Shown here in pieces: positions 1 to 64,000 of a stretch of DNA of 64,000 nt. Position 1 is the stretch's first letter. Every line of letters starts with the position of its first letter. The translations under genes and the position numbers were made by a program. Source of the DNA: Bolinopsis microptera (lineage: Eukaryota; Ctenophora; Tentaculata; Lobata; Bolinopsidae); contig NC_087074.1 of NCBI RefSeq assembly GCF_026151205.1, positions 21,123,765 through 21,187,764 of the forward strand, in the 5' to 3' direction. The notes below the pieces were generated by a model. It saw only the letters and a program-made list of their open reading frames with translations, was not told the origin of the DNA and did no database searches.

Positions 1-389
1 ATATACCGACGACAATACCAAGGACCCGAGTGCCACATTGACTTTTCCGGATCCGTTTTTACCGAAGGCTTATCCACCAGTTACTCATGCTGCATGTATA
101 GTCTGATAATATTTTGTCTTATCTCTAGCAAGCATTCTGCAAATTGAAGTGTCGTATTTACACGGGCTTAACAGAAATATATACCATTGCTACCGATATT
201 ATTTGAAATCTCAATAATATGTCCCAAAACGAATATCACGTGCTGCTCGGAATGTCCAAGCTATGTAGGTGTAATACAAAAAATAAAGATGGAATGAGAT
301 AAAATTGGATTCGAATCCAATTTCTTCTTGCAACAGCTTGCTCAAAAGCTATTTTCGTAGTTGAGTGTGTTAACATAGAGGCTAAAGAG
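1..389. other. Window edge, no gene recognised
   Basis: AT-rich sequence without a convincing exon. It precedes the point (about 390) where reverse-transcriptase homology begins abruptly, as expected at a 5'-truncated LINE insertion. Confidence 0.4.
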
Positions 390-1482
390 GATTTTATTTG
401 CTGACGACACTAACCTATTCGTTTCTGCAGACTCGAAAAAAGACGTTTATAATGTAGCTAACGATATTCTTTCGTCTATTTCTAGATACATGAAATGTAA
501 TCTACTACATATTAACGCTAAGAAGAGCTGTTATATGTATTTCTCCCCAAACAAACGTGTAAATGAATCGTCTACATGCAGTACACCCGATGATTTAAAT
601 CTCTCCATAGACGGCTCCATAATAATACGTGTTAAAACAACTAAGTTTCTAGGCGTGCTGATTGATGATAAACTGAACTGGAAACCTCACATCGAATCAC
701 TAAATAAGAAACTAAGAAGTGCTTGTGGACGTATTTACCGCATAAAAAACTGTCTACCTATAAAACTGCACAAGCAGATATACCACACACTATTTGAATC
801 ACACCTTACGTTCACCATCTCAGTATGGGGTGGTGTCTCTAACCAAGTTATCAACCCTGTATTCTTAACACAGAAGAGATGTATTAGAATAATTTTTGGA
901 GATGCAAACTCATACCAAAACAAATTCAAAACATGTGCTCGTTCTAGACCTATTCAATGTAAAATACTGGGTAAATATGAGTCTAATGTTAATAACTCTG
1001 TTAATCCACGTATTAAACCATGTGCAAAGTGTGTCCGCTCTAAATCGGTAGTTCATAATAAACTTGTTAGACCCTTATGTTGTCAAAAACTAGGAGCTTA
1101 ATTCTATTCCAAGGAATCAACCAAACCATTATTTAACAGTCATAAACTCCTTACTGTTCATAATCTTTACAAACTTCGTACTATAACTGAACTTTTTTAA
1201 ATAGTGAAATATAGGGTACCCATATCTCTCTACTCTTTACTTAACATGTCTGAACTGAGGGATGACCGTCTAATACCACCAAAGCCAAGCCATAACTTTA
1301 TTTATAAATCTTCTTGGCTTTGGAATCAATTCAAGGACTCCAATCCACAGAATAAACCTGACTTTGTGAACACATCCTGTAACTCAATCAAATCAAGGCT
1401 AAACCGATCTCTTCTAGATGCCCAAAGCAGGTTCGATAATGAGTGGCATAATGACAACTTTAACAGTTTTGGACCATGCTAG
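390..1482 (+). pseudogene. 5'-truncated non-LTR retrotransposon reverse transcriptase (LINE fragment)
   Basis: An open frame runs from about 390 to 1101. It begins at the catalytic reverse-transcriptase motif FADDTNLFVS, followed by the thumb signatures KKSCYMYFSP and TTKFLGVLIDDKLNWKPHI, which are typical of Jockey/CR1-like LINE reverse transcriptases. Fingers, palm N-half and endonuclease are missing, so the copy is 5'-truncated, the usual result of incomplete target-primed reverse transcription. A TAA at 1099-1101 interrupts the frame. The same frame then continues (FYSKESTKPLF) to a frameshift near 1195, and the C-terminal part resumes at 1204-1482 with SELRDDRL and the end SFGPC. The element is dead. 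The clade is inferred from motif style only. Confidence 0.8.
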
Positions 1483-2606
1483 ATTATTGATAAAAACGTG
1501 GAATTAATGTAAACAAATACTTAATTACTTAAATATTGCCGTTTCCGTACGGCGCTATACGTAATATTATATGTTAAAAGCGCGCCGCAGCTACTCCCTA
1601 CTTCAACATTTGCGCGGGTTTCTTAAGCGCGCACGTACGTTTATTCTTGGCCGTTAATCAGACCCATTACATAACGCTATAGGTGGCAGTGACTGTAATT
1701 TTCTTCAACAATTACTGAATTATCCATCCATAAAGTGATTTACAAAATGACACCTAAACCTCGTGTTTCGGTGTTCACTTAAACGGTACTTGGCGGCTGA
1801 ACTGTGGTGTCTGACGTTTGCAGCTAGATCGGACTCTGCATGATATTGTATTAGCAAATTTGTATAGTGTATAATTGTTTAGTGTTTATGATACTCTGCA
1901 ACCTGGTAGCACGGCTGACACAAAAACAAAATGTTGGCCTGGCTTGTGCATAACCAAGTAAATAACACGCACTCCGATAAAAGCCGTCTGGAGAAACTCC
2001 GCAAAATGTTCATTGTAGTCAACGGGCACAAAGAAGCACTACTAGCAATTGTGTCCTTTACCCTCCTACATAATTTGAACATTTTTGTGGCTAACTCATT
2101 GAACAACATCTGAATTAAAATGTGTCTAGTATTAAAAGATTCAGTAAGTAATTTTTTCATGTACGCTGTACACTGTAGTTAGTAAATGCAAATCAAACTT
2201 TTTCGATCAGCCGCGCGCTGAACCAGTGTTGCACTAGGTAAAAATTGTGTATATTTTGTTCATTTTTGAGTGTAAATTAATTTATTAATTTATCACAAAT
2301 TATTTTATTATAATATAACCACTTATGTGAAATGGTTATTTTGACTTTAAATATTTGAACTAAATATGAATTGATTGTGGGTATAAAATAAAATTTGTTT
2401 TACTAATTTGTTTTACTATCACTTCTGCAGAGATTTGATTTGCATTACAATTGCTGGCTAAAAGTCGGGGAAACCCTTAATTTGTGTAGCAGTGAAGCTT
2501 AATGACATGTTATTAATACTATTTTTATTAGATCTAGGAAGAAAAGCATGGCCAATAGTTACCATATCAATATGATTTAAGAGTAACCAATCTGCTAATT
2601 GATGCA
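1483..2606. other. Intergenic, nothing recognised
   Basis: Contains a GC-richer patch around 1570-1640 with several GCGCGC steps, then AT-rich DNA. Short overlapping ORFs on both strands (1879-2160) have no family features and are probably chance. The stretch just before 2607 holds an in-frame TAG at 2556-2558, which supports the start of the next gene. Confidence 0.4.
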
Positions 2607-3731
2607 ATGTCCGAGAAGAAAGCAAGAAACTTTTTTCCTTTCAATGTCATTGATAGACTTAAGGAGGAAAAACGATCCAAGGAGAACAGCAAAAAGATAG
2701 ACCTGGAACTAAAAAGGGAATATCAAAGAAAGAGAAGCAATTGGAATGTTAAGACCATTGTTACAGGTAATAGAGGTTCTGGAAAATCATCTCTCATTGA
2801 ACAATTTAAACTTCAGAAAATATTCACTGCAGAGTTGGATGAGGCTAAAGTCGCTATGATGCGTATAAGATCTTGTTGCATTGAGCTGATATTGAACACA
2901 TACAGTTGTTACTGTTCTTACACTAAGGTACTGTCAAATTTTACCTGTTCTGACAGTTCAAAATTTGATGAATATCAAGAGCTTATGAGAAATGTCTTAA
3001 ATGAAATCAACGGAATGGATCTAACTCCAATTTCTGATGAAAGCAAAGATGAAAAGACTGAGTTGGAGAGATATCTTTTGGAGAATTTCAGAAGAATTCT
3101 TAACCCTGAATATACTATAAATTTGGAAGATTTAGTTGTCTGGAAAAAATCCTGTTTTAACAACAATTTTGAGAAAGATTTGGTAAGATTGCAACATACT
3201 GAAAATTCTAGACTGTTCTGTAATCTTGACATCACCCATTTTCGGAAACCTATTTCTGGTAAATTACTTACTTCTCACTTTGAAAATACAGAAGTAGTTT
3301 TATTTTGCTTTTCGTTACAAAACTTTTGCCAGCTGGAAGAAAGCATCAAATATTTTAAACTCTTGGTAGAATTACCAAGTTTTTCCAATTCTGATTTTAT
3401 CTTACTGTTAACGAAGAGAGATATATTAAAAGCAATGTTTGAAGAGATGCAGTTGTCCAAAGAACTTCTTGACTTTCTTAACAACCACCAAATAGAATCA
3501 CATGGACAAGATGAATGTTGCGAGTACATCTATTCCAGATTCAACAAAACCTTGCAAGAGACCGCTGATTGCAAGTTGTGCAAGAGTTTATATCATTATA
3601 ACGTCAACTGTGTTGACTATGAAGATATGAATAAAATAAGTAATGCAATTTCAAAATTAATAGTTGAGATATCGGTATCGTGCAAGTGTTGTTGTTGCAA
3701 GTGTAATCATGGCAAGGGATCATTAATGTGA
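2607..3731 (+). CDS. Divergent G-alpha-like GTPase, intronless
   Basis: A 374-aa ORF that reads as a heterotrimeric G-protein alpha subunit. A basic helical N-terminus leads to a P-loop GNRGSGKS (residues 54-61) followed by SLIEQFKL, the counterpart of GAGESGKS-TIVKQMKI. A helical-domain-sized segment spans about 75-200. VVLFCFSLQNF and EESIKYFKLLVELPSF match the strand after switch II and the following helix. LLLTKRD (266-272) stands for the NKxD guanine motif, and NCVD (334-337) for TCAT. Key differences: there is no MGxxxS myristoylation start, no RxxTxGI switch I, and DxxGQ is replaced by DITHF at 208-212, so the catalytic Gln and the Gly are gone. The C-terminus ends in a CKCCCCKC cluster (359-366), possibly lipidated. 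Canonical G-alpha proteins are 350-380 aa, so length fits. The single exon suggests retroposition. GTP hydrolysis is unlikely; nucleotide binding is possible. Start chosen because an in-frame stop lies 51 nt upstream. Confidence 0.75.
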   Translation: MSEKKARNFFPFNVIDRLKEEKRSKENSKKIDLELKREYQRKRSNWNVKTIVTGNRGSGKSSLIEQFKLQKIFTAELDEAKVAMMRIRSCCIELILNTYSCYCSYTKVLSNFTCSDSSKFDEYQELMRNVLNEINGMDLTPISDESKDEKTELERYLLENFRRILNPEYTINLEDLVVWKKSCFNNNFEKDLVRLQHTENSRLFCNLDITHFRKPISGKLLTSHFENTEVVLFCFSLQNFCQLEESIKYFKLLVELPSFSNSDFILLLTKRDILKAMFEEMQLSKELLDFLNNHQIESHGQDECCEYIYSRFNKTLQETADCKLCKSLYHYNVNCVDYEDMNKISNAISKLIVEISVSCKCCCCKCNHGKGSLM

Positions 3732-4160
3732 CTACCTTCTTTTATATAATTTTAGCTGAACCAAGGTTTTGTCATTTCTCATTATTCACGAGCCTCTGTC
3801 TCAGGCGAGGGCTTTGTTGAGCACATCAGTTAGTCAACCAATAATACTTTTGCCAAAATATTGTTTTAAAATACGATTTTATTTTATTTTACCATTTCAC
3901 TATTATCGATTATTATCGATCGTGTTTTTTTTGAAACAATACATTTTGATTCTGGTGGGTAGTTGAGGCATATCGTTACTGTGAAATAAACGTTACTGTG
4001 AAATAAACTATTTATTAGCTGACTTTTGGGGTCAACTATCTTTCATATTGATTGAAAGTTATCAATTAAAATAACAGAATGATGTGTAAAAAACGTTTAA
4101 TCCTTCCAATTCCTGTCTAGCATCAGCAACAGCCGATACATGTGAAGTGTTGAGGCCGGG
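3732..4160. other. Short intergenic stretch with one half of a known inverted-repeat motif
   Basis: Around 3948-3970 the motif ATTCTGGTGGG followed by TTGAGGCAT occurs. It matches the arm of the inverted-repeat element at 35025-35142, so this is probably a decayed solo arm of the same family. A short duplicated AACGTTACTGTGAAATA follows at 3975-4005. Confidence 0.35.
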
Positions 4161-4203
4161 ATGATAGTTCAACTATCATTGATTCTGGTGGCTTCTCTGT
4201 TCA
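4161..4203 (+). CDS. Neurexin-like exon 1: signal peptide
   Basis: ATG followed by [13 protein letters not shown], a hydrophobic leader. The donor is A|GTAAGT, phase 1, and it joins exon 2 to give Asn-15. Confidence 0.75.
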
Positions 4204-7200
4204 GTAAGTCTAATCTACTTTACATTTATATTCTCACAAGATACATTATAATATAGCGATTTCCTTGATGTTAAAAGTTATTTGTGTGGTAAATTTACGC
4301 TAACTCCTGTACAGTGAAGTTGCTGTTATGTCAACCTCACCCGGAAATTGGGCTCAATTAGTAATCTGCGCCTTTACAATGATTGGCATAATACCTATTA
4401 CACTGTTACTAAGATTGTCAAGTAATTTTCTGCAAAGTTACAAAGAATGCAGTCGGGGATGTAATTGATTAGTGGTCACACTGGATTGGGTTTCGTCCTA
4501 ACTCTGCCCTAATGACTTAATTAGATTGATTAAAACGATTAAATCATTGTCGAACATAATTCATGAATGAATACTGTAGTCAAACACAATGAACTCATCA
4601 TTACAGTACAAGATAATTATATGAATATGATCTTACTATTTCTACCCGAATTTATTCGGTATACTGATGAGCTCGTGGTTACCAAACATATTTCATACCA
4701 CAACTCCACAACAGTAGATACAGCTCCATACGCTTCTAACTAGCAAAGCTGCCTCTATCCCTATCTCTTAATTTATACAATTAGAATCCTGAGGCAGTTT
4801 TAAACTTACTCCGTTACAACAACGAACTTTACAGATGCTATAAGAAGTTGCAGTAACGGCACGATAGCGAATGGTAGGTTGGCAAACTACAAGGTAGACA
4901 GTGAAGAGGGAGACAGCGCCTCGTTGGTCTGCAGTGATGGGTATACCACGTACAACTCACATCTTGTATGTGGTGAGGATAACACTTGGCTCCCCACTCC
5001 TATCTGTCACAAAGGTTAGTTTTGGAGAAATACCATCTGTCACAAAGGTTAGTTTTGGAGAAATGCTATAATTTATAATCACCCGTTTTCAGGAGAACTT
5101 ACTTTAATTTTGCTGTTTACCGTCTGTTTTATGGTTAAAGAAAGAGCGAGCTCAAATAACTCACTTCAATTTCAGTGTTCGTCAGATTTAACAAGACCTC
5201 TATGATAAAGTATGTGTATCCTACCCCTTACGATTCAGTAGACAGCTCCGTTTCCTTCTCCTTCTCTACTCCTCCCCTTCAAAGGTACAGCTGTGAAATT
5301 AGATTAAAATAAATTTTGATTGCAACCATACAGATGCAGCAAATTTACATGTAATATATGTGCGATGGTATTGGTCATCATGCCACTAGTCAAAACATCG
5401 TGTTAATTGTGTTTAATACTAGTTCCACTGATCCTGGCACTGTGAAAGCTGAAAATGCCCTAAAATTGTACGCTAATAGACTTCTCCAACTCACTCTAGG
5501 GGCCCTCAATATCAAACTATCAAATAAAGCACTCTGTGTTTTTCAACTGCTTCATTATACAACTGAACATTACAGGAATTAAATGCGCCATAGATTTAAA
5601 TTGAAATTAGGCATAAGATAAGCAGCTCTAAAACCGTTTTTATTTGAAAATTCAATTAATTATTATAATATAATATATATATTATTATATAATATATGAA
5701 AATGAAGCGTTACATTTCAGCCATGCAAAATTACACTGTCATAATGTCAGTGACATTATATTGATGTACAACCAATTAAATGAAAAAAATGGTATTGCAA
5801 TATAAGTTGAACTGTGCATACTGTGTGGCCGGATGACAACTAACTAATCTAGAAAAATAAACTTGATTATATCTTACTATATATAAAGCGAGACGATATA
5901 TATATATAATAATATTATATGTGTTTATCCGTGCCATTTTACTGACACCACGGCATCAACTTTAACGCGACTTTCCGCAAAAACCGTAAAAGATATACAA
6001 CTGAAACTTTTTTGACTGAGTCAAATGCTTTTATGTTTTTCAAATCAGCATGAAAAAATAAAAAATTGGCCAAGGAATAAGAATTTTAGTGCCCAAAATT
6101 TGGACCCCCAAGTGGCATGGTGTCAAAAACGCGAATTAAATAGGTAATAATTATTTTAGTCTCTTGAGTCTTGACACCACTTTAGAGAAAGACGGGTTCC
6201 TGCTAGTAATAATTAATTCAGCTGAACCAACACAAAGCCACATTAACTTTAGGTCCATTACAAAGCTGCACTTACTAAATTACATTCCCTTGCGGCTTAC
6301 TTATCTAATTAAGGTTCTTGATACCTTTGCTGAATTTGCTGTCTGCCTCGTAACAGTTCTAAAATTAGATTGCCTGAAGGAGATTGGAAGTTTGTGTTTT
6401 CACAAGTCCCTCCGCTTCCAAGGCATATTTATTTATGTCATAGAAATAGCTGATTTATAAGACTATAACGCATATAATAATATAATGTTCCAAGTTTGAA
6501 CTAAATTGAAACCCGGATCCATGCATGATGGCCATTTTTTCGGACCACAATCAGTGGTTTTTACAGCCAAATATGAAGTATACATAGTAGAGCAACGTCA
6601 ACTGTATTTTATATTGCATTTATAATTTCAGTAAGTCTTTTAGGAATTGCTGTAACAGACTACAGCAGTGTTACATATTATATTATATATTATGAGTTGT
6701 GTGGTTTTATTGACATTTTAAAACTTTTGCTTTAAATCTAATTTGTATCATTTTACAAAGTCGTTACCAGGCCCATTTGTGTGAGTGTATTTGTTTATGT
6801 AACTAAACAAACAAACAAACAACTGCTAATACTTTGCTGGTCATGTATTTGCTAATTATACCACAAAATTTCAGTCAGTTTTTCAACCGTAAAAATTACA
6901 TCTCCAGGTATTTGAAGAAGATTGTTTCTGGAGAAAAACTTGAAACATTCAGCATCTTTAAATAAGCAAAATTCAGAGACTTCTTGAGATTTTGAGTTTT
7001 TAAATATTCATCACACTCAAGGAAATGTCCAGTGTGAGTTATTAACATGTCAAAAGAACGCGTAATAAAAACGATCTTTCGCCGCTAGTCGTTAATACTC
7101 AATGAACGTTACTTCACTAAACAATAACTGCTGAAATGGCTCCACAATTCTCTGAGCTCAACTCGTTGTATTTTGAAGGGTTTAGTAAATCTATCGACGT

Positions 7201-10200
7201 TTTTGCCACACAACTCAAAACATCACGAGAAACAGCTCAAGACCAGTGGGTTTATAATATTATGTCAAATCCTTTTATGTTACAGTGTTTATTAACAGGA
7301 AGCAGCGATGTAATAGCTCAGCCAATCTATTTAACGTTGCTTTGTGGTGACACGGGGGGGGGGGGGGGGGGGGGGATCATACACTTAGTACCGGACATGA
7401 CGTTGGTGGGTGGGTCATTTTTTCTCCCAAAAACACAGTTAGTACATGGTACTAACTGGTGGGTCTACTGCCCATTTTCCAGAAAAACAGTTAGTACATG
7501 GTACTAAGGGGTTCATTTTTTGGGTGTCCAACCCCAAAAAAACCATTTTACCTCAAATTTCAATTTTGGGAATGGGTTTTGAGGTTTTTAAAAGTTTTTT
7601 TTGGGTTTTTTGTAATTTTAAAATTTTTTGTGTAACTTTTTATCTAATTTGACTACATTGAAAACAAAACCCCTACTAAATAGTGGGTATAATTTTCCCA
7701 TTTCCAATGTTTAATGAGCTGTTTAAAGCAATTTATGGGTGGGTATCTTATTCTATATACCAAAAAACAGTTAACCACGATTTTTCGACAGTTAGTACCG
7801 CAAAAGGCGGCAAAAGGGGTGGGTGTCTTACGTATTATCCAAAAAAACAGTTAGTACCGCAAAGGGGGTGGGTGGGTCTAGTGAAAAATATCCAAAACTA
7901 CACTTAGTCGACGTGATGTCCGGCACTTGGTACCTGATCCCCCAAGGTAAAATCACAAACATCTAATTTTAGAAATGTTATGAAGCAGCAGTATGACGAT
8001 AATGCTGATGAAAATCTCAAATATAATCTACATATTGTCACATATTACCAACAATCTCAGTTACTTGGGTTTTAATCGGGTTTTAATCGACACAATTTTG
8101 CTTGTCTTACTATTTACCAAATTTGAATTAATCTACAACTGAATCCATGCATGGTGGCATACTATTTGAAAATACAGCGGAATATTTTCAGTACGGGTGT
8201 GCTGGTACGACTAACCAGTAAGAAGCTCTCAGATGGATCACGTGACACTCTCACAGTTGAGTTAGTCGGCGGGTTCCTCGCAACTACCATGCAACTCTCC
8301 AGTAAGTTTTATCGTACTTTAAGTTAATGAAAATTTGCGATCATTTTGATTTTTATTGTCTGAGCTTGAGTGTTGAGTCTCAAATGTAAGGAATTTCGCT
8401 ATTCGCCATTTATCCCGGAAATATTCGATTTTCGCCATAAAATCTTGGTGAAAATGGAATTAGTCGTTGTTAGCATTGTTACTATTTACCTGCGTCATGA
8501 AAATGAAGCGAAAATAGGGAACGTGCCGAAAAAATTGTCTTACTTTTCAGTTTCTCTATTTTCACCAATTATCCGACAAACTGTAAAAAGTAAATGTTGA
8601 AAATGGGAAGTGGTAATAATCCAATTTATTCGTCGTGTTAATTCGTCCGACAGTCAGCTGCTAGTAGAAATAATCATAATTTAAATTACGTTACATAATA
8701 TGCGGCTAATAAAAGAGTTATAATTAGTCCAAAAATCTACAAATCTGTGCAAACAACAATGACGTTTTAGAAGAGCCAGAGAAATCAAATCAGTCAGAAT
8801 CTAAAGCAGAGTATTACGTGAAAACATTAGAGGATATGATCAATGATTTACAGGCAGATGAGGAACAAAAGGTTTAACTATTTCAGATTAAATAATTATA
8901 TTTTTAAAATAAAAGAATGTATTTTCAAATAAGATCAAGATCTGTTTAATGTTAGTAGGACTAGTTAATAATTCTTATGTTTCTCGCTCCAAATAAGTCG
9001 TTTTATCTTATGTGCTTAACTTTAAAAGGATTGATTACTGACCAGTACAGTCTATTTCCTTCCTTGTAGCCTGATCTTAATTAATAAGGTTGAAAAACAG
9101 GAGGAGATTCTAAATGTCTTATCAGATTTAGCACGTGAGACTCAGCGACAACAAAAGAGATTGGCAGTTTTAGAATCAGACTTTGAAACAGAATTCAGGC
9201 CAAGTACGTCTTTATTTTTGACTGTACTTAGAATATATTATTCGCTAATATAGTTCCAGGCTGAGTTTCAGGTTCTGACACAATATCAGAAACATAGATT
9301 AACATAATATAAGATACATAGGTTAACTTTAACCCTTGATGAAGCCCAAGTAAATGTGATAATAGGTTAACTTTAACCCTTGATGAAGCCCAAGTAAATG
9401 TGATAATAGGTTAACTTTAACCCTTGATGAAGCCCAAGTAAATGTGATAATAGGTTAACTTTAACCCTTGATGAAGCCCAAGTAAACTAGGTAACCAGGT
9501 GGCAGGTAACCAGGTAACCAGGTAACCAGGTAACCAAGTAAATGTGATAATAGCAGAACCCCTCTAACTCCCCAATCGCTCAGTGCCCGTTACAGTCCGG
9601 CTCAGTCAACGTATTTCTCATAACATTTCACAGGAAACGCTCTGGCTGTGTTCCTGTAAGAGACACTTCTGACTCGCCTTGTCGCATTATTTACTTTACT
9701 TCTGCTACAGACACTAATTATTCAGTGCAGTCTCAGTATCTTTTTATAGGCTCTGAAGATCTGGTGTTGTTTAAAGTTGTACCTGACAATGTCTACCATG
9801 GAGAATAAGACGACCAGTATAATTTAGTGCTGGATTAGTTATGCCTGGTTTTAATCTTAAACAAGATTTACAGCTGAGTTGGTGCTCTTGTAGTTATGTA
9901 GTCTGTGTTACAGCTGAGTTGGTGCTCTTGTAGTTATGTAGTCTGTGTTACAGCTGAGTTGGTGCTCTTGTAGTTATGTAGTCTGTGTGCTGTTTACTTT
10001 TGTACAAATACCGTTCTACTGCTGTAATGGTTTTAAGTTTATATATTGGCTGCAAAACGTCCCATTAAAACATTTACTCGTTACCATGACCACGAATTTG
10101 TCTCTGAACATAAGTATAAGTCAACATGATATTGCCGCTTACCACTTTTATCAAAGCTACCCTTGTGCGCAACATGTCCAGACAAAAAGCTAAAAAGGCA

Positions 10201-13200
10201 CACCGCGGTTTCCTGTGAGTGCTACAGTAATGATATTTAAAGTAGCACAGTTCACTAGTTCAGGCTGATATTTCAAAGAGCACTGTGTTTAAAGTGAAGA
10301 GGTTTGATACGAACTGTACACTTGTGGCAGTTGGAAATAAATATTGACCAGCACCATCACTGCAGAATGCAGATCTCCGCAAGCAATCACACAGTTTCTA
10401 CCGTCTAGACAACTGGTGCACGTGCATTTTAAATTAGATGGTTGGAAAATCTGGTGGACAGCCGCCAACCAACTCTTATACTTTTGTAGCAGACTAAACT
10501 CTTTTAGGGGGGGTGACATGTCTCCAATAAACTAAACTCTTATAACAGACAACTGTCCCAGTTGTTCGTAACTTTGTTCGTTCCCTTTGATCATTTTCAC
10601 TCTGATAACACAGGGAATAATGAACTCGCACTTTGTAAATTTATACCGGAAACCTGTTTGATAAACCATGCCTAGAAGGATTTAATGGTAACCATGGTAA
10701 CTATAGCTGGGACCTAGAAGGATTTCATTATCTGATAAAGAATTAGATTTAGACACAAAAAATTGGCATAAATTTTCCCCTAAGTCATGCGCTACTGTCA
10801 CTAAGTAAACGTAAGACTAAGTTTTGTCAGGAAATTAAATTAAATTTGTGACCTTGTCTACCCTTTATCAAACATGATCTTTAGAATTTCTGGGTGCAAA
10901 AATTGATACCGTGAGAAATTATTAGGCTCCGGCATAATTCATTTTGTTTTTCGAATAGATTTTTTAGAAATAATTTGGTGCAGTTACATTAAGTACGGTT
11001 ATTTGTATGAAAAATTATTTACTCTATGTTAAAATGACTGTTATTCAATGGAATGGAATGGTTGGTTTTAATGGTGCGGATGTTTAAGCAATTTTCGTTT
11101 TCTTCCATCTAATCATAAAACCGAAATAATATAATAATTTTAATTCATCTGGCCATAATTTAAGGAGAAAGTTGGAACGTTTTCTAACGTAAATAAATAG
11201 TGTCACCCAGAATACCCGAAATTAGCCGAAATGCCGCAAACTTGTCAGTTTATTGGCAGGAACACTTGTGACAATTCTATTAAGATGTTTCGAATTCCAA
11301 AAGATTCATCCCGTCATTCTTTGGTAAATCTTAGCTCGGATGAGTTACATACTTCAATCATCCAAATTATAAACTCAATGAACCACAGGAAAATGGGGGT
11401 GCTTACCAATTTTCCCTGATAAACTATATTTACTGTCAAATTGACGAATTTGTATTTTCCCACCAGTATTTTAGAGCATTTCTATGGCATCAGGCATTAT
11501 TGAAGATACAAAATGTATTTTCTGATTCTACACTTGTTGGTGAGATTTTCAATCCCCAATGTCTACAACATTCGTCGGGGCAAAGATACAATACGATCGA
11601 AGCAGCCCAGAAATTAGTATCTAAAATACCTTTCAACCCTTTTTTCTGATATGTACGGGTGTGTCCAATTACTGGTATCTTTATATTGCCAGCAAGTTGT
11701 ACACAAGGATTTCCCTATTTTCTAATTAACTTGGTATAACACATTATATATTGCTTCTCGCTAAATTACAACACCCCACTTTACTGTTGCTGAAATGGCG
11801 CCAGTGCCGCGCTGCTACACTCACTTTAGTTTGATTGAATTACAGATGAATGTTACAAATACCGATGGTTTGTAAATTTCGAACATTACATGATGAAAAT
11901 AGCGTGTAGTTCACAAATACCGGACACTTGGAGACGCTATAAGATTGCAGAATTCTCGTAAACTTGGTGTTTTTAACAACCTCAAGACGACTGTGATTAT
12001 AATTAAGTAACGAAAGTTTAAAACAAATGGGCAATGCTGTGACTTTTAGGATAGTCATTGTTTGTCAAACTGAACATTGTAACTCATAAGCCGAGTAACT
12101 CATAACATCGTAACTGCTGATAGTAAATTGTACATTCTTCCATATATCTCGGACTCAGATAATTTAAATTCCACAGAACGAGATAAGTTCATTCCTAGAA
12201 GATAATGAACACTTGTTGACACTACTCCGTGTGGTATGACGTAACATACTGCAGACAATGAACTTGCCACAGCGCTGTGTGATTACAGTTCTTTGTCCAG
12301 GTTATATGTAAATGTTAATAAACATACAGTACTCAGTCCTCACTATCACACTGTATTAGTAGTATTATCTGGAGTGGAAACAGCTGGTGTACTTCCTCAA
12401 ATATTTGTACTTCCTGGAGTACTTCACAGCTATTTCATACGGACAATAGCCCAATTGGATAACTATTTTCTGACAACAATTGTACTACAGTTTCATGTGA
12501 AGTGGAGATTTTAACAATGAATACTTCGATATGCTTTTTTTTAAAGTGTGTTCGAAGATTACAATATTATTTTAATCACATGGTAGTCATTACAACTAGA
12601 ATTAAAGTAGCACCACAAATAACAAGAATTGCGCCCGTTGTTTCATTTTGGCGGACGCTAGATTTCCATTTCACTATAACTATTAATATAAGCTCTAATC
12701 AGCTCACCTTATAATAATAATATTGAAACATCAGTAGACTACGTGTGCCACATTCAAGTTGGGCTTATTACAAAATACTATACATTACTAGTATACATTA
12801 AAATACGCTCGTGCCGCGCATTCATTGACCACAGACTAGCTATACACCACATCTCCGCAAGCAATCCCCGTGCGCGTGCGCGCGGCAAGTTGACATGGTA
12901 ACGAACGGAAGCAAGTAAGGAACACGACATATATTTGACCCACCTACCGCTATCTCCAAAATCCACGTTTTTCTGCAAAAACGTCCATTCGTAACCTTTC
13001 ACTATTGCCTTTTTTCAAAAGGGTGAAAAGGAAAAAATCCAGCCTGAGTTAATACTGGCCGACATAAACCATGTCTCATCTTGTCAGATTTAAAAACAAA
13101 TCTCCATAAACAAACAAATAAAGGTAAATCACGCCTAAGATCAATATTTTTAAAGTTAAAGGAAAAGCGCGCTACAGATTATATAATTATGTTTGGGAAA

Positions 13201-16200
13201 ATATTGTATGAAGTTTGTTCTCAGTTGTCCGTTATTTTTTGTGGCGACTTAGACCAATAATTAAATTTGATCAATAACTCTTAAACAAGGACTAAGAAGA
13301 ACATTTCTGGTATAAGAGCCAACACTAGTATCGCAAATCACCTCAGTCGCATCTTCGTTCATCATCATTAAACTGTCCTTAGCGCACGTGACCACGACCT
13401 TGTAGTCACCCGACTCAGCAATTTCCACCGTGCTCAAGACTGTGTTAGGTGGTGCAGTCAGGGGTCTGCAGCGTAGCTTTACTTTCAGCAGGACTGGAGC
13501 GGTGATAAATCTAAGACCAGATTCAAAGTTAACCTTGAAAGTATAGAAGCCACTGTCAGCAAATATAATAGTCTCCAGCCGATGTGAGATGAAGAAAGGA
13601 GGTGTTTCAGTGACATGGTTCAGATCAATTACGATGTTCTTACCAGATTCTTTGTGACAAAAGAATGCACTTGTCGGTTTTGTCTCCCCGAAAATGGTCA
13701 CTGAGAATGTCATCGGGGACATCTCAAACACTGGCCTCAAATTGTTGCATTTACTAGTTTCACTGTTATCATGTCGGAAGTTTGCTGCTTATCATCAATG
13801 ACTATCACTGCACGGTGCTGTGTTACATCTGATTTTTTTACTCGCTGGATGACAAGACTTGTAGACATGACACCTTTTTCTGCCACACTATGGTAAAGAG
13901 TCAGGTAGCCATCTGATGGGACGTTCGTCCAGTTTCCTTCAATCCTGTGTTGCCAGATAACCTCGATAGTCGACTTGCTTGTAGCAGTCAGGAATGTAGT
14001 TAAAATGGCTTGTTTTCCTTCCACAGCCCAAACTGGAGATGTAGTGAACGTTTCACCAACTATTGCTACTGGTTTAGAGAGGAATACTTCTGTTGAATTG
14101 TTAATCTGTACTGAGTACGTGAAGACAGAATCTTTAACACTGTGGTCTTCTTTCCTGGCTGCCTTTATCAGTGACTCAGGGCTGGATATCTTGTAAACCT
14201 CAGTGACGACTACTCCTTCTATTTTATCTTCTATCTTGGTCGACAAACTAATAGCCTTCACTTGAGGTGTGTTCAAGGTGTACGATAGGGGAACCGAAGG
14301 TGAATATGTCACGAAAGTCACAATCGCTCCCATTTCAGGGGTCACAATCACAGACTCAGTGTCACTGCTTATCCTTATCTCGTTCAGATAGCTGACAGGT
14401 GTTTCAATACCATGTCCTGTATTGTAGTGAGCTTGACAGTTGAGTGTCCCTACAGCTATTGTGGAGTGAGTGAGCGTAATACCCCACGTGACTTCTGTTG
14501 TAGAGTAGACTTTTTCTGCCAGACTGAACAGAACAACTTTCAGTTGTTTTGTAAACCCAACTCCTTTACTACTGACTACCCTACCATCCAGCATCCATTC
14601 CAAGTTGGTCAGCTGAGAGTGGGTCAAGTTGTAAGGAACAGAGCAAGTCACCACAGATTCTGCTCCTGCACGCCCCAAGACTCTTGTCGGCTGTTGTGTT
14701 CCACTAACTTGCACTTCTATTACATCCACCTGTTTGCTCTTTAGAAGACGACCGCTTTTCTGTTCAGTATAGAAGCATCTCCAGACCCCGCTTGTTTTTC
14801 CAGTAACCTTGATTCTGATCTCAGAGGTCTTTGGATTATCTGACACATTCTTACAGATCTCAGCTTGACATGGCTGATCCTTGTACTTCCACGAGAAGTG
14901 TGATCCCTCAGCTATTGATTTAAACGTATGATTGCATGACAAGGTGATGGTAGAACCTGTGAAGGCTCTGACTTCATTTCCAGAACTCAGAGAAAGATCA
15001 TTCACTTCAATTTGTGAGATGAAGTTGTACTCTGTCTTCCCTTTTACATTGCAAGTGTAGGAGACATCTTCAAAGGGGGACTGTACAATGAGATTTATGG
15101 ATGTTACCTTGTCTGGAACCGTGTATTTCTTTGTGTCCTCTAAGATATGAGTCTGGTTGGTCCAGGATACCATCAGGGTATCAGTTGGGGATATTACATG
15201 ACACCTAATCTCCGCTGGTTCCCCTGTTCTCACAAAATCATTTGTAGTTCTTACTGTAAATGTTTTCAGGAGAACTGGATTGTCATCAGGTTTTTTATTT
15301 TCACCCACCTTGATTCTGCATGTGAACATCTGATCTCCTAACAGAGTTATATAAGCAGATACAGTCAAGGCAGACTCCTTGGTCCCTTCAGCTAATTCTC
15401 CATCTGTTACAGAAATGTTATCATCGTTTGATTCCTCGTAGAAGATGTGACCTCTGCTGTTCAGCCAAAGAATGTCTACTTTGTTGGCAGTGACCCCGTC
15501 TATTGAGCAGGTCAGAGTGGACACTGTTCCTGATAGCACATCATAGTTTTCCGTTTTTATCTGGTATACTCCCAAGTTTACCTTTTCAAGATATGCAGAT
15601 GATGCTGGGTAGCGAATGGAAGTGAGAAGACAAGTGTATATTGTGTCTGACTTTGGGTTTTCTATCTTTAACGTTGAGATTTGTTGACCATCTTTTACCG
15701 AGCTGGTTTCTATGTCTTGATCGGTTACAGTCATGTTTCCTTCCCTCCACAGAACAGTCAACCCCTCCGACTGTGCGTGTGAGATTATACATGAGATGTT
15801 GGTTGGTGATCCTACTCTCACTTCTGCTTCAGCCACTTCAACTTCGTAAACGAATATATTCACTCGTTTGACTCTCTCTGCCTCTTTAGGATAGGTTGGT
15901 GATGTAATCTCACAAATGAAAGTCTCGCAGGTCGTGGGAGACTTTATTTTTAGAGTGGCAGTCTGAGAATCTGCACCAAAAGTACCCTCATCAGGGACTA
16001 GTCCATCCTGCTTCTTGACAAGTTTATCTCCTGATTTCCAGACAATATCTAATTGTCCTCCTATCGGGGAAACGTTGCAATAGAGGGTTGTCTTTGTTCC
16101 TTTACCAACTTCTAAATCTTGAACTGTTATGACAGGACAGAGATGGGTATTGCAGGTACTGCTCTCTGTCGATGATCCTGAACAGTGACTTCCCCTGTGA

Positions 16201-17585
16201 TCAGGTGTTGGATTATTGCATGATCTTGTTCGGTATTGAGTCCCTCCTCCACAGTCAGCTGTACAAGAAGACCAAACAGAGAAATTACTCCAACCCCCAT
16301 TAATAGGGCAGGGATGGGTATAGGTATTGCAGGTGCTGCTCTCTGTCTTTGATCCTGAACAGTGACTTCCTCCGTAAGCAGGTGTTGGATTATTGCATGA
16401 TCTTGTCCGGTATAGAGTCCCTCCTCCACAGTCAGCTGTACAAGAAGACCAAACAGAGAAATTACTCCAACCCCCATTAATAGGGCAGGGATGGGTATTG
16501 CAGGTGCTGCTCTCTGTCGATGATCCTGAACAGTGACTTCCTCCGTAAGCAGGTGTTGGATTATTGCATGATCTTGTCCGGTATTGAGTCCCTCCTCCAC
16601 AGTCAGCTGTACAAGAAGACCAAACAGAGAAATTACTCCAACCCCCATTAATAGGGCAGGGATGGGTATTGCAGGTGCTGCTCTCTGTCGATGATCCTGA
16701 ACAGTGACTTCCTCCGTAAGCAGGTGTTGGATTATTGCATGATCTTGTCCGGTATTGAGTCCCTCCTCCACAGTCAGCTGTACAAGAAGACCAAACAAAG
16801 AAATTACTCCAACCCCCATTAATAGGGCAGGGATGGGTATTGCAGGTGCTGCTCTCTGTCGATGATCCTGAACAGTGACTTCCTCCGTAAGCAGGTGTTG
16901 GATTATTGCATGATCTTGTCCGGTATTGAGTCCCTCCTCCACAGTCAGCTGAACAAGAAGACCAGGATGAGAAACCGCTCCAACCCCCATAAATGGGGTA
17001 ACATTTTGCACACAATTCCCATCTTGGAGATGTACCCTCGCCGTTGTAGCACCAAGCCCATGGCTCACCATCTTGGTTACGGCAGTAATTGCTTGGTCCA
17101 GAGAACCAACTTGTATTTGGATTATTAGAGTCCCATCTTTGGCAAGTTCTTCCGCTCTCAGTAACTGAAACGGATCCTCCGTAACTAGATGCATCTGAGT
17201 TCACATACCGTGGATCGATACAGTTATCCGCCTTGCATTTGTCGATCAGCCAGACTAGGACCAGTAGGAATGTGGTAGTTGTTTTTCCAGACCATGACAT
17301 ACTCGTGATTAAGATCTTCACTAGCAAATAAAATAAAATGGCAAAGTTAACAAATTGAAGCAACTTCGATGTGAATAAATGAATTTATACTTCTAGTGGT
17401 AATAATTTGTCAATGTAACGAAAGGATGACTTTTGAGTTTTGAAGAGCAAACAATGTTAACTCATTTACTTGGATTTAAAGATCATTCAATGTGGTTTCC
17501 AGGAGCTGTTCACGACTGCTTAGTGCGTCAGACACTAAGCAGTAATGTTAAAGTAATGTTAATGAAAACATACTAGTCACTAACT

Positions 17586-17634
<49 letters not shown>

Positions 17635-18026
17635 TCATACACTTAGTACCGTACGTGACGTTGGGGGGGGGGGGGGGTGGGTCATATTTTCTTCCAAAAA
17701 CACAGTTACTACATGGTAAATTTCCCAGAAAAACAGTTAGTACATGGTTCAAAGGGGGTTTCCAACCCCAAATAAACCCATTTTACCTCAAATTTCAATT
17801 TTGGGAATGGGTTTTTTGGGTTTTGTTTAAAGCAATTTATTGGTGGGTATCTTATTTTATATACCAAGACACAGTTAGTACCGTGATTTCTCAACAGTTA
17901 GTACCACAAAAGCTCAAAAGCCGGCAAAAGTCGCGAAGGGGGTGGGTGGGTCTTTTGACAAAATTCCAAAATTACACTTAGTCGACGTCACGTACAGAAC
18001 TTAGTACCTGATCCCCCCCCCCCCCC

Positions 18027-18065
<39 letters not shown>

Positions 18066-21000
18066 ACTAACTGGAACCATCTCTGGTTTTAAGGCAGGAA
18101 TTACACAGTTACATTGTTACAGTGTTCGACTCACTTTCGTGCGGAATCCAAACTTTCTCACCGGTCATCTTTTAAAATAAGGTGTGAATGATTTGGTAAG
18201 CCACTGTTTTTTAGTAACACGTCACTTGGAAACAGTACCTAACATGGTGCTAGTAGGGCCGAGATCACACTAACCAGATGTACATGATATGTGATTATTA
18301 TATATATATCATTTAAAAAGTACACCGCAATATGGCATTTACTAAAGTACTGTAGGAAGTATAGCAGGCTTGTAGCAGGGTATTATATATAGCACAACTC
18401 ACTAAATACACACGTTTGTGACGCTCGGTGTACACGTATGTTATGTACTGTTATTTTACCGTGGGAAGAATACCTCACATTCCTAAGTGCTCCGTATTAG
18501 GCAGAAAATTGCTTTGAAAACTTCATTATTTTCTCACAACAAAATTATTTTTATTTCAGTAAAATATATAATGATGAATATTTTTTAATTTTACATAAAA
18601 CGAGCTCGTGAATGCCAAACTCACAAACTGTCATAAATGTGTTTATAGCTTTATAGCGGAGAGTTTTATGCCTCATATAATAGATAAACTATTCTAACTA
18701 TTGTAACTCTTGTTCATACTCTAACAGTCATCGCATTAGGGTTAATGTCCGGTTACTTTTAATGATTGCTGTCGAATTATTTTCGGTATGTTTTCAAGTA
18801 CTGTCAAAGAACTGTCATCGGAGGAAAATATTATTGTTATTTTTACTGTGACGATTTTTCTATATCAAGCCGAAAAAAGTGATCATGCCATTTTTTTTTT
18901 TTTGTAAACCTAATGTGATATTTAACATTTTTATAATAACTTGTCGTATACAAGATTATTTGAAAAAGGATGTTCTTAGTTGAATATATATTGTATTATG
19001 CATTGTATTCCGTAATCGATCTAGAAAATGTTCGGAACATTCAGAATGGTGTAATATGTTTAATTTTAAGCCTATATATACAGGGTGGCCCATAAGTGAC
19101 TACCCACACGCAACCTCTTTATAACTCACGTAATTCGTCTCCAAATTGCACCAAAATTTCAGAGATTATAGATATGGGTCAAACTTAGATTTCCTGAAAG
19201 TTTCGTAAGCCACGCCCAATTACAGTGGGCGTGGCGTGACACTCCCTCTTTTTCACTATTGTCTTCATAAAATGAGAACGCTTTAAGCTAAGAACTCAAA
19301 ATTTTTTGCACACATTTGGCTTGATAATTAAAAACTTTTCCAAAAGTTTCAAGTTCATTGGTTAAAATATGGCTGAGTTATGACCATTTTAAACTTTTAA
19401 AATCCATCGGATATGTGATCCGAGCACTCAGTCAGTGATATTTGCACTCAATTAGTGATCTCGTCACCCAATCTGATCAAGAGTAAGGCGTTAGCGTGTA
19501 TTAATGAGGTTCATTAGGCTTTGATTGGATACCGATGATTTTGTGTTTCTTTGTGATTCGGTAGGCCCGGTTAGAAAGGTCTTGCTTTAGGATTCGCTGA
19601 AGGGTTGTTCTGCTGATGTCTAAGGCAGGAGCTCGTTTCCGGGTGCCAATCTTAGGTGTGTCCATCACGTCACCAACAACCATCGTGATGTTTTCTACAG
19701 TCCTCGAAGTTCGTCTTCTGCCGACTCTTCGCCGATCGTGTGCAGAAAACGTAAACTTGATCTTGTGATGAATGTCAAAGCAGCTTTTCCGGCAAGGGGG
19801 TGGTCGGTTGAATTTCATCTGAAATTGTCGTTTAATCTGAGGGTAGAACACCCCATTTTCTTTCTTCAGGTAGACGAACAATCGTTGTTCTGCAGTAAAG
19901 GGAGGATAGTGAACCATTTTCGATGATTCAATGGATGGTTCATTCCTTTTTATTGATTGTAAGGAACCTGTGACTAGCAGGGCTAACAAGCCCTGAAATG
20001 GTGACACCACCATAAATTCGTGTGATAGCGTTTTAGGTGCTGTCAGCTGTATAGGCCGGCCCATAAGCAGGCTGCAACCAATCAAGCGGTGCATGTGAGC
20101 CAAACAGGCCATTAACCAAGTGACGAGATCACTGACTGAGTGCTCGGATCACGTATCCGATGAGTTTTGAAATGGTCATAACTTAGCCATATTTTAACCA
20201 ATGAACTTGAAACTTTGGGAAAAGTTTTCAATTATCAAGCCAAATGTGTGCAAAAAAGTTTGAGTTCTTAGCTTAAAGCGTTCTCATTTTATGAAGACAA
20301 TAGTGAAAAAGAGGGAGTGTCACGCCACGCCCACTGTAATTGGGCGTGGCTTACGAAACTTTCAGGAAATCTAAGTTTGACCCATATCTATAATCTCTGA
20401 AATTTTGGTGCAATTTGGAGACGAATTACGTGAGTTATTAAGAGGTTGCGTGTGGGTAGTCACTTAATGCATACATTTTTGATAAAGTGTCACAAAACAA
20501 CACGACTCGCCACATTTTTCAGCACGTGACCCAGATCACTTTTAAAAGGTAGGCGCTCATTGAGCTGCATTAAAAGTATTCGCAATTATTGATACAATTT
20601 TGAAAACCAGAAAAGACCAGCTCGATCACCAGAAAAATGAATAATACACAACATTAATATTTACAACAACATATTATATCGATAAGATTTTTATCATCAA
20701 TTTATTGAGTCCCTGGGACTCCTAATTAACTAAGCTTTGATACAAAGCATGCGAACTCAAAGTCGCTCTCACAACTTTTGTCAACTGAATTGACAGAAGA
20801 TCTGGTTCCTCTTATACACAGGAGAACCAGCTTCCTGATTAAAAAAGATAATTTACATCTTAAAAAATTGACAACGTCTGAACAGTTCTGTTAAGTTTTA
20901 TGGGATATTTTCTCACACAACAATCTAAAAAATGTTCTTGCTTCTGGCCCGCTACCACCCGTGACAGAGTACACCAGTGGACAAAAACTACCATGTTCGA

Positions 21001-24000
21001 CAGAAAAATGAATAATAAATGACAATAATAAACAAGTTCCTTCAGTATTGCGCAAGTCTGACGAAGAATATCGTGGTACAGTTTGTTATTGAGATAGAAT
21101 CCCTGGTTAATTACTAGCTTATCAGTGGACAATAATTTATTGATATCGAATACAATCTTCACATAGTATGTACTGAGAACACGTGATCCAATCTTGTTTG
21201 CCATTTCACCATCATTTAATTTTACAGGGTCAGATATTTATAATAATTATATTTTATAGTCTGTATAATTTATTCTAGTAAATTTACTGTGTAACCAAAA
21301 ACCAACGATATGTAAAGGATTAATCATATAATAACATGACTGTTATCGAGTAAATACATCAATCCAGTAAAATGTAGTAATTGTATTTGTAACATCAAAG
21401 TAGCGCATGTCAATTTCACACTGCAGTGTATTGATTGAGGTAATGTTGTATCAGCCCATCATGTAAACTGAATGTTTTCAACAACTTATGGTCAACAATA
21501 TTTTAGCTCAATTGTATTTATATAATATGTGGAATAATTTTCTCAGGAAAGCATGAAAATACGTAAGGGCCACGGGGGTCTAATGATAAATTATAGAGAT
21601 TTAATTTAATTTATTCATTTGCATAATATAATGTAGAATAATCTCTTGCAGAGCAAACTTACTTTTAATTGTTGGTGTAATTTGGAGCTTATTGATTTTT
21701 AGCATTAAAGTGCCGTAATCACCCACCTGATGTTTGTAAAGGAGGGCTGATTGGTGCATGAAATATTTTTATTTTATTAACTGACAAATTAACTGTGTAA
21801 TTAATTAATCAGCAAGTTCAACTTAATTAATGTGTATTATTGTTAATTGATGGTCAGCATAATTAAATGTTCATTTTATGACAAATCTCGAAATTTTTGT
21901 CGCAACGACCAGTTACAATTAACTGTTAAAATTAACAGTTACTATAATCAACAGTTACAATAATTTACTGTTGATATTTGTAATTTGTTGGTACGGAAGT
22001 AAAAAGTATTGGTTGAACCCTATTTTATATTAATCGGTGTTTCTCGGTAATACTAAAACCATTCCCCGAAAACATATAAACTACCTATTTATATTGAGCC
22101 TATCAAGACGTTAATAAGTAGAAATTTGCACCATCATCACGCAATCCGGCAATCTGCAGACCACTTATTGTCAGTTATAAATCTAGAGTTTTCTGCACTG
22201 CATTCAGAAGTGAGGGCTTGTCTCGGTATTTTCTGAGTAATGTTCTGCCAAAGTTCTGAGTATTTACTCTGGAATTCTCTCTAAATGTATTTTCACAGAG
22301 TTCAACTTGTTTCAACAATTTCCTTATCCTCCAGGTATAGGACAGCGTATCATAGGTTTCTGTCATGATGACATGTTGTTGAACGATAACATGCAGCATA
22401 AAGTGGTGCTCAAAAGAAACCCAGACTCTCTCTCCATGACCATCGATAATCGCTCCATTCAATGTGAGTATCTACTTTTTGGAATTTTAAAAATTGAGCG
22501 AAAATTGGTTGCGTTAGTTTTAGGTTTTCCGGGCGAGATAAAAATGTGATTTGTGCTAAGTAAATTTGAGTTAATTAGAAGTTTCATGCCAAATGCCATT
22601 CGACTGTTGGTATGTTAGGAATTGCATCATTACAGTCTCTAATTGACCAAAGCTGCGGATATAGCAAGTTTTATTTATAACTCAGTTTTGTAAACAATTG
22701 TCCTGGAAATGTTACATTATAAAATGCAGCAGAGAAATCGGCTATTTTTGTCATAACACTTAGCTGTGTAAAACAATTTCTCTCTCATGATGGCATGAAG
22801 GACTATTTATCGAGCAACCTTTTTGACAGATACATCAAACCTAGCAACGAAAAATGGCACCTTTCAATTTTCACCTGACGTAAGACGCGACGATCTTTTG
22901 ATTGATACCAAGAGCGCGCATTAAGCCGCGCGCTTTTAATTTTTAAAATTTATATTGTATTTCGACCAAATCTCAAAATCTGTCCAAACAAATCTGTCTA
23001 AATTTAACTAAAATCTTATATTACTTTTGACGAAACACATTTTTTGTTCTATCAGTCGATTGTTGAAGTTTGAACGAACACTATTTATATCAACTCAGCA
23101 TTATACTGATCGATGTATCTGCAAGTAGTATCTTAAATCTTTGTTCTTACCGCATTCTGAGAAAGAAATATGAACTTCGAGGCTCGACATGGGTTTACAA
23201 TTTATAATTATTCTATCAAGCGATGGGTATTATTAAAAGGCACGGTTTATATCTCCACAGAAAGTACACTTCCCAAAGATTCTGCGGCTTTTCAATAGTC
23301 AGGACTTCTGTTAAAGGTGTAGAGTAATTATATTAATATGTTGTGAAATGGTGTTCGGAAATAAGCTCAAAAGATATCTCTCTAGTCCGGATACAATTCA
23401 ATAAGCTCAGTGATGTGCACTACTTGCCACTGCATCGACCATTACTATACGCGCATGGGTTGTGTCCAGTTTGGGTTGTACCTAGGATTATATCCTATCG
23501 TGCTTTTATAAAATGTTTTAACACTTGAATAAGCTTCTTGAATTATCTTGAATTATCTTGCTTTAAAACTTGGAGACAGCAAAATCAGCTGAAATCAGGC
23601 ACTATTTTATATAGATTCTCGGGGATCGCGCAAACCAAGGTAGCGTAGACGTTACTCTATACAGCTGAAGTGGATCTGATGTAAAATAAGCAATTTCCAT
23701 TTCAACAGAATGAAGGGAGTTTGGGTTGTTACCCTTTAATTCCTGTTTTGACGTCAGTAACGCCTTAAGTCTTAATCTCCCACCCTCGACCATCACCAAC
23801 GATCAGAAATGCTAAACCCCGCGTACGTTACTGACGTCAATGTGAGCGATGCAATATTCGAGATAGAACTGAGTAGTATGACTATACGACTGAACTGTAT
23901 AACTAGCCAATGCAATTAAATTATCCACGAATTTACTAAAGTTCTCCTCTCAGGTTCGTATCCCTCCGGAAGCAAGTTAGAGTTCACCTTCACAGCTCTA

Positions 24001-24909
24001 AGATCTATACAAGTTGGACACCTCCAGCCTACCTGGGGAGAGGCGTACGGTTTTACTGGGTGTATGACTGACTTGTTCGTGGACGGTCTCTCACCTCTTA
24101 TCCTTGCTGATCTCGCGGAAAATACAAGTAAGGGACGCAGGGACGTTTTTGAGAATCAAGATTTAATTTAATTATTGTATAGACGATGGAGAATTTATTA
24201 TGGAGGTGTGGGGTGACCATTTTAAAAGTGACTTGGAACTCTATCTCAGAAATTGAAGACCAAGTATCAGTGCAAGACGTTGATTTTGTGGAGACTTGTG
24301 GTGAGAAATATAATGTTCCTACTACACAGCCACCTCAACAACCGTAAGTAAATTAATAAATTAATATCTCCACACCAATTAATTAGTTAGTAACGTTAGG
24401 CTCAATTAGTCCAATTAGTCTACTAATTAGTCCAATTAGTCTACTAATTAGTTTCTTCTTTCACTGATTTAATCCCACATAGTGGCACTATCATGATGGA
24501 ATGAAAATGCTTTGTCGGTCTCAACTTTATCAGCTCTAATCCCCGTCGAAATTCCGTTCCGTTTTCATCCGAATAAGAATTTAGGAATCAAACAAGGTTA
24601 GGGCGTACAAAACTAAAAATATGAAGCAGTTAATATATTAACTTGACTTTTCTCTCCAGGACAAACTCTCCACCTTTCGACACAAATCCTATCACTGGAG
24701 CTGTCGAGGATAAAGAAAAAGATGACGATTCCGGAAAAGATAAGATGACCCTAATCGTCATATTAGTGACTATCGTTATCCTTATTTTATTAGTTCTCTT
24801 AATTGGGATTGTTTGTAAAAAATATTATAATAACAAAGGGACTTACAAAGTGGACGAGAGCCGGCTAAGGGCGGATCAGGAGAACCCTGAGCAAGAGTAT
24901 TTTATTTAG
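4161..24909 (+). CDS. Neurexin-like single-pass receptor (signal peptide-CCP-laminin G-TM-PDZ ligand), 8 exons
   Basis: Exons 4161-4203, 4835-5014, 5176-5284, 8192-8301, 22335-22463, 23954-24127, 24250-24343 and 24660-24909 join with consistent phases into exactly 363 codons (362 aa plus stop). Order: signal peptide 1 to about 16; one CCP/sushi domain about 20-74 ([32 protein letters not shown]); one laminin-G domain about 77-248 ([53 protein letters not shown]); a Pro/Thr/acid stalk; TM 309-332; and a 30-residue tail with [15 protein letters not shown], like the protein-4.1-binding motif of neurexin/CASPR, ending EYFI like the neurexin PDZ ligand EYYV. Classical neurexins have six LNS domains plus EGFs; this has one and no EGF. 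A cell-surface adhesion/scaffolding role is inferred. Intron 4 (14 kb) contains other genes and transposons. Exons were inferred without transcripts. Confidence 0.8.
4835..5014 (+). CDS. Neurexin-like exon 2: CCP/sushi domain
   Basis: 180 nt, phase 1-1, the classic module-shuffling exon. It encodes a complete CCP with four Cys, the GY and the Trp before the last Cys. The acceptor is ACTTTACAG and the donor AAAG|GTTAGT. The donor region is duplicated immediately downstream. Confidence 0.8.
5002..5065. repeat. 33-bp tandem duplication of an exon end and its splice donor
   Basis: ATCTGTCACAAAGGTTAGT plus the following intron bases occur at 5002 and again at 5035. The second copy repeats the last codons of exon 2 and the GTTAGT donor, giving two potential donors 33 nt (11 codons) apart, so use of either would keep the reading frame. 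Confidence 0.85.
5176..5284 (+). CDS. Neurexin-like exon 3: start of laminin-G domain
   Basis: Encodes [18 protein letters not shown] and [12 protein letters not shown], the first strands of a laminin-G/LNS fold. Acceptor CAATTTCAG, donor AG|GTACAG, phases 1 and 2. Confidence 0.8.
5285..7135. other. Intron 3 of neurexin-like gene, first part
   Basis: AT-rich, with alternating TA runs around 5665-5690 and 5876-5925. The latter lies next to CTATATATAAAGCGAGACG, which resembles the start of some Helitrons, but no 3' terminus was found. The ORF at 6164-6460 (98 aa) has no recognisable domain and no ATG context worth calling a gene. Confidence 0.35.
7136..9808 (+). CDS. Small coiled-coil protein, 4 exons, interleaved with the neurexin-like gene
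   Basis: Exons 7136-7346, 8771-8871, 9089-9203 and 9711-9808 join in consistent phases (1, 0, 1) into 175 codons (174 aa plus stop). The N-terminal part ([16 protein letters not shown], then [16 protein letters not shown]) is amphipathic and helical. Exons 2-3 are strongly coiled-coil ([19 protein letters not shown], then [20 protein letters not shown]). The end is a short hydrophobic/acidic tail closing VYHGE. No family recognised and no TM segment clear. The first donor (G|GTGACA) sits 8 nt before a MITE. Neurexin-like exon 4 (8192-8301) lies inside intron 1, so two same-strand genes are interleaved. Intron 3 holds a 44-bp tandem repeat. Exon 3 may instead start at 9101 (also phase 0). The link from exon 1 to exon 2 is the weakest step. 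Confidence 0.5.
7354..7943. mobile_element. MITE-like element with poly-G / poly-C termini, copy 1
   Basis: Starts with 22 G then ATCATACACTTAGTACCGGACAT and ends ATGTCCGGCACTTGGTACCTGAT then CCCCC, so the ends form imperfect terminal inverted repeats of about 30 bp. The interior repeats the motif ACAGTTAGTAC four or more times and has GGGTGGGT blocks. No transposase. A second copy of the family is at 17586-18065. No convincing target-site duplication at this copy. Confidence 0.7.
8192..8301 (+). CDS. Neurexin-like exon 4: laminin-G middle strands
   Basis: Encodes [20 protein letters not shown] and [17 protein letters not shown], a typical LNS hairpin. Acceptor ATATTTTCAG, donor CCA|GTAAGT, phases 2 and 1. 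Followed by a 14-kb intron. Confidence 0.8.
9321..9540. repeat. Two adjoining minisatellites: 44-bp x4 and AGGTAACC x5
   Basis: A 44-bp unit beginning GGTTAACTTTAACCC repeats at 9321, 9365, 9409 and 9453. It runs directly into tandem CAGGTAAC units (about 9489-9535). Both lie in intron 3 of the coiled-coil gene. The second array repeats AG|GTAAC, a splice-donor look-alike. Confidence 0.85.
9809..13224. other. Intron 4 of neurexin-like gene, mostly featureless
   Basis: Contains a 40-bp tandem triplication at 9871-9990 (CAGCTGAGTTGGTGCTCTTG start). A 62-codon ORF at 11231-11419 ([13 protein letters not shown]...FRIPKD) faintly recalls the start of a THAP zinc finger, but the rest of a THAP domain is not visible. 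Otherwise AT-rich sequence in which I see no supported exon. Confidence 0.4.
13261..13736 (-). pseudogene. C-terminal remainder of Kringle/TSP1/Ig-like gene, out of frame
   Basis: Reads [20 protein letters not shown] to [11 protein letters not shown], nearly identical to the last 158 residues of the paralogue at 26976-30107. Here it is displaced into another frame by a 7-bp deletion plus a substitution at about 13738-13745, which creates a TGA. Without a transcript one cannot tell whether the tail is lost or rescued by splicing. Homology with the paralogue continues about 40 bp past the stop, then ends. Confidence 0.8.
13737..17300 (-). CDS. Secreted Kringle - TSP1x5 - Ig-like multidomain protein (copy A)
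   Basis: 1187 aa in one exon from the ATG of MSWSG (the frame is open further, to 17363, but this ATG gives a clean signal peptide ending near CKA-D). Domains: Kringle about 27-98 ([29 protein letters not shown]); five thrombospondin type-1 repeats to about 390 ([27 protein letters not shown]), four of them nearly identical 171-bp units; then a series of divergent Ig-like beta-sandwich domains with Cys pairs (TTLYCNV/FICEI, ISCII/YTCLL, LTCSI/FTCRI, IRCHV/YTCNV, LSCNH/WRCFY, VTCSV/LNCQA) and further sandwich-like sequence. Many N-glycosylation sites and no TM helix, so secreted or matrix-associated. It lies antisense within intron 4 of the neurexin-like gene. The C-terminus is cut by a frameshift relative to the paralogue. 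Adhesion or recognition function is inferred from domains only. Confidence 0.85.
16134..16990 (-). repeat. Five tandem TSP1-coding repeats (about 171 bp each)
   Basis: Consecutive units encode [14 protein letters not shown] to NTHPCP with only a few substitutions. One unit carries a 6-bp insertion (NTYTHPCP). The high identity, including silent sites, indicates recent tandem amplification or homogenisation; the paralogue at 26976 has a single TSP1. Confidence 0.9.
17586..18065. mobile_element. MITE-like element with poly-G / poly-C termini, copy 2
   Basis: About 47 G, then GATCATACACTTAGTACCG at the left; GTACAGAACTTAGTACCTGAT then about 55 C (one A inside) at the right. The interior matches copy 1 (ACAGTTAGTACATGGT; GGTTTCCAACCCCAAATAAA; AAAGCAATTTATTGGTGGG). 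The flanks read ACTAACT on both sides (left ...CACTAACTC|GGGG, right CCCC|GACTAACTGG), a possible 7-bp target-site duplication. The homopolymer lengths may be affected by sequencing. Confidence 0.75.
18066..19080. other. Intron 4 continued, nothing recognised
   Basis: AT-rich, with a T12 run near 18891 and TATATA at 18300. No exon, repeat family or structured element found. Confidence 0.4.
19081..20466. mobile_element. Mariner/Tc1-type element with long terminal inverted repeats
   Basis: The left arm 19081-19467 starts after TATATA with CAGGGTGGCCCATAAGTGAC, a typical IS630-Tc1-mariner end. The right arm 20120-20466 is its inverted copy but stops at GTCACTTA, missing the outermost 12 bp. The left arm also has a 26-bp internal insertion. 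Each arm contains the palindrome GCCACGCCCA...TGGGCGTGGC. The transposase inside is truncated, so the copy is non-autonomous. Confidence 0.85.
19501..19917 (-). pseudogene. Truncated mariner-type transposase (DNA-binding part only)
   Basis: 138 aa starting [20 protein letters not shown]. The first helix-turn-helix ([20 protein letters not shown]), a basic [12 protein letters not shown] linker and a second HTH ([17 protein letters not shown]) match the N-terminus of insect-type mariner transposases. It ends after [11 protein letters not shown], before any DDE/D catalytic domain. The upstream 65 codons of the open frame are not transposase-like. Confidence 0.75.
20467..22334. other. End of intron 4 of the neurexin-like gene
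   Basis: AT-rich. A 114-aa minus-strand ORF (20860-21204; [16 protein letters not shown]...) has one hydrophobic stretch and no recognised domain; I do not call it a gene. A cluster of AACTGTTAA/AACAGTTA inverted motifs lies at 21885-21970. Confidence 0.35.
22335..22463 (+). CDS. Neurexin-like exon 5: laminin-G core
   Basis: 129 nt, phase 1-1, with a strong pyrimidine tract (TTTCCTTATCCTCCAG). Encodes [18 protein letters not shown], then [19 protein letters not shown], the LNS segment around the NDxxxHxVxLxR motif. Confidence 0.85.
23954..24127 (+). CDS. Neurexin-like exon 6: end of laminin-G
   Basis: Encodes [11 protein letters not shown], then [17 protein letters not shown], the last LNS strands; neurexin LNS6 has YPAGRQLTIF in the same place. 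Donor A|GTAAGG, phase 1. Confidence 0.85.
24250..24343 (+). CDS. Neurexin-like exon 7: juxtamembrane stalk
   Basis: Encodes [20 protein letters not shown] and TTQPPQQP, a short acidic then Thr/Pro-rich stalk. Acceptor CTATCTCAG, donor CC|GTAAGT. Confidence 0.75.
24660..24909 (+). CDS. Neurexin-like exon 8: TM helix and cytoplasmic tail
   Basis: Encodes the rest of the stalk, a 24-residue TM helix ([21 protein letters not shown]), then [16 protein letters not shown] and the C-terminus EYFI. Neurexin tails have GSYHVDESR at the same distance from the membrane and end EYYV, so both a protein-4.1 site and a class-II PDZ ligand are predicted. Confidence 0.9.
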
Positions 24910-26975
24910 TTCTAGACGGCCGATCCTTCGTTCACCCTAAAAGTATATGGACGTATAATTCATCATTGTTTGTTTTATGCTGTATCTGTTTTGCAATGTT
25001 TTAACAGAATTTGTAAGTCATGGATATCGTGATGTTACCGTCGCCTTCAAAAGAAAATCAGATCAAATTCTGAAATTCTGTCAGGGTAAATGTTTCGCTT
25101 GTCTTGCTGTAACTGTCATATTATGCTGAAAGAAAAGAACTAAAGATTTTTCAATTACCAATTTTTGGAGGACTCTTTTAAGAGTCCTCCTAAAATCGGT
25201 AATTAAAAATTATTTTAAAAACTTATTGATTATTGAGAACAGAAGAATGTGATCGAACTTCCCTTGATTATGCCGTGCATTTTGTATGACAATTTTTAAG
25301 GGTTTTCTGTTTAGCAAGCAAGGACATGGTTAGTGGATATTGGATACTTAATGCACGGTTATTCAAGGGACTGGGTTTGCCACTGTTGTACGGGATGGCA
25401 TCTGCCAGCGATTGTAGAGAATTTATTCTTTAAAATTTATTTCTAGAAACTTCTATAGAGGTTAGGTTTAGCAAATATCATCATATCTGTTTATAAAATT
25501 TTTGAAATGCACGATTGTTATTTGATGTGTTATCGATATCCCTCAAACCAAATTCAGTTTTTGTAATGCTATATTATTTAATTTTAAGTTTTTCATTCAA
25601 TGTAAATAATATTATATGAGTTGAAATTTTATCGTAAATTCAATTTTCTATAATCATGATTTTGACTTCTATTCTGATCTCCTCGTATCGATGCAAATGC
25701 AATCTCTTTTCACCTTCAATTATACTATTATTTAAAACAAATTCATTTGAATCGATCAGCAACCTGTTGGAAAATAACGTTGCATATTAAAACGTTGTGG
25801 GACTCCGACTGAACATGTCCGTGCACAACATTTCTCCAAACACTTCGCGATTGCAGCCCAATGAATATGGGAAAAGCTTGTATCACGTCGTGACCTCCAT
25901 TGTCATTTTATGCTTATAGTATCGGGGCAAAAGCCACGATACAGCTACAGCCGCGCGGCGGGCCAACAACGTGAGGCAAGGAAAATCGAGCAACCTATTT
26001 AGTGCTCGGTATCACTAATTTGCATTTAACGGTAATTTAGATTGATATCATTTCTCTTTTTTTTGGGAAAAGGAAACACTCAGACACCGGCGACGGTCCA
26101 TTCCAAATGTTGGGTTTTTAGGTTTTAAAATAATAATAAAAGGATTTGCATAACTGCATGATCGGTGATCCTGGACCCAATGCAATTGCGAAATCTAAAA
26201 GTAAATATAATTATATTTATAATGCTGTTTTAGTGTTTTAAGTAAATAATTAAAAGCGTCAAAAACTTATCGGTCTCATTATAAATCACTCACCAATGAC
26301 CAAGGATTTTTAATTTTTTTTCACAAAGTGGGTCTTATTGAGAGTAGCATGAGCATCATTTAATTAAATGTATTTTTCTATTCCGAAACACCCCCATGAC
26401 ATATGACATAGGGTCAAACCGCTTACTTAGTGAGGAGTTATGAGCAAAAAACTGTATTGGTCACGTAACAGGCTGGTAAAACACGGATTCGATTGTTCAG
26501 GGCTCAGGTTTGGGTTAGGGTTGTGCTTGTGGTTATCGTTATAGTTAGCTCAGGGCTTATATGGTTAGGGTTGTAGGTTCGCAGGGTTTCACCGACACCG
26601 TTTCTTTCGGTAAACAGTAATTGTAAATACCCAAGTCTCGTGGCGGTGCGCTGGCGAGTGAATTAGTGAACGCCTAAACTTATATAGTAACTAATGATTT
26701 GTTCGGTCAGTTTGTGTTGTGCATCTTCGACACTAACTATCTGAGACCTAATAAATCGAGAATCAGGCATCACCTGACTTTTATCCTTCAGTGACATGTG
26801 TTCATTACTCGAGCCTCATCAGAAAACATTGGACATTTTACGCTTCAAAAATTGTTCTTTCGTTACAGTGACGTATTATTGCGACTATAAGAATATCCAT
26901 CTATTCACACTGAAGTTGCTTCAATTTTTTAAATTCGCCATCTTATTTGCTAGCAAAAATCAATTAATCACGAGT
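24910..26975. other. 3' flank of neurexin-like gene and 5' flank of copy B
   Basis: Contains a near-perfect hairpin (25146-25210). From about 26905 the sequence is homologous to the 5' flank of copy A (GAAGTTGCTTCAATT, then AATCACGAGT before the ATG), so the duplication included at least 70 bp of 5' DNA. The frame of copy B is open upstream to 26796, but its ATG there lies outside the region shared with copy A. Confidence 0.5.
25146..25210. repeat. Hairpin-forming inverted repeat, about 30-bp arms, no loop
   Basis: ATTTTTCAATTACCAATTTT and GGAGGACTCTT fold on TTAAGAGTCCTCC and AAAATCGGTAATTAAAAAT with few mismatches and essentially no spacer. It is about 240 bp after the neurexin-like stop codon, so it may lie in the 3' UTR, or be a tiny MITE remnant. 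Confidence 0.8.
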
Positions 26976-29900
26976 ATGTCATGGTCTGGAATAACAACTA
27001 CCACGTCATTACTACTGGTCCTAGTCTGGCTGATCGACAAATGCAAGGCGGACTACCCCATTTATGGGGGTTGGAGCGGTTTCTCCTCCTATTCTTCTTG
27101 TACAGCTGACTGTGGAGGAGGGACTCAATACCGGACAAGAGAATGCAATAATCCAACACCTGATAACGGGGGAAGTTACTGTTCAGGATCATCGACAGGG
27201 AGCAGCACCTGCAATAACCATCTCTGCCCTGTCATAACAGTTCAAGATTCAGAAGTTGGTAAGAGAACAAAGACAACCCTCTCTTGCAACGTTACCCCGA
27301 TAAGAAGACAATTAAATATTGTCTGGAAATCAGGAGATAAACTTGTCAAGAAGCAGGATGGACTAGTCCCTGATGAGGGTACTTTTGGTGCAGATTCTCA
27401 GACTGCCACTTTACAAATAACGTCTCCCACGATCTGCGAGACTTTCATTTGTGAGGTAACATCACCAAACTATCCTAAAGAGGCAAAGAGAGTCAAACGA
27501 GTGAATACATTCGTTTACGAAGTTGAAGTGGCTGAAGCAGAAGTGAGAGTGGGATCACCAACCAACATCTCATGTCTATTCTCACACGTACAATCGGAGG
27601 GGTTGACTGTTCTGTGGAGGGAAGGAAACATAACTGTTACTGATCAAAAGGTAGAAACCAGCTCGGTAAAATATGGTCAACAAATCTCAACGTTAAAGAT
27701 AGAAAACCCAAAGTCAGACACAATATACACTTGTTTTGTCACTTCCATTCGCTACCCAGCATCATCTGTATATTTTGAAAAGGTCAACTTGGGAGTATAC
27801 CAGATAAAAACGGAAAGCTATGATGTGCTATCAGGAACAGTGTCCACTCTGACCTGCTCAATAGACGGGGTCACTGCCAACAAAATAGACATTCTTTGGC
27901 TGAACAGCAGAGGTCACATCTTCTACGAGAAAACGAACGATGATAACATCTCTGTAACAGATGGAGAATTAGCTGAAGGGACCAAGGAGTCTACCTTGAC
28001 TGTATCTGCTGATATAACTTTGCTAGGAGATCAGATGTTCACATGCAGAATCAAGGTGGGTGAAAATAAAAAACCTGATGACACTCCAGTTCTCCTGAAA
28101 ACATTTACAGTAAGAACTACAAATGATTTTGTGAGAACAGGGGAGCCAGCAGAGATTAAGTGCCATGTTATATCCCCAACTGATACCCTGATGGTATCCT
28201 GGACCAACCAGACTCATATCTTAGAGGACACAAAGAAATACACGGTTCCAGACAATGTAACATCCATAAATCTCATTGTACAGTCCCCCTTTGAAGATGT
28301 CTCCTACACTTGCAATGTAAAAGGGAAGACAGAGTACAACTTCATCTCACAAATTGAAGTGAATGATCTTTCTCTGAGTTCTGGAAATGAAGTCAGAGCC
28401 TTCACAGGTTCTACCATCACCTTGTCATGCAATCATACGTTTAAATCAATAGCTGAGGGACACTTCTCGTGGAACTACCAGGATCAGCCATGCCAAGCTG
28501 AGATCTGTAAGAATGTGACGGATAATCCAAAGACCTCTGAGATCAGAATCAAGGTGGCTGGAAAAACAAGCGGGGCCTGGAGATGCTTCTATACTGAACG
28601 GAAAAGCGGTCGTCATCTAAAGAGCAAACAGGTGGATGTAATAGAAGTGCAAGTTAGTGGAACACAACAACCGACAAGAGTCTTGGGGCTTGCAGGAGCA
28701 GAATCTGTGGTGACTTGCTCTGTTCCTTACAACTTGACCCACTCTCAGCTGACCAACTTGGAATGGATGCTGGATGGTAGGGTAGTCAGTAGTAAAGGAG
28801 TTGGGTTTACAAAACAACTGGAAGTTGTTCTGTTCAGTCTGGCAGAAAAAGTCTACTCTACAACAGAAGTCACGTGGGGTATTACGCTCACTCACTCCAC
28901 AATAGCTGTAGGGACACTCAACTGTCAAGCTCACTACAATACAGGACATGGTATTGAAACACCTGTCAGCTATCTGAACGAGATAAGGATAAGCAGTGGC
29001 ACTGAGTCTGTGATTGTGACCCCTGAAATGGGAGCGATTGTGACTTTCGTGACATATTCACCTTCGGTTCCCCTATCGTACACCTTGGACACACCTCAAG
29101 TGAAGGCTATCAGTTTGTCGACCAAGATAGAGGATAGAATAGAAGGAGTGGTCGTCATTGAGGTTTACAAGATATCCAGCCCTGAGTCACTGATAAAGGC
29201 AGCCAGGAAAGAAGACCTCAGTGTTAAAGATTCTGTCTTCACGTACTCAGTACAGATTGACAATTTAACAGAAGTATTCCTCTCTAAATCAGTAGCAATA
29301 GTTGGTGAAACGTTCACTACATCTCCAGTTTGGGCTGTGGAAGGAAAACAAGCCATTTTAACCACATTCCTGACTGCTACAAACAAGTCGACTATCGAGG
29401 TTATCTGGCAACACAGGATTGAAGGAAACTGGACGAACGTTCCATCAGATGGCTACCTGACTCTTTACTATAGTGTGGCAGAAAACGGTGTCATGTCTAC
29501 AAGTCTTGTCATCCATCGTGTAAAAGAATCAGATGTAACACAGCACCGTGCTGTGATAGTCATTGATGATAAGCAGCAAACTTCCGACATGATAACAGTG
29601 AAATTAGTAAATGCAACAATTACTAAATTAAGGCCAGTGTTTGAGATGTCGCCGATGACATTCTCAGTGACCGTTTTCGGGGAGACAAAACCAACAAGTG
29701 CATTCCTTTGTCACAAAGAATCTGGTAAGAACATGGTAATTGATCTGAACCATGTCACTGAAACACCTCCTTTCTTCATCTCACATCGGCTGGAGACTAT
29801 GATATTTGCTCACAGTGGTTTCTACACTTTCAAGGTTAACTTTGAATCTGGTCTTAGATTTATCACCGCTCCAGTCCTGCTGAAAGTAAAGCTACACTGC

Positions 29901-30107
29901 AGACCCCTGACTGCACCACCTAACACTGTCTTGAGCACGGTGGAAATTCCTGAGTCGGGTGACTACAAGGTCGTGGTCACGTGCGCTAAGGACAGTTTAG
30001 TGATGATGAACGAAGATGCGACTGAGGTGATTTGCGATACTAGTGTTGGCTCTTATACCAGAAAGGTTCTTCTTAGTCCCTGTTTGAGAGTTATTGATCA
30101 AATTTAA
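26976..30107 (+). CDS. Secreted TSP1 - Ig-like multidomain protein (copy B)
   Basis: 1043 aa, single exon, from the ATG of MSWSG. Signal peptide to about residue 26 (DKCKA-D), one TSP1 repeat ([27 protein letters not shown]), then the same Ig-like domain series as copy A, with Cys pairs conserved and only scattered substitutions. Unlike copy A it lacks the Kringle and four TSP1 repeats, and its frame is intact to the end ([11 protein letters not shown]) with no TM helix. It is inverted relative to copy A and 9.7 kb away. Shared flanks end about 40 bp after the stop. The intact frame makes B the better candidate for a functional full-length protein; binding partners are unknown. Confidence 0.88.
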   Translation: MSWSGITTTTSLLLVLVWLIDKCKADYPIYGGWSGFSSYSSCTADCGGGTQYRTRECNNPTPDNGGSYCSGSSTGSSTCNNHLCPVITVQDSEVGKRTKTTLSCNVTPIRRQLNIVWKSGDKLVKKQDGLVPDEGTFGADSQTATLQITSPTICETFICEVTSPNYPKEAKRVKRVNTFVYEVEVAEAEVRVGSPTNISCLFSHVQSEGLTVLWREGNITVTDQKVETSSVKYGQQISTLKIENPKSDTIYTCFVTSIRYPASSVYFEKVNLGVYQIKTESYDVLSGTVSTLTCSIDGVTANKIDILWLNSRGHIFYEKTNDDNISVTDGELAEGTKESTLTVSADITLLGDQMFTCRIKVGENKKPDDTPVLLKTFTVRTTNDFVRTGEPAEIKCHVISPTDTLMVSWTNQTHILEDTKKYTVPDNVTSINLIVQSPFEDVSYTCNVKGKTEYNFISQIEVNDLSLSSGNEVRAFTGSTITLSCNHTFKSIAEGHFSWNYQDQPCQAEICKNVTDNPKTSEIRIKVAGKTSGAWRCFYTERKSGRHLKSKQVDVIEVQVSGTQQPTRVLGLAGAESVVTCSVPYNLTHSQLTNLEWMLDGRVVSSKGVGFTKQLEVVLFSLAEKVYSTTEVTWGITLTHSTIAVGTLNCQAHYNTGHGIETPVSYLNEIRISSGTESVIVTPEMGAIVTFVTYSPSVPLSYTLDTPQVKAISLSTKIEDRIEGVVVIEVYKISSPESLIKAARKEDLSVKDSVFTYSVQIDNLTEVFLSKSVAIVGETFTTSPVWAVEGKQAILTTFLTATNKSTIEVIWQHRIEGNWTNVPSDGYLTLYYSVAENGVMSTSLVIHRVKESDVTQHRAVIVIDDKQQTSDMITVKLVNATITKLRPVFEMSPMTFSVTVFGETKPTSAFLCHKESGKNMVIDLNHVTETPPFFISHRLETMIFAHSGFYTFKVNFESGLRFITAPVLLKVKLHCRPLTAPPNTVLSTVEIPESGDYKVVVTCAKDSLVMMNEDATEVICDTSVGSYTRKVLLSPCLRVIDQI

Positions 30108-30468
30108 TTATTGGTCTAAGTCGCCACAAAAAATTACAGTTATAGAGCTTGATTTGTGACTCCAATTTCCAACGGACAATCTAATTTTTTTCTATAACAT
30201 CCAAATCCTATTATGCCTTAACTTTGGAGCATTAAATCAGTCCGTAATTTTAATTCGCTATATTTAAATCAGCCATTGGCGGGGATTTTGTTCGTTCTAT
30301 TTGTAGACTTAGTTTATTTCTAGTTCTAATGACTGCCATGTGATCAAAATTTAAGATATTTGCTATTGTAATCTTCAAACAAATTTGAAAATAAATACAT
30401 AATGAAGTTTTCATTGTTATTTAAGATCTTAAACTAATATCATCCAAAATAGGGTACAACTAAACGTG

Positions 30469-31215
30469 TCAATCTGTAGAGTAAACAAAAGAGGTGACAA
30501 TGAAGACTAATTTGCGTGACAAATATATAACAGGGTTTACTGCTGAATTTAAGCAAATCAGAGCATTACATGCAATGTATCGAAATACGGGAAACCATTG
30601 TTCATCATAAAAATTGAAACTGAATTAAACCGAAAACACTAAAGAGAAGACAACTGTGAAATTCAGAAGGCAGAATAATGTTGACAAATTTTGTATCGTC
30701 ACAGTTGCATTACTCTCAGAAACAGTGCCTTAAATCTTGTTCTCCTTCATCAACCAATGCTATGTACCATTGTTGAGATGAACACCGCAATAACACTCAA
30801 AGTTATCGAAGAGGAGCGTATCATCAAAAAAATAGTTATCTAAGACAAATAGATCATAATTCAAATTTACTCCTCCATCATTCCATATTTTGAAGGTCCA
30901 ACAAGCGTAAGTAGTTTCTCTTGCTATTCCATAGACGCTATAGAGAAAGAAACTGGCTGCAACACAAGACCCCTTCATAAAGAAGAAAGGGACACATACC
31001 TTGATTGTTCTGGTTATACTAATAAGACACGTTGCAAACTCTGTTACATCAAAACATGCATCTAATTTTGCATATCCATAATAAATAGCTATCTTCGTAT
31101 CCATTGATAAACCCAAGTTCGGCTCCGAGAATAGTTTAAATATTTCACTGATTGTAAACACCACACACACCATCAAGTCGCACGAATTTAATAACATCAG
31201 CAGCCGATCACCCAA
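30469..31215 (-). pseudogene. 7TM (rhodopsin-class) receptor pseudogene, TM2 to TM7
   Basis: One frame carries LLMLLNSCDLMVCVVF (TM2), FDVTEFATCLISITRTIKVC (TM3 and the DRY-equivalent TRT), GSCVAASFFLYSVYG (TM4), LSTLFCLLNFTVVFSLVF (TM6 or TM5/6 remnant) and LICLNSAVNPVIYLSRK (TM7 with NPxxY), ending TGA at 30469-30471. The frame is broken by three in-frame stops: TAG at 30760-30762, and two TAA further on, after KENKI and before FSFNFYDEQW. TM1 was not found upstream. It could be an intact gene only if the stops lie in introns, and no good splice sites were seen. Confidence 0.7.
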
Positions 31216-34086
31216 CCTCTTGTATTATTTTCTGAAGAGAGCGACAAACAGTATTTAATGATTCCAAAAATGCATATGACACTGGAAACTACTGAAAAAT
31301 AAATTTTCCAAGATTGATCCCTGATCATACTGTCTGCAGACGTTTGGTGTTCTCATGCAATATCGGTAAATAAAGTCAAATCCCGCAAGCTCTTTGACTT
31401 TAGTCTTGTTTTCATTTTTTCCGGCCGAAAAACTGAATACTGTGATCAAAAGCTCGGACAATTGCAATTATCCATCATAACTTTAACTCCTGTCGTGGTG
31501 TCGCTTTTAGTTTTATCATCTTCAAGGGTGCTGGGTGATCTGACTAAATTTGTTAGCGGCATAATATGTATTGTTTTTATCCTTAGTACTTTGCAACGAT
31601 TTTGATGCCACAACAAAGCAGACACCAACAAAGAAGACATCCCATAATTGTGTATTCAAAATTTACTGACAATATAATAAGTTACCTCAGGCTCGATTCG
31701 TAGACTGGGCTGGTTAGATCATTCCCCACGTGATGCCCATATAAGGAGTATCGATTATGGCGAGAATAAATATTCGGCACCACTTTCAGACATTGCACCA
31801 TTTATTCAATAGTTGTCTACCGTGCTACGCTGACAAAGTTAAGTATGTAATTAGAACTGCACTGTTAAAGTGCTCTTGAAGTTCACCACCCGCGAAGTTA
31901 TACCTCATAGTCAATATAACACATAACAGTAGTATTATCATTACGATAACTAACCGTATATCCGTCATAAAAATAATAATTCAAACCACCCGGCTGGGGC
32001 TTGAACACTCCATTTCGCGCCCTCCGTATGCCATAGAGTTGTATGAACCCTTCATTTATTTCGCTACCAGTTAAAGTTGTATGCGGACACACAGATACAT
32101 ACAGTGACTTTACGGTACATTATAACATGTATACGAGTATAAGGAGTAAGATTACTTAGATTAGAGAACAAAATGAAACCAAATTCTAAAACATTTTGTT
32201 TGAAGAAATCAAAGAACATAGCATTGCCATTAGCAGTAGCACTAGCAATGAAATACAACATGGTTTTGAATGAAAGAAAAGGATTGTGGGTCTGTAATTT
32301 TCTTTTGTTGGTTATTTTGTTTCACGTAAGATGACACATTATATGGTTGCCCAGCTAAATTTGTTTAGTATGTTTAGTATGTTTAGTATGTACTATGTTT
32401 AGTATGTTTTGATTTAGAAACTGGTATTATTATAGCAATACACTTTATAGGGTGCTAGCTAATGTGACGTGTATTATGCTAATAAGGACAACTTCAGTAG
32501 CATAAGCTACATATAAAGTCTAAAAGTAGTTACCCTAGACAGGTCCTTACATGATGTTAGATTTTGTGACGTCGTAGTTACGCCACTATCCTGTATTTTG
32601 CGAGCTTCAAATTAGATTATATAGATTTAGAGTCATATGACATATACAGTTACAAGTTATACGAGTACGACGCTGAACACTTTGGCTCAGATGGCCGGGG
32701 AAACGGTTCTAGTTCATGAGTGAGAACTGATCAAACACCAGCGTAAAAGCTTTCACGGAAGCACGCTCAAATATAACATTGTAATACCACATTCATATGT
32801 ATCACTCAATGAATTCTTCAAAACAGTCAAAATGAAGGTGTAAGTAAATCCGTTTGTGTCGAGGAGGGAACCACGTGTGACGGCCAGGGACTTGCTGATA
32901 ACAAATAAATCGATAATAATTTCCTTCCAATGCTCAAATTTATAATTTTTGCGGCCAGATAACAAGCGTCTTAGTGGAAGGTTATCTGCACCTTATCTGC
33001 ACTCCTGGATAGTAGTAGTAGTAGTTATCTGCACTCGATATCACATCCCTCAACAAGGTCAGATAATATTAAGTGATCCTCGGGCGCAACTGTCGGTATG
33101 AGAATCTAGAACATGAATGATGAATTAGAATCACGTCAAGGATTAGTGATTGTTAATGTAAATAAACTGGATCCCAAGGGGCGCAACTGTTGCTAGTCCA
33201 CTGGCCAGTGGCCATCGTTGCTAGAGCAGTTTTATTTATAATAAGAAGCAAATTATAGAATTCACCGTGCTACGCTGACAGCTGGGTGAATTAAAACTGT
33301 TACTGCTGCAAAAGATCATAACAACATAGCCAATGCAGATATGTTAGCTGATCACTAGGGAGTGAATCACGATACTTACAGTCTGTATTGGTCAGCTGTC
33401 CGGTTACTGGTTGGTCTGTTTTGGTCTGTAGTAGATGCGATTAGGTATTTGATATATATAAAAGTGAATACATGTTTTGTTAAAAGACATCAAAGTACAT
33501 AGCAGTAGCAATAGAAAATAACATAATTTTAAAATATTTCTTAATTTGCCAGCAAAAATAATAATAAATATAGTCATTCTTTGAACGAGTTTCATTCCAT
33601 CAAAATGAACTTTTAAAAACTGTAATGAAGCATGATTGTACCAGGAAACCTTAACTAATGGGGACCATTTTACAATTGGAAGAAGTGTTCACATCTCATC
33701 CTGTATTAATACGTAATCAGCAATGTTTTTTAACCTGGGCATTTGGCCGGGATAACACTATAGGAAACGCGACGATCGGAAATTAAATTTTACTGGACCT
33801 CAAGTTCAAGCCAAACCAAAAACTTGATTTTGTTTTATGGGTCGACGCGAACGTTTCATGTTGATCGAAAAGCATAGTCATAGATGATAGTGAATACTGA
33901 AGAAAAGCAAACCAACAATTAACAACATTTTGAAGATGTTTTCGGAGTTCGGATTTACATCTGGATATATTCGGTTGTTTTCTGTTGAATATAAATCTTA
34001 TGAAGTTCTGTTTCTGAGAGAACGGTGTCTCATTTTCGACATAACTAACGAATGAACTGTTCATGTCACGTGACATGTCCTCCTCA
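31216..34086. other. Intergenic region, no supported gene
   Basis: Holds several short minus-strand ORFs (31446-31640, 31898-32092, 32064-32261) without recognisable domains. The 16-bp word ACCGTGCTACGCTGAC occurs at about 31819 and again near 33263. A TTTAGTATG microrepeat lies at 32367-32410 and TAGTAG at 33011. No ETS DNA-binding exon is visible here on the minus strand, which matters for the PNT gene. Confidence 0.4.
31727..31748 (+). promoter_or_regulatory. E-box plus CArG/TATA composite, copy 1
   Basis: CACGTG E-box followed four bases later by CCATATAAGG, which fits the SRF CArG consensus CC(A/T)6GG and contains TATAAG. The whole 22 bp recurs exactly at 50022-50043. No transcript start is known. 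Confidence 0.4.
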
Positions 34087-34200
34087 CTACCCGGACGGCG
34101 GGTGCTCCTCATGATGTCTCTGTCGTTCCTCTCGTCTCCGGTGCCTGAGCTCGTTTGCCTGCTTCTGTACTGCTGCGTGCTTCTTCCTGTTCTTTATCTC
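34087..34200 (-). CDS. PNT gene exon 4: last PNT helix and basic tail
   Basis: Acceptor TTGTCTCAG|GAG. Encodes EIKNRKKHAAVQKQANELRH, then RRREERQRHHEEHPPSG and stop. The first residues complete the final PNT helix (compare VLYELLQHILKQ in ETV6). Confidence 0.7.
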   Translation of the reverse strand, partial: EIKNRKKHAAVQKQANELRHRRREERQRHHEEHPPSG

Positions 34201-37162
34201 CTGAGACAACATTGAACATTACTTATGACATTAGTATGATAATATTAATAATACTTGTAAAATCCGGATTGGAGTATTGTTTATGAGTCGCATTGTTGTA
34301 ATGTATTTTGTGTAAAATTATCTTTATCCCGGTTACTGCGACAAGTAAAATGCTCTTATTAGGGAAAGGAGTTTACTCGACGTTTCAATGTAACTACATC
34401 GTATTCATGATCTCAAATTATTTGTCATATAGTAGTGTTGAAAGTATTAAAATTATAATTTGAGATCATGAATACGATGTAGTTACATTGAAACGTCGAG
34501 TAAACTCCTTTCCCTAATAAGAGCATTTTTACTTGTCGCAGTAACCGGGATAAAGATAATTTTACACAGAATACATAATAATACTTCTGACTATTTTCAA
34601 TCTAAATTTGATAGAGTCAATTCGTGGATACGATCGTAAATGTAATCATGACCATACAATTACACTGATGTGGCATTATTTCTAAACACGCTAAGATTTA
34701 TAATATCTGGGTTTTATATCAATATAATACCGTGTATAGTTACCACCTAGTTACCACCTAGTTACCGTGTATAAGATTAGGGCCCCTCTTCCCTGAGGCA
34801 CTCTGTACTCGAACATTGCCTTGGTCATCACGCAGATAGCCTTGCCGTTGAACCCAAACATATGCGGATCTATGTTGGGTATCTCGTACTTCCTGGAGCA
34901 CCATCGTAGCCAAAGCATCACCTCTGCTACGCTCCATGTGTACGGATCTGTTATGTGTTGCTATTAGTATTTATATTTGTTGGTTTACATATGGATACTT
35001 TACTAGTTTTACAACGTTTAATAGATGTGGATTCTGGTGGGAAGGTGAGGCATAGTAACAGTGATTCAGAGGTTTGATTTATTAAAAGTGGAAGCTGATT
35101 GGTTCAAATGCCTCAATTCCCCACCAGAAATAGAATCCACATACATAATTCCTAGAATTTCACGGTATGTGACTTATTACATAGCTGCCCCGCCCGACTG
35201 AAATTTTAATTTGTAAAATACCCCATGTATGCATGGGCACGTATGCCTGATGCCTTAAATGTCGTAATTACAAATTTGTGACGCATATATGGCACTGGCA
35301 GTGGCAGGCAATCGAGTTATTGTTTCCCCGTAAAAACATTCCTGCCTTTTACAGGTTGGAAGGCAACTATCAACCTACTCCCCTAAAATAGAAAAAACTC
35401 GAGATAATACTAAGAATAAAACATGACGTACGATAACTTTTATTAGTTGCTCTTATTTAGCTGGAGGTTGAAAGCTAATTATACTTCTACGCCCGGTGAC
35501 GTTAATAACTTTACAGATAACCATCACTGATGTGCAGGAGGTAACGCTGTCTGCGACTGTCACCCAATACAGATATTCAATATCATTATAAATACCACAT
35601 ATTTATATCCTACGACATGATATTTTATTTTTCAACATCTTAAACTTAAAGACCTTCGACCCCAAATTTAGGCAAATCATTTTGTGATTACAAGTTAAAT
35701 AATTAGTTTAAAAGCTACAATTTAATTATTGTGCAAAATGCATCCAAGTGGGATGGGATTGAAATATAGTAAAAATAAACCTATGGGGAGAATTGGGGGA
35801 GTATCAGGAGCGTTGTAGAATATACGAGCTTAGTTACCACCTAGTTACCACCTAGTTACCACCTAGTTACCACCTAGTTACCACCTAGTTACCACCTAGT
35901 TACCACCTAGTTACCACCTAGTTACCACCTAGTTACCACCTAGTTACCTATGGGGAGAATTGGGGGAGTATCAGGAGCGTTGTAGAATATCCGAGCTTAG
36001 TTACCACCTAGTTACCACCTAGTTACCACCTAGTTACCACCTAGTTACCACCTAGTTACCTATGGGGAGAATTGGGGGAGTATCAGGAGCGTTGTAGAAT
36101 ATCCGAGCTGCTTCTGTGTTCGGTCTCTCAAGGGGCGAAAAGGGGATCTCACCGGACAGCAAAACTGTAACATATGGATCATAAAATATAGGGAAATAAA
36201 TTCCGCGTAACATCAGAACATGATTGATTACTTGGAAATGACAGATTGCAAAACTCGACTGTAACTCAGCACGACTTTTACAGTAATCTTTATCGAAACT
36301 ATTTAAAACCAACATCCGATCGCGAAAATTGCTGGATATAACATTCGTTAACTTCAAAGAAAGACAAAGAATCAAGTAATAATCCTTACGATCAGCCATG
36401 GTGATGTTCCTTCTCCCTTGGTCGCCTGAACTACCAGAGGGCTGCTCCTCCTCCTCGACGTTGCAAGACACGGAATTGAACTCTTGTCCTAGGAAGCAGC
36501 CCTGCGGTCCTCCGTGTTCCTCTTTCTGTATGTGCGGCTTCTTGCGGAGAGGGGACCGGGTCAGGTCTCGGACTGGGTTTTCAGCCACAAAACAAGGGTT
36601 GTTTGGTCCAGGGTTCACCATTTGGCAACTGCTTCTTGGTACTTCCACCACCTGTTATAACTTATTGATAAATCACATCGCTCTCATTTTGGACAGATAT
36701 TATTTCAGCTATACAATTTTCTTTATTTATTATTATTCGAGATGGAAAAAAGAATTTAAATCAAAATACGCCCTAACAAACATGCTAACAAACATGCTAA
36801 CAAACATGCTAACAAACATGCTTATAAACATGCTAACAAACATGCTAACAAACATGTTAATAAACATGCTAACAAACATGCTAACAAACATGCTAACAAA
36901 CATGCTAACAAACATGCTAACAAACATGCTAACAAACATGCTAACAAACATGCTAACAAACATGCTAACAAACATGCTAACAAACATGCTAACAAACATG
37001 CTAACAAACATGCTAACAAACATGTTCTGTAAAGTAAGGGTTGTAGTTCATTAATACTTCATGAGGGAACTGGTCAGCTCCTCCTAAGATCTGTCTCCGT
37101 TCCATTGGTGAAATTTGCGGGTCCTCCTCATGCGGCAGTGTGTTGTAGTTTCCGTAGGACAT
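34087..37162 (-). CDS. PNT (Pointed/SAM) domain-only protein without ETS domain, 4 exons
   Basis: Exons in coding order: 37162-37022, 36651-36390, 34947-34766 and 34200-34087. Phases 0, 1, 0 fit and total 233 codons (232 aa plus stop). Residues 1-134 are low-complexity, Pro/Glu/Ser-rich. The PNT domain (about 136-212) reads HPYTWSVAEVMLWLRWCSRK, then IDPHMFGFNGKAICVMTKAMF, then EYRVPQGRGALILYTEIKNR. It carries the W, WL, NGK-LC-LTK and ILY hallmarks of ETS-family PNT domains such as ETV6/Yan. The protein stops 20 residues later after a very basic, Arg/His-rich tail ending HPPSG. PNT domains mediate homo- and hetero-oligomerisation of ETS repressors and kinase docking. A PNT-only product could act as Drosophila Mae/Edl does, by capping or antagonising ETS proteins; this is inference. 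All three introns hold minisatellites. Alternative splicing to a distant ETS exon cannot be excluded. Confidence 0.75.
34301..34576. repeat. Long perfect-looking hairpin (about 120-bp arms, 32-bp loop)
   Basis: The left arm 34301-34421 (ATGTATTTTGTGTAAAATTA ...) pairs with the right arm 34454-34576 with only a few mismatches. It sits in intron 3 of the PNT gene. No ORF. Either a foldback MITE or a source of double-stranded RNA from the intron. Confidence 0.9.
34737..34765. repeat. 11-bp CTAGTTACCAC repeat abutting the exon 3 splice donor
   Basis: About 2.5 copies start exactly at the donor of PNT exon 3. On the minus strand the intron begins GTAACTAGGTG GTAACTAGGTG. The same unit forms larger arrays at 35830-36060. 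Confidence 0.85.
34766..34947 (-). CDS. PNT gene exon 3: core of the PNT domain
   Basis: 60 codons plus 2 nt, acceptor CATAACAG|AT, donor ACG|GTAACT. Encodes PYTWSVAEVMLWL to GALILYT. This exon is the basis of the family call. Confidence 0.85.
35025..35142. repeat. Short inverted-repeat (foldback MITE-like) element
   Basis: ATGTGGATTCTGGTGGG and GGTGAGGCAT at the left are mirrored by ATGCCTCAATTCCCC and CCACCAGAAATAGAATCCAC at the right. A similar solo arm is near 3948. It lies in intron 2 of the PNT gene. Confidence 0.8.
35783..36110. repeat. Compound repeat: three ~50-bp boxes alternating with 11-bp arrays
   Basis: A box beginning TATGGGGAGAATTGGGGGAG occurs at about 35782, 35947 and 36060. 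Between the boxes are 10 and 5 copies of ACCTAGTTACC. The 36060 box continues into unique sequence toward exon 2 of the PNT gene. The order box-array-box-array-box shows repeat units nested at two scales. Confidence 0.9.
36390..36651 (-). CDS. PNT gene exon 2: Pro/Glu/Ser-rich linker
   Basis: Acceptor TTATAACAG|GTGGTG, donor GATC|GTAAGG (phase 1). Encodes VVEVPRSSCQMVNPGPNNPC and on to RRNITMAD. The segment has SP/TP-like sites (TRSPLRKK) and an acidic EEEEQPSGSSG run and looks disordered. Confidence 0.65.
36771..37021. repeat. 12-bp minisatellite (CATGCTAACAAA, about 20 copies) abutting a splice donor
   Basis: Runs directly up to the donor of PNT exon 1. On the minus strand the exon ends GAACAT and the intron begins GTTTGTTAGCATGTTTGTTAG. 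Each unit therefore repeats the exon-end CAT|GTTTGT context. It creates long open frames (TNML, FVSM, LLAC) on both strands that are not genes. Confidence 0.9.
37022..37162 (-). CDS. PNT gene exon 1: start codon
   Basis: 47 codons from ATG: MSYGNYNTLPHEEDPQISPM to NYNPYFTEH. The upstream frame is open to 37276 but reads as low-information hydrophobic sequence, so the internal ATG is preferred. The donor CAT|GTTTGT is non-ideal and is the weakest junction of the model. Confidence 0.55.
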
Positions 37163-40100
37163 TATCAGTTTGTGTAGGAGGTGCAGAACGAGAAGGCACA
37201 GAAACCTGAGTGATCGATCTGTCTGAGAAATTGGCCAACTGTTTTTGCAAAGACTTTTAACAATCAAGACAAACAAACTTTGTGAAATTTACAATGAATT
37301 GGAAAGAGCAGTAATATAACAATGCATCATGCGACAGATTTTTCTAGGAAAGCTTATGTTTGTTGATTAAACTCATAAATGGTAATCGTACAAATCTTCC
37401 CAGTTCCCAACAGTCTAAATTTTAAACATGTACTGTCGCTTCAATACTTACAGCCCGATCACTAAGTTTTCTGAACTTTTTAACTCCATTATTAATTATT
37501 ATTGCGACCACGAAGTGCTCGAACCAGTTCTAAGTTTGACGAGAGCTATTAGACAAGATGTTGCAAATTTCCAAAATAGGATTGATTTGAACCTATTCCC
37601 ACATAATTATTGCAAAAATAAGTTATTCTGGATACATGTTTAAATTTTAGTAATGAGCCAAGGAAGCAGCAAAAGTAACAGTATAACTACAATACGTTTA
37701 GAACAACCATGTTCATTTCTTAGTATTTCTAATCATATTGCAGCTACTGCAGTGTGCATCCGAAATGTGAATACCGGGTTTCGTCTAAAAATGTATCCTT
37801 TGAGCTTTACCATCTGCGTAGATCAAAAACAAACAATTAAACTTTTACCACAAAAGCTGTTTCCCGACCCTAACATTTTAATTTTCCCACTGGTCCTGTT
37901 GTCATGATTGTCTCTAAACGTCTCACAAACTAAAATTTTGTCATAAAGCAAACACAAGATATTTTTGCATAGAAAAGTTGTGCGACAACGTATTTATTCC
38001 TCCGGGATTTATTAGCTTTAGGTAGGGCCACTCTTGTGCAACGACTTCAAAAATTGCACCCATTTTGCCGTCATTATTAACTTCAGCTGTAGGAGTGGCC
38101 TGTGAATTAGAGAATCGAGCGATATGAGCTCAAGTGGAGTCGTGACGTCCAAGCCCTACCCTCAATTAAGTCGACAAATTTCAATCCAAATTATTGATTC
38201 TACACAGATTTACAACTCACCGAAAATAACCGATGCTGAACAGTCAAAACAAAGTTGAAAACGAATATTTGAAATGGCTACCTCTGACCTGTGGTCCGTG
38301 GGTTTATTTAAGGCAGTCGATACAGATTTGGCTTTGTTTTTGTTTCCTTTTATGGGAAAGGGTCGCCAATTTGTACCCCTGGCTGAACTCTTGCAATAGA
38401 TGTTCTTTATATGGTCCTGCAATAGGGTTTTACGCAACTTGATCCTTTAAGCTGTACGATTTAACCATCGCTTACTGCCTCCAACGTCACCACACACTAA
38501 CTTATTTATAAGATTTGATTTGCTAATACCCAGCACCCAGTTAGCTGATTACACCGCTTCTGGGGAAGCAAGACTAAATTGGGCACATGAGAGGGGTAAT
38601 TGATACTTAAAAATGGTGCAGAAATGTATAGGGAGATTATATGTGCATAAACTGCAGAATTTTACTGTAGGGCGTGATATCCTTATATAATATGTTGAAG
38701 ACAGCCATTTAAAGACAAGTGCCTGGAATAGGTAATGGTTGCGAGGGAGATGATGAATGCAGACAAAGTTACTGCTATTATTTATGGAATGATAAGGGCA
38801 TTATAATGTTCGGGCCCCTAAAAGTAGGCCAAGCCCTGACTCAGCGACTAAATGGTACCTATAAATATAATTTGCTAATGATGGTACCCAAGAGTGCTCT
38901 GATATAAATGTGGTATTATCAAAACCACTGAGTGGTACAAATATGATTTGATCGGGATAATTTGATAGTCTACTAAAATGTGCCAAACTCCAGATGGCAA
39001 TGAGTAAGGTAATTGAGTGGATCCGTGGTGTCACAAGCAATATTCAATAAGTGGTGTCACAAGCAATAAGTGGTGTCACAAGCAATAAGTCAGCTTTTAC
39101 CACTCCATCAGCCATCTATGATCTATTAATGTTGGGAACTGAATTATAACCGGGTCTGAATCTAGAAGCTGTTGTCCAATTATCGTTGACCTTAATTGCG
39201 ATGACGAACTATGACATGTTAACCCAATCGATCAAGGATTCTAGTAATCTCTTTATTTTTCAGTTGTCACCACAAATGTTAATACAAATATTAATACATT
39301 GGATAACCCTCTTGTTAAACCATCATTTGTATTCATTATATCTAGGAATAGCACTGAAACTTGTGGCCTGTCGTAAACAAAATCATAAATGATTTGTTTT
39401 GTATAAATAGTGCACTAGTGAAAAGAAAAAATCATTTCCATAATCAGTAAACTTTGTCAACAGCACGGTTTTTTCTACAACCCAACTCATGAACTTTATA
39501 CTAAAATAATTAATTTAGGTGATCGTCTAGCATTATCATTCAATGGAAACATTACCAGCCATCTATTTTTATCTTGCTAAAACTTCAATCATGACATCCT
39601 TATTGATAAGTACAAATGCCTTAACAGAGTTCAAGATGACTATTCCGTTCACCATGAGTTATTTCCTTGTTTCATGATTTATATTTCCTAGATAAATTTA
39701 AAATGCCATCCACAGCAATGGTCGAAAATTTATTTCCCACTTATTCTGGAGAAAGTTGGATCGTGAAGCTGTTTCAAATATGTAACTATGGTAACTAGTA
39801 TTGTAACTATGGTAACTAGTAGTGTAACTATGGTAACTAGTAGTGTAACTATGGTAACTAGTAGTGTAACTATGGTAACTAGAAGTGTAACTATGGTAAC
39901 TAGTAGTGTAACTATGGTAACTAGTAGTGTAACTATGGTAACTATGTTTGGATTGCCCGTCAAATTATATGATATATTAAGTGAAGCTGTTTCAAATATG
40001 TAACTATGTTTGGATTGCCCGTCAAATTATATGATATATTAAGACAAAACGGGACTACCTTATTCGGAATTAGGAAACGACCGAAATTTAGGTCTGCCTT

Positions 40101-41639
40101 GAATGCAGATGCATGGGTATAAGTCGTTGCCAATGCTTATACTTCTAGTACCATCAACCATGTTCTTTGATACTGATAGTTGGGACTAGTGGTTCCAACT
40201 ATTAAACGACATGGTTGATGGTACCCAGCTATTAGAATACCACCTCTATAATATCAACCATTCTAATGTGTTTTTAGAATAACTGAATTGGAAATTAAAT
40301 GATTTTATTACTGATATTTATAAAATGGCCGTTATTAATTGCGATTGATCGACGGAGTTAACTGCTAGCCTATTTAAAGCTAAATAACTGGGATGAAGAT
40401 TGCCAGGGTTTCCAAGAATATTCAGCTCATCGTATTTTTGTACAGAATTAAATTCAGTACAAAAGCATAATACCGACTGTTTTTTTCCGATCAATATCTT
40501 TACGGTGAATGCACGGATATGCAGAGCCCTTACTCTTAGGTTTGGAAGCAAGTAATAGAAATCCGACGGCGAGTAAGCATAGTACGGTAGCAGCTTACTA
40601 CTTACAATCCAATTGTAAATATAACTGGTCGATGGTAAACGACGTTTATTTGCAAATAATTCATTGACCAGATATATACAAAATTGTGCTTTCTCTTTCA
40701 ACATGCGTCCACGATTCGAGAAATAGAGAGTAAATGATGATACTCTTAAAAGATAAAATATCATTTTATTATTAAGGTGAAGAGATCAATCAAAGAAGCA
40801 AATATTGACCTTCACGATTCTACTGTTGTACGTGTGTTATAACATGTTCCGGATAAGTGATCATATCAAATATGAAATATGGTAGGAGTGTTTTGAATTT
40901 ATCGTGTTCTATCACAACTTTTTGATATCCTACTGCTTCAAGGGGTGTCATGAACCAATTCCAAAGTTACTACCACACAGTTTGATGTATATAACTATAT
41001 AAGTATAACATAGAGTGACATTTTCATTATAAAGTAGAATAGTATTTCTGAAGCACTGTTGTGCAGCATAAACTTAATACTTTCAAAGCTCAGTAGCGAA
41101 CATGTGAGATATTAATATATTGTAACTAATAACTACATCAGATTATACTTCAAATTGGTTTCAATGGTCCGACGTCTGGTTGGACAGGTAATCATATAGT
41201 ATGCATATGCATTGTGTGCACGAAGATGCATGATAAGAGGAGACTTATTGGCTGATATATTAGTATTTCTCTTAGATTTGTTGTGTAATAGTGTTATACT
41301 AACACATTATCTTTTGGAAGCGGTCTAAGTCCCGCTTCCTAACCATCAAAAGGGCCCTAAAAACTTTTTTGAATCGTTCTGTCCAAAATTGCCCACTCAA
41401 ATGGTTATTCTGGTTCTTTTTTGTGACACCTTGCACATTTGAATCCAATAAAAGCTTGTTTAATAGCTCCAATCAATGAAAAATTCGGATAAGCACAAAT
41501 TTTTACTAAAAAAGGTCACAAAATCGAACAGAGGCAGCATCTACGAAATTTAAAGACTTATATTTGACTATATATCGGCGTGTTGCTATAAACGGTTTAG
41601 CTTACGTCAGAAAGTCTACTTTCAGCTTCTTAACCCTTT
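37163..41639. other. Intergenic, repeats but no supported gene
   Basis: Contains a roughly 21-bp triplet with GTGGTGTCACAAGCAATAA (39036-39089), a 21-bp GTAACTATGGTAACT array (39782-39943) and a 64-bp duplication beside it (39945-40042). ORFs at 37428-37907 and 40318-40764 (148 aa, minus) have no recognisable domain. Confidence 0.4.
39782..40042. repeat. 21-bp minisatellite (GTAACTATGGTAACTAG core, ~8 copies) with flanking 64-bp duplication
   Basis: The core is the same as in the array at 51685-51885, differing mainly by ACTATGG for ACCATGG. The sequence next to it (GTGAAGCTGTTTCAAATATG and TTTGGATTGCCCGTCAAATT) is present twice, at about 39764/39980 and 39945/40009. Confidence 0.9.
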
Positions 41640-42125
41640 AATTTCTTTCTTGGGAGGTTCTCTCTCGCAGCACTCTTTAAATAGTGAGGGGGGGTATTGC
41701 AGGGTTGCAATTTGCTCTGAGACTCTGAGGTCACTTCCTCTCCGCTCCATCATATGTCCCATGTTTTACTGGACACGTGACTGAGTCAAATGTGGCTGTT
41801 ATAACTAAGTTAAAAATAAAATCTGCCAAACCAGTCGATCTCTCGGATGATGTCTCAGTATACTGCCCACCTTTGACGTAGTCATTTAAAATGGTGATTT
41901 CTGATATTGGGTGATATTGTTGACCAATTTCAGTCTGGTTAAATCTCCAGGATGTTTTAGTTAAAGTAACTGTGATTCTTTCTTGAGATTGAGAATACGA
42001 GTACAATTCCAAAACTTAGGCTACTAAAAGTATAAAATCTAAAACTTAGGCTATTAAAAGTAGAAAATCTAAAACTTACGCTATTAAAAGTAGAAAATCT
42101 AAAACTTAGGCTACTAAAAGTATGA
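41640..42125. repeat. Direct repeat A (left copy) with 30-bp tandem tail
   Basis: Begins CTTTCTTGGGAGG and contains GGGGGGTATTGCAG and CACCTTTGACGTAGTCATTTAAA. It ends in four copies of a 30-bp unit with AAAACTTAGGCTA (about 42010-42120). A diverged copy lies at 43645-44110 on the other side of the reverse transcriptase, and a partial one at 47036-47150. A minus-strand ORF inside (41731-42012) is unrecognised. Confidence 0.8.
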
Positions 42126-42144
42126 GTCCAAGGAATTACTTACT

Positions 42145-43635
42145 TTACTTTGGGCGATGCTCGATCGAAATCTCCTCCACTCTACGTCTCCAGATAGTTC
42201 TGTCGCACATAACTGTTCGGAGATCTTCTACCCGCAACCCTGTGTCCCTGGCTACGGTGTCAAGAAAAGAGAGTGGTCTCCTCCCACGCCTGAACTGTGG
42301 CAGCCGCCAAGGAAGGATGGTAGAGATGACCTGGTCTGAAGCTCTCATGCAATGCCCAGCAAATCTGGCACGTCTCTGAGCAACGATGGTGGAGATGGAA
42401 GGGAGGTCACCATAGATTTGCTTTAGGGTTGGATGCTTCTTCCATGAAAGATTCCTGGCTTTCATTAGGAGCCTGGTGTAGCACCCGTCGAGACGCTTCT
42501 CAAACTGCTTGTTCAAGGTCCAGGTTTCTGAGCCATACAGCAGAACAGGTTCGATGCATGCTCTGAAGAACTTGACTTTCAGCTGGTCAGAAATGCCAGA
42601 GGTCCATACCTTCTGCAGTTTGATACAGGCTGACCAAGCCATGCCTTTCCTGGTGTTGAAGTCCTTCCTGCTCTCTGCAATATATGAGCCCAAGTATTTG
42701 AAGTCATCAACCTGCTTGATCTGGTAACCGGATATTGAGTTTACGGGGGCAGCATCAGGAATGTTGATGGTCATGTATTCGGTCTTGGAAGCATTCATCG
42801 CAAGTCCGACATGTGCTGCTGCAGTCTCTAAATCCGAGAGCAGTTGCTGGACTTGCTCTATGGTATCGGCAGTCAAGGCTAGGTCGTCAGCGAAGTCAAG
42901 ATCTGTGACTCTGACCGCAGGTACTCTCCGACTTTGCCTGGGGATGATGGTTAGGCCATGGTCAAGAGTCATGCAGTTCCTAAGGACATAATCGAGGACG
43001 ATGATGAAGAGGAAAGGAGCGAGTGTATCACCCTGAAGGACCCCGATGAGTGTTCTAAAGAAGTCTGTAAGGCCGTCAATGGTTTTGACTCTGGAGTGCG
43101 ATGAGTCATACAGGAGCCTGATAGCATCAGTTATGGGAGCAGGGACGCCGTAGAGGGAGAGGATGTGAAACAAGGCATCCCTGTTGATACTGTCGAATGC
43201 TTTCGAAAAGTCGACGAACACGATAGCTGCTGATCGATTTCCGATTTTACACTCTTCTAGGATGCGTCGTAGGGCAAGTATCTGAGGGAGGGTAGATCTT
43301 CCTCTGCGGAAGCCATTTTGGTTTGGCCGCAGTAGGGGATCCAGGTATGGGTAAATCCGGTTGAGGATGAGTTTGTTGAAAACTTTCGCTGCAACCGGAG
43401 CCAATGAGATACCTCGATAGTTCCCGGGGTTGGTCAGGTCGCCTTTCTTGGGGATGGGTATAATAGATGCCGTTGTCCAGGCTTCAGGGATTACTCCATC
43501 AATTAAGGCCCTGTTGCAGAAACTGAGGAGGTCGTCACGAAGTTGGGGAAGCTTCCAAACTGAGGGAGGGATGCTATCTAGGCCTGGAGACTTGGAGGAC
43601 TTGATACTTGGAAATCTATTCAGCTCATGAAACAC
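42145..43635 (-). mobile_element. RTE-like non-LTR reverse transcriptase, 496 codons open, 5'-truncated
   Basis: Uninterrupted reverse-transcriptase ORF: SSKSPGLDSIPPSVWKLP, IIPIPKKGDLTNPGNYRGIS, GFRRGRSTLPQI, FVDFSKAFDSINRDAL, GVLQGDTLAPFLF, the catalytic FADDLALTAD, KTEYMTIN and DFKYLGSYI, then LLYGSETWTLNKQ and the RARFAGHCMR C-terminal region typical of RTE/RTE-X LINEs. The apurinic endonuclease is missing: homology stops at 43635 where direct repeat A begins. The intact frame implies a fairly recent insertion. It cannot be autonomous as it stands. Confidence 0.85.
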
Positions 43636-43644
43636 CTTAATGGG

Positions 43645-44110
43645 GCTTTCTTGGGAGGTCTCTCTCGCAGCATCTTAATAGTGGAGGGGGGGTGTTGCAG
43701 GTTGCCAATTAGCCTGAACTTGAGGTCACTCCTTAGCCGCTTCTATGTGCCCCATGTTAGGACACTGACTAGGGTCAAAGTGGCTGTTAGTAACTTAGTC
43801 TTAATAATCGCCAATCCATCCAGTCGTATCTGTCGATGAGTCTCGTTTATGCCCACTTTGACGTAGTCATTTAAATGGTGATTTCTGTATGGGTTTTTTT
43901 GACCAATTTTTTGGTTAAATCGTCAGGATGTTTTAGTTAAGTAACTGTGATTCTTTCTTGGAGATTGAGAATTAGGTACATTCCATAGGCTTCGTTTTTT
44001 CTAAAGTTTATTGAATCTAAAACTTAGGCTATTAAAGTAAAAAATCATAAACAGCTTGGCTATCTAAAAGTTAATCTAAGACACTGGTACTAAAGTTTCA
44101 TCCATAGGAT
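43645..44110. repeat. Direct repeat A (right copy), indel-rich
   Basis: Same order as 41640-42125 (CTTTCTTGGGAGG, the G-rich stretch, TTTGACGTAGTCATTTAAA, AAAACTTAGGCTATT) but with many small deletions. The many single-base gaps look partly like residual sequencing error. Confidence 0.75.
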
Positions 44111-46335
44111 TTTATGTACCTGAACAACAGTCAGTGAATTCGAGGGACAATTTGACCGGTTCTTTTCATTGACATTTATTGAAGAGGTCAAGTCGCAGGT
44201 CATGAACACTGAAGGATTAGAAGAAATGAAAGGTCATGTGAAATCAATATCTTCGCCGAAAAATGCAAGTTCAAAGTTGTACTTTTCAAGGTTTCAAATA
44301 AAATGATTATTACAATAAACTTGGTGTCGGATGCAAAAAAATGAAGTGTCAATGAAGGTCAAAACGAATAAAACCGTGCATGTGGTAAAGACCTGTCCTG
44401 AAAAATGCTTCGTGACGGTTAATCTAAAGTTTAAAATCTGTGAGTGGCTTTCGATTGGGAATGTAGACGAAAACGGTCCTTTGGGTCTGCTTAAGTCTGC
44501 ACAACAATTCACTGATACAAACATGGTGAAAGCTGACCGAAAATTAACCACTGTCGAATCACTTCGTGATGCGAGTATGGTAGTTAGTACCTTCCCTTTT
44601 CTTTTGCTTACTCGGGGGAACCTCGCTTGGTTCAACTTTATCAAGAATCAAGTTTCGTTCTAGATCATTTAGGGATTCTTGAAGGGCGGCAAAGGTTCTC
44701 GTTGGGTGAGTATTGGTTCCGCTCCTACATAGGGTTTCGCCTCAGGTCGTCGTAAAGTCTACAATCGTGAGAACGTGTTTTCATCTTCAATGATCGGTCA
44801 AATTGGTAGCTCGGCATATACCGCACCTTCCGGGTTTTGACGATATAAGAGCAGGCTATATGGTGCTTACAAAGGGCGTGACTAGGTATTTTTCGGTTAG
44901 ATGGTGATTTACGGTTCAATGGTTGAACATGAGGCACCATTCGGAACTGGCGCCAGCCTTTCACCTCTTCTACCAACTGAGCTGCAGGTTCAGGTCCGTT
45001 TTTTCAGCTGTTCTTTTAGATCGTGTTAGTAGACAGAAGGCGTTCGGTGTTTTGCCGCTCCTGCGAAACAGTTAATGAAAGTACTACGTAGTGCTGTTTT
45101 GAATTGGTTGGGGTAGGTCAACCTGCGTGATGATACTGACTGAAGGCTTTGCCGGAGATCTTCTATACCTTTGTACCATGGCAGATTGAGTGTGCGTTGT
45201 TCTACGTACGCCTGTCTGGCTAGACTTGTGCAGCCAGCCTGTTCCATTTGCTCAAGTCGGTTTGAAATACCCAAAAACTTGCTTTGATGCCTTTATCACT
45301 AGGGGGCAGCGGCCTGTATCACCCCATACACTCGCATTTGAAGTGTATACTGTATAGATATATTATTCAGTACCATACGCATATTCACTCTACAAGGTGC
45401 ACAAACTGTCTCAGGAACAACTTGAAAGGAAGACAGTACCTCCAACAAGACTCGTACATGCTACTAAAGGAGGACCACTTTACCGACTTGAGAAGTATGT
45501 CACCCATTTGAGTCGGAAATACTAATATATATACTATAATACGGAAGAGTTCTTACTGGACACACCGAATTTTGATGATTATATGAATTTTGCTTGATAG
45601 AGTGCTTATCTAAAATGTTTTACAGGCTTTAAAAGTGTAGTTTATTTACGAAGGATTCAAGCCTAACATTGTGTGTTTCCCTTCGAGTCCTAATGCAATG
45701 TATATTATATAATTATATAAAATGGGCCCATTCACTGAAAATATAATTGTTGTAAACCTCATACCAACATGTGCGAGGTAATCAATGGGCTATAGTGCCT
45801 AGTTGGGTAACCATCGTCCCCAGGATGTCGTGCCACAGAGCTTCGAGCCTCAGGACGTTTTGTACCAGTACATTGAGTTACAGTGACCTAGTGATCTCTA
45901 GGTTTTAGTGACTCGGGCCCTAATTCTAGAACTGATCACAGAATAAAATTTGCATAATAAAGCATCATAATTTGTGCCACATTGAGGTCAAAATACTAGC
46001 ATTAGATCCATTATAGTTTGATAGAGAAAGAAGAGATTAGTGAATCGTACTTCTTCTATTTGACTACAGCTGCAGGGTGTTACAAGACTCGTGTCAAAAT
46101 TTTGGATGACTCTCAAAATCTAACAAATGAGACAAATGGTTTAATTTTTGTTTTAAATTGTTGAAAAATTATAACTTTTTATAATGCATATCAAAAATAA
46201 CTCTAATATTTTAACAATGTTTCGAACCAAGCCCCCTTTCTGCATATAATAATAATAATAAAAGGTTTTGGACCCTCGGAATTAGCATATTGTAATTGTC
46301 ACGTTTTACCATGTAAACTGTCTAGTTTCAACTTT
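44111..46335. other. Possible retroelement debris, no supported gene
   Basis: Two adjacent minus-strand ORFs (45026-45274: LARQAYVEQRTLNLPWYKGI...; 44725-44976) may be one decayed protein of a mobile element, but I cannot name the family. Another ORF pair overlaps on opposite strands at 44294-44663. The rest is AT-rich. Confidence 0.3.
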
Positions 46336-46623
46336 TTACTTTTTAGCCTCCATTCTGATATTGTTTTTCTGCTGATCTAATGTTTTTGGGACTGGATCTG
46401 AATAAACACGATCTTCAAGATAGCCCCACAAAAATAAATCAGTCAGATTCAGGTCAGACCTGTAAGGAGGCCAGCTGAAGTCTGCTTTTCTTGAGATCAG
46501 TCTTTCTCCAAAATGCTCCATTAGCCAAGCCAAACTTTCGTGCGAGCAATGTGGAGGAGTCCCGTCTTGTTGGAATATACAGGTATTTTTTCTAAGTACT
46601 GGGATAACTTTTCCATGCAACAT
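46336..46623 (-). pseudogene. Mariner-type transposase catalytic fragment
   Basis: Encodes CIFQQDGTPPHCSHESLAWL and WPPYRSDLNLTDLFLWGYLE, then DRVYSDP. These are the second catalytic Asp region (QQDGxPPH) and the SPDLxPxDFFLWGxLK block of insect-type mariner transposases. N-terminal HTH and first Asp are missing. The family appears the same as the HTH fragment at 19501-19917, but they are independent insertions. Confidence 0.85.
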
Positions 46624-48904
46624 AGCAATGCAACATTGCTGTCCTTATCGTCTGCCTTCTCTAAATCATATCACTGGATCAACAGAAACAATTTTTTAAA
46701 TGTTAAATAAGTAGAAAGTATTGACTAAAGCCTAAATCACATAATGGCATCACTTTCTTCGGCTTCTCGTTCAGTTATTCTGAGTTACAAAAATTAAAAA
46801 ATTAAAAGGATTTTGAAATGCCTTCGAGCGTTCGTAATAATGTGTTTTCAGAATTATATCCCTTCACGCAACGTCCTGTCAAATTACGTCCCTTTGGGAT
46901 TAGGTAATTTTTATAAGAGGGCGTATATTTTCGCTAGAAAACTTCAACATTTCTTACAATAAACGTTTTAGAGCTCATGTGTAGTTGTCGGACGGAAGAG
47001 TGCCTGCGAACTGCGAAGGCGTACAAATATTTAAATTTTGTCTCAGTGCCCACCTTTGACGTAGTCAAGAGTGGCGCCTCTTGACATTAAGTGAGATTGT
47101 TGACAAAAACCTAACATAATATCTTCAAAGTTCCCTGTAAGAATCACAATATTATTATTATTAGGAATTGAGGTGTTAAATTCGATGGAACTTTTAAAAT
47201 GGAAAGTCAGATCAATAGCGTGAAGAGGAGATGTAGCTGGACAATGATGAACCTAAAAACTATTGCCCCTTATGTTCGTTTCATCTACAACCTTACAACA
47301 TAGAAGACTGAACCGCGGACTTGGTTCCCTTCTATAAGAAGTCCCACATACTCCCTATACTCTATAGGACAACACATCTTCTTTAAAGTATTCTATTAAC
47401 CCACAAATCAGTTCACGGTACTGCACCTCATGGTTACCTCCAAGCTTTACTGGATGTTAGTGTAGTAGAAATAGAAAACCATGATTGAAGAAACCGGGTG
47501 ACGGTCTCATGCTCAAGATACCAAAGAATAAAAATTCCAAAGTTGATTATCTAGAGTCTAGACGTTTTTCAAGCCATGCACCGGTTGCATATAACACTTT
47601 TTCACTGATGTTTAGATATTTATAACTGATACTAACTTTTTCAAGCGGATGTTGAAAAACCATTTATATAATTAGTTTTTTTTCTGCACTCTATTTTGTG
47701 TCACTGGTTCTACTTACTAAGATCTGTATTGTCTTGATTGATATTTCATTGTACTACCTTATATACTTTCACATACAATAAATTGTACGGCTTCTGCTGT
47801 TACTTATATTAGTGTGGTTTCTAATAAAAGATATTTTAATTTTGTCTTTGCCTTATGAGTTATACTTTTGTTCACATTTATCATATTCTCATATCACTGA
47901 AAGTCAGCCGCTCTGACATGGTTAATCACCTTCCTTGTGTTGTGTCCTCTTGTCCGAAGATTTTTGGACGAGCTATCAGCTGTGATCTCTCATTCACCTA
48001 AGTTGCTGAGCGCTATTTTATCTTTGTTGAAAAAGGGTATAGTAAGAAAATTTGTTTCTGCAGTTGGACTACCAAAACACTGTATGAATAAAGAAATTCA
48101 TATAAAATTCAAAGTGTAATATTGTCATTGCAAATGCAGGCGTTTTGAGATTTATTCCAGGTAACCTCTCTCAAAGTTTAAAAGTGTGGTGCAAAGACTA
48201 AGTCCCCAACTTCCAGTTCCGTTAAAGTCAGATTTCCGTCACAATTGGTGAACAAACCATTTCAGCATCAAGGATGTGTTGAACCTTATAGTTGCTGGTA
48301 TAAGTTATACCAGAATTTGTGTCGTTGAGAGTGTTTGTTGAGGCCCACATAATGAGGCTCAAATTCGGTGGGAAATAAAATGCTGGTGAGATGGCATGAT
48401 TCTTAGAATAATCATAAATCACAGTACATATATAGCATATGATTATGTTGGTAAACAAGTCGTTTAAACCATAACCATGCACATTGCCGTGGGATATATT
48501 TGTCTTTCAATTTAAGTTAATCGGTTGTTTGACGGTTTGTTGAAAGATCGATCAAACAATACTATATTCGGTCAATGCAAGCTCAAGAGTTCCTGTCAAC
48601 TCTGCGATACATGCAGGTTTACTTTATCAGAAAATGCTAAATGCGGACATGCTTATTTTAACTATTTTTGACTTTTAACAGCAAATTTACGCCAAATTCG
48701 GCATGAAGGTTATATTAAAAGAATCTAATAAAAATAAAAACTATTACTGGTACCTATTATTAAAGTACTAGACCCTGGTCATTAGGAAAGTTCGCACGAG
48801 ATGGACCACGTTTTTCCCAATTTAACTTTAGAAGATTGTCACAGCAAGAACTTTTAAGATATTTATTATGGAGATATTTTAAGATAGGCATATGATATTT
48901 CACA
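46624..48904. other. Intergenic or distal intron of SLC6 gene, nothing recognised
   Basis: Includes a partial copy of repeat A (47036-47150). Short ORFs at 47937-48119 (+) and 48228-48482 (-) have no recognisable domain. I searched by eye for the SLC6 TM6-TM12 exons expected on the minus strand and found none. Confidence 0.4.
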
Positions 48905-48907
48905 TGT

Positions 48908-49113
48908 AACAGTAACTCCAATGAGAACTGCTACTGGTAAAGCTATAAGAACTGTTACTAACCTAACAGTAACTCCAATACGAACTGCTACTGGTAAAGC
49001 TATAAGAACTGTTACTAACCTAACAGTAACTCCTATAAGAACTGCTACTGGTAAAGCTATAAGAACTGTTACTAACCTAACAGTAACTCCTATAAGAACT
49101 GCTACTGGTAAAG
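48908..49113. repeat. 57-bp minisatellite containing the SLC6 exon 6 donor, about 3.6 copies
   Basis: The unit (AACTGCTACTGGTAAAGC in it) repeats at 48910, 48967, 49024 and 49081. Being 57 bp it stays in frame with exon 6, adding LPVAVLIGVTVRLVTVLIA blocks if the intron is retained, and each unit repeats the CCA|GTAGCA donor context. Confidence 0.9.
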
Positions 49114-49249
49114 GAGCCAGTATCTTCACCACAGCCCCAATGCTCCGGAGTGACCGGAAAACACAGAAGAAGACGAGAAACCAGCAGATTATCACAGCAA
49201 GAAGTACTCTTCCACTTACAACCATGCTGCTGTCTGATATTGTAGTGTT
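49106..49249 (-). CDS. SLC6 exon 6: TM4-TM5
   Basis: Acceptor TAACACTTCAG|AAC. Encodes NTTISDSSMVVSGRVLLAVI, then ICWFLVFFCVFRSLRSIGAV, then VKILAPLP. Donor CCA|GTAGCA lies inside the 57-bp repeat. If unspliced, the frame continues to a stop at 48866. Confidence 0.75.
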
Positions 49250-52200
49250 CTGAAGTGTTAGTGGGCTGGGTTACCTAGTAACCTAGTGACCTAGTAAACT
49301 AGTTACCTAGTAACCTAGTTACCTAGTAACCTAGTAACCTAGTAACCTAGTGACCTAGTAGTGATCTTGATAACAAATAAGATTACCTTGAGAACGTAAT
49401 CAGAGATAAAGTTGTCCACCCCTTCATCTTGCCACGGCACCTTGTTGTTGATCGGATCGAAACTTTTAACAAAGTAAATCCCACTCCAGCCGAGCACTAT
49501 AACATTGTATACGGCTACAATAAACCCTCCAATAACAGTGGCTACTCCTACTCCCCGTAATCTGGGATTCAGGTTCCCAAACGCTTCAACTGCTCCTCCT
49601 ACACATGTTAGGTTTATCAGAGCGGAGAGTAGGGTTACTATGGTTACTATGGTAACTATGGTTACAACACATTCAAACTGCTCTCATGTTCATTATTTCC
49701 TTAGAAATAGATATAACTTTGATATTTACCTTGAAACATTTGACCTATAGTTAGCTCCACGGTTAAAAGTGGCATCCCTATCAAAACCAAAGCCAAAACG
49801 TACGGTATCAGGAAGGTAAATCCACCGTGTTTACTAAAATATAGCGTTATTTTCCGGAGGGGGGGGGGGGATTGTATATTATTTTAACCGGCGATTCATT
49901 CACCCCTGAATATTATTACATATTAGGTATTGTTACCATGGCAACAACTCATTCACCCCTATACTAGCACGTGATGCCTAATTAGCACGTGATGCATAAC
50001 TAGCACGTGATACCTAACTAGCACGTGATGCCCATATAAGGAGCTGAGATTTCCATCCAGTTAGTTACTTACTTAACCAGATAAGGAAATTTCCACATGT
50101 TAGGTAGACTACAGGAAGCAGCTACAGAAGCGAACCAGAATGTAAGTTTACCAGCCCACCTATCCCGACGTTTCACCTGGGAAACAGTTGCTAGGTTACA
50201 GTTGCTAGGTTACACCTGGGAAGAGAATGTAAGTTTACCAGCCCACCTATCCCGACTTTTCACCTGGGAAACAGTTGCTAGGTTACAGTTGCTAGGTTAC
50301 ACCTGGGAAAAGAATGTAAGTTTACCAGCCCACCTATCCCGACTTTTCACCTGGGAAACAGTTGTTAGGTTACAGTTGCTAGGTTACACCTGGGAAAAGA
50401 ATGTAAGTTTACCAGCCCACCTATCCCGACTTTTCACCTGGGAAACAGTTGCTAGGTTACAGTTGCTAGGTTACACCTGGGAAGAGAATGTAAGTTTACC
50501 AGCCCACCTATCCCGACGTTTCACCTGGGAAACAGTTGCTAGGTTACAGTTGCTAGGTTACACCTGGGAAAAGAATGTAAGTTTACCAGCCCACCTATCC
50601 CGACTTTTCACCTGGGAAACAGTTGCTAGGTTACAGTTGCTAGGTTACACCTGGGAAGAGAATGTAAGTTTACCAGCCCACCTATCCCGACTTTTCACCT
50701 GGGAAACAGTTGTTAGGTTACAGTTGCTAGGTTACACCTGGGAAAAGAATGTAAGTTTACCAGCCCACCTATCCCGACTTTTCACCTGGGAAACAGTTGC
50801 TAGGTTACAGTTGCTAGGTTACACCTGGGAAGAGAATGTGAGTTTACCAGCCCACCTATCCCGACTTTTCACCTGGGAAACAGTTGCTCTTATATTTGAT
50901 CCTTCGAACAGTTCGGAAACAGTTGCTAGGTTACAGTTGCTAGGTTACACCTGGGAAGAGAATGTAAGTTTACCAGCCCACCTATCTCGACTTTTCACCT
51001 GGGAAGAGAGCGAAATGTAAAAAGAAATAACTCATGTGTAACATGTGTAACATGTGTAACATGTGTAACATGTGTAACATGTGTATAAATGTAGTAACTG
51101 AAATTAATTAATTTATTATTGTAACATCTGGTCAAGTGTAACTTTATTGCTGATTAAGAAAGCAAAGATTAAGAAAGCAAAGTTAACTCACGTGAACAAC
51201 AGCTGGCAGCAATTATTCCAGGACCCGGGACCGTCGACGAGTCCGACTCGGCGCGCGTCCTGGTAGGTTATAAACCTACATTTACAATAAACAATTGGAG
51301 TTCACACCACTTTTGTCGTTTTTCAGGTAACTTTGACGTCAATTTTATGGACGTCAACTTAATTTGTGCGTCAAAAATTTGTTTCAAAAATGTATAATAC
51401 TATTCTATATTTTAGTCAGCAAAAGTACTGAAGTAAGGGGGTTGGGGTAAGTCATTGTCTTTAAGGTTAGTAAATTCGAGTGCCATGAAATATTACAAAG
51501 TTTATTGCATTGAGTTTGTGACTTGGATTATTAAGCATTTAAATTCGTTATCTAGATTTTTTCCCAAGAAAATGTGACTTGCAATTTCTAACACTGTTAA
51601 ATATTATCATGTCCCTCGTCCATTTTTTATATCCGTGGTTTTCGATATCAAGTTAAATGGAATCAAGCATTTAAAACCTTATTTGTAACCATGGTAACTA
51701 GTAGTGTAACCATGGTAACTAGTAGTGTAACCATGGTAACTAGTAGTGTAACCATGGTAACTAGTAGTGTAACCATGGTAACTAGTAGTGTAACCATGGT
51801 AACTAGTAGTGTAACCATGGTAACTAGTAGTGTAACCATGGTAACTAGTAGTGTAACCATGGTAACTAGTAGTGTAACGATGGTAACTGTCTCCTCACCT
51901 AGCAACCAAACTCTTCTCTACAACTATCTCCTTCTTCAACACCGACCACTTGATTGGTAACTCTTAGCAGTCCCTGCTTAAGTTTTATAGATTACCGTTA
52001 GCAACAGTGGCGTAACCACTGGTTACCAACCCCTCCCCTCTTCTGAGCACCCTTCCCATTTCTTCCTTGACTGTTACCTTATCTTCTTATCAGGAGTGTG
52101 TACATCCATCTCAAACACCTTGCTGGATTTGGGAGTTGTCATTGGGACAGAGTCTCTGGAAAAACTTCATCAACAGTTAATCACGTAGGTAAATTGTAGG

Positions 52201-52643
52201 CTGATATATTAAATTACCATGGTAACAGCTGATAATAATATATTGCGTTACCATGGTAACTGATCACTTTATCACCTAATTTCATTGGGTTGGTTATGGA
52301 CATTGGACAAACATACAAATATTCCGTATGATTTTTTGAGATTATTTCACGGATTATAAGTTAAGATAGCTTTAGTTGCAAATTATTTGTTGCCATGGTT
52401 ACTGACTCCCAATCATCACGTTGCCATGGTTACTGACTCACAATCATAACGTTGCCATGGTTACTGACTCACAATCATCACGTTGCCATGGTTACTGACT
52501 CACAATCATCACGTTGCCATGGTTACTGACTCCCAATCATCACGTTGCCATGGTTACTGACTCCTTTCAGGTAAAACTCTGTCTCTGATGTCTTCTGGAG
52601 CAGGATCGCCGCCAACTATTCCTGACGTGTTCGTTAATGTCAT
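49106..52643 (-). CDS. SLC6-family Na+/Cl- symporter, N-terminal six exons (partial)
   Basis: Exons in coding order: 52643-52558, 52155-52078, 50159-50073, 49833-49730, 49598-49387 and 49249-49106. All phases fit (2, 2, 2, 1, 0, 0; 237 codons). A soluble N-terminus (MTLTNTSGIVGGDPAPEDIR, then KVFEMDVHTPDKKIRW) leads to TM1 (VAASCSLPNMWKFPYL; SLC6 has GLGNVWRFPY), TM1b-TM2 (NKHGGFTFLIPYVLALVLIG, MPLLTVELTIGQMF), TM3 (NPRLRGVGVATVIGGFI, VYNVIVLGWSGIYFVKSF), an extracellular loop with VPW, and TM4-5 (RVLLAVIICWFLVFFCVFRS, LRSIGAVVKILAPLP). The Asn of the sodium site is kept; the monoamine-specific Asp of TM1 is Ser here, so a monoamine transporter is unlikely. A normal SLC6 has 12 TMs and about 600 aa; TM6 onward is not seen. 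Every intron contains a minisatellite. It ends 0.3 kb from the TTAGGG array. Confidence 0.8.
49269..49360. repeat. 10-11-bp CCTAGTAA minisatellite in SLC6 intron 5
   Basis: About nine copies of TTACCTAGTAACCTAGTGA-type units between exon 6 and exon 5 (intron only 137 bp), so the array fills most of the intron. Confidence 0.85.
49387..49598 (-). CDS. SLC6 exon 5: TM3 and extracellular loop
   Basis: Acceptor CCTAACATGTGTAG|GA with a branch-like CTAAC, donor AAG|GTAATC. 70 codons plus 2 nt. Encodes GAVEAFGNLNPRLRGVGVAT and VYNVIVLGWSGIYFVKSF, the SLC6 signature around PxxxGVGxA. An earlier acceptor at the TAG of the adjacent GTAACCATAG repeat would also keep the frame. Confidence 0.8.
49730..49833 (-). 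CDS. SLC6 exon 4: TM1b-TM2
   Basis: Encodes KHGGFTFLIPYVLALVLIG and MPLLTVELTIGQMFQ, matching NGGGAFLIPY...GIPL..LE..LGQ. Acceptor ATATTTTAG|T, donor CAAG|GTAAAT. The best-conserved exon of the gene. Confidence 0.88.
49965..50046. repeat. ~18-bp repeat with CACGTG E-boxes (4 copies) and a CArG/TATA box
   Basis: CACGTG at 49968, 49986, 50004 and 50022, each inside TAGCACGTGATGCC-like units. The last runs into CCATATAAGG (50032-50041). The array ends just before the donor of SLC6 exon 3 (intron 3). Confidence 0.85.
50022..50043 (+). promoter_or_regulatory. E-box plus CArG/TATA composite, copy 2
   Basis: Exact 22-bp match to 31727-31748. Within SLC6 intron 3. It may be an internal regulatory element or a transposed fragment; the sequence alone does not show activity. 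Confidence 0.4.
50073..50159 (-). CDS. SLC6 exon 3: TM1
   Basis: Encodes WAGKLTFWFASVAASCSLPN and MWKFPYLV, donor AA|GTAAGT. The acceptor CGGGATAG|G fits the phase of exon 2 (AG+G = Arg). An alternative acceptor TTTCCCAG|GTGAAACG, 17 nt upstream, has a better pyrimidine tract but the wrong phase for exon 2. Confidence 0.75.
50138..51010. repeat. 87-bp minisatellite, 10 copies, made from the 5' end of SLC6 exon 3
   Basis: Units start at about 50138 with an 87-bp period. On the minus strand each contains TTTCCCAG|GTGAAAAGTCGGGATAG and then GTGGGCTGGTAAACTTACATTC, that is the acceptor and first codons (RWAGKLTF) of exon 3. The unit nearest exon 3 is the exon itself. The ninth unit carries a 26-bp insertion (TTATATTTGATCCTTCG...). 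The long plus-strand ORF over the array is an artefact of an 87-bp unit. Confidence 0.9.
51011..51684. other. SLC6 intron 2, unique part
   Basis: Starts with a CATGTGTAA 9-bp array (51032-51080, about 5 copies), then unremarkable AT-rich sequence with no exon seen. Confidence 0.5.
51685..51885. repeat. 21-bp minisatellite (GTAACCATGGTAACTAG core), about 9.5 copies
   Basis: In SLC6 intron 2. Self-complementary core GTTACCATGGTAAC. The same family occurs at 39782. Gives VTMVTSS/VTIVTLL open frames on both strands which are not genes. Confidence 0.92.
52078..52155 (-). CDS. SLC6 exon 2: cytoplasmic N-terminus
   Basis: Acceptor GTTTTTCCAG|A, donor AAG|GTAACA. Encodes DSVPMTTPKSSKVFEMDVHT and PDKKIR. 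Low conservation expected; called because phases link exon 1 to exon 3. Confidence 0.6.
52389..52560. repeat. 31-bp minisatellite repeating the SLC6 exon 1 donor, about 5.5 copies
   Basis: On the minus strand exon 1 ends GGAGTCA and the intron begins GTAACCATGGCAACG; every unit ends GGGAGTCA or TGAGTCA followed by GTAACCATGGCAAC. Each unit therefore copies the exon end plus donor. Confidence 0.9.
52558..52643 (-). CDS. SLC6 exon 1: start codon
   Basis: ATG, then TLTNTSGIVGGDPAPEDIR and DRVLPERS, phase 2 at the donor. The frame is open upstream, so the true start could be earlier. Confidence 0.55.
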
Positions 52644-52820
52644 AAAACCTGGGGTTATTTGAGAAACACAGATCACCAAGTTAGTTAATAGGGAAACACA
52701 GATCACCAAGTTAGTTACTACTTTTTTACCGCTCTGCTGACTTTATTAAGGTGGACTTTTTGCTCGCTTATCCCGTTCTGCAACAAAACTTCCTTTATAT
52801 TTCGTTATTTTATCTCTTTA
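52644..52820. other. Short 5' flank of the SLC6 gene
   Basis: Contains a 27-bp direct repeat (GGAAACACAGATCACCAAG near 52661 and 52692). No promoter motif can be assigned. Confidence 0.4.
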
Positions 52821-52972
52821 ACAGCCCAGTTCCACAGCCCAGTTCCACAGCCCAGTTCCACGGCTAAATTCCACGGCTCAGTTCCACAGCCCAGTTCCAC
52901 GGCTCAGTTCCACGGCTCAGTTCCACAGCCCAGTTCCACAGCCCAGTTCCACAGCTCAGTTCCACGGCTCAG
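52821..52972. repeat. 13-bp minisatellite (CAGCCCAGTTCCA), about 12 copies
   Basis: Variants alternate CAGCCCAGTTCCA and CGGCTCAGTTCCA. It runs directly into the telomere-type array. Confidence 0.92.
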
Positions 52973-52978
52973 TTAAGG

Positions 52979-53625
52979 TTAGGGTTAGGGTTAGGAATAG
53001 GGTTAGGGTTAGGGTTAGGGTTAGGGTTAGGGTTAGGGTTAGGGTTAGGGTTAGGGTTAGGGTTAGGGTTAGGGTTAGGGTTAGGGTTAGGGTTAGGGTT
53101 AGGGTTAGGGTTAGGGTTAGGGTTAGGGTTAGGGTTAGGGTTAGGGTTAGGGTTAGGGTTAGGGTTAGGGTTAGGGTTAGGGTTAGGGTTAGGGTTAGGG
53201 TTAGGGTTAGGGTTAGGGTTAGGGTTAGGGTTAGGGTTAGGGTTAGGGTTAGGGTTAGGGTTAGGGTTAGGGTTAGGGTTAGGGTTAGGGTTAGGGTTAG
53301 GGTTAGGGTTAGGGTTAGGGTTAGGGTTAGGGTTAGGGTTAGGGTTAGGGTTAGGGTTAGGGTTAGGGTTAGGGTTAGGGTTAGGGTTAGGGTTAGGGTT
53401 AGGGTTAGGGTTAGGGTTAGGGTTAGGGTTAGGGTTAGGGTTAGGGTTAGGGTTAGGGTTAGGGTTAGGGTTAGGGTTAGGGTTAGGGTTAGGGTTAGGG
53501 TTAGGGTTAGGGTTAGGGTTAGGGTTAGGGTTAGGGTTAGGGTTAGGGTTAGGGTTAGGGTTAGGGTTAGGGTTAGGGTTAGGGTTAGGGTTAGGGTTAG
53601 GGTTAGGGTTAGGGTTAGGGTTAGG
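52979..53625 (+). repeat. Telomere-type array (TTAGGG)n, about 108 copies
   Basis: 647 bp of TTAGGG, pure except for TTAAGG and GGAATAGGG variants within the first 25 bp. The G-rich strand reads left to right, the orientation expected if the chromosome end were to the right; but about 10.4 kb of satellite follows, so in this assembly it is interstitial. Confidence 0.95.
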
Positions 53626-56600
53626 AGTACAATCGCTCAGCGCCACTCCCAAAATGGTTTATGGCGAATTTTGTCGAAAAGTAAGATTTTAGGCAATGAG
53701 TTTGATCAATCACTCTTAAATAAACATGCATATGCGCTACGTTTAAGCCTATTTGAAGTCTCATACGACCCTTCAGAGCAAGGTATATTTACACACGCTT
53801 CCCTATACCCCCCGCCCCCCCCGCCCCCTATAATACCAGGCCTCTTGCGAGTTGCGAGAGTGACCAAAAGTGCACAGTTTTAAAGAAACCCCTGTGAAAT
53901 CGCATTCTTGCACAACTGGGTCTAATTATAGAGGGTAAATAAGAGTCCGTAACATCAGATACCCGGTATAGATTGGCAAGGATTGACAGAGGTTTTGATC
54001 AGATTGAAATCAATAAATTGATAGTATACATGCAGGTAAAATCGGTTCATCTAAATGGTCCCTTTTTGTGCTGTTTCTTTATGTGGAATTTGATAAAGCA
54101 GTATTTGTAATTTAGTTATCGAAACTCTAATATTGTGTGGTTAAACCTATTCAGGTCCAGTCCAGCCTTTTCCGCGTAAGCTAAGTCCTAATTACTAAAA
54201 TATGCCGAGAATTTCTGAACACCAACATCAATATTTGATGATTTTAGTATTCCTCAATCTAAAATCTTCGAATTATTCTGCAAGCATTTTTTATCCACGT
54301 TCATGCAATTCGATCACTTTTGGGGAAAAAATATTTCCAAATTTCAAACTTTTTTTTCAAGTCTCCGAAAAAGAAATTTAAAGGTGAAAAATGTTGAAAG
54401 TTTTTCTAAAAACTAACATTTCTTTCTCCGTGTTTCAAACGAATTTAAATCATTTAAGCCAAAAAAAAATTTCACTTTTTGTGATTAACTAATTGGTAAT
54501 TATCCAAGTTAAGCTGATTGTCCGATGTAAAAACTTTGATACAAAAGTTTACTCCTTGATAAATAAACATTCTAGGTTAAATGCATGCCTTCATGATGTT
54601 CACACTAAAGAGTATTTGGCAACCAATAAGGTGGTACAAAGGTGGTAAAAAGTGGTAAAAAGTGGTGTTTCCGTTGAGATACAAAATTTGGCAACAAGTC
54701 TAATTATGGTTCGTAGGGGTCCTAATACCATATCCGTGAGAAATCCTTGTGACATTCGAATCCACGGAATGCCACTTTTCCCCTTACTATTCATGCTAAT
54801 AATGCATAACATTATGTCATGACTGTGAAGATTCTTAGTCCAGTCAATTATGGACATGTCCTGCAAATTTTCAGATAGCCACGAAAACTTTGCACAAACT
54901 TCCCCAAATGAATGATAAACGAATTTCGTTGGAGACATTTTTACCTTGGGCAAAACCCAGGAGGGCCGACGCCCATATTGACCCAAAACGTAAATCGTGA
55001 CCCCTTGCTGTCTGAAGGTCGTAGAGATTCAAATAGGCTTAAACGAAGCCGCATATGCTATGCGAGTTATAAACATAGAACGTTAGGCAAAAATGGCTGA
55101 TATAACAATTTTGCTCTATTTTGTGCACATTTTCCTCCAAATAACTCGAAAAGTAAGCATTTTAGGGTGCATTATGCTTCATAAGTTGTATATAAGCATG
55201 ACCCATTCTCACAAATTGCACTCATTCAAAAATCTCTAAGGCCTTCATAGCACAATTACCACATACCCATTTTTTTTGCATGATTTCCTGGAACCTTACT
55301 GAAAATCAGTTTTTCGCCAATAACTGTAAAGTAAGCACTTTAAGGCATATGTTTTCTCTTGTAAGTCTATTAAATATGCCAATTTCGGTTCTTTTTGCAC
55401 TCTATCCAAAGACTCTATCACAATCCTATCAAAGTTAGTAAAATATCGGTCGGCTCAGCGCGCACGCCCAAAAGGTTTTTGGCGAATTTCTCGAAAAGTA
55501 AGGATTTTAGGCAATGTGTTGATCAATAAACTCTTATATAAACATGCATATGCGCTCGTTTTTAATCCTATTTAAGTCCTAGCGACTTCGAGAGAAGCAA
55601 GGTATATTTACACTCGCTTTCCTATACCCCCCGCCCCCCCCCCCCCTATAATACCAGGCCGTCTTGCGAGTTGCGAGAGTGACAAAAAGGTGCTCAGTTA
55701 GAGATCGCCCTGTGAGAAATCGCATTCTTGCACAACTGGGTCTAATAATAGAGGTAAATAAGAGGGTCCGGTACATTCAGATACCCGGTATAGATTGGCA
55801 AGATGACAGAGTTTGATCATTGAAATCAATAAAATGATAGTACAGCAGTAAAATCGTTCGATCTTAATGGTCCTTTTGTGCTGTTTTCTTTATGTGGATT
55901 TGTATAAAGCTGTATTGTAATTAGTTACGAACTACTAATATTGTGTGGTAACCTTTTTCAGGTCCAGCCCTTTCGCTAAGCTATTCCTAATTACTAAAAT
56001 ATGTCGAGATTTACTGAACTCCAACTTCAAAAATTGATGTTTTAGTATTCCTCAATCATAAAAATCTCGAAATTTTCTGCAAGGCATTTTTATCCACGTT
56101 TCATGCAATTCGATCACTTTTGGCGAAAAAAATATTTCAAATTTCAAAGCTTTTTTTCAAGTCTCGAAAAAAATTTTAAGTGAAAAATTTTGAAGTTTTT
56201 CAAAAAACTACATTTCTCCGTGTATGCAAACGATTTAAATTAAATCATTAAGCCACTAAAAAATTTCACTTTTTTTTGGTGTTAACTAAATTGGTAATTA
56301 TCCAATTAGCTGATAGTCCGAGTGTAAAAACTTTTGATACAAAATTTTACTCCTTGATAAGAAAACTTCTAGGTTAATTGCAGCCTTCTATGATGTTCAC
56401 AACTAAAGAATTTGGCAAACCAGAAAAGTTGGTACACAGGTGGTAAAAAGTGGTGAAAGTGGTTTTCCCGTTGAGATACAAAATTGGCAACAAGTCTAAT
56501 ATGTTCGTAGGGGTCCTAACTACCATATTCCGGTTTTTGAGTAAATCCTTGTGAACATTCGAATCAACGGAATGCCACTTTTTCCCTTACTATTCATGCT

Positions 56601-59600
56601 AATAATGCATACCATTATGTCATGAACTGTGACGATTCTTAGTCCAGTCATTTATGGACATGTGCCTGCAAATTTTCAGATACCCACGAAACTTTCAACA
56701 GAACTTCCAAAGGTATGAAAAACGATTTTCGGTGAGACTTTTTTTTTATCCCTTGGGCAAAACCAGGGAGGGCCACGCCCATATTGACCCAATAACGTAA
56801 CTGACCCCTTGCTTCGTGAAGGTCGTAGAGACTTTCAAAATAGGCTTTAAACGAAGCCGCATATGCATGCGAGTTATATAACAAAGAACGGGAGGCAAAA
56901 ATGGCTGATATAACCAATTTGCTCTATTTTGTGCACATTCCTCCAAATAACTCGAAAAGTAAGCATTTTAGGGAGCATGCTGCTTCATATAAGTGTATAA
57001 TAAGAACGATGGCTATTCTGCAACAATGTTGTCACTCAATAAAAAATTCTCTAATGCCTTCATAGCTTCAATGTACCATCATACCAAATTTTTTGCATGA
57101 TTTCCTGGAACCGAAAATCAGTATTCGCCTATGAACTGTAAAAGTACGCACTGTTAAGGCATAGTTTCTTCGTAAGTCATATATAAATAGCCAATTGCGG
57201 TTTCTTTTGCACACTATCAAAGACCTATCACAATCCTATCAAAAGTTTAGTAAATCGGCTCAGCGCCCATCGCCAAGATGGTTTTTTTGGCGAATTTCCT
57301 CGAAAAGTAAAGGATTTAGCAATGTGATGATCAATAACTCTTATATAAACATGCATATGCGGCTCGTATCAAAGCCTATTTTGAAGTCCTACGACCTCAG
57401 AAGCAAGGTATATTTACACTCGCTTCCTATCCCCCCCCCCCCCCCCCCCCCTATAAAATACTCATGCCTACTGCGAGTTGCAGAGAGTGCAAAAAGTGCA
57501 TCAGTTTTAAAGAAACCCCTGTGAGAAATCGCATTATCGTGCACAACTGGGTCCTAATTATAGAGGTAAATAAGAGGACCGTACATACAGATACCCGGTA
57601 TATAGATTGCAAGATTGACATAGGTATTGAGCATTGAAATCAATAAAATGATAGTACAGCAGGTAAAATCGGTTCGCTCTTAAATGTCCTTTTGTGCTGT
57701 TTCTTTATGTGGAATTTGATAAAGCTGTAATTGTAAATAGTACGAAACTCAAATATTGTTGGTTAACCTTTTTCAGGTCCAGCCCTTTCCGCTAAGCCTA
57801 TTTCCTAATTACCTAAAATATGTTCGAGATTTACGCGTGAACTCCAACTTCAAATATTGATGATTTAGTATCCTCAATCTAAAAAACTCGAAATTTTTCT
57901 GCAAAGGCATTTTAACCACATTTCATGCAATTCGATCACTTTGGCGGAAAAAAATATTTCAAATTTTCAAACTTTTTTTTCAAGTCCTCGAAAAAAAAAA
58001 TTATAAGAGAAAAATTTTTGAAGTTTTCTAAAACAACATTTCTCCGTGTTTCAAACGATTTTTAAATCAATTTAAAGCCCAATAAAAAATTTTCACTTTT
58101 TTGGTGATTAACTAATTGAATTTCAATTAGCTGATTGTCCCGATGTAAAACTTTGATACAAAAGTTTACACCTTGATGAGATAAAACAATCTAGGTTAAT
58201 TTGCAGCCTTCATGATGTTCACAAACTAAGATATTTGGCAAACCAGAAAGGTGTACAAGGTGGGTAAAAAGTGTAAAAGTGTGTGTTTCCGTTGAGATAC
58301 AAAATTGGCAACAGTCTAATTATGTTCGTAGGGTCCTAACGTACCATATTCCGTTGAGAAATTCCCTAGTGAACATTCGAATCCAACGAATGCCACTTTC
58401 CCTTACTATTCATGGAAATAATGCATACATTATGTTCTTGATGAGAAAGATTCTTATCCAGTCATTTAAGACATGTGCCTGCAAATTTTTCAGATACCCA
58501 CGAAACTTTGGCACAGACTTCCCAAAGGTATGAATAAACGATTTTCGGTTGAGACATTTTTTACCTTGGGCAAACCCAGGAGGGCCACGCCCATATTGAC
58601 CAATAACGTAACTGACCCCTTGCTTCTTGAAGGTCGTAGAGACTTCAAAATAGGCTTAAACGAAGCCGCATATGCTGCGAGTTATTAACATAGAACGGGA
58701 GCAAAAAGCTGATATAAACCAATTTGCTCTAGTTTGTGCAACATTCCTCCAAATAACTCCGAAAAGTAAGTGCATATTAGGGTGCATGTTTGCTTCATAA
58801 GTTGTATTATAGAACCATGCCATTTCTGCACAATTTGCACTCATTCAAAAATCTCTAAGGCCTGCATATGCTCAATGTAACATACATACCCATATTTTTG
58901 CATGATTTCTGGAACCGAAAATGCAGTTTTTTCGCCATAACGTGTAAAAGTAAGCACTTTAAGGCTATGATTCTCGTAGTCATATATAAAAGTGCCACTT
59001 GCGGTTCTTTTGCACCTCTATCCAAAGACTCTATCAAATCCTATCAAAAGTTTAGTAAAATCGGCTCAGCGCCACGCCCACAATGGTTTTGGGTGAAATT
59101 TCGCGAAAAGTAAGGATTTTCGAGGCAATGTGTTGATCATAACTCTTATATAAACAACTTATGCGGCATTCGTTAAAGCTAATTTGAAGTCTCTACGACC
59201 TTCAGAAGCAAGGAATATTTACACTCGCTTTCCTATACCCCCCCCCCCCCCCCCCCTATAATACAGGGGCCTCTGCGAGTTGCGAGAGTGACCAAATAAG
59301 TGGCACAGTTTAAAGAAACCCCTGTTAGAAAATCGCATATCTTGCACACTGGGCCAATTAAAGAGGTAAAAAAGAGGTCCGGTACATTCAGATATCCCGG
59401 TATAGATTGGCAAGATTGACAGAGTTTTGATCATTGAAATCGATCAAATGATAGTACAGCAGGTAAAAATCGTTCGATCTTAAATGGTCCTTTTGAGCTG
59501 TTTCCTTTTATGTGGGAATTTGATAAAGCTGTATTGTAATTAGTTACAAACTCTAAATATTGTGTGGTTAACCTTTTTCAGGTCCCAGCCATTTTCCGCT

Positions 59601-62600
59601 AATTCTATTCCTAATTACTAAAATATGTCGAGATTTACTGACTCCAACTTCAATATTTATTGATTTTAGATGTATTCCTCAATCTAAAATCTTCGAAATT
59701 TTTTCTGAAGGCATATTTTATCCACGTTTCATGCAATTCGATCACTTTTTGGCGTAAAAAAAAAAATATATTCAAATTTCCCAAACTTTTTTTTTCAAGT
59801 CTCGAAAAAAATTTTTAAGTGAAAAATTTTTGAAGTTTTTCTAAAAAACTACATTCTTCTCTCCGTTTATCAAACGATATAAATCATTTTAACAATAAAA
59901 AATTTTCACTTTTTGTGATTAACTAATTGTAATTATCCAATACTATTGTCCGATGTAAAAAAAAACTTTGATACAATAGTTTTACTCCTTGATAAGATAA
60001 ACATTCTAGTATAATTGCAGCCTTCTATGATGTTCACAACTAAAGATATTTGGCAAAACCAGAAAAGGGGTACAAAGGTGGTAATAAAGTGGTAAAAGTG
60101 GTGTTATCCGTTGAGATAAAAATTGGCAAACAAGTCCTAATTATGTTCCGAGGGTCCTAACTACCATATTCCGTTGAGAAATCCTTGTGAACATTCGAAT
60201 CCAACGGAATGCCACTTTTCCCCTTACTATTCATGGCTAATAATGCATGACATTAATGTCATGACTTGAAGATTCTTAGTCCAGTCCCATTTATGGACAT
60301 GTGCCTGCAAATTTTCAGATACCCACGAAACTTTGCACAGAACTTTCTCCCAAAGGTATGAATAAACGATTTTCGGTGAGAACCATTTTTTTTACCTGGC
60401 AAAACCCAGGAGGGCCAGCACGCCCATATTGGACCAAAACGTAACTGACCCCTTGCTCGAAAGGTCGTAGAGACTTCAAAATAGCTTAAAACGAAGCCGC
60501 ATATGCATGCGAGTTATTAACAAAGAACAGGAAGGCAAAAGGCTGATTAACCAATTTTGCTCTATTTTGTGCACATTTCCTCCAAATAACTCGAAAAGTA
60601 AGCATTTTAGGGTGCAATGTTTGCTTCATAAGTTTTATAAAAACATGCCCATTCTGCAAATTTGCACTCATTCAAAAATCTCTAAGGCCTTCATAGCTCA
60701 ATGGTATCACATACCCATAGTTTGCATGAATTTCTGAACGCGAAAATCAGTTTTTCGCCAATAACTGTAAGTAAGCACATTAAGCATATGATTTTTGTCG
60801 TTAGTCCATATAAAATATATGCCAATTGTGGTTCTTTTGCACTCCTATCCAAAGACTCTATCACCAATCTCGTATCAAAAGTTAGTAAAATCGGCTCAGC
60901 GCCACGGCCCCAAAATGGTTTTTGGCGAATTTCTCGAAAGTAAGGATTTTAGGCAATGTGTTGATCATTAACTCTTATATAAACATGCTATGCCCGGCCT
61001 TCGTTTAGCCTATTTTGAAAGTCTCCTACGACCTTCAAAGCAAGGTATATTTACACTCGCTTCCTATACCCCCCCCCCCCCCCCCCCCATAATACCAGGC
61101 CTCTGCGAGTTGCGAGAGTGACAAAAAGAGCACAGTTGTTAAAGAAACCCCTGTGAGAAATCGCATTTCCTTGCACAACTGGGTCTTATTATAGAGGTAA
61201 AAAGAGGTCCGGTACTTCAGATACCGGTAAAGATTGGCAAGATTGACAGAGGTTTTTGATCATTGAAATCAATAAAATGAAGTACAGCGGTATAATCGTT
61301 CGATCTTAAATGGTCACTTTTGTGCTGTTTCTTTATGTGTGAATTTTGATAAAGCTGTATTGTAATTAGTTCGAAACTCTAATATTGTTGTGGTTAACCT
61401 TTTTCAGGTCCATGCCCTTTCCGCTAAGCTATTCCTAATTACTAAAATATGTCGAGATTACTGAACTCCCAACTTCAATATTGATGATTTTTAGTATTCC
61501 TCAATCTAAAATCTTCGAAATTTTTTCTGCAAGGCTGCATTTTATTCCACGTTTCATGCAATTCGATCACTTTTGGCGGAAAAAAATATTTTCAAATTTT
61601 CAAACTTTTTTTTTCAAGTCTCGAAACAAAATTTTAAGTGAAAAATTTTTGAAGTTTATTCTAAAAACTACATTCTTTCTCCGTGTTTCAAACGATTTTA
61701 AATCATTTTAAGCCAATAAAAAATTTTCACTTTTTTTGGTGATTAACTATTGGTAATTATCCAATTAGCTGATTGTTCCGATGTAAAAACTTTTGATACA
61801 AAAAGTTTTACTCCTGGATAAGATAAACATCTAGTTAATTTTGGCAGCCTTCTATTATGTTCACACTAAAGATATTGGCAAAACCAGAAAGGTGGTACAA
61901 AGGTGGTAAAAAGTGTAATAGAGGGTTTACGTTGAGATACAAAATTGGCAACAAGTCTAATTATGTTCGTAGGGGTCCCTAACTACCAAAATTCCTTGAG
62001 AAATCCTTGTGAACATTTCGAATCCAACGGAATGCCCACTTTTCCCCGTACTATTCATCTAATAATGCCATATATATGCATTATGTTCATGACAGTGAAG
62101 ATTTCTTAGTCCAGTCATTTATGGACATGAGCCTGCAAATTTCAGATACCCACGAAACTTTGCACAGAACTCCCAAAGGTATGAATAAAAACGATTTTTC
62201 GGGTTGGAGACATTTTTTTACCTTGGGCAAAACCCAGAGGGCCACGCCGAAAAAACACATATTGACCCAATAACGTAACTGAACACCTTGCTTCTGAAGG
62301 TCGTAGAGACATCAAAATAGGCTTAAACGAAGCCGCCATATGCATGCGAGTTATAACATAGAAAGGAGCAAAAATGGCTGATATAACCAAATTTTTGCTC
62401 TATTTTGTGCACATTTCCCCTTCCTCCAAATAACTCGAAAAGTAAGCTTTTTAGGTGCATGTTGCTTCATAAGTTGTAAATAAACATGCCATTCGCACCA
62501 ATTTGCACTCATTACAAAATCGCTAAGGCCTTCATAGCTCAATGTACCTACATACCCGCCACATACTATTTTGCATGATTTCTGGAACCGAAAATCAGTT

Positions 62601-64000
62601 TTCGCCAATAACTGTAAAAGTAAGCACATTAAGGCATAATGTTTCCTTTCGTAGTCATATATAAAATGCCAATTGCGGTTTTTCTTTTGCACTCTATCCA
62701 AAGACTCTATCACAATCCTATCAAAAGTAGTAAAATCGGCTCCGCGCCACGCCCCAAAATGGTTTTTTGGCGAATTCTCGAAAGTAAGGATTTTAGGAGG
62801 CAATGTGTTGATCAATAACTCTATATAAACATGCATTATGCGGCTTACGTTTTAAAGCCTATTTTGAATCTCTACGACGCTTCAAAGCAAGGTAATATTT
62901 AACACTCGCTCCTCTCCCCCCCCCCCCCCCCCCCCCTATAAAACCAGGCCTCTTGCGAGTTGGCGAGAGTGACAAAAATGCACAGTTTAACAGAAACCCC
63001 TGTGAGAAATCATCGCATTTCAAGCACAATCTGGGTCCTAATTATATAGGTAAAATAAGAGGTCCGGTACATTCAGATACCCGGTAAGATTTGGCAAGAT
63101 TGACAGAGGTTTTGATCATTGAAATCAATAAAATGATAGTACAGCAGTAAAATCGGTTCGATCTTAAATGGTGCCCCTTTGTGCTGTTCTTTATGTGGAA
63201 TTTGATAAAGCTGTATTGTAATTAGTTTACGAAACTACTATATTGTGTGGTTAACCTTTTCATTTCAGGTCCAGCCCTTTCCGCTAGCCTACTAATTACT
63301 AAAATATGTCGAGATTTACTGAACTCCAACTTCAAATATTGATGAATTTAGTATCCTCAATCTAAAAATCTTCGAATTTTTTCTGCAAGGCATTTTTAAT
63401 CCACGTTCATGGCAATCGATTTCACTTTTGGCGGAAAAAAATATTTTCAAATTTTCAAACTTTTTTTTCAAGTCCTCGAAAAAAAATTTTAAGTGAAAAA
63501 AATTTGAAGTTATTTCAAAAACTACATTTCTCCGTGTTTCAAACGATATAAATCCATTTTTAAGCCAATAAAAAATTTCACTTTTTTTTGGTGATTAACA
63601 AAATTGGTAATTATCCAATTAGCTGATTTGTCCGATGTAAAAACTTTTTAAACAAAAGTTTACTTCCTTGAAAGATAAAATTCTAGTTAATTTGCAGCCT
63701 TCTATGATGTTCACACAAAAGATTATTTGGAAACCAAAAGGTGGTACAAAGGTGGTAAAAGTGGTAAAAGTTGTGTTTCCGTGAGATACCAAAATTGGCA
63801 AACCAAGTCTACTTATGTTCGTAGGGTCCTAACTACCATATCCGTGAGAAATCCGTGGTGAACATTCGAAATCCTTCGGAATGGGCCACTTTCCCCTCAC
63901 TATTCATGCTATAATGCATACATTATGTCATGACTGTGAAAGATTCTTAGTCCAGACATTATGGACATGTGCCTGCAAATTATTCAGTATACCCACGAAA
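53626..64000. repeat. Satellite array, period about 1.8 kb, at least 5.7 copies, indel-rich
   Basis: The landmark CGGCTCAGCGCCA...TTTTTGGCGAATTTC recurs at about 53633, 55455, 57253, 59060, 60890 and 62735 (spacings 1800-1845). Each unit has a poly-C tract (53805, 55621, 57427, 59234, 61067, 62917), GGCCTCTTGCGAGTTGCGAGAG and TCATGCAATTCGATCACTTTTGG. Units differ mostly by single-base insertions and deletions. The array runs off the window. Short ORFs inside are chance. Confidence 0.92.

What the first reader, a model, noticed from the sequence alone, without database searches (positions are those of the whole stretch)
34087..52643. Private minisatellites sit in nearly every intron of two neighbouring genes, several starting at the splice junction
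Seen: PNT introns carry a 12-bp array touching the exon 1 donor, an 11-bp/50-bp compound array, and an 11-bp array touching the exon 3 donor. SLC6 introns carry a 31-bp array copying the exon 1 donor, 21-bp plus 87-bp arrays (the latter copying the exon 3 acceptor), an 18-bp E-box array, GTTACTATG repeats, a CCTAGTAA array, and a 57-bp array copying the exon 6 donor. The coiled-coil gene intron 3 (9321-9540) and the neurexin-like exon 2 donor (5002-5065) show the same. Units are rich in GTAAC...CTAG, i.e. donor-like starts and AG ends. Known: tandem duplication of AGGT-containing sequence is a proposed route of intron gain. Inference: here tandem duplication at splice junctions is creating or lengthening introns, or recurrently adding alternative splice sites.
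Basis: partly seen in the sequence, partly recalled or inferred. Interest (0 to 1): 0.85.

Follow-up and report, generated by a model that had tools for sequence, protein, structure and literature searches.

The report
Minisatellites copying exon–intron borders
In this minisatellite-rich animal genome, short tandem repeats often spread across the borders between exons and introns and change intron length; the same kind of structure was described before in lancelets as "mirages", and there is no proof here that new introns are being made.

Summary
The arrays are real, and six in the window copy or touch splice junctions: PNT exon 1 and 3 donors, SLC6 exon 1 and 6 donors, SLC6 exon 3 acceptor, and a Sushi-exon donor (not neurexin). 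The window is subtelomeric; PNT is duplicated on C10, and the SLC6 "gene" is a 5' fragment with close copies on C7. Compared copies keep their splice sites while copy number changes (21 vs 36, 2.7 vs 6.7, 8.6 vs 2.5), so arrays lengthen existing introns. Seven interior SLC6 loci, picked by homology and size before looking for arrays, show the same: 6 of 23 intronic arrays overlap a junction, one with about 28 exon-end/donor copies. Random placement predicts 3.7 (P 0.12; within 5 bp 9 vs 4.6, P 0.014), so much of the effect follows from about 12% minisatellite DNA and short introns. Modelled coding exons hold no array (5.9 expected). Units are not enriched in AGGT and are poor in GTAAG; their shared GTAAC pairs are an RFX X-box-like palindrome, about 245-fold over-represented. 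Such structures are published as lancelet "mirages". Intron birth is not shown; one interior intron built of GT…CAG units is the best candidate.

The parts
36773..37024 (-). 12-bp CATGTTTGTTAG array (21 copies) at the donor of PNT exon 1; overlaps the exon by 3 nt; 36 copies in the C10 duplicate
   Evidence: border counted by hand
36390..36651 (-). PNT gene exon 2 (borders AACAG|GTGGTGG and GCTGATC|GTAAGG)
   Evidence: borders counted by hand
35831..36109 (-). compound 112/11-bp array (GGTAACTAGGT) in PNT intron 2
34766..34947 (-). PNT exon 3, Pointed/SAM_PNT domain (PF02198, E 9.3e-13)
   Evidence: borders counted by hand
34737..34766 (-). 11-bp GGTAACTAGGT array (2.7 copies; 6.7 in the C10 duplicate) at the exon 3 donor
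52558..52642 (-). SLC6-fragment exon 1 (upper end uncertain), donor GAGTCA|GTAACC
   Evidence: reading of the sequence
52389..52563 (-). 31-bp array (5.6 copies) containing the exon 1 donor and an X-box-like palindrome
52078..52155 (-). SLC6-fragment exon 2 (MTTPKSSKVFEMDVHTPDKKI); no DNA match in the C7 copies, whose homology stops at 51210
   Evidence: reading of the sequence
51684..51888 (-). 21-bp array (9.8 copies) of GTAACCATGGTAAC X-box-like palindromes in intron 2
50137..50888 (-). 87-bp array (8.6 copies) copying the end of intron 2, the acceptor CCCAG| and ~38 nt of exon 3; 2.5 copies in C7, about 1.5 units in L030
50073..50176 (-). SLC6-fragment exon 3 (VKRRDRWAGKLTFW...FPYLVN)
49958..50032 (-). 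18-bp E-box array in intron 3 (4.1 copies; absent in C7, 1.9 in L030)
49730..49833 (-). SLC6-fragment exon 4
49633..49665 (-). 9-bp GTTACTATG array in intron 4
49387..49598 (-). SLC6-fragment exon 5 (donor placed by reading; the aligner put it elsewhere)
49273..49360 (-). 8-bp CCTAGTAA array in intron 5 (11 copies; 8 in C7, 12 in L030)
48907..49113 (-). 57-bp array (3.6 copies, 19 codons in frame) copying exon 6 end and donor TTAG|GTTAGT; homology to C7 ends here
5002..5064 (+). 33-bp unit, 1.9 copies, duplicating the end of a Sushi-domain exon and its donor AAAG|GTTAGT
52972..53625 (.). interstitial TTAGGG telomere-repeat array; also present in the C10 duplicate

Best explanation
These are minisatellites of the type called 'mirages' in lancelets. 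Tandem duplications arise all over this genome. Those inside coding exons are removed by selection. Those inside an intron, or straddling a splice junction, survive, because one intact copy of the junction is still used. Slippage or unequal crossing-over then expands and contracts them, so introns change length and carry spare copies of donors, acceptors and exon ends. Shown here: the arrays, the copied junctions, copy-number change between close paralogues with unchanged splice sites, and absence of arrays from the coding exons examined. Inferred: neutrality, the slippage mechanism, and that the spare sites are mostly unused. The GTAAC-rich content of many units comes from an X-box-like palindrome that is strongly over-represented genome-wide and, outside arrays, often sits between short direct repeats; that it promotes the duplications is a further inference.
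For: Junction-overlapping arrays in 5 of 7 interior SLC6 loci, at donors and acceptors (one of the 5, C5, has an uncertain border). Arrays cover 12.2% of 160 kb random interior DNA, and 11.6% of 200.9 kb interior and 11.1% of 133 kb subtelomeric DNA at a stricter threshold. 0 arrays (score 50 or more) in 9,812 bp of modelled coding exons vs 5.9 expected, and 23 in 24.9 kb of introns. PNT: same five splice anchors (0-1 mismatch), 12-bp array 21 vs 36 copies, 11-bp 2.7 vs 6.7. SLC6 window / C7 / L030: 87-bp 8.6 / 2.5 / about 1.5, 18-bp 4.1 / none / 1.9, intron 3 239 / 1028 / 121 bp. Random placement explains a large part of the junction contacts.
Against: Two C7 introns are almost nothing but array: 36 and 27 bp remain once the array is reduced to one unit, and 73 bp in the C2 intron, shorter than each of the 44 array-free introns modelled in the interior loci (77 bp or more); this fits poorly with arrays growing inside an ordinary older intron. 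The exon count leaves out an array at C5 550-598, just upstream of the modelled start and possibly coding, and one short exonic repeat below the threshold (C5 1658-1684, score 40). The test set is one gene family.
Confidence: 0.7

Rival explanations
1. Tandem duplication at splice junctions is actively creating new introns (AGGT or boundary duplication followed by use of the copied sites).
For: C2 interior SLC6 gene: the intron at C2pos 254.0 is 92% a 35-bp array of GT...CAG units, flanked by a 9-bp direct repeat ACAG|GTATG at donor and acceptor, and no other modelled interior locus has an intron within 2 residues. Two C7 introns have only 27-36 bp left outside the array. Precedents: PMC4974935, PMC3443670, PMC3087553.
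Against: 5 of 6 junction-array introns lie within 2 residues of an intron of another paralogue. Among the introns that could be compared, no recent paralogue pair shows one present and one absent. AGGT is not enriched in units. The C2 unit does not look like its exons (by eye).
Confidence: 0.15
2. The arrays are regulatory: X-box-like (RFX) and E-box units act as intronic enhancers, and position near splice sites is incidental.
For: RFX-consensus matches 271 vs 1.4 expected in 133 kb subtelomeric DNA; half-site spacing genome-wide, matches vs reversed control: N2 7330 vs 149, N1 2489 vs 99, N3 461 vs 54; X-box consensus from passages of PMC3414849.
Against: Densest near chromosome ends, in arrays of varying unit length, with copy number differing between recent paralogues: more like mutational turnover than conserved regulation. 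No excess in the interior SLC6 loci (1 vs 0.8). The junction arrays of C2b, C1 and C6 hold no X-box pair.
Confidence: 0.1
3. Array location at splice sites is pure chance from a high minisatellite load in short introns, with no excess at all (a special case of the best explanation, so the odds overlap).
For: Overlap 6 of 23 vs 3.7 expected, P 0.12.
Confidence: 0.3

Closest known systems
Lancelet "mirage" minisatellites (Adh3, globins, TnC, PGBD5; PMC3087553 section 16 read, PMC3902484 one passage read)
   Same: Tandem units span intron-exon boundaries at either end of introns, many carry AG/GT signals, unit length (10-160 bp in the passages read) and copy number vary; proposed as a source of new introns.
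   Different: Here seen across several members of one gene family and two further window genes, in a genome smaller than a lancelet's (lancelet size recalled), with some introns almost wholly made of array and many units holding an X-box-like palindrome. That splicing ignores the copies, suggested by RT-PCR in lancelets, is not tested here.
Internal tandem repeats in human genes of segmental duplications (PMC2812944, abstract and section headings read)
   Same: Minisatellites varying between recent paralogues, some at exon-intron boundaries, where they can form novel introns.
   Different: There half of the repeats lie within coding exons; here no array was found in the 9,812 bp of coding exon examined.
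[quoted passage not shown] PMC3443670 passages read, PMC4974935 abstract and results read)
   Same: Duplication across a boundary supplies splice signals; the C2 intron is bounded by ACAG|GTATG repeats.
   Different: No new intron position is demonstrated here; most junction-array introns have a paralogue intron nearby.
RFX X-box (PMC3414849 passages read)
   Same: GTTRCC N1-2 RGYAAC sites, spacing preference.
   Different: Thousands of copies, many in arrays; no binding evidence.
VNTR enrichment in human subtelomeres (PMC7608644, abstract read)
   Same: Subtelomeric, gene-associated tandem arrays.
   Different: Array density is about equal in the subtelomeric and interior samples here (5.4 and 5.6 per 10 kb); only X-box-type units are concentrated.

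Membership tests
Mirage minisatellites | Tandem units span an exon-intron boundary and contain both exonic and intronic sequence | tested here: met
   87-bp and 57-bp (window), 53-bp (C2b), 99-bp (C1), 44-bp (C6) units
Mirage minisatellites | Both 5' and 3' boundaries affected | tested here: met
   overlap at donors (C1, C2b, C6, C5) and acceptors (C2, C6)
Mirage minisatellites | Many units carry AG/GT splice signals | tested here: met
   e.g. CTTCAG|GTACTATC, TTAG|GTTAGT, ACTACAG|GTATG; but AGGT is not enriched over array units in general
Mirage minisatellites | Copy-number instability | tested here: met
   (between paralogues, not alleles)
Mirage minisatellites | Normal mRNA splicing despite the copies | not testable with these tools
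   no RNA data
Intron gain by tandem duplication | Intron absent in relatives, phylogeny supports gain | tested here: inconclusive
   of the 6 junction-array introns only C2pos 254.0 lacks a paralogue intron within 2 residues; no sister species
Intron gain by tandem duplication | Source element (duplicated exonic AGGT segment) identified | tested here: inconclusive
   9-bp ACAGGTATG at both ends of the C2 intron, but unit not exon-like; AGGT not enriched in units
RFX X-box sites | GTNRCC N0-3 RGYAAC with spacing preference | tested here: met
RFX X-box sites | Bound by RFX and controlling ciliary genes | not testable with these tools
   no binding or expression data

The most novel reading that the evidence does not exclude
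Some introns of this genome are born as tandem arrays: an intron bounded by a short AG|GT-containing direct repeat (C2 SLC6 intron, ACAG|GTATG at both ends) is amplified as GT...AG units, giving an intron made of head-to-tail intron-like units with AG|GT at each joint. In parallel, an X-box-like palindrome dispersed in more than nine thousand copies acts as a hotspot where local tandem duplication starts, supplying much of the raw material.
Probability: 0.2. Interest if true: 0.8.

Novelty: new member of a known kind. Interest (0 to 1): 0.48.

Why it matters
If mirages are common in an animal far from lancelets, splice-boundary minisatellites are a general product of minisatellite-rich genomes, and such a genome is a good place to watch introns lengthen, slide or possibly arise. 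The X-box-like palindrome gives a concrete, searchable candidate for what starts the duplications.

Tried and rejected
Rejected: that units are splice-like in general. AGGT 23 vs 19.6 shuffled (112 interior arrays) and 27 vs 28.1 (72 subtelomeric and window arrays); GTAAG 5 vs 11.6 and 3 vs 11.2; CTAG 19 vs 21.4 and 27 vs 27.0. Rejected: that the arrays are private or confined to chromosome ends. Rejected as evidence of gain: the shifted SLC6 intron 3 (FPYLVN^KHGG in the window/C7 family, GG^GAF in C2, C1, C10); the flanks show no duplicated segment by eye, so loss plus gain and sliding cannot be told apart. Association of junction arrays with exactly shared intron positions: 1 of 6 vs 21 of 58, P 0.66; within 2 residues 5 of 6 vs 35 of 58, P 0.40: no signal.

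Choice and dropped rows. Seven of the interior PF00209 loci were examined (C1, C2 twice, C5, C6, C8, C10), at least 1.9 Mb from a contig end, picked by hits and compactness before arrays were looked at; C6 also because it is close to the window family. Others (on C11, C53, C10 twice, C5, C8, C2) were not examined. Several of the seven loci are partial. For some searches the first modelled C1 intron (N-terminal artefact) was dropped, and two modelled introns were merged into one in both C6 and C8; 64 introns remained. The C1 first 773 bp were left out of the exon total. The C5 and C8 junction contacts rest on weakly placed borders. TRF rows below score 50, 60 or 40 were not counted, and overlapping rows were merged. 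In one search intron lengths of the window genes are partly read by hand, one is taken from C7 (278) and one assumed (500). The C7 residual lengths were typed.

Organism: total size, 12 contigs of 16.3-26.2 Mb seen (242.9 Mb together) and a C12 of at least 6.7 Mb fit the figures for Bolinopsis microptera (265 Mb, 13 chromosomes, 346 scaffolds; passages of PMC11797021 and PMC10232365); this genome has 232 contigs and nothing here proves the name. Print searches for a prior report. One search ("ctenophore" with "minisatellite") listed two papers, neither on this by its title and abstract start.

Full report
The window. It is G000:C3:21123765-21187764 of a 264.65-Mb genome in 232 contigs. C3 is 21,284,423 bases long, so the window ends about 97 kb from a contig end. 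A block from about 31.6 to 47.8 kb is duplicated at C10:186-202 kb, followed there by the telomere-repeat array that lies at 52972-53625 in the window; the long matched stretches are 88-99% identical, most of them 93-98%. Genome size and contig lengths suggest the ctenophore Bolinopsis microptera; this is an inference.

The observation. Exon borders were read from the sequence and from homology. PNT exon 3 is a Pointed domain (PF02198, E 9.3e-13), and SLC6 exons 3 to 5, typed from the spliced C7 copy, match PF00209 positions 1-120 of 524 (E 1.7e-32). Six arrays overlap a splice junction: PNT exon 1 donor, PNT exon 3 donor (by one base), SLC6 exon 1 donor, SLC6 exon 3 acceptor, SLC6 exon 6 donor, and the donor of a Sushi exon. 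The 87-bp unit holds the acceptor and about 38 nt of exon 3, coding RDRWAGKLTF. The 57-bp unit is 19 codons in frame. The window SLC6 is a fragment: PF00209 finds two exons in it, a longer relative lies at C7:512-523 kb and another copy at C7:57-60 kb, and DNA homology to them stops at 48907, the end of the 57-bp array, and at 51210.

What paralogues show. In PNT the five splice anchors match with 0-1 mismatch between window and C10, while the 12-bp array has 21 and 36 copies and the exon 3 donor array 2.7 and 6.7. The 30-bp array at 42011-42122 has 3.7 in both. In SLC6 the 87-bp array has 8.6 (window), 2.5 (C7) and about 1.5 units (L030), the 18-bp array 4.1, none and 1.9, the 57-bp array 3.6, 3.1 and 2.1. 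Intron 3 is 239, 1028 and 121 bp (the C7 excess is not an array that TRF reports). Arrays therefore change the length of existing introns; among the introns that could be compared, no copy pair shows one gained.

I built the protein of an interior SLC6 gene by hand (C2) and aligned it with a spliced aligner to seven interior SLC6 loci, its own included, giving 64 introns with a median of 221 bp. 20 of 64 introns hold an array. Striking cases: C2b (L039), where 680-2181 is a 53-bp unit repeated about 28 times, each with the last 27 nt of the exon and 26 nt GTAC...CAG; C2 (L034), where the intron 2322-2806 is 92% a 35-bp array whose last unit is the acceptor; C1 (L037), a 99-bp unit with 28 nt of exon and the donor; C6 (L031), one array at a donor and one at an acceptor. 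No overlap was found in C8 and in the modelled part of C10, which have arrays 5 and 2 bp from a donor.

Is it more than chance? For each array I asked how often a founder unit of that length, dropped at random on the intron or across its edges, would overlap a junction. Expected 3.67, observed 6 of 23 (P 0.12); within 5 bp expected 4.62, observed 9 of 23 (P 0.014). Short introns and long units make junction contact common. The clear filter is the exon: 0 arrays in 9,812 bp of modelled coding exon vs 5.9 expected (P 0.003), 23 in 24.9 kb of intron. One array just upstream of the C5 model (550-598) may be coding and was counted neither way, and one exonic C5 repeat lies below the threshold.

Do units look like splice signals? 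Not in general. Among 112 interior and 72 subtelomeric and window arrays, AGGT is near the shuffled level and GTAAG below it; pairs of GTWAC within 6 bp are strongly enriched (4 vs 0.6 and 11 vs 0.4). Those pairs belong to an X-box-like palindrome. GTNACYATGGTWAC gives 9,512 forward and 9,143 reverse matches, vs 41 and 35 for the pattern read backwards; a perfect palindrome matches on both strands, so the distinct sites number between about 9,500 and 18,700. With RFX half sites, matches on both strands are 7330 vs 149 for spacing 2, 2489 vs 99 for spacing 1 and 461 vs 54 for spacing 3. In 133 kb of subtelomeric DNA there are 271 RFX-consensus matches vs 1.4 expected, 24 of them outside arrays; in 160 kb of random interior DNA 26 vs 0.4, 2 outside arrays; in the interior SLC6 loci 1 vs 0.8. 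Lone GTWAC half sites are not in excess outside arrays (546 in 133 kb of non-array interior DNA; 602 expected over the full 160 kb). A thinned pattern hits 11 of C1-C13, with 30 matches and 0 in the control. Of 20 single sites outside arrays, 8 lie between direct repeats of at least 7 bp within 30 bp, against 6.3% of 3000 random positions; by eye two pairs of the 20 are paralogous copies. This fits a link between the motif and local duplication; cause and effect are open.

Intron birth. Of the junction-array introns, 5 of 6 have a paralogue intron within 2 residues and 1 of 6 is exactly shared, so most look old. The exception is C2pos 254.0: from donor to acceptor it reads as GT...CAG units, with ACAG|GTATG at both ends. 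In the C7 gene two introns leave only 36 and 27 bp outside the array, against a minimum of 77 bp among 44 array-free interior introns (the 77-bp one is itself doubtful; the next is 110). These are candidates, not proof.

Known kind. Lancelet genes carry minisatellite-like duplications of intron-exon boundaries, named mirages, with AG/GT signals, length instability and apparently undisturbed splicing, proposed to lead to new introns (PMC3087553 section 16; PMC3902484 passage). Human paralogues in segmental duplications show related changes (PMC2812944 abstract). The features that could be tested here are met; splicing could not be tested. Hence a new member of a known kind, with the X-box link as the least expected part.

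Noticed in passing
genome-wide; window 10688, 49932, 51684-51888, 52247, 52389-52563: X-box-like palindrome GTNACYATGGTWAC: 9,512 forward and 9,143 reverse matches vs 41 and 35 in the reversed control; RFX-like spacing preference.
   Followed up: partly
L029:3812, L029:5224, L032:5351, L033:4960, window:10688: Single X-box-like sites lie between short direct repeats in 8 of 20 cases vs 6.3% of random positions.
   Followed up: partly
window 31583-47820 and 52972-53625; C10:185496-202122: Subtelomeric segmental duplication including an interstitial telomere-repeat array.
   Followed up: yes
L034:2322-2806: Interior SLC6 intron built of GT...CAG units with a 9-bp direct repeat at donor and acceptor.
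   Followed up: yes
L029:2404-3279 and L033:120-376 (C7 gene): Introns almost wholly made of 8-bp GTTACTAG/TAACCTAG arrays (105 and 30 copies), 5-14 bp from the splice sites.
   Followed up: partly
L019:2848-3506, L024:783-1409, L027:5268-5926: The same set of short arrays (10/20/30-bp units, CGCTATATAGCG-like) recurs in three random interior loci: probably a dispersed element carrying tandem arrays.
   Followed up: no
window 16134-16998: 171-bp unit repeated 5.0 times at 94% match (57 codons if coding).
   Followed up: no
SLC6 paralogues, C2pos 44-55, 200-209, 246-270, 321-330, 387-395: Introns of paralogues cluster at near but not identical positions and phases, as if sliding or repeated gain were frequent; alignment error not excluded.
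   Followed up: partly
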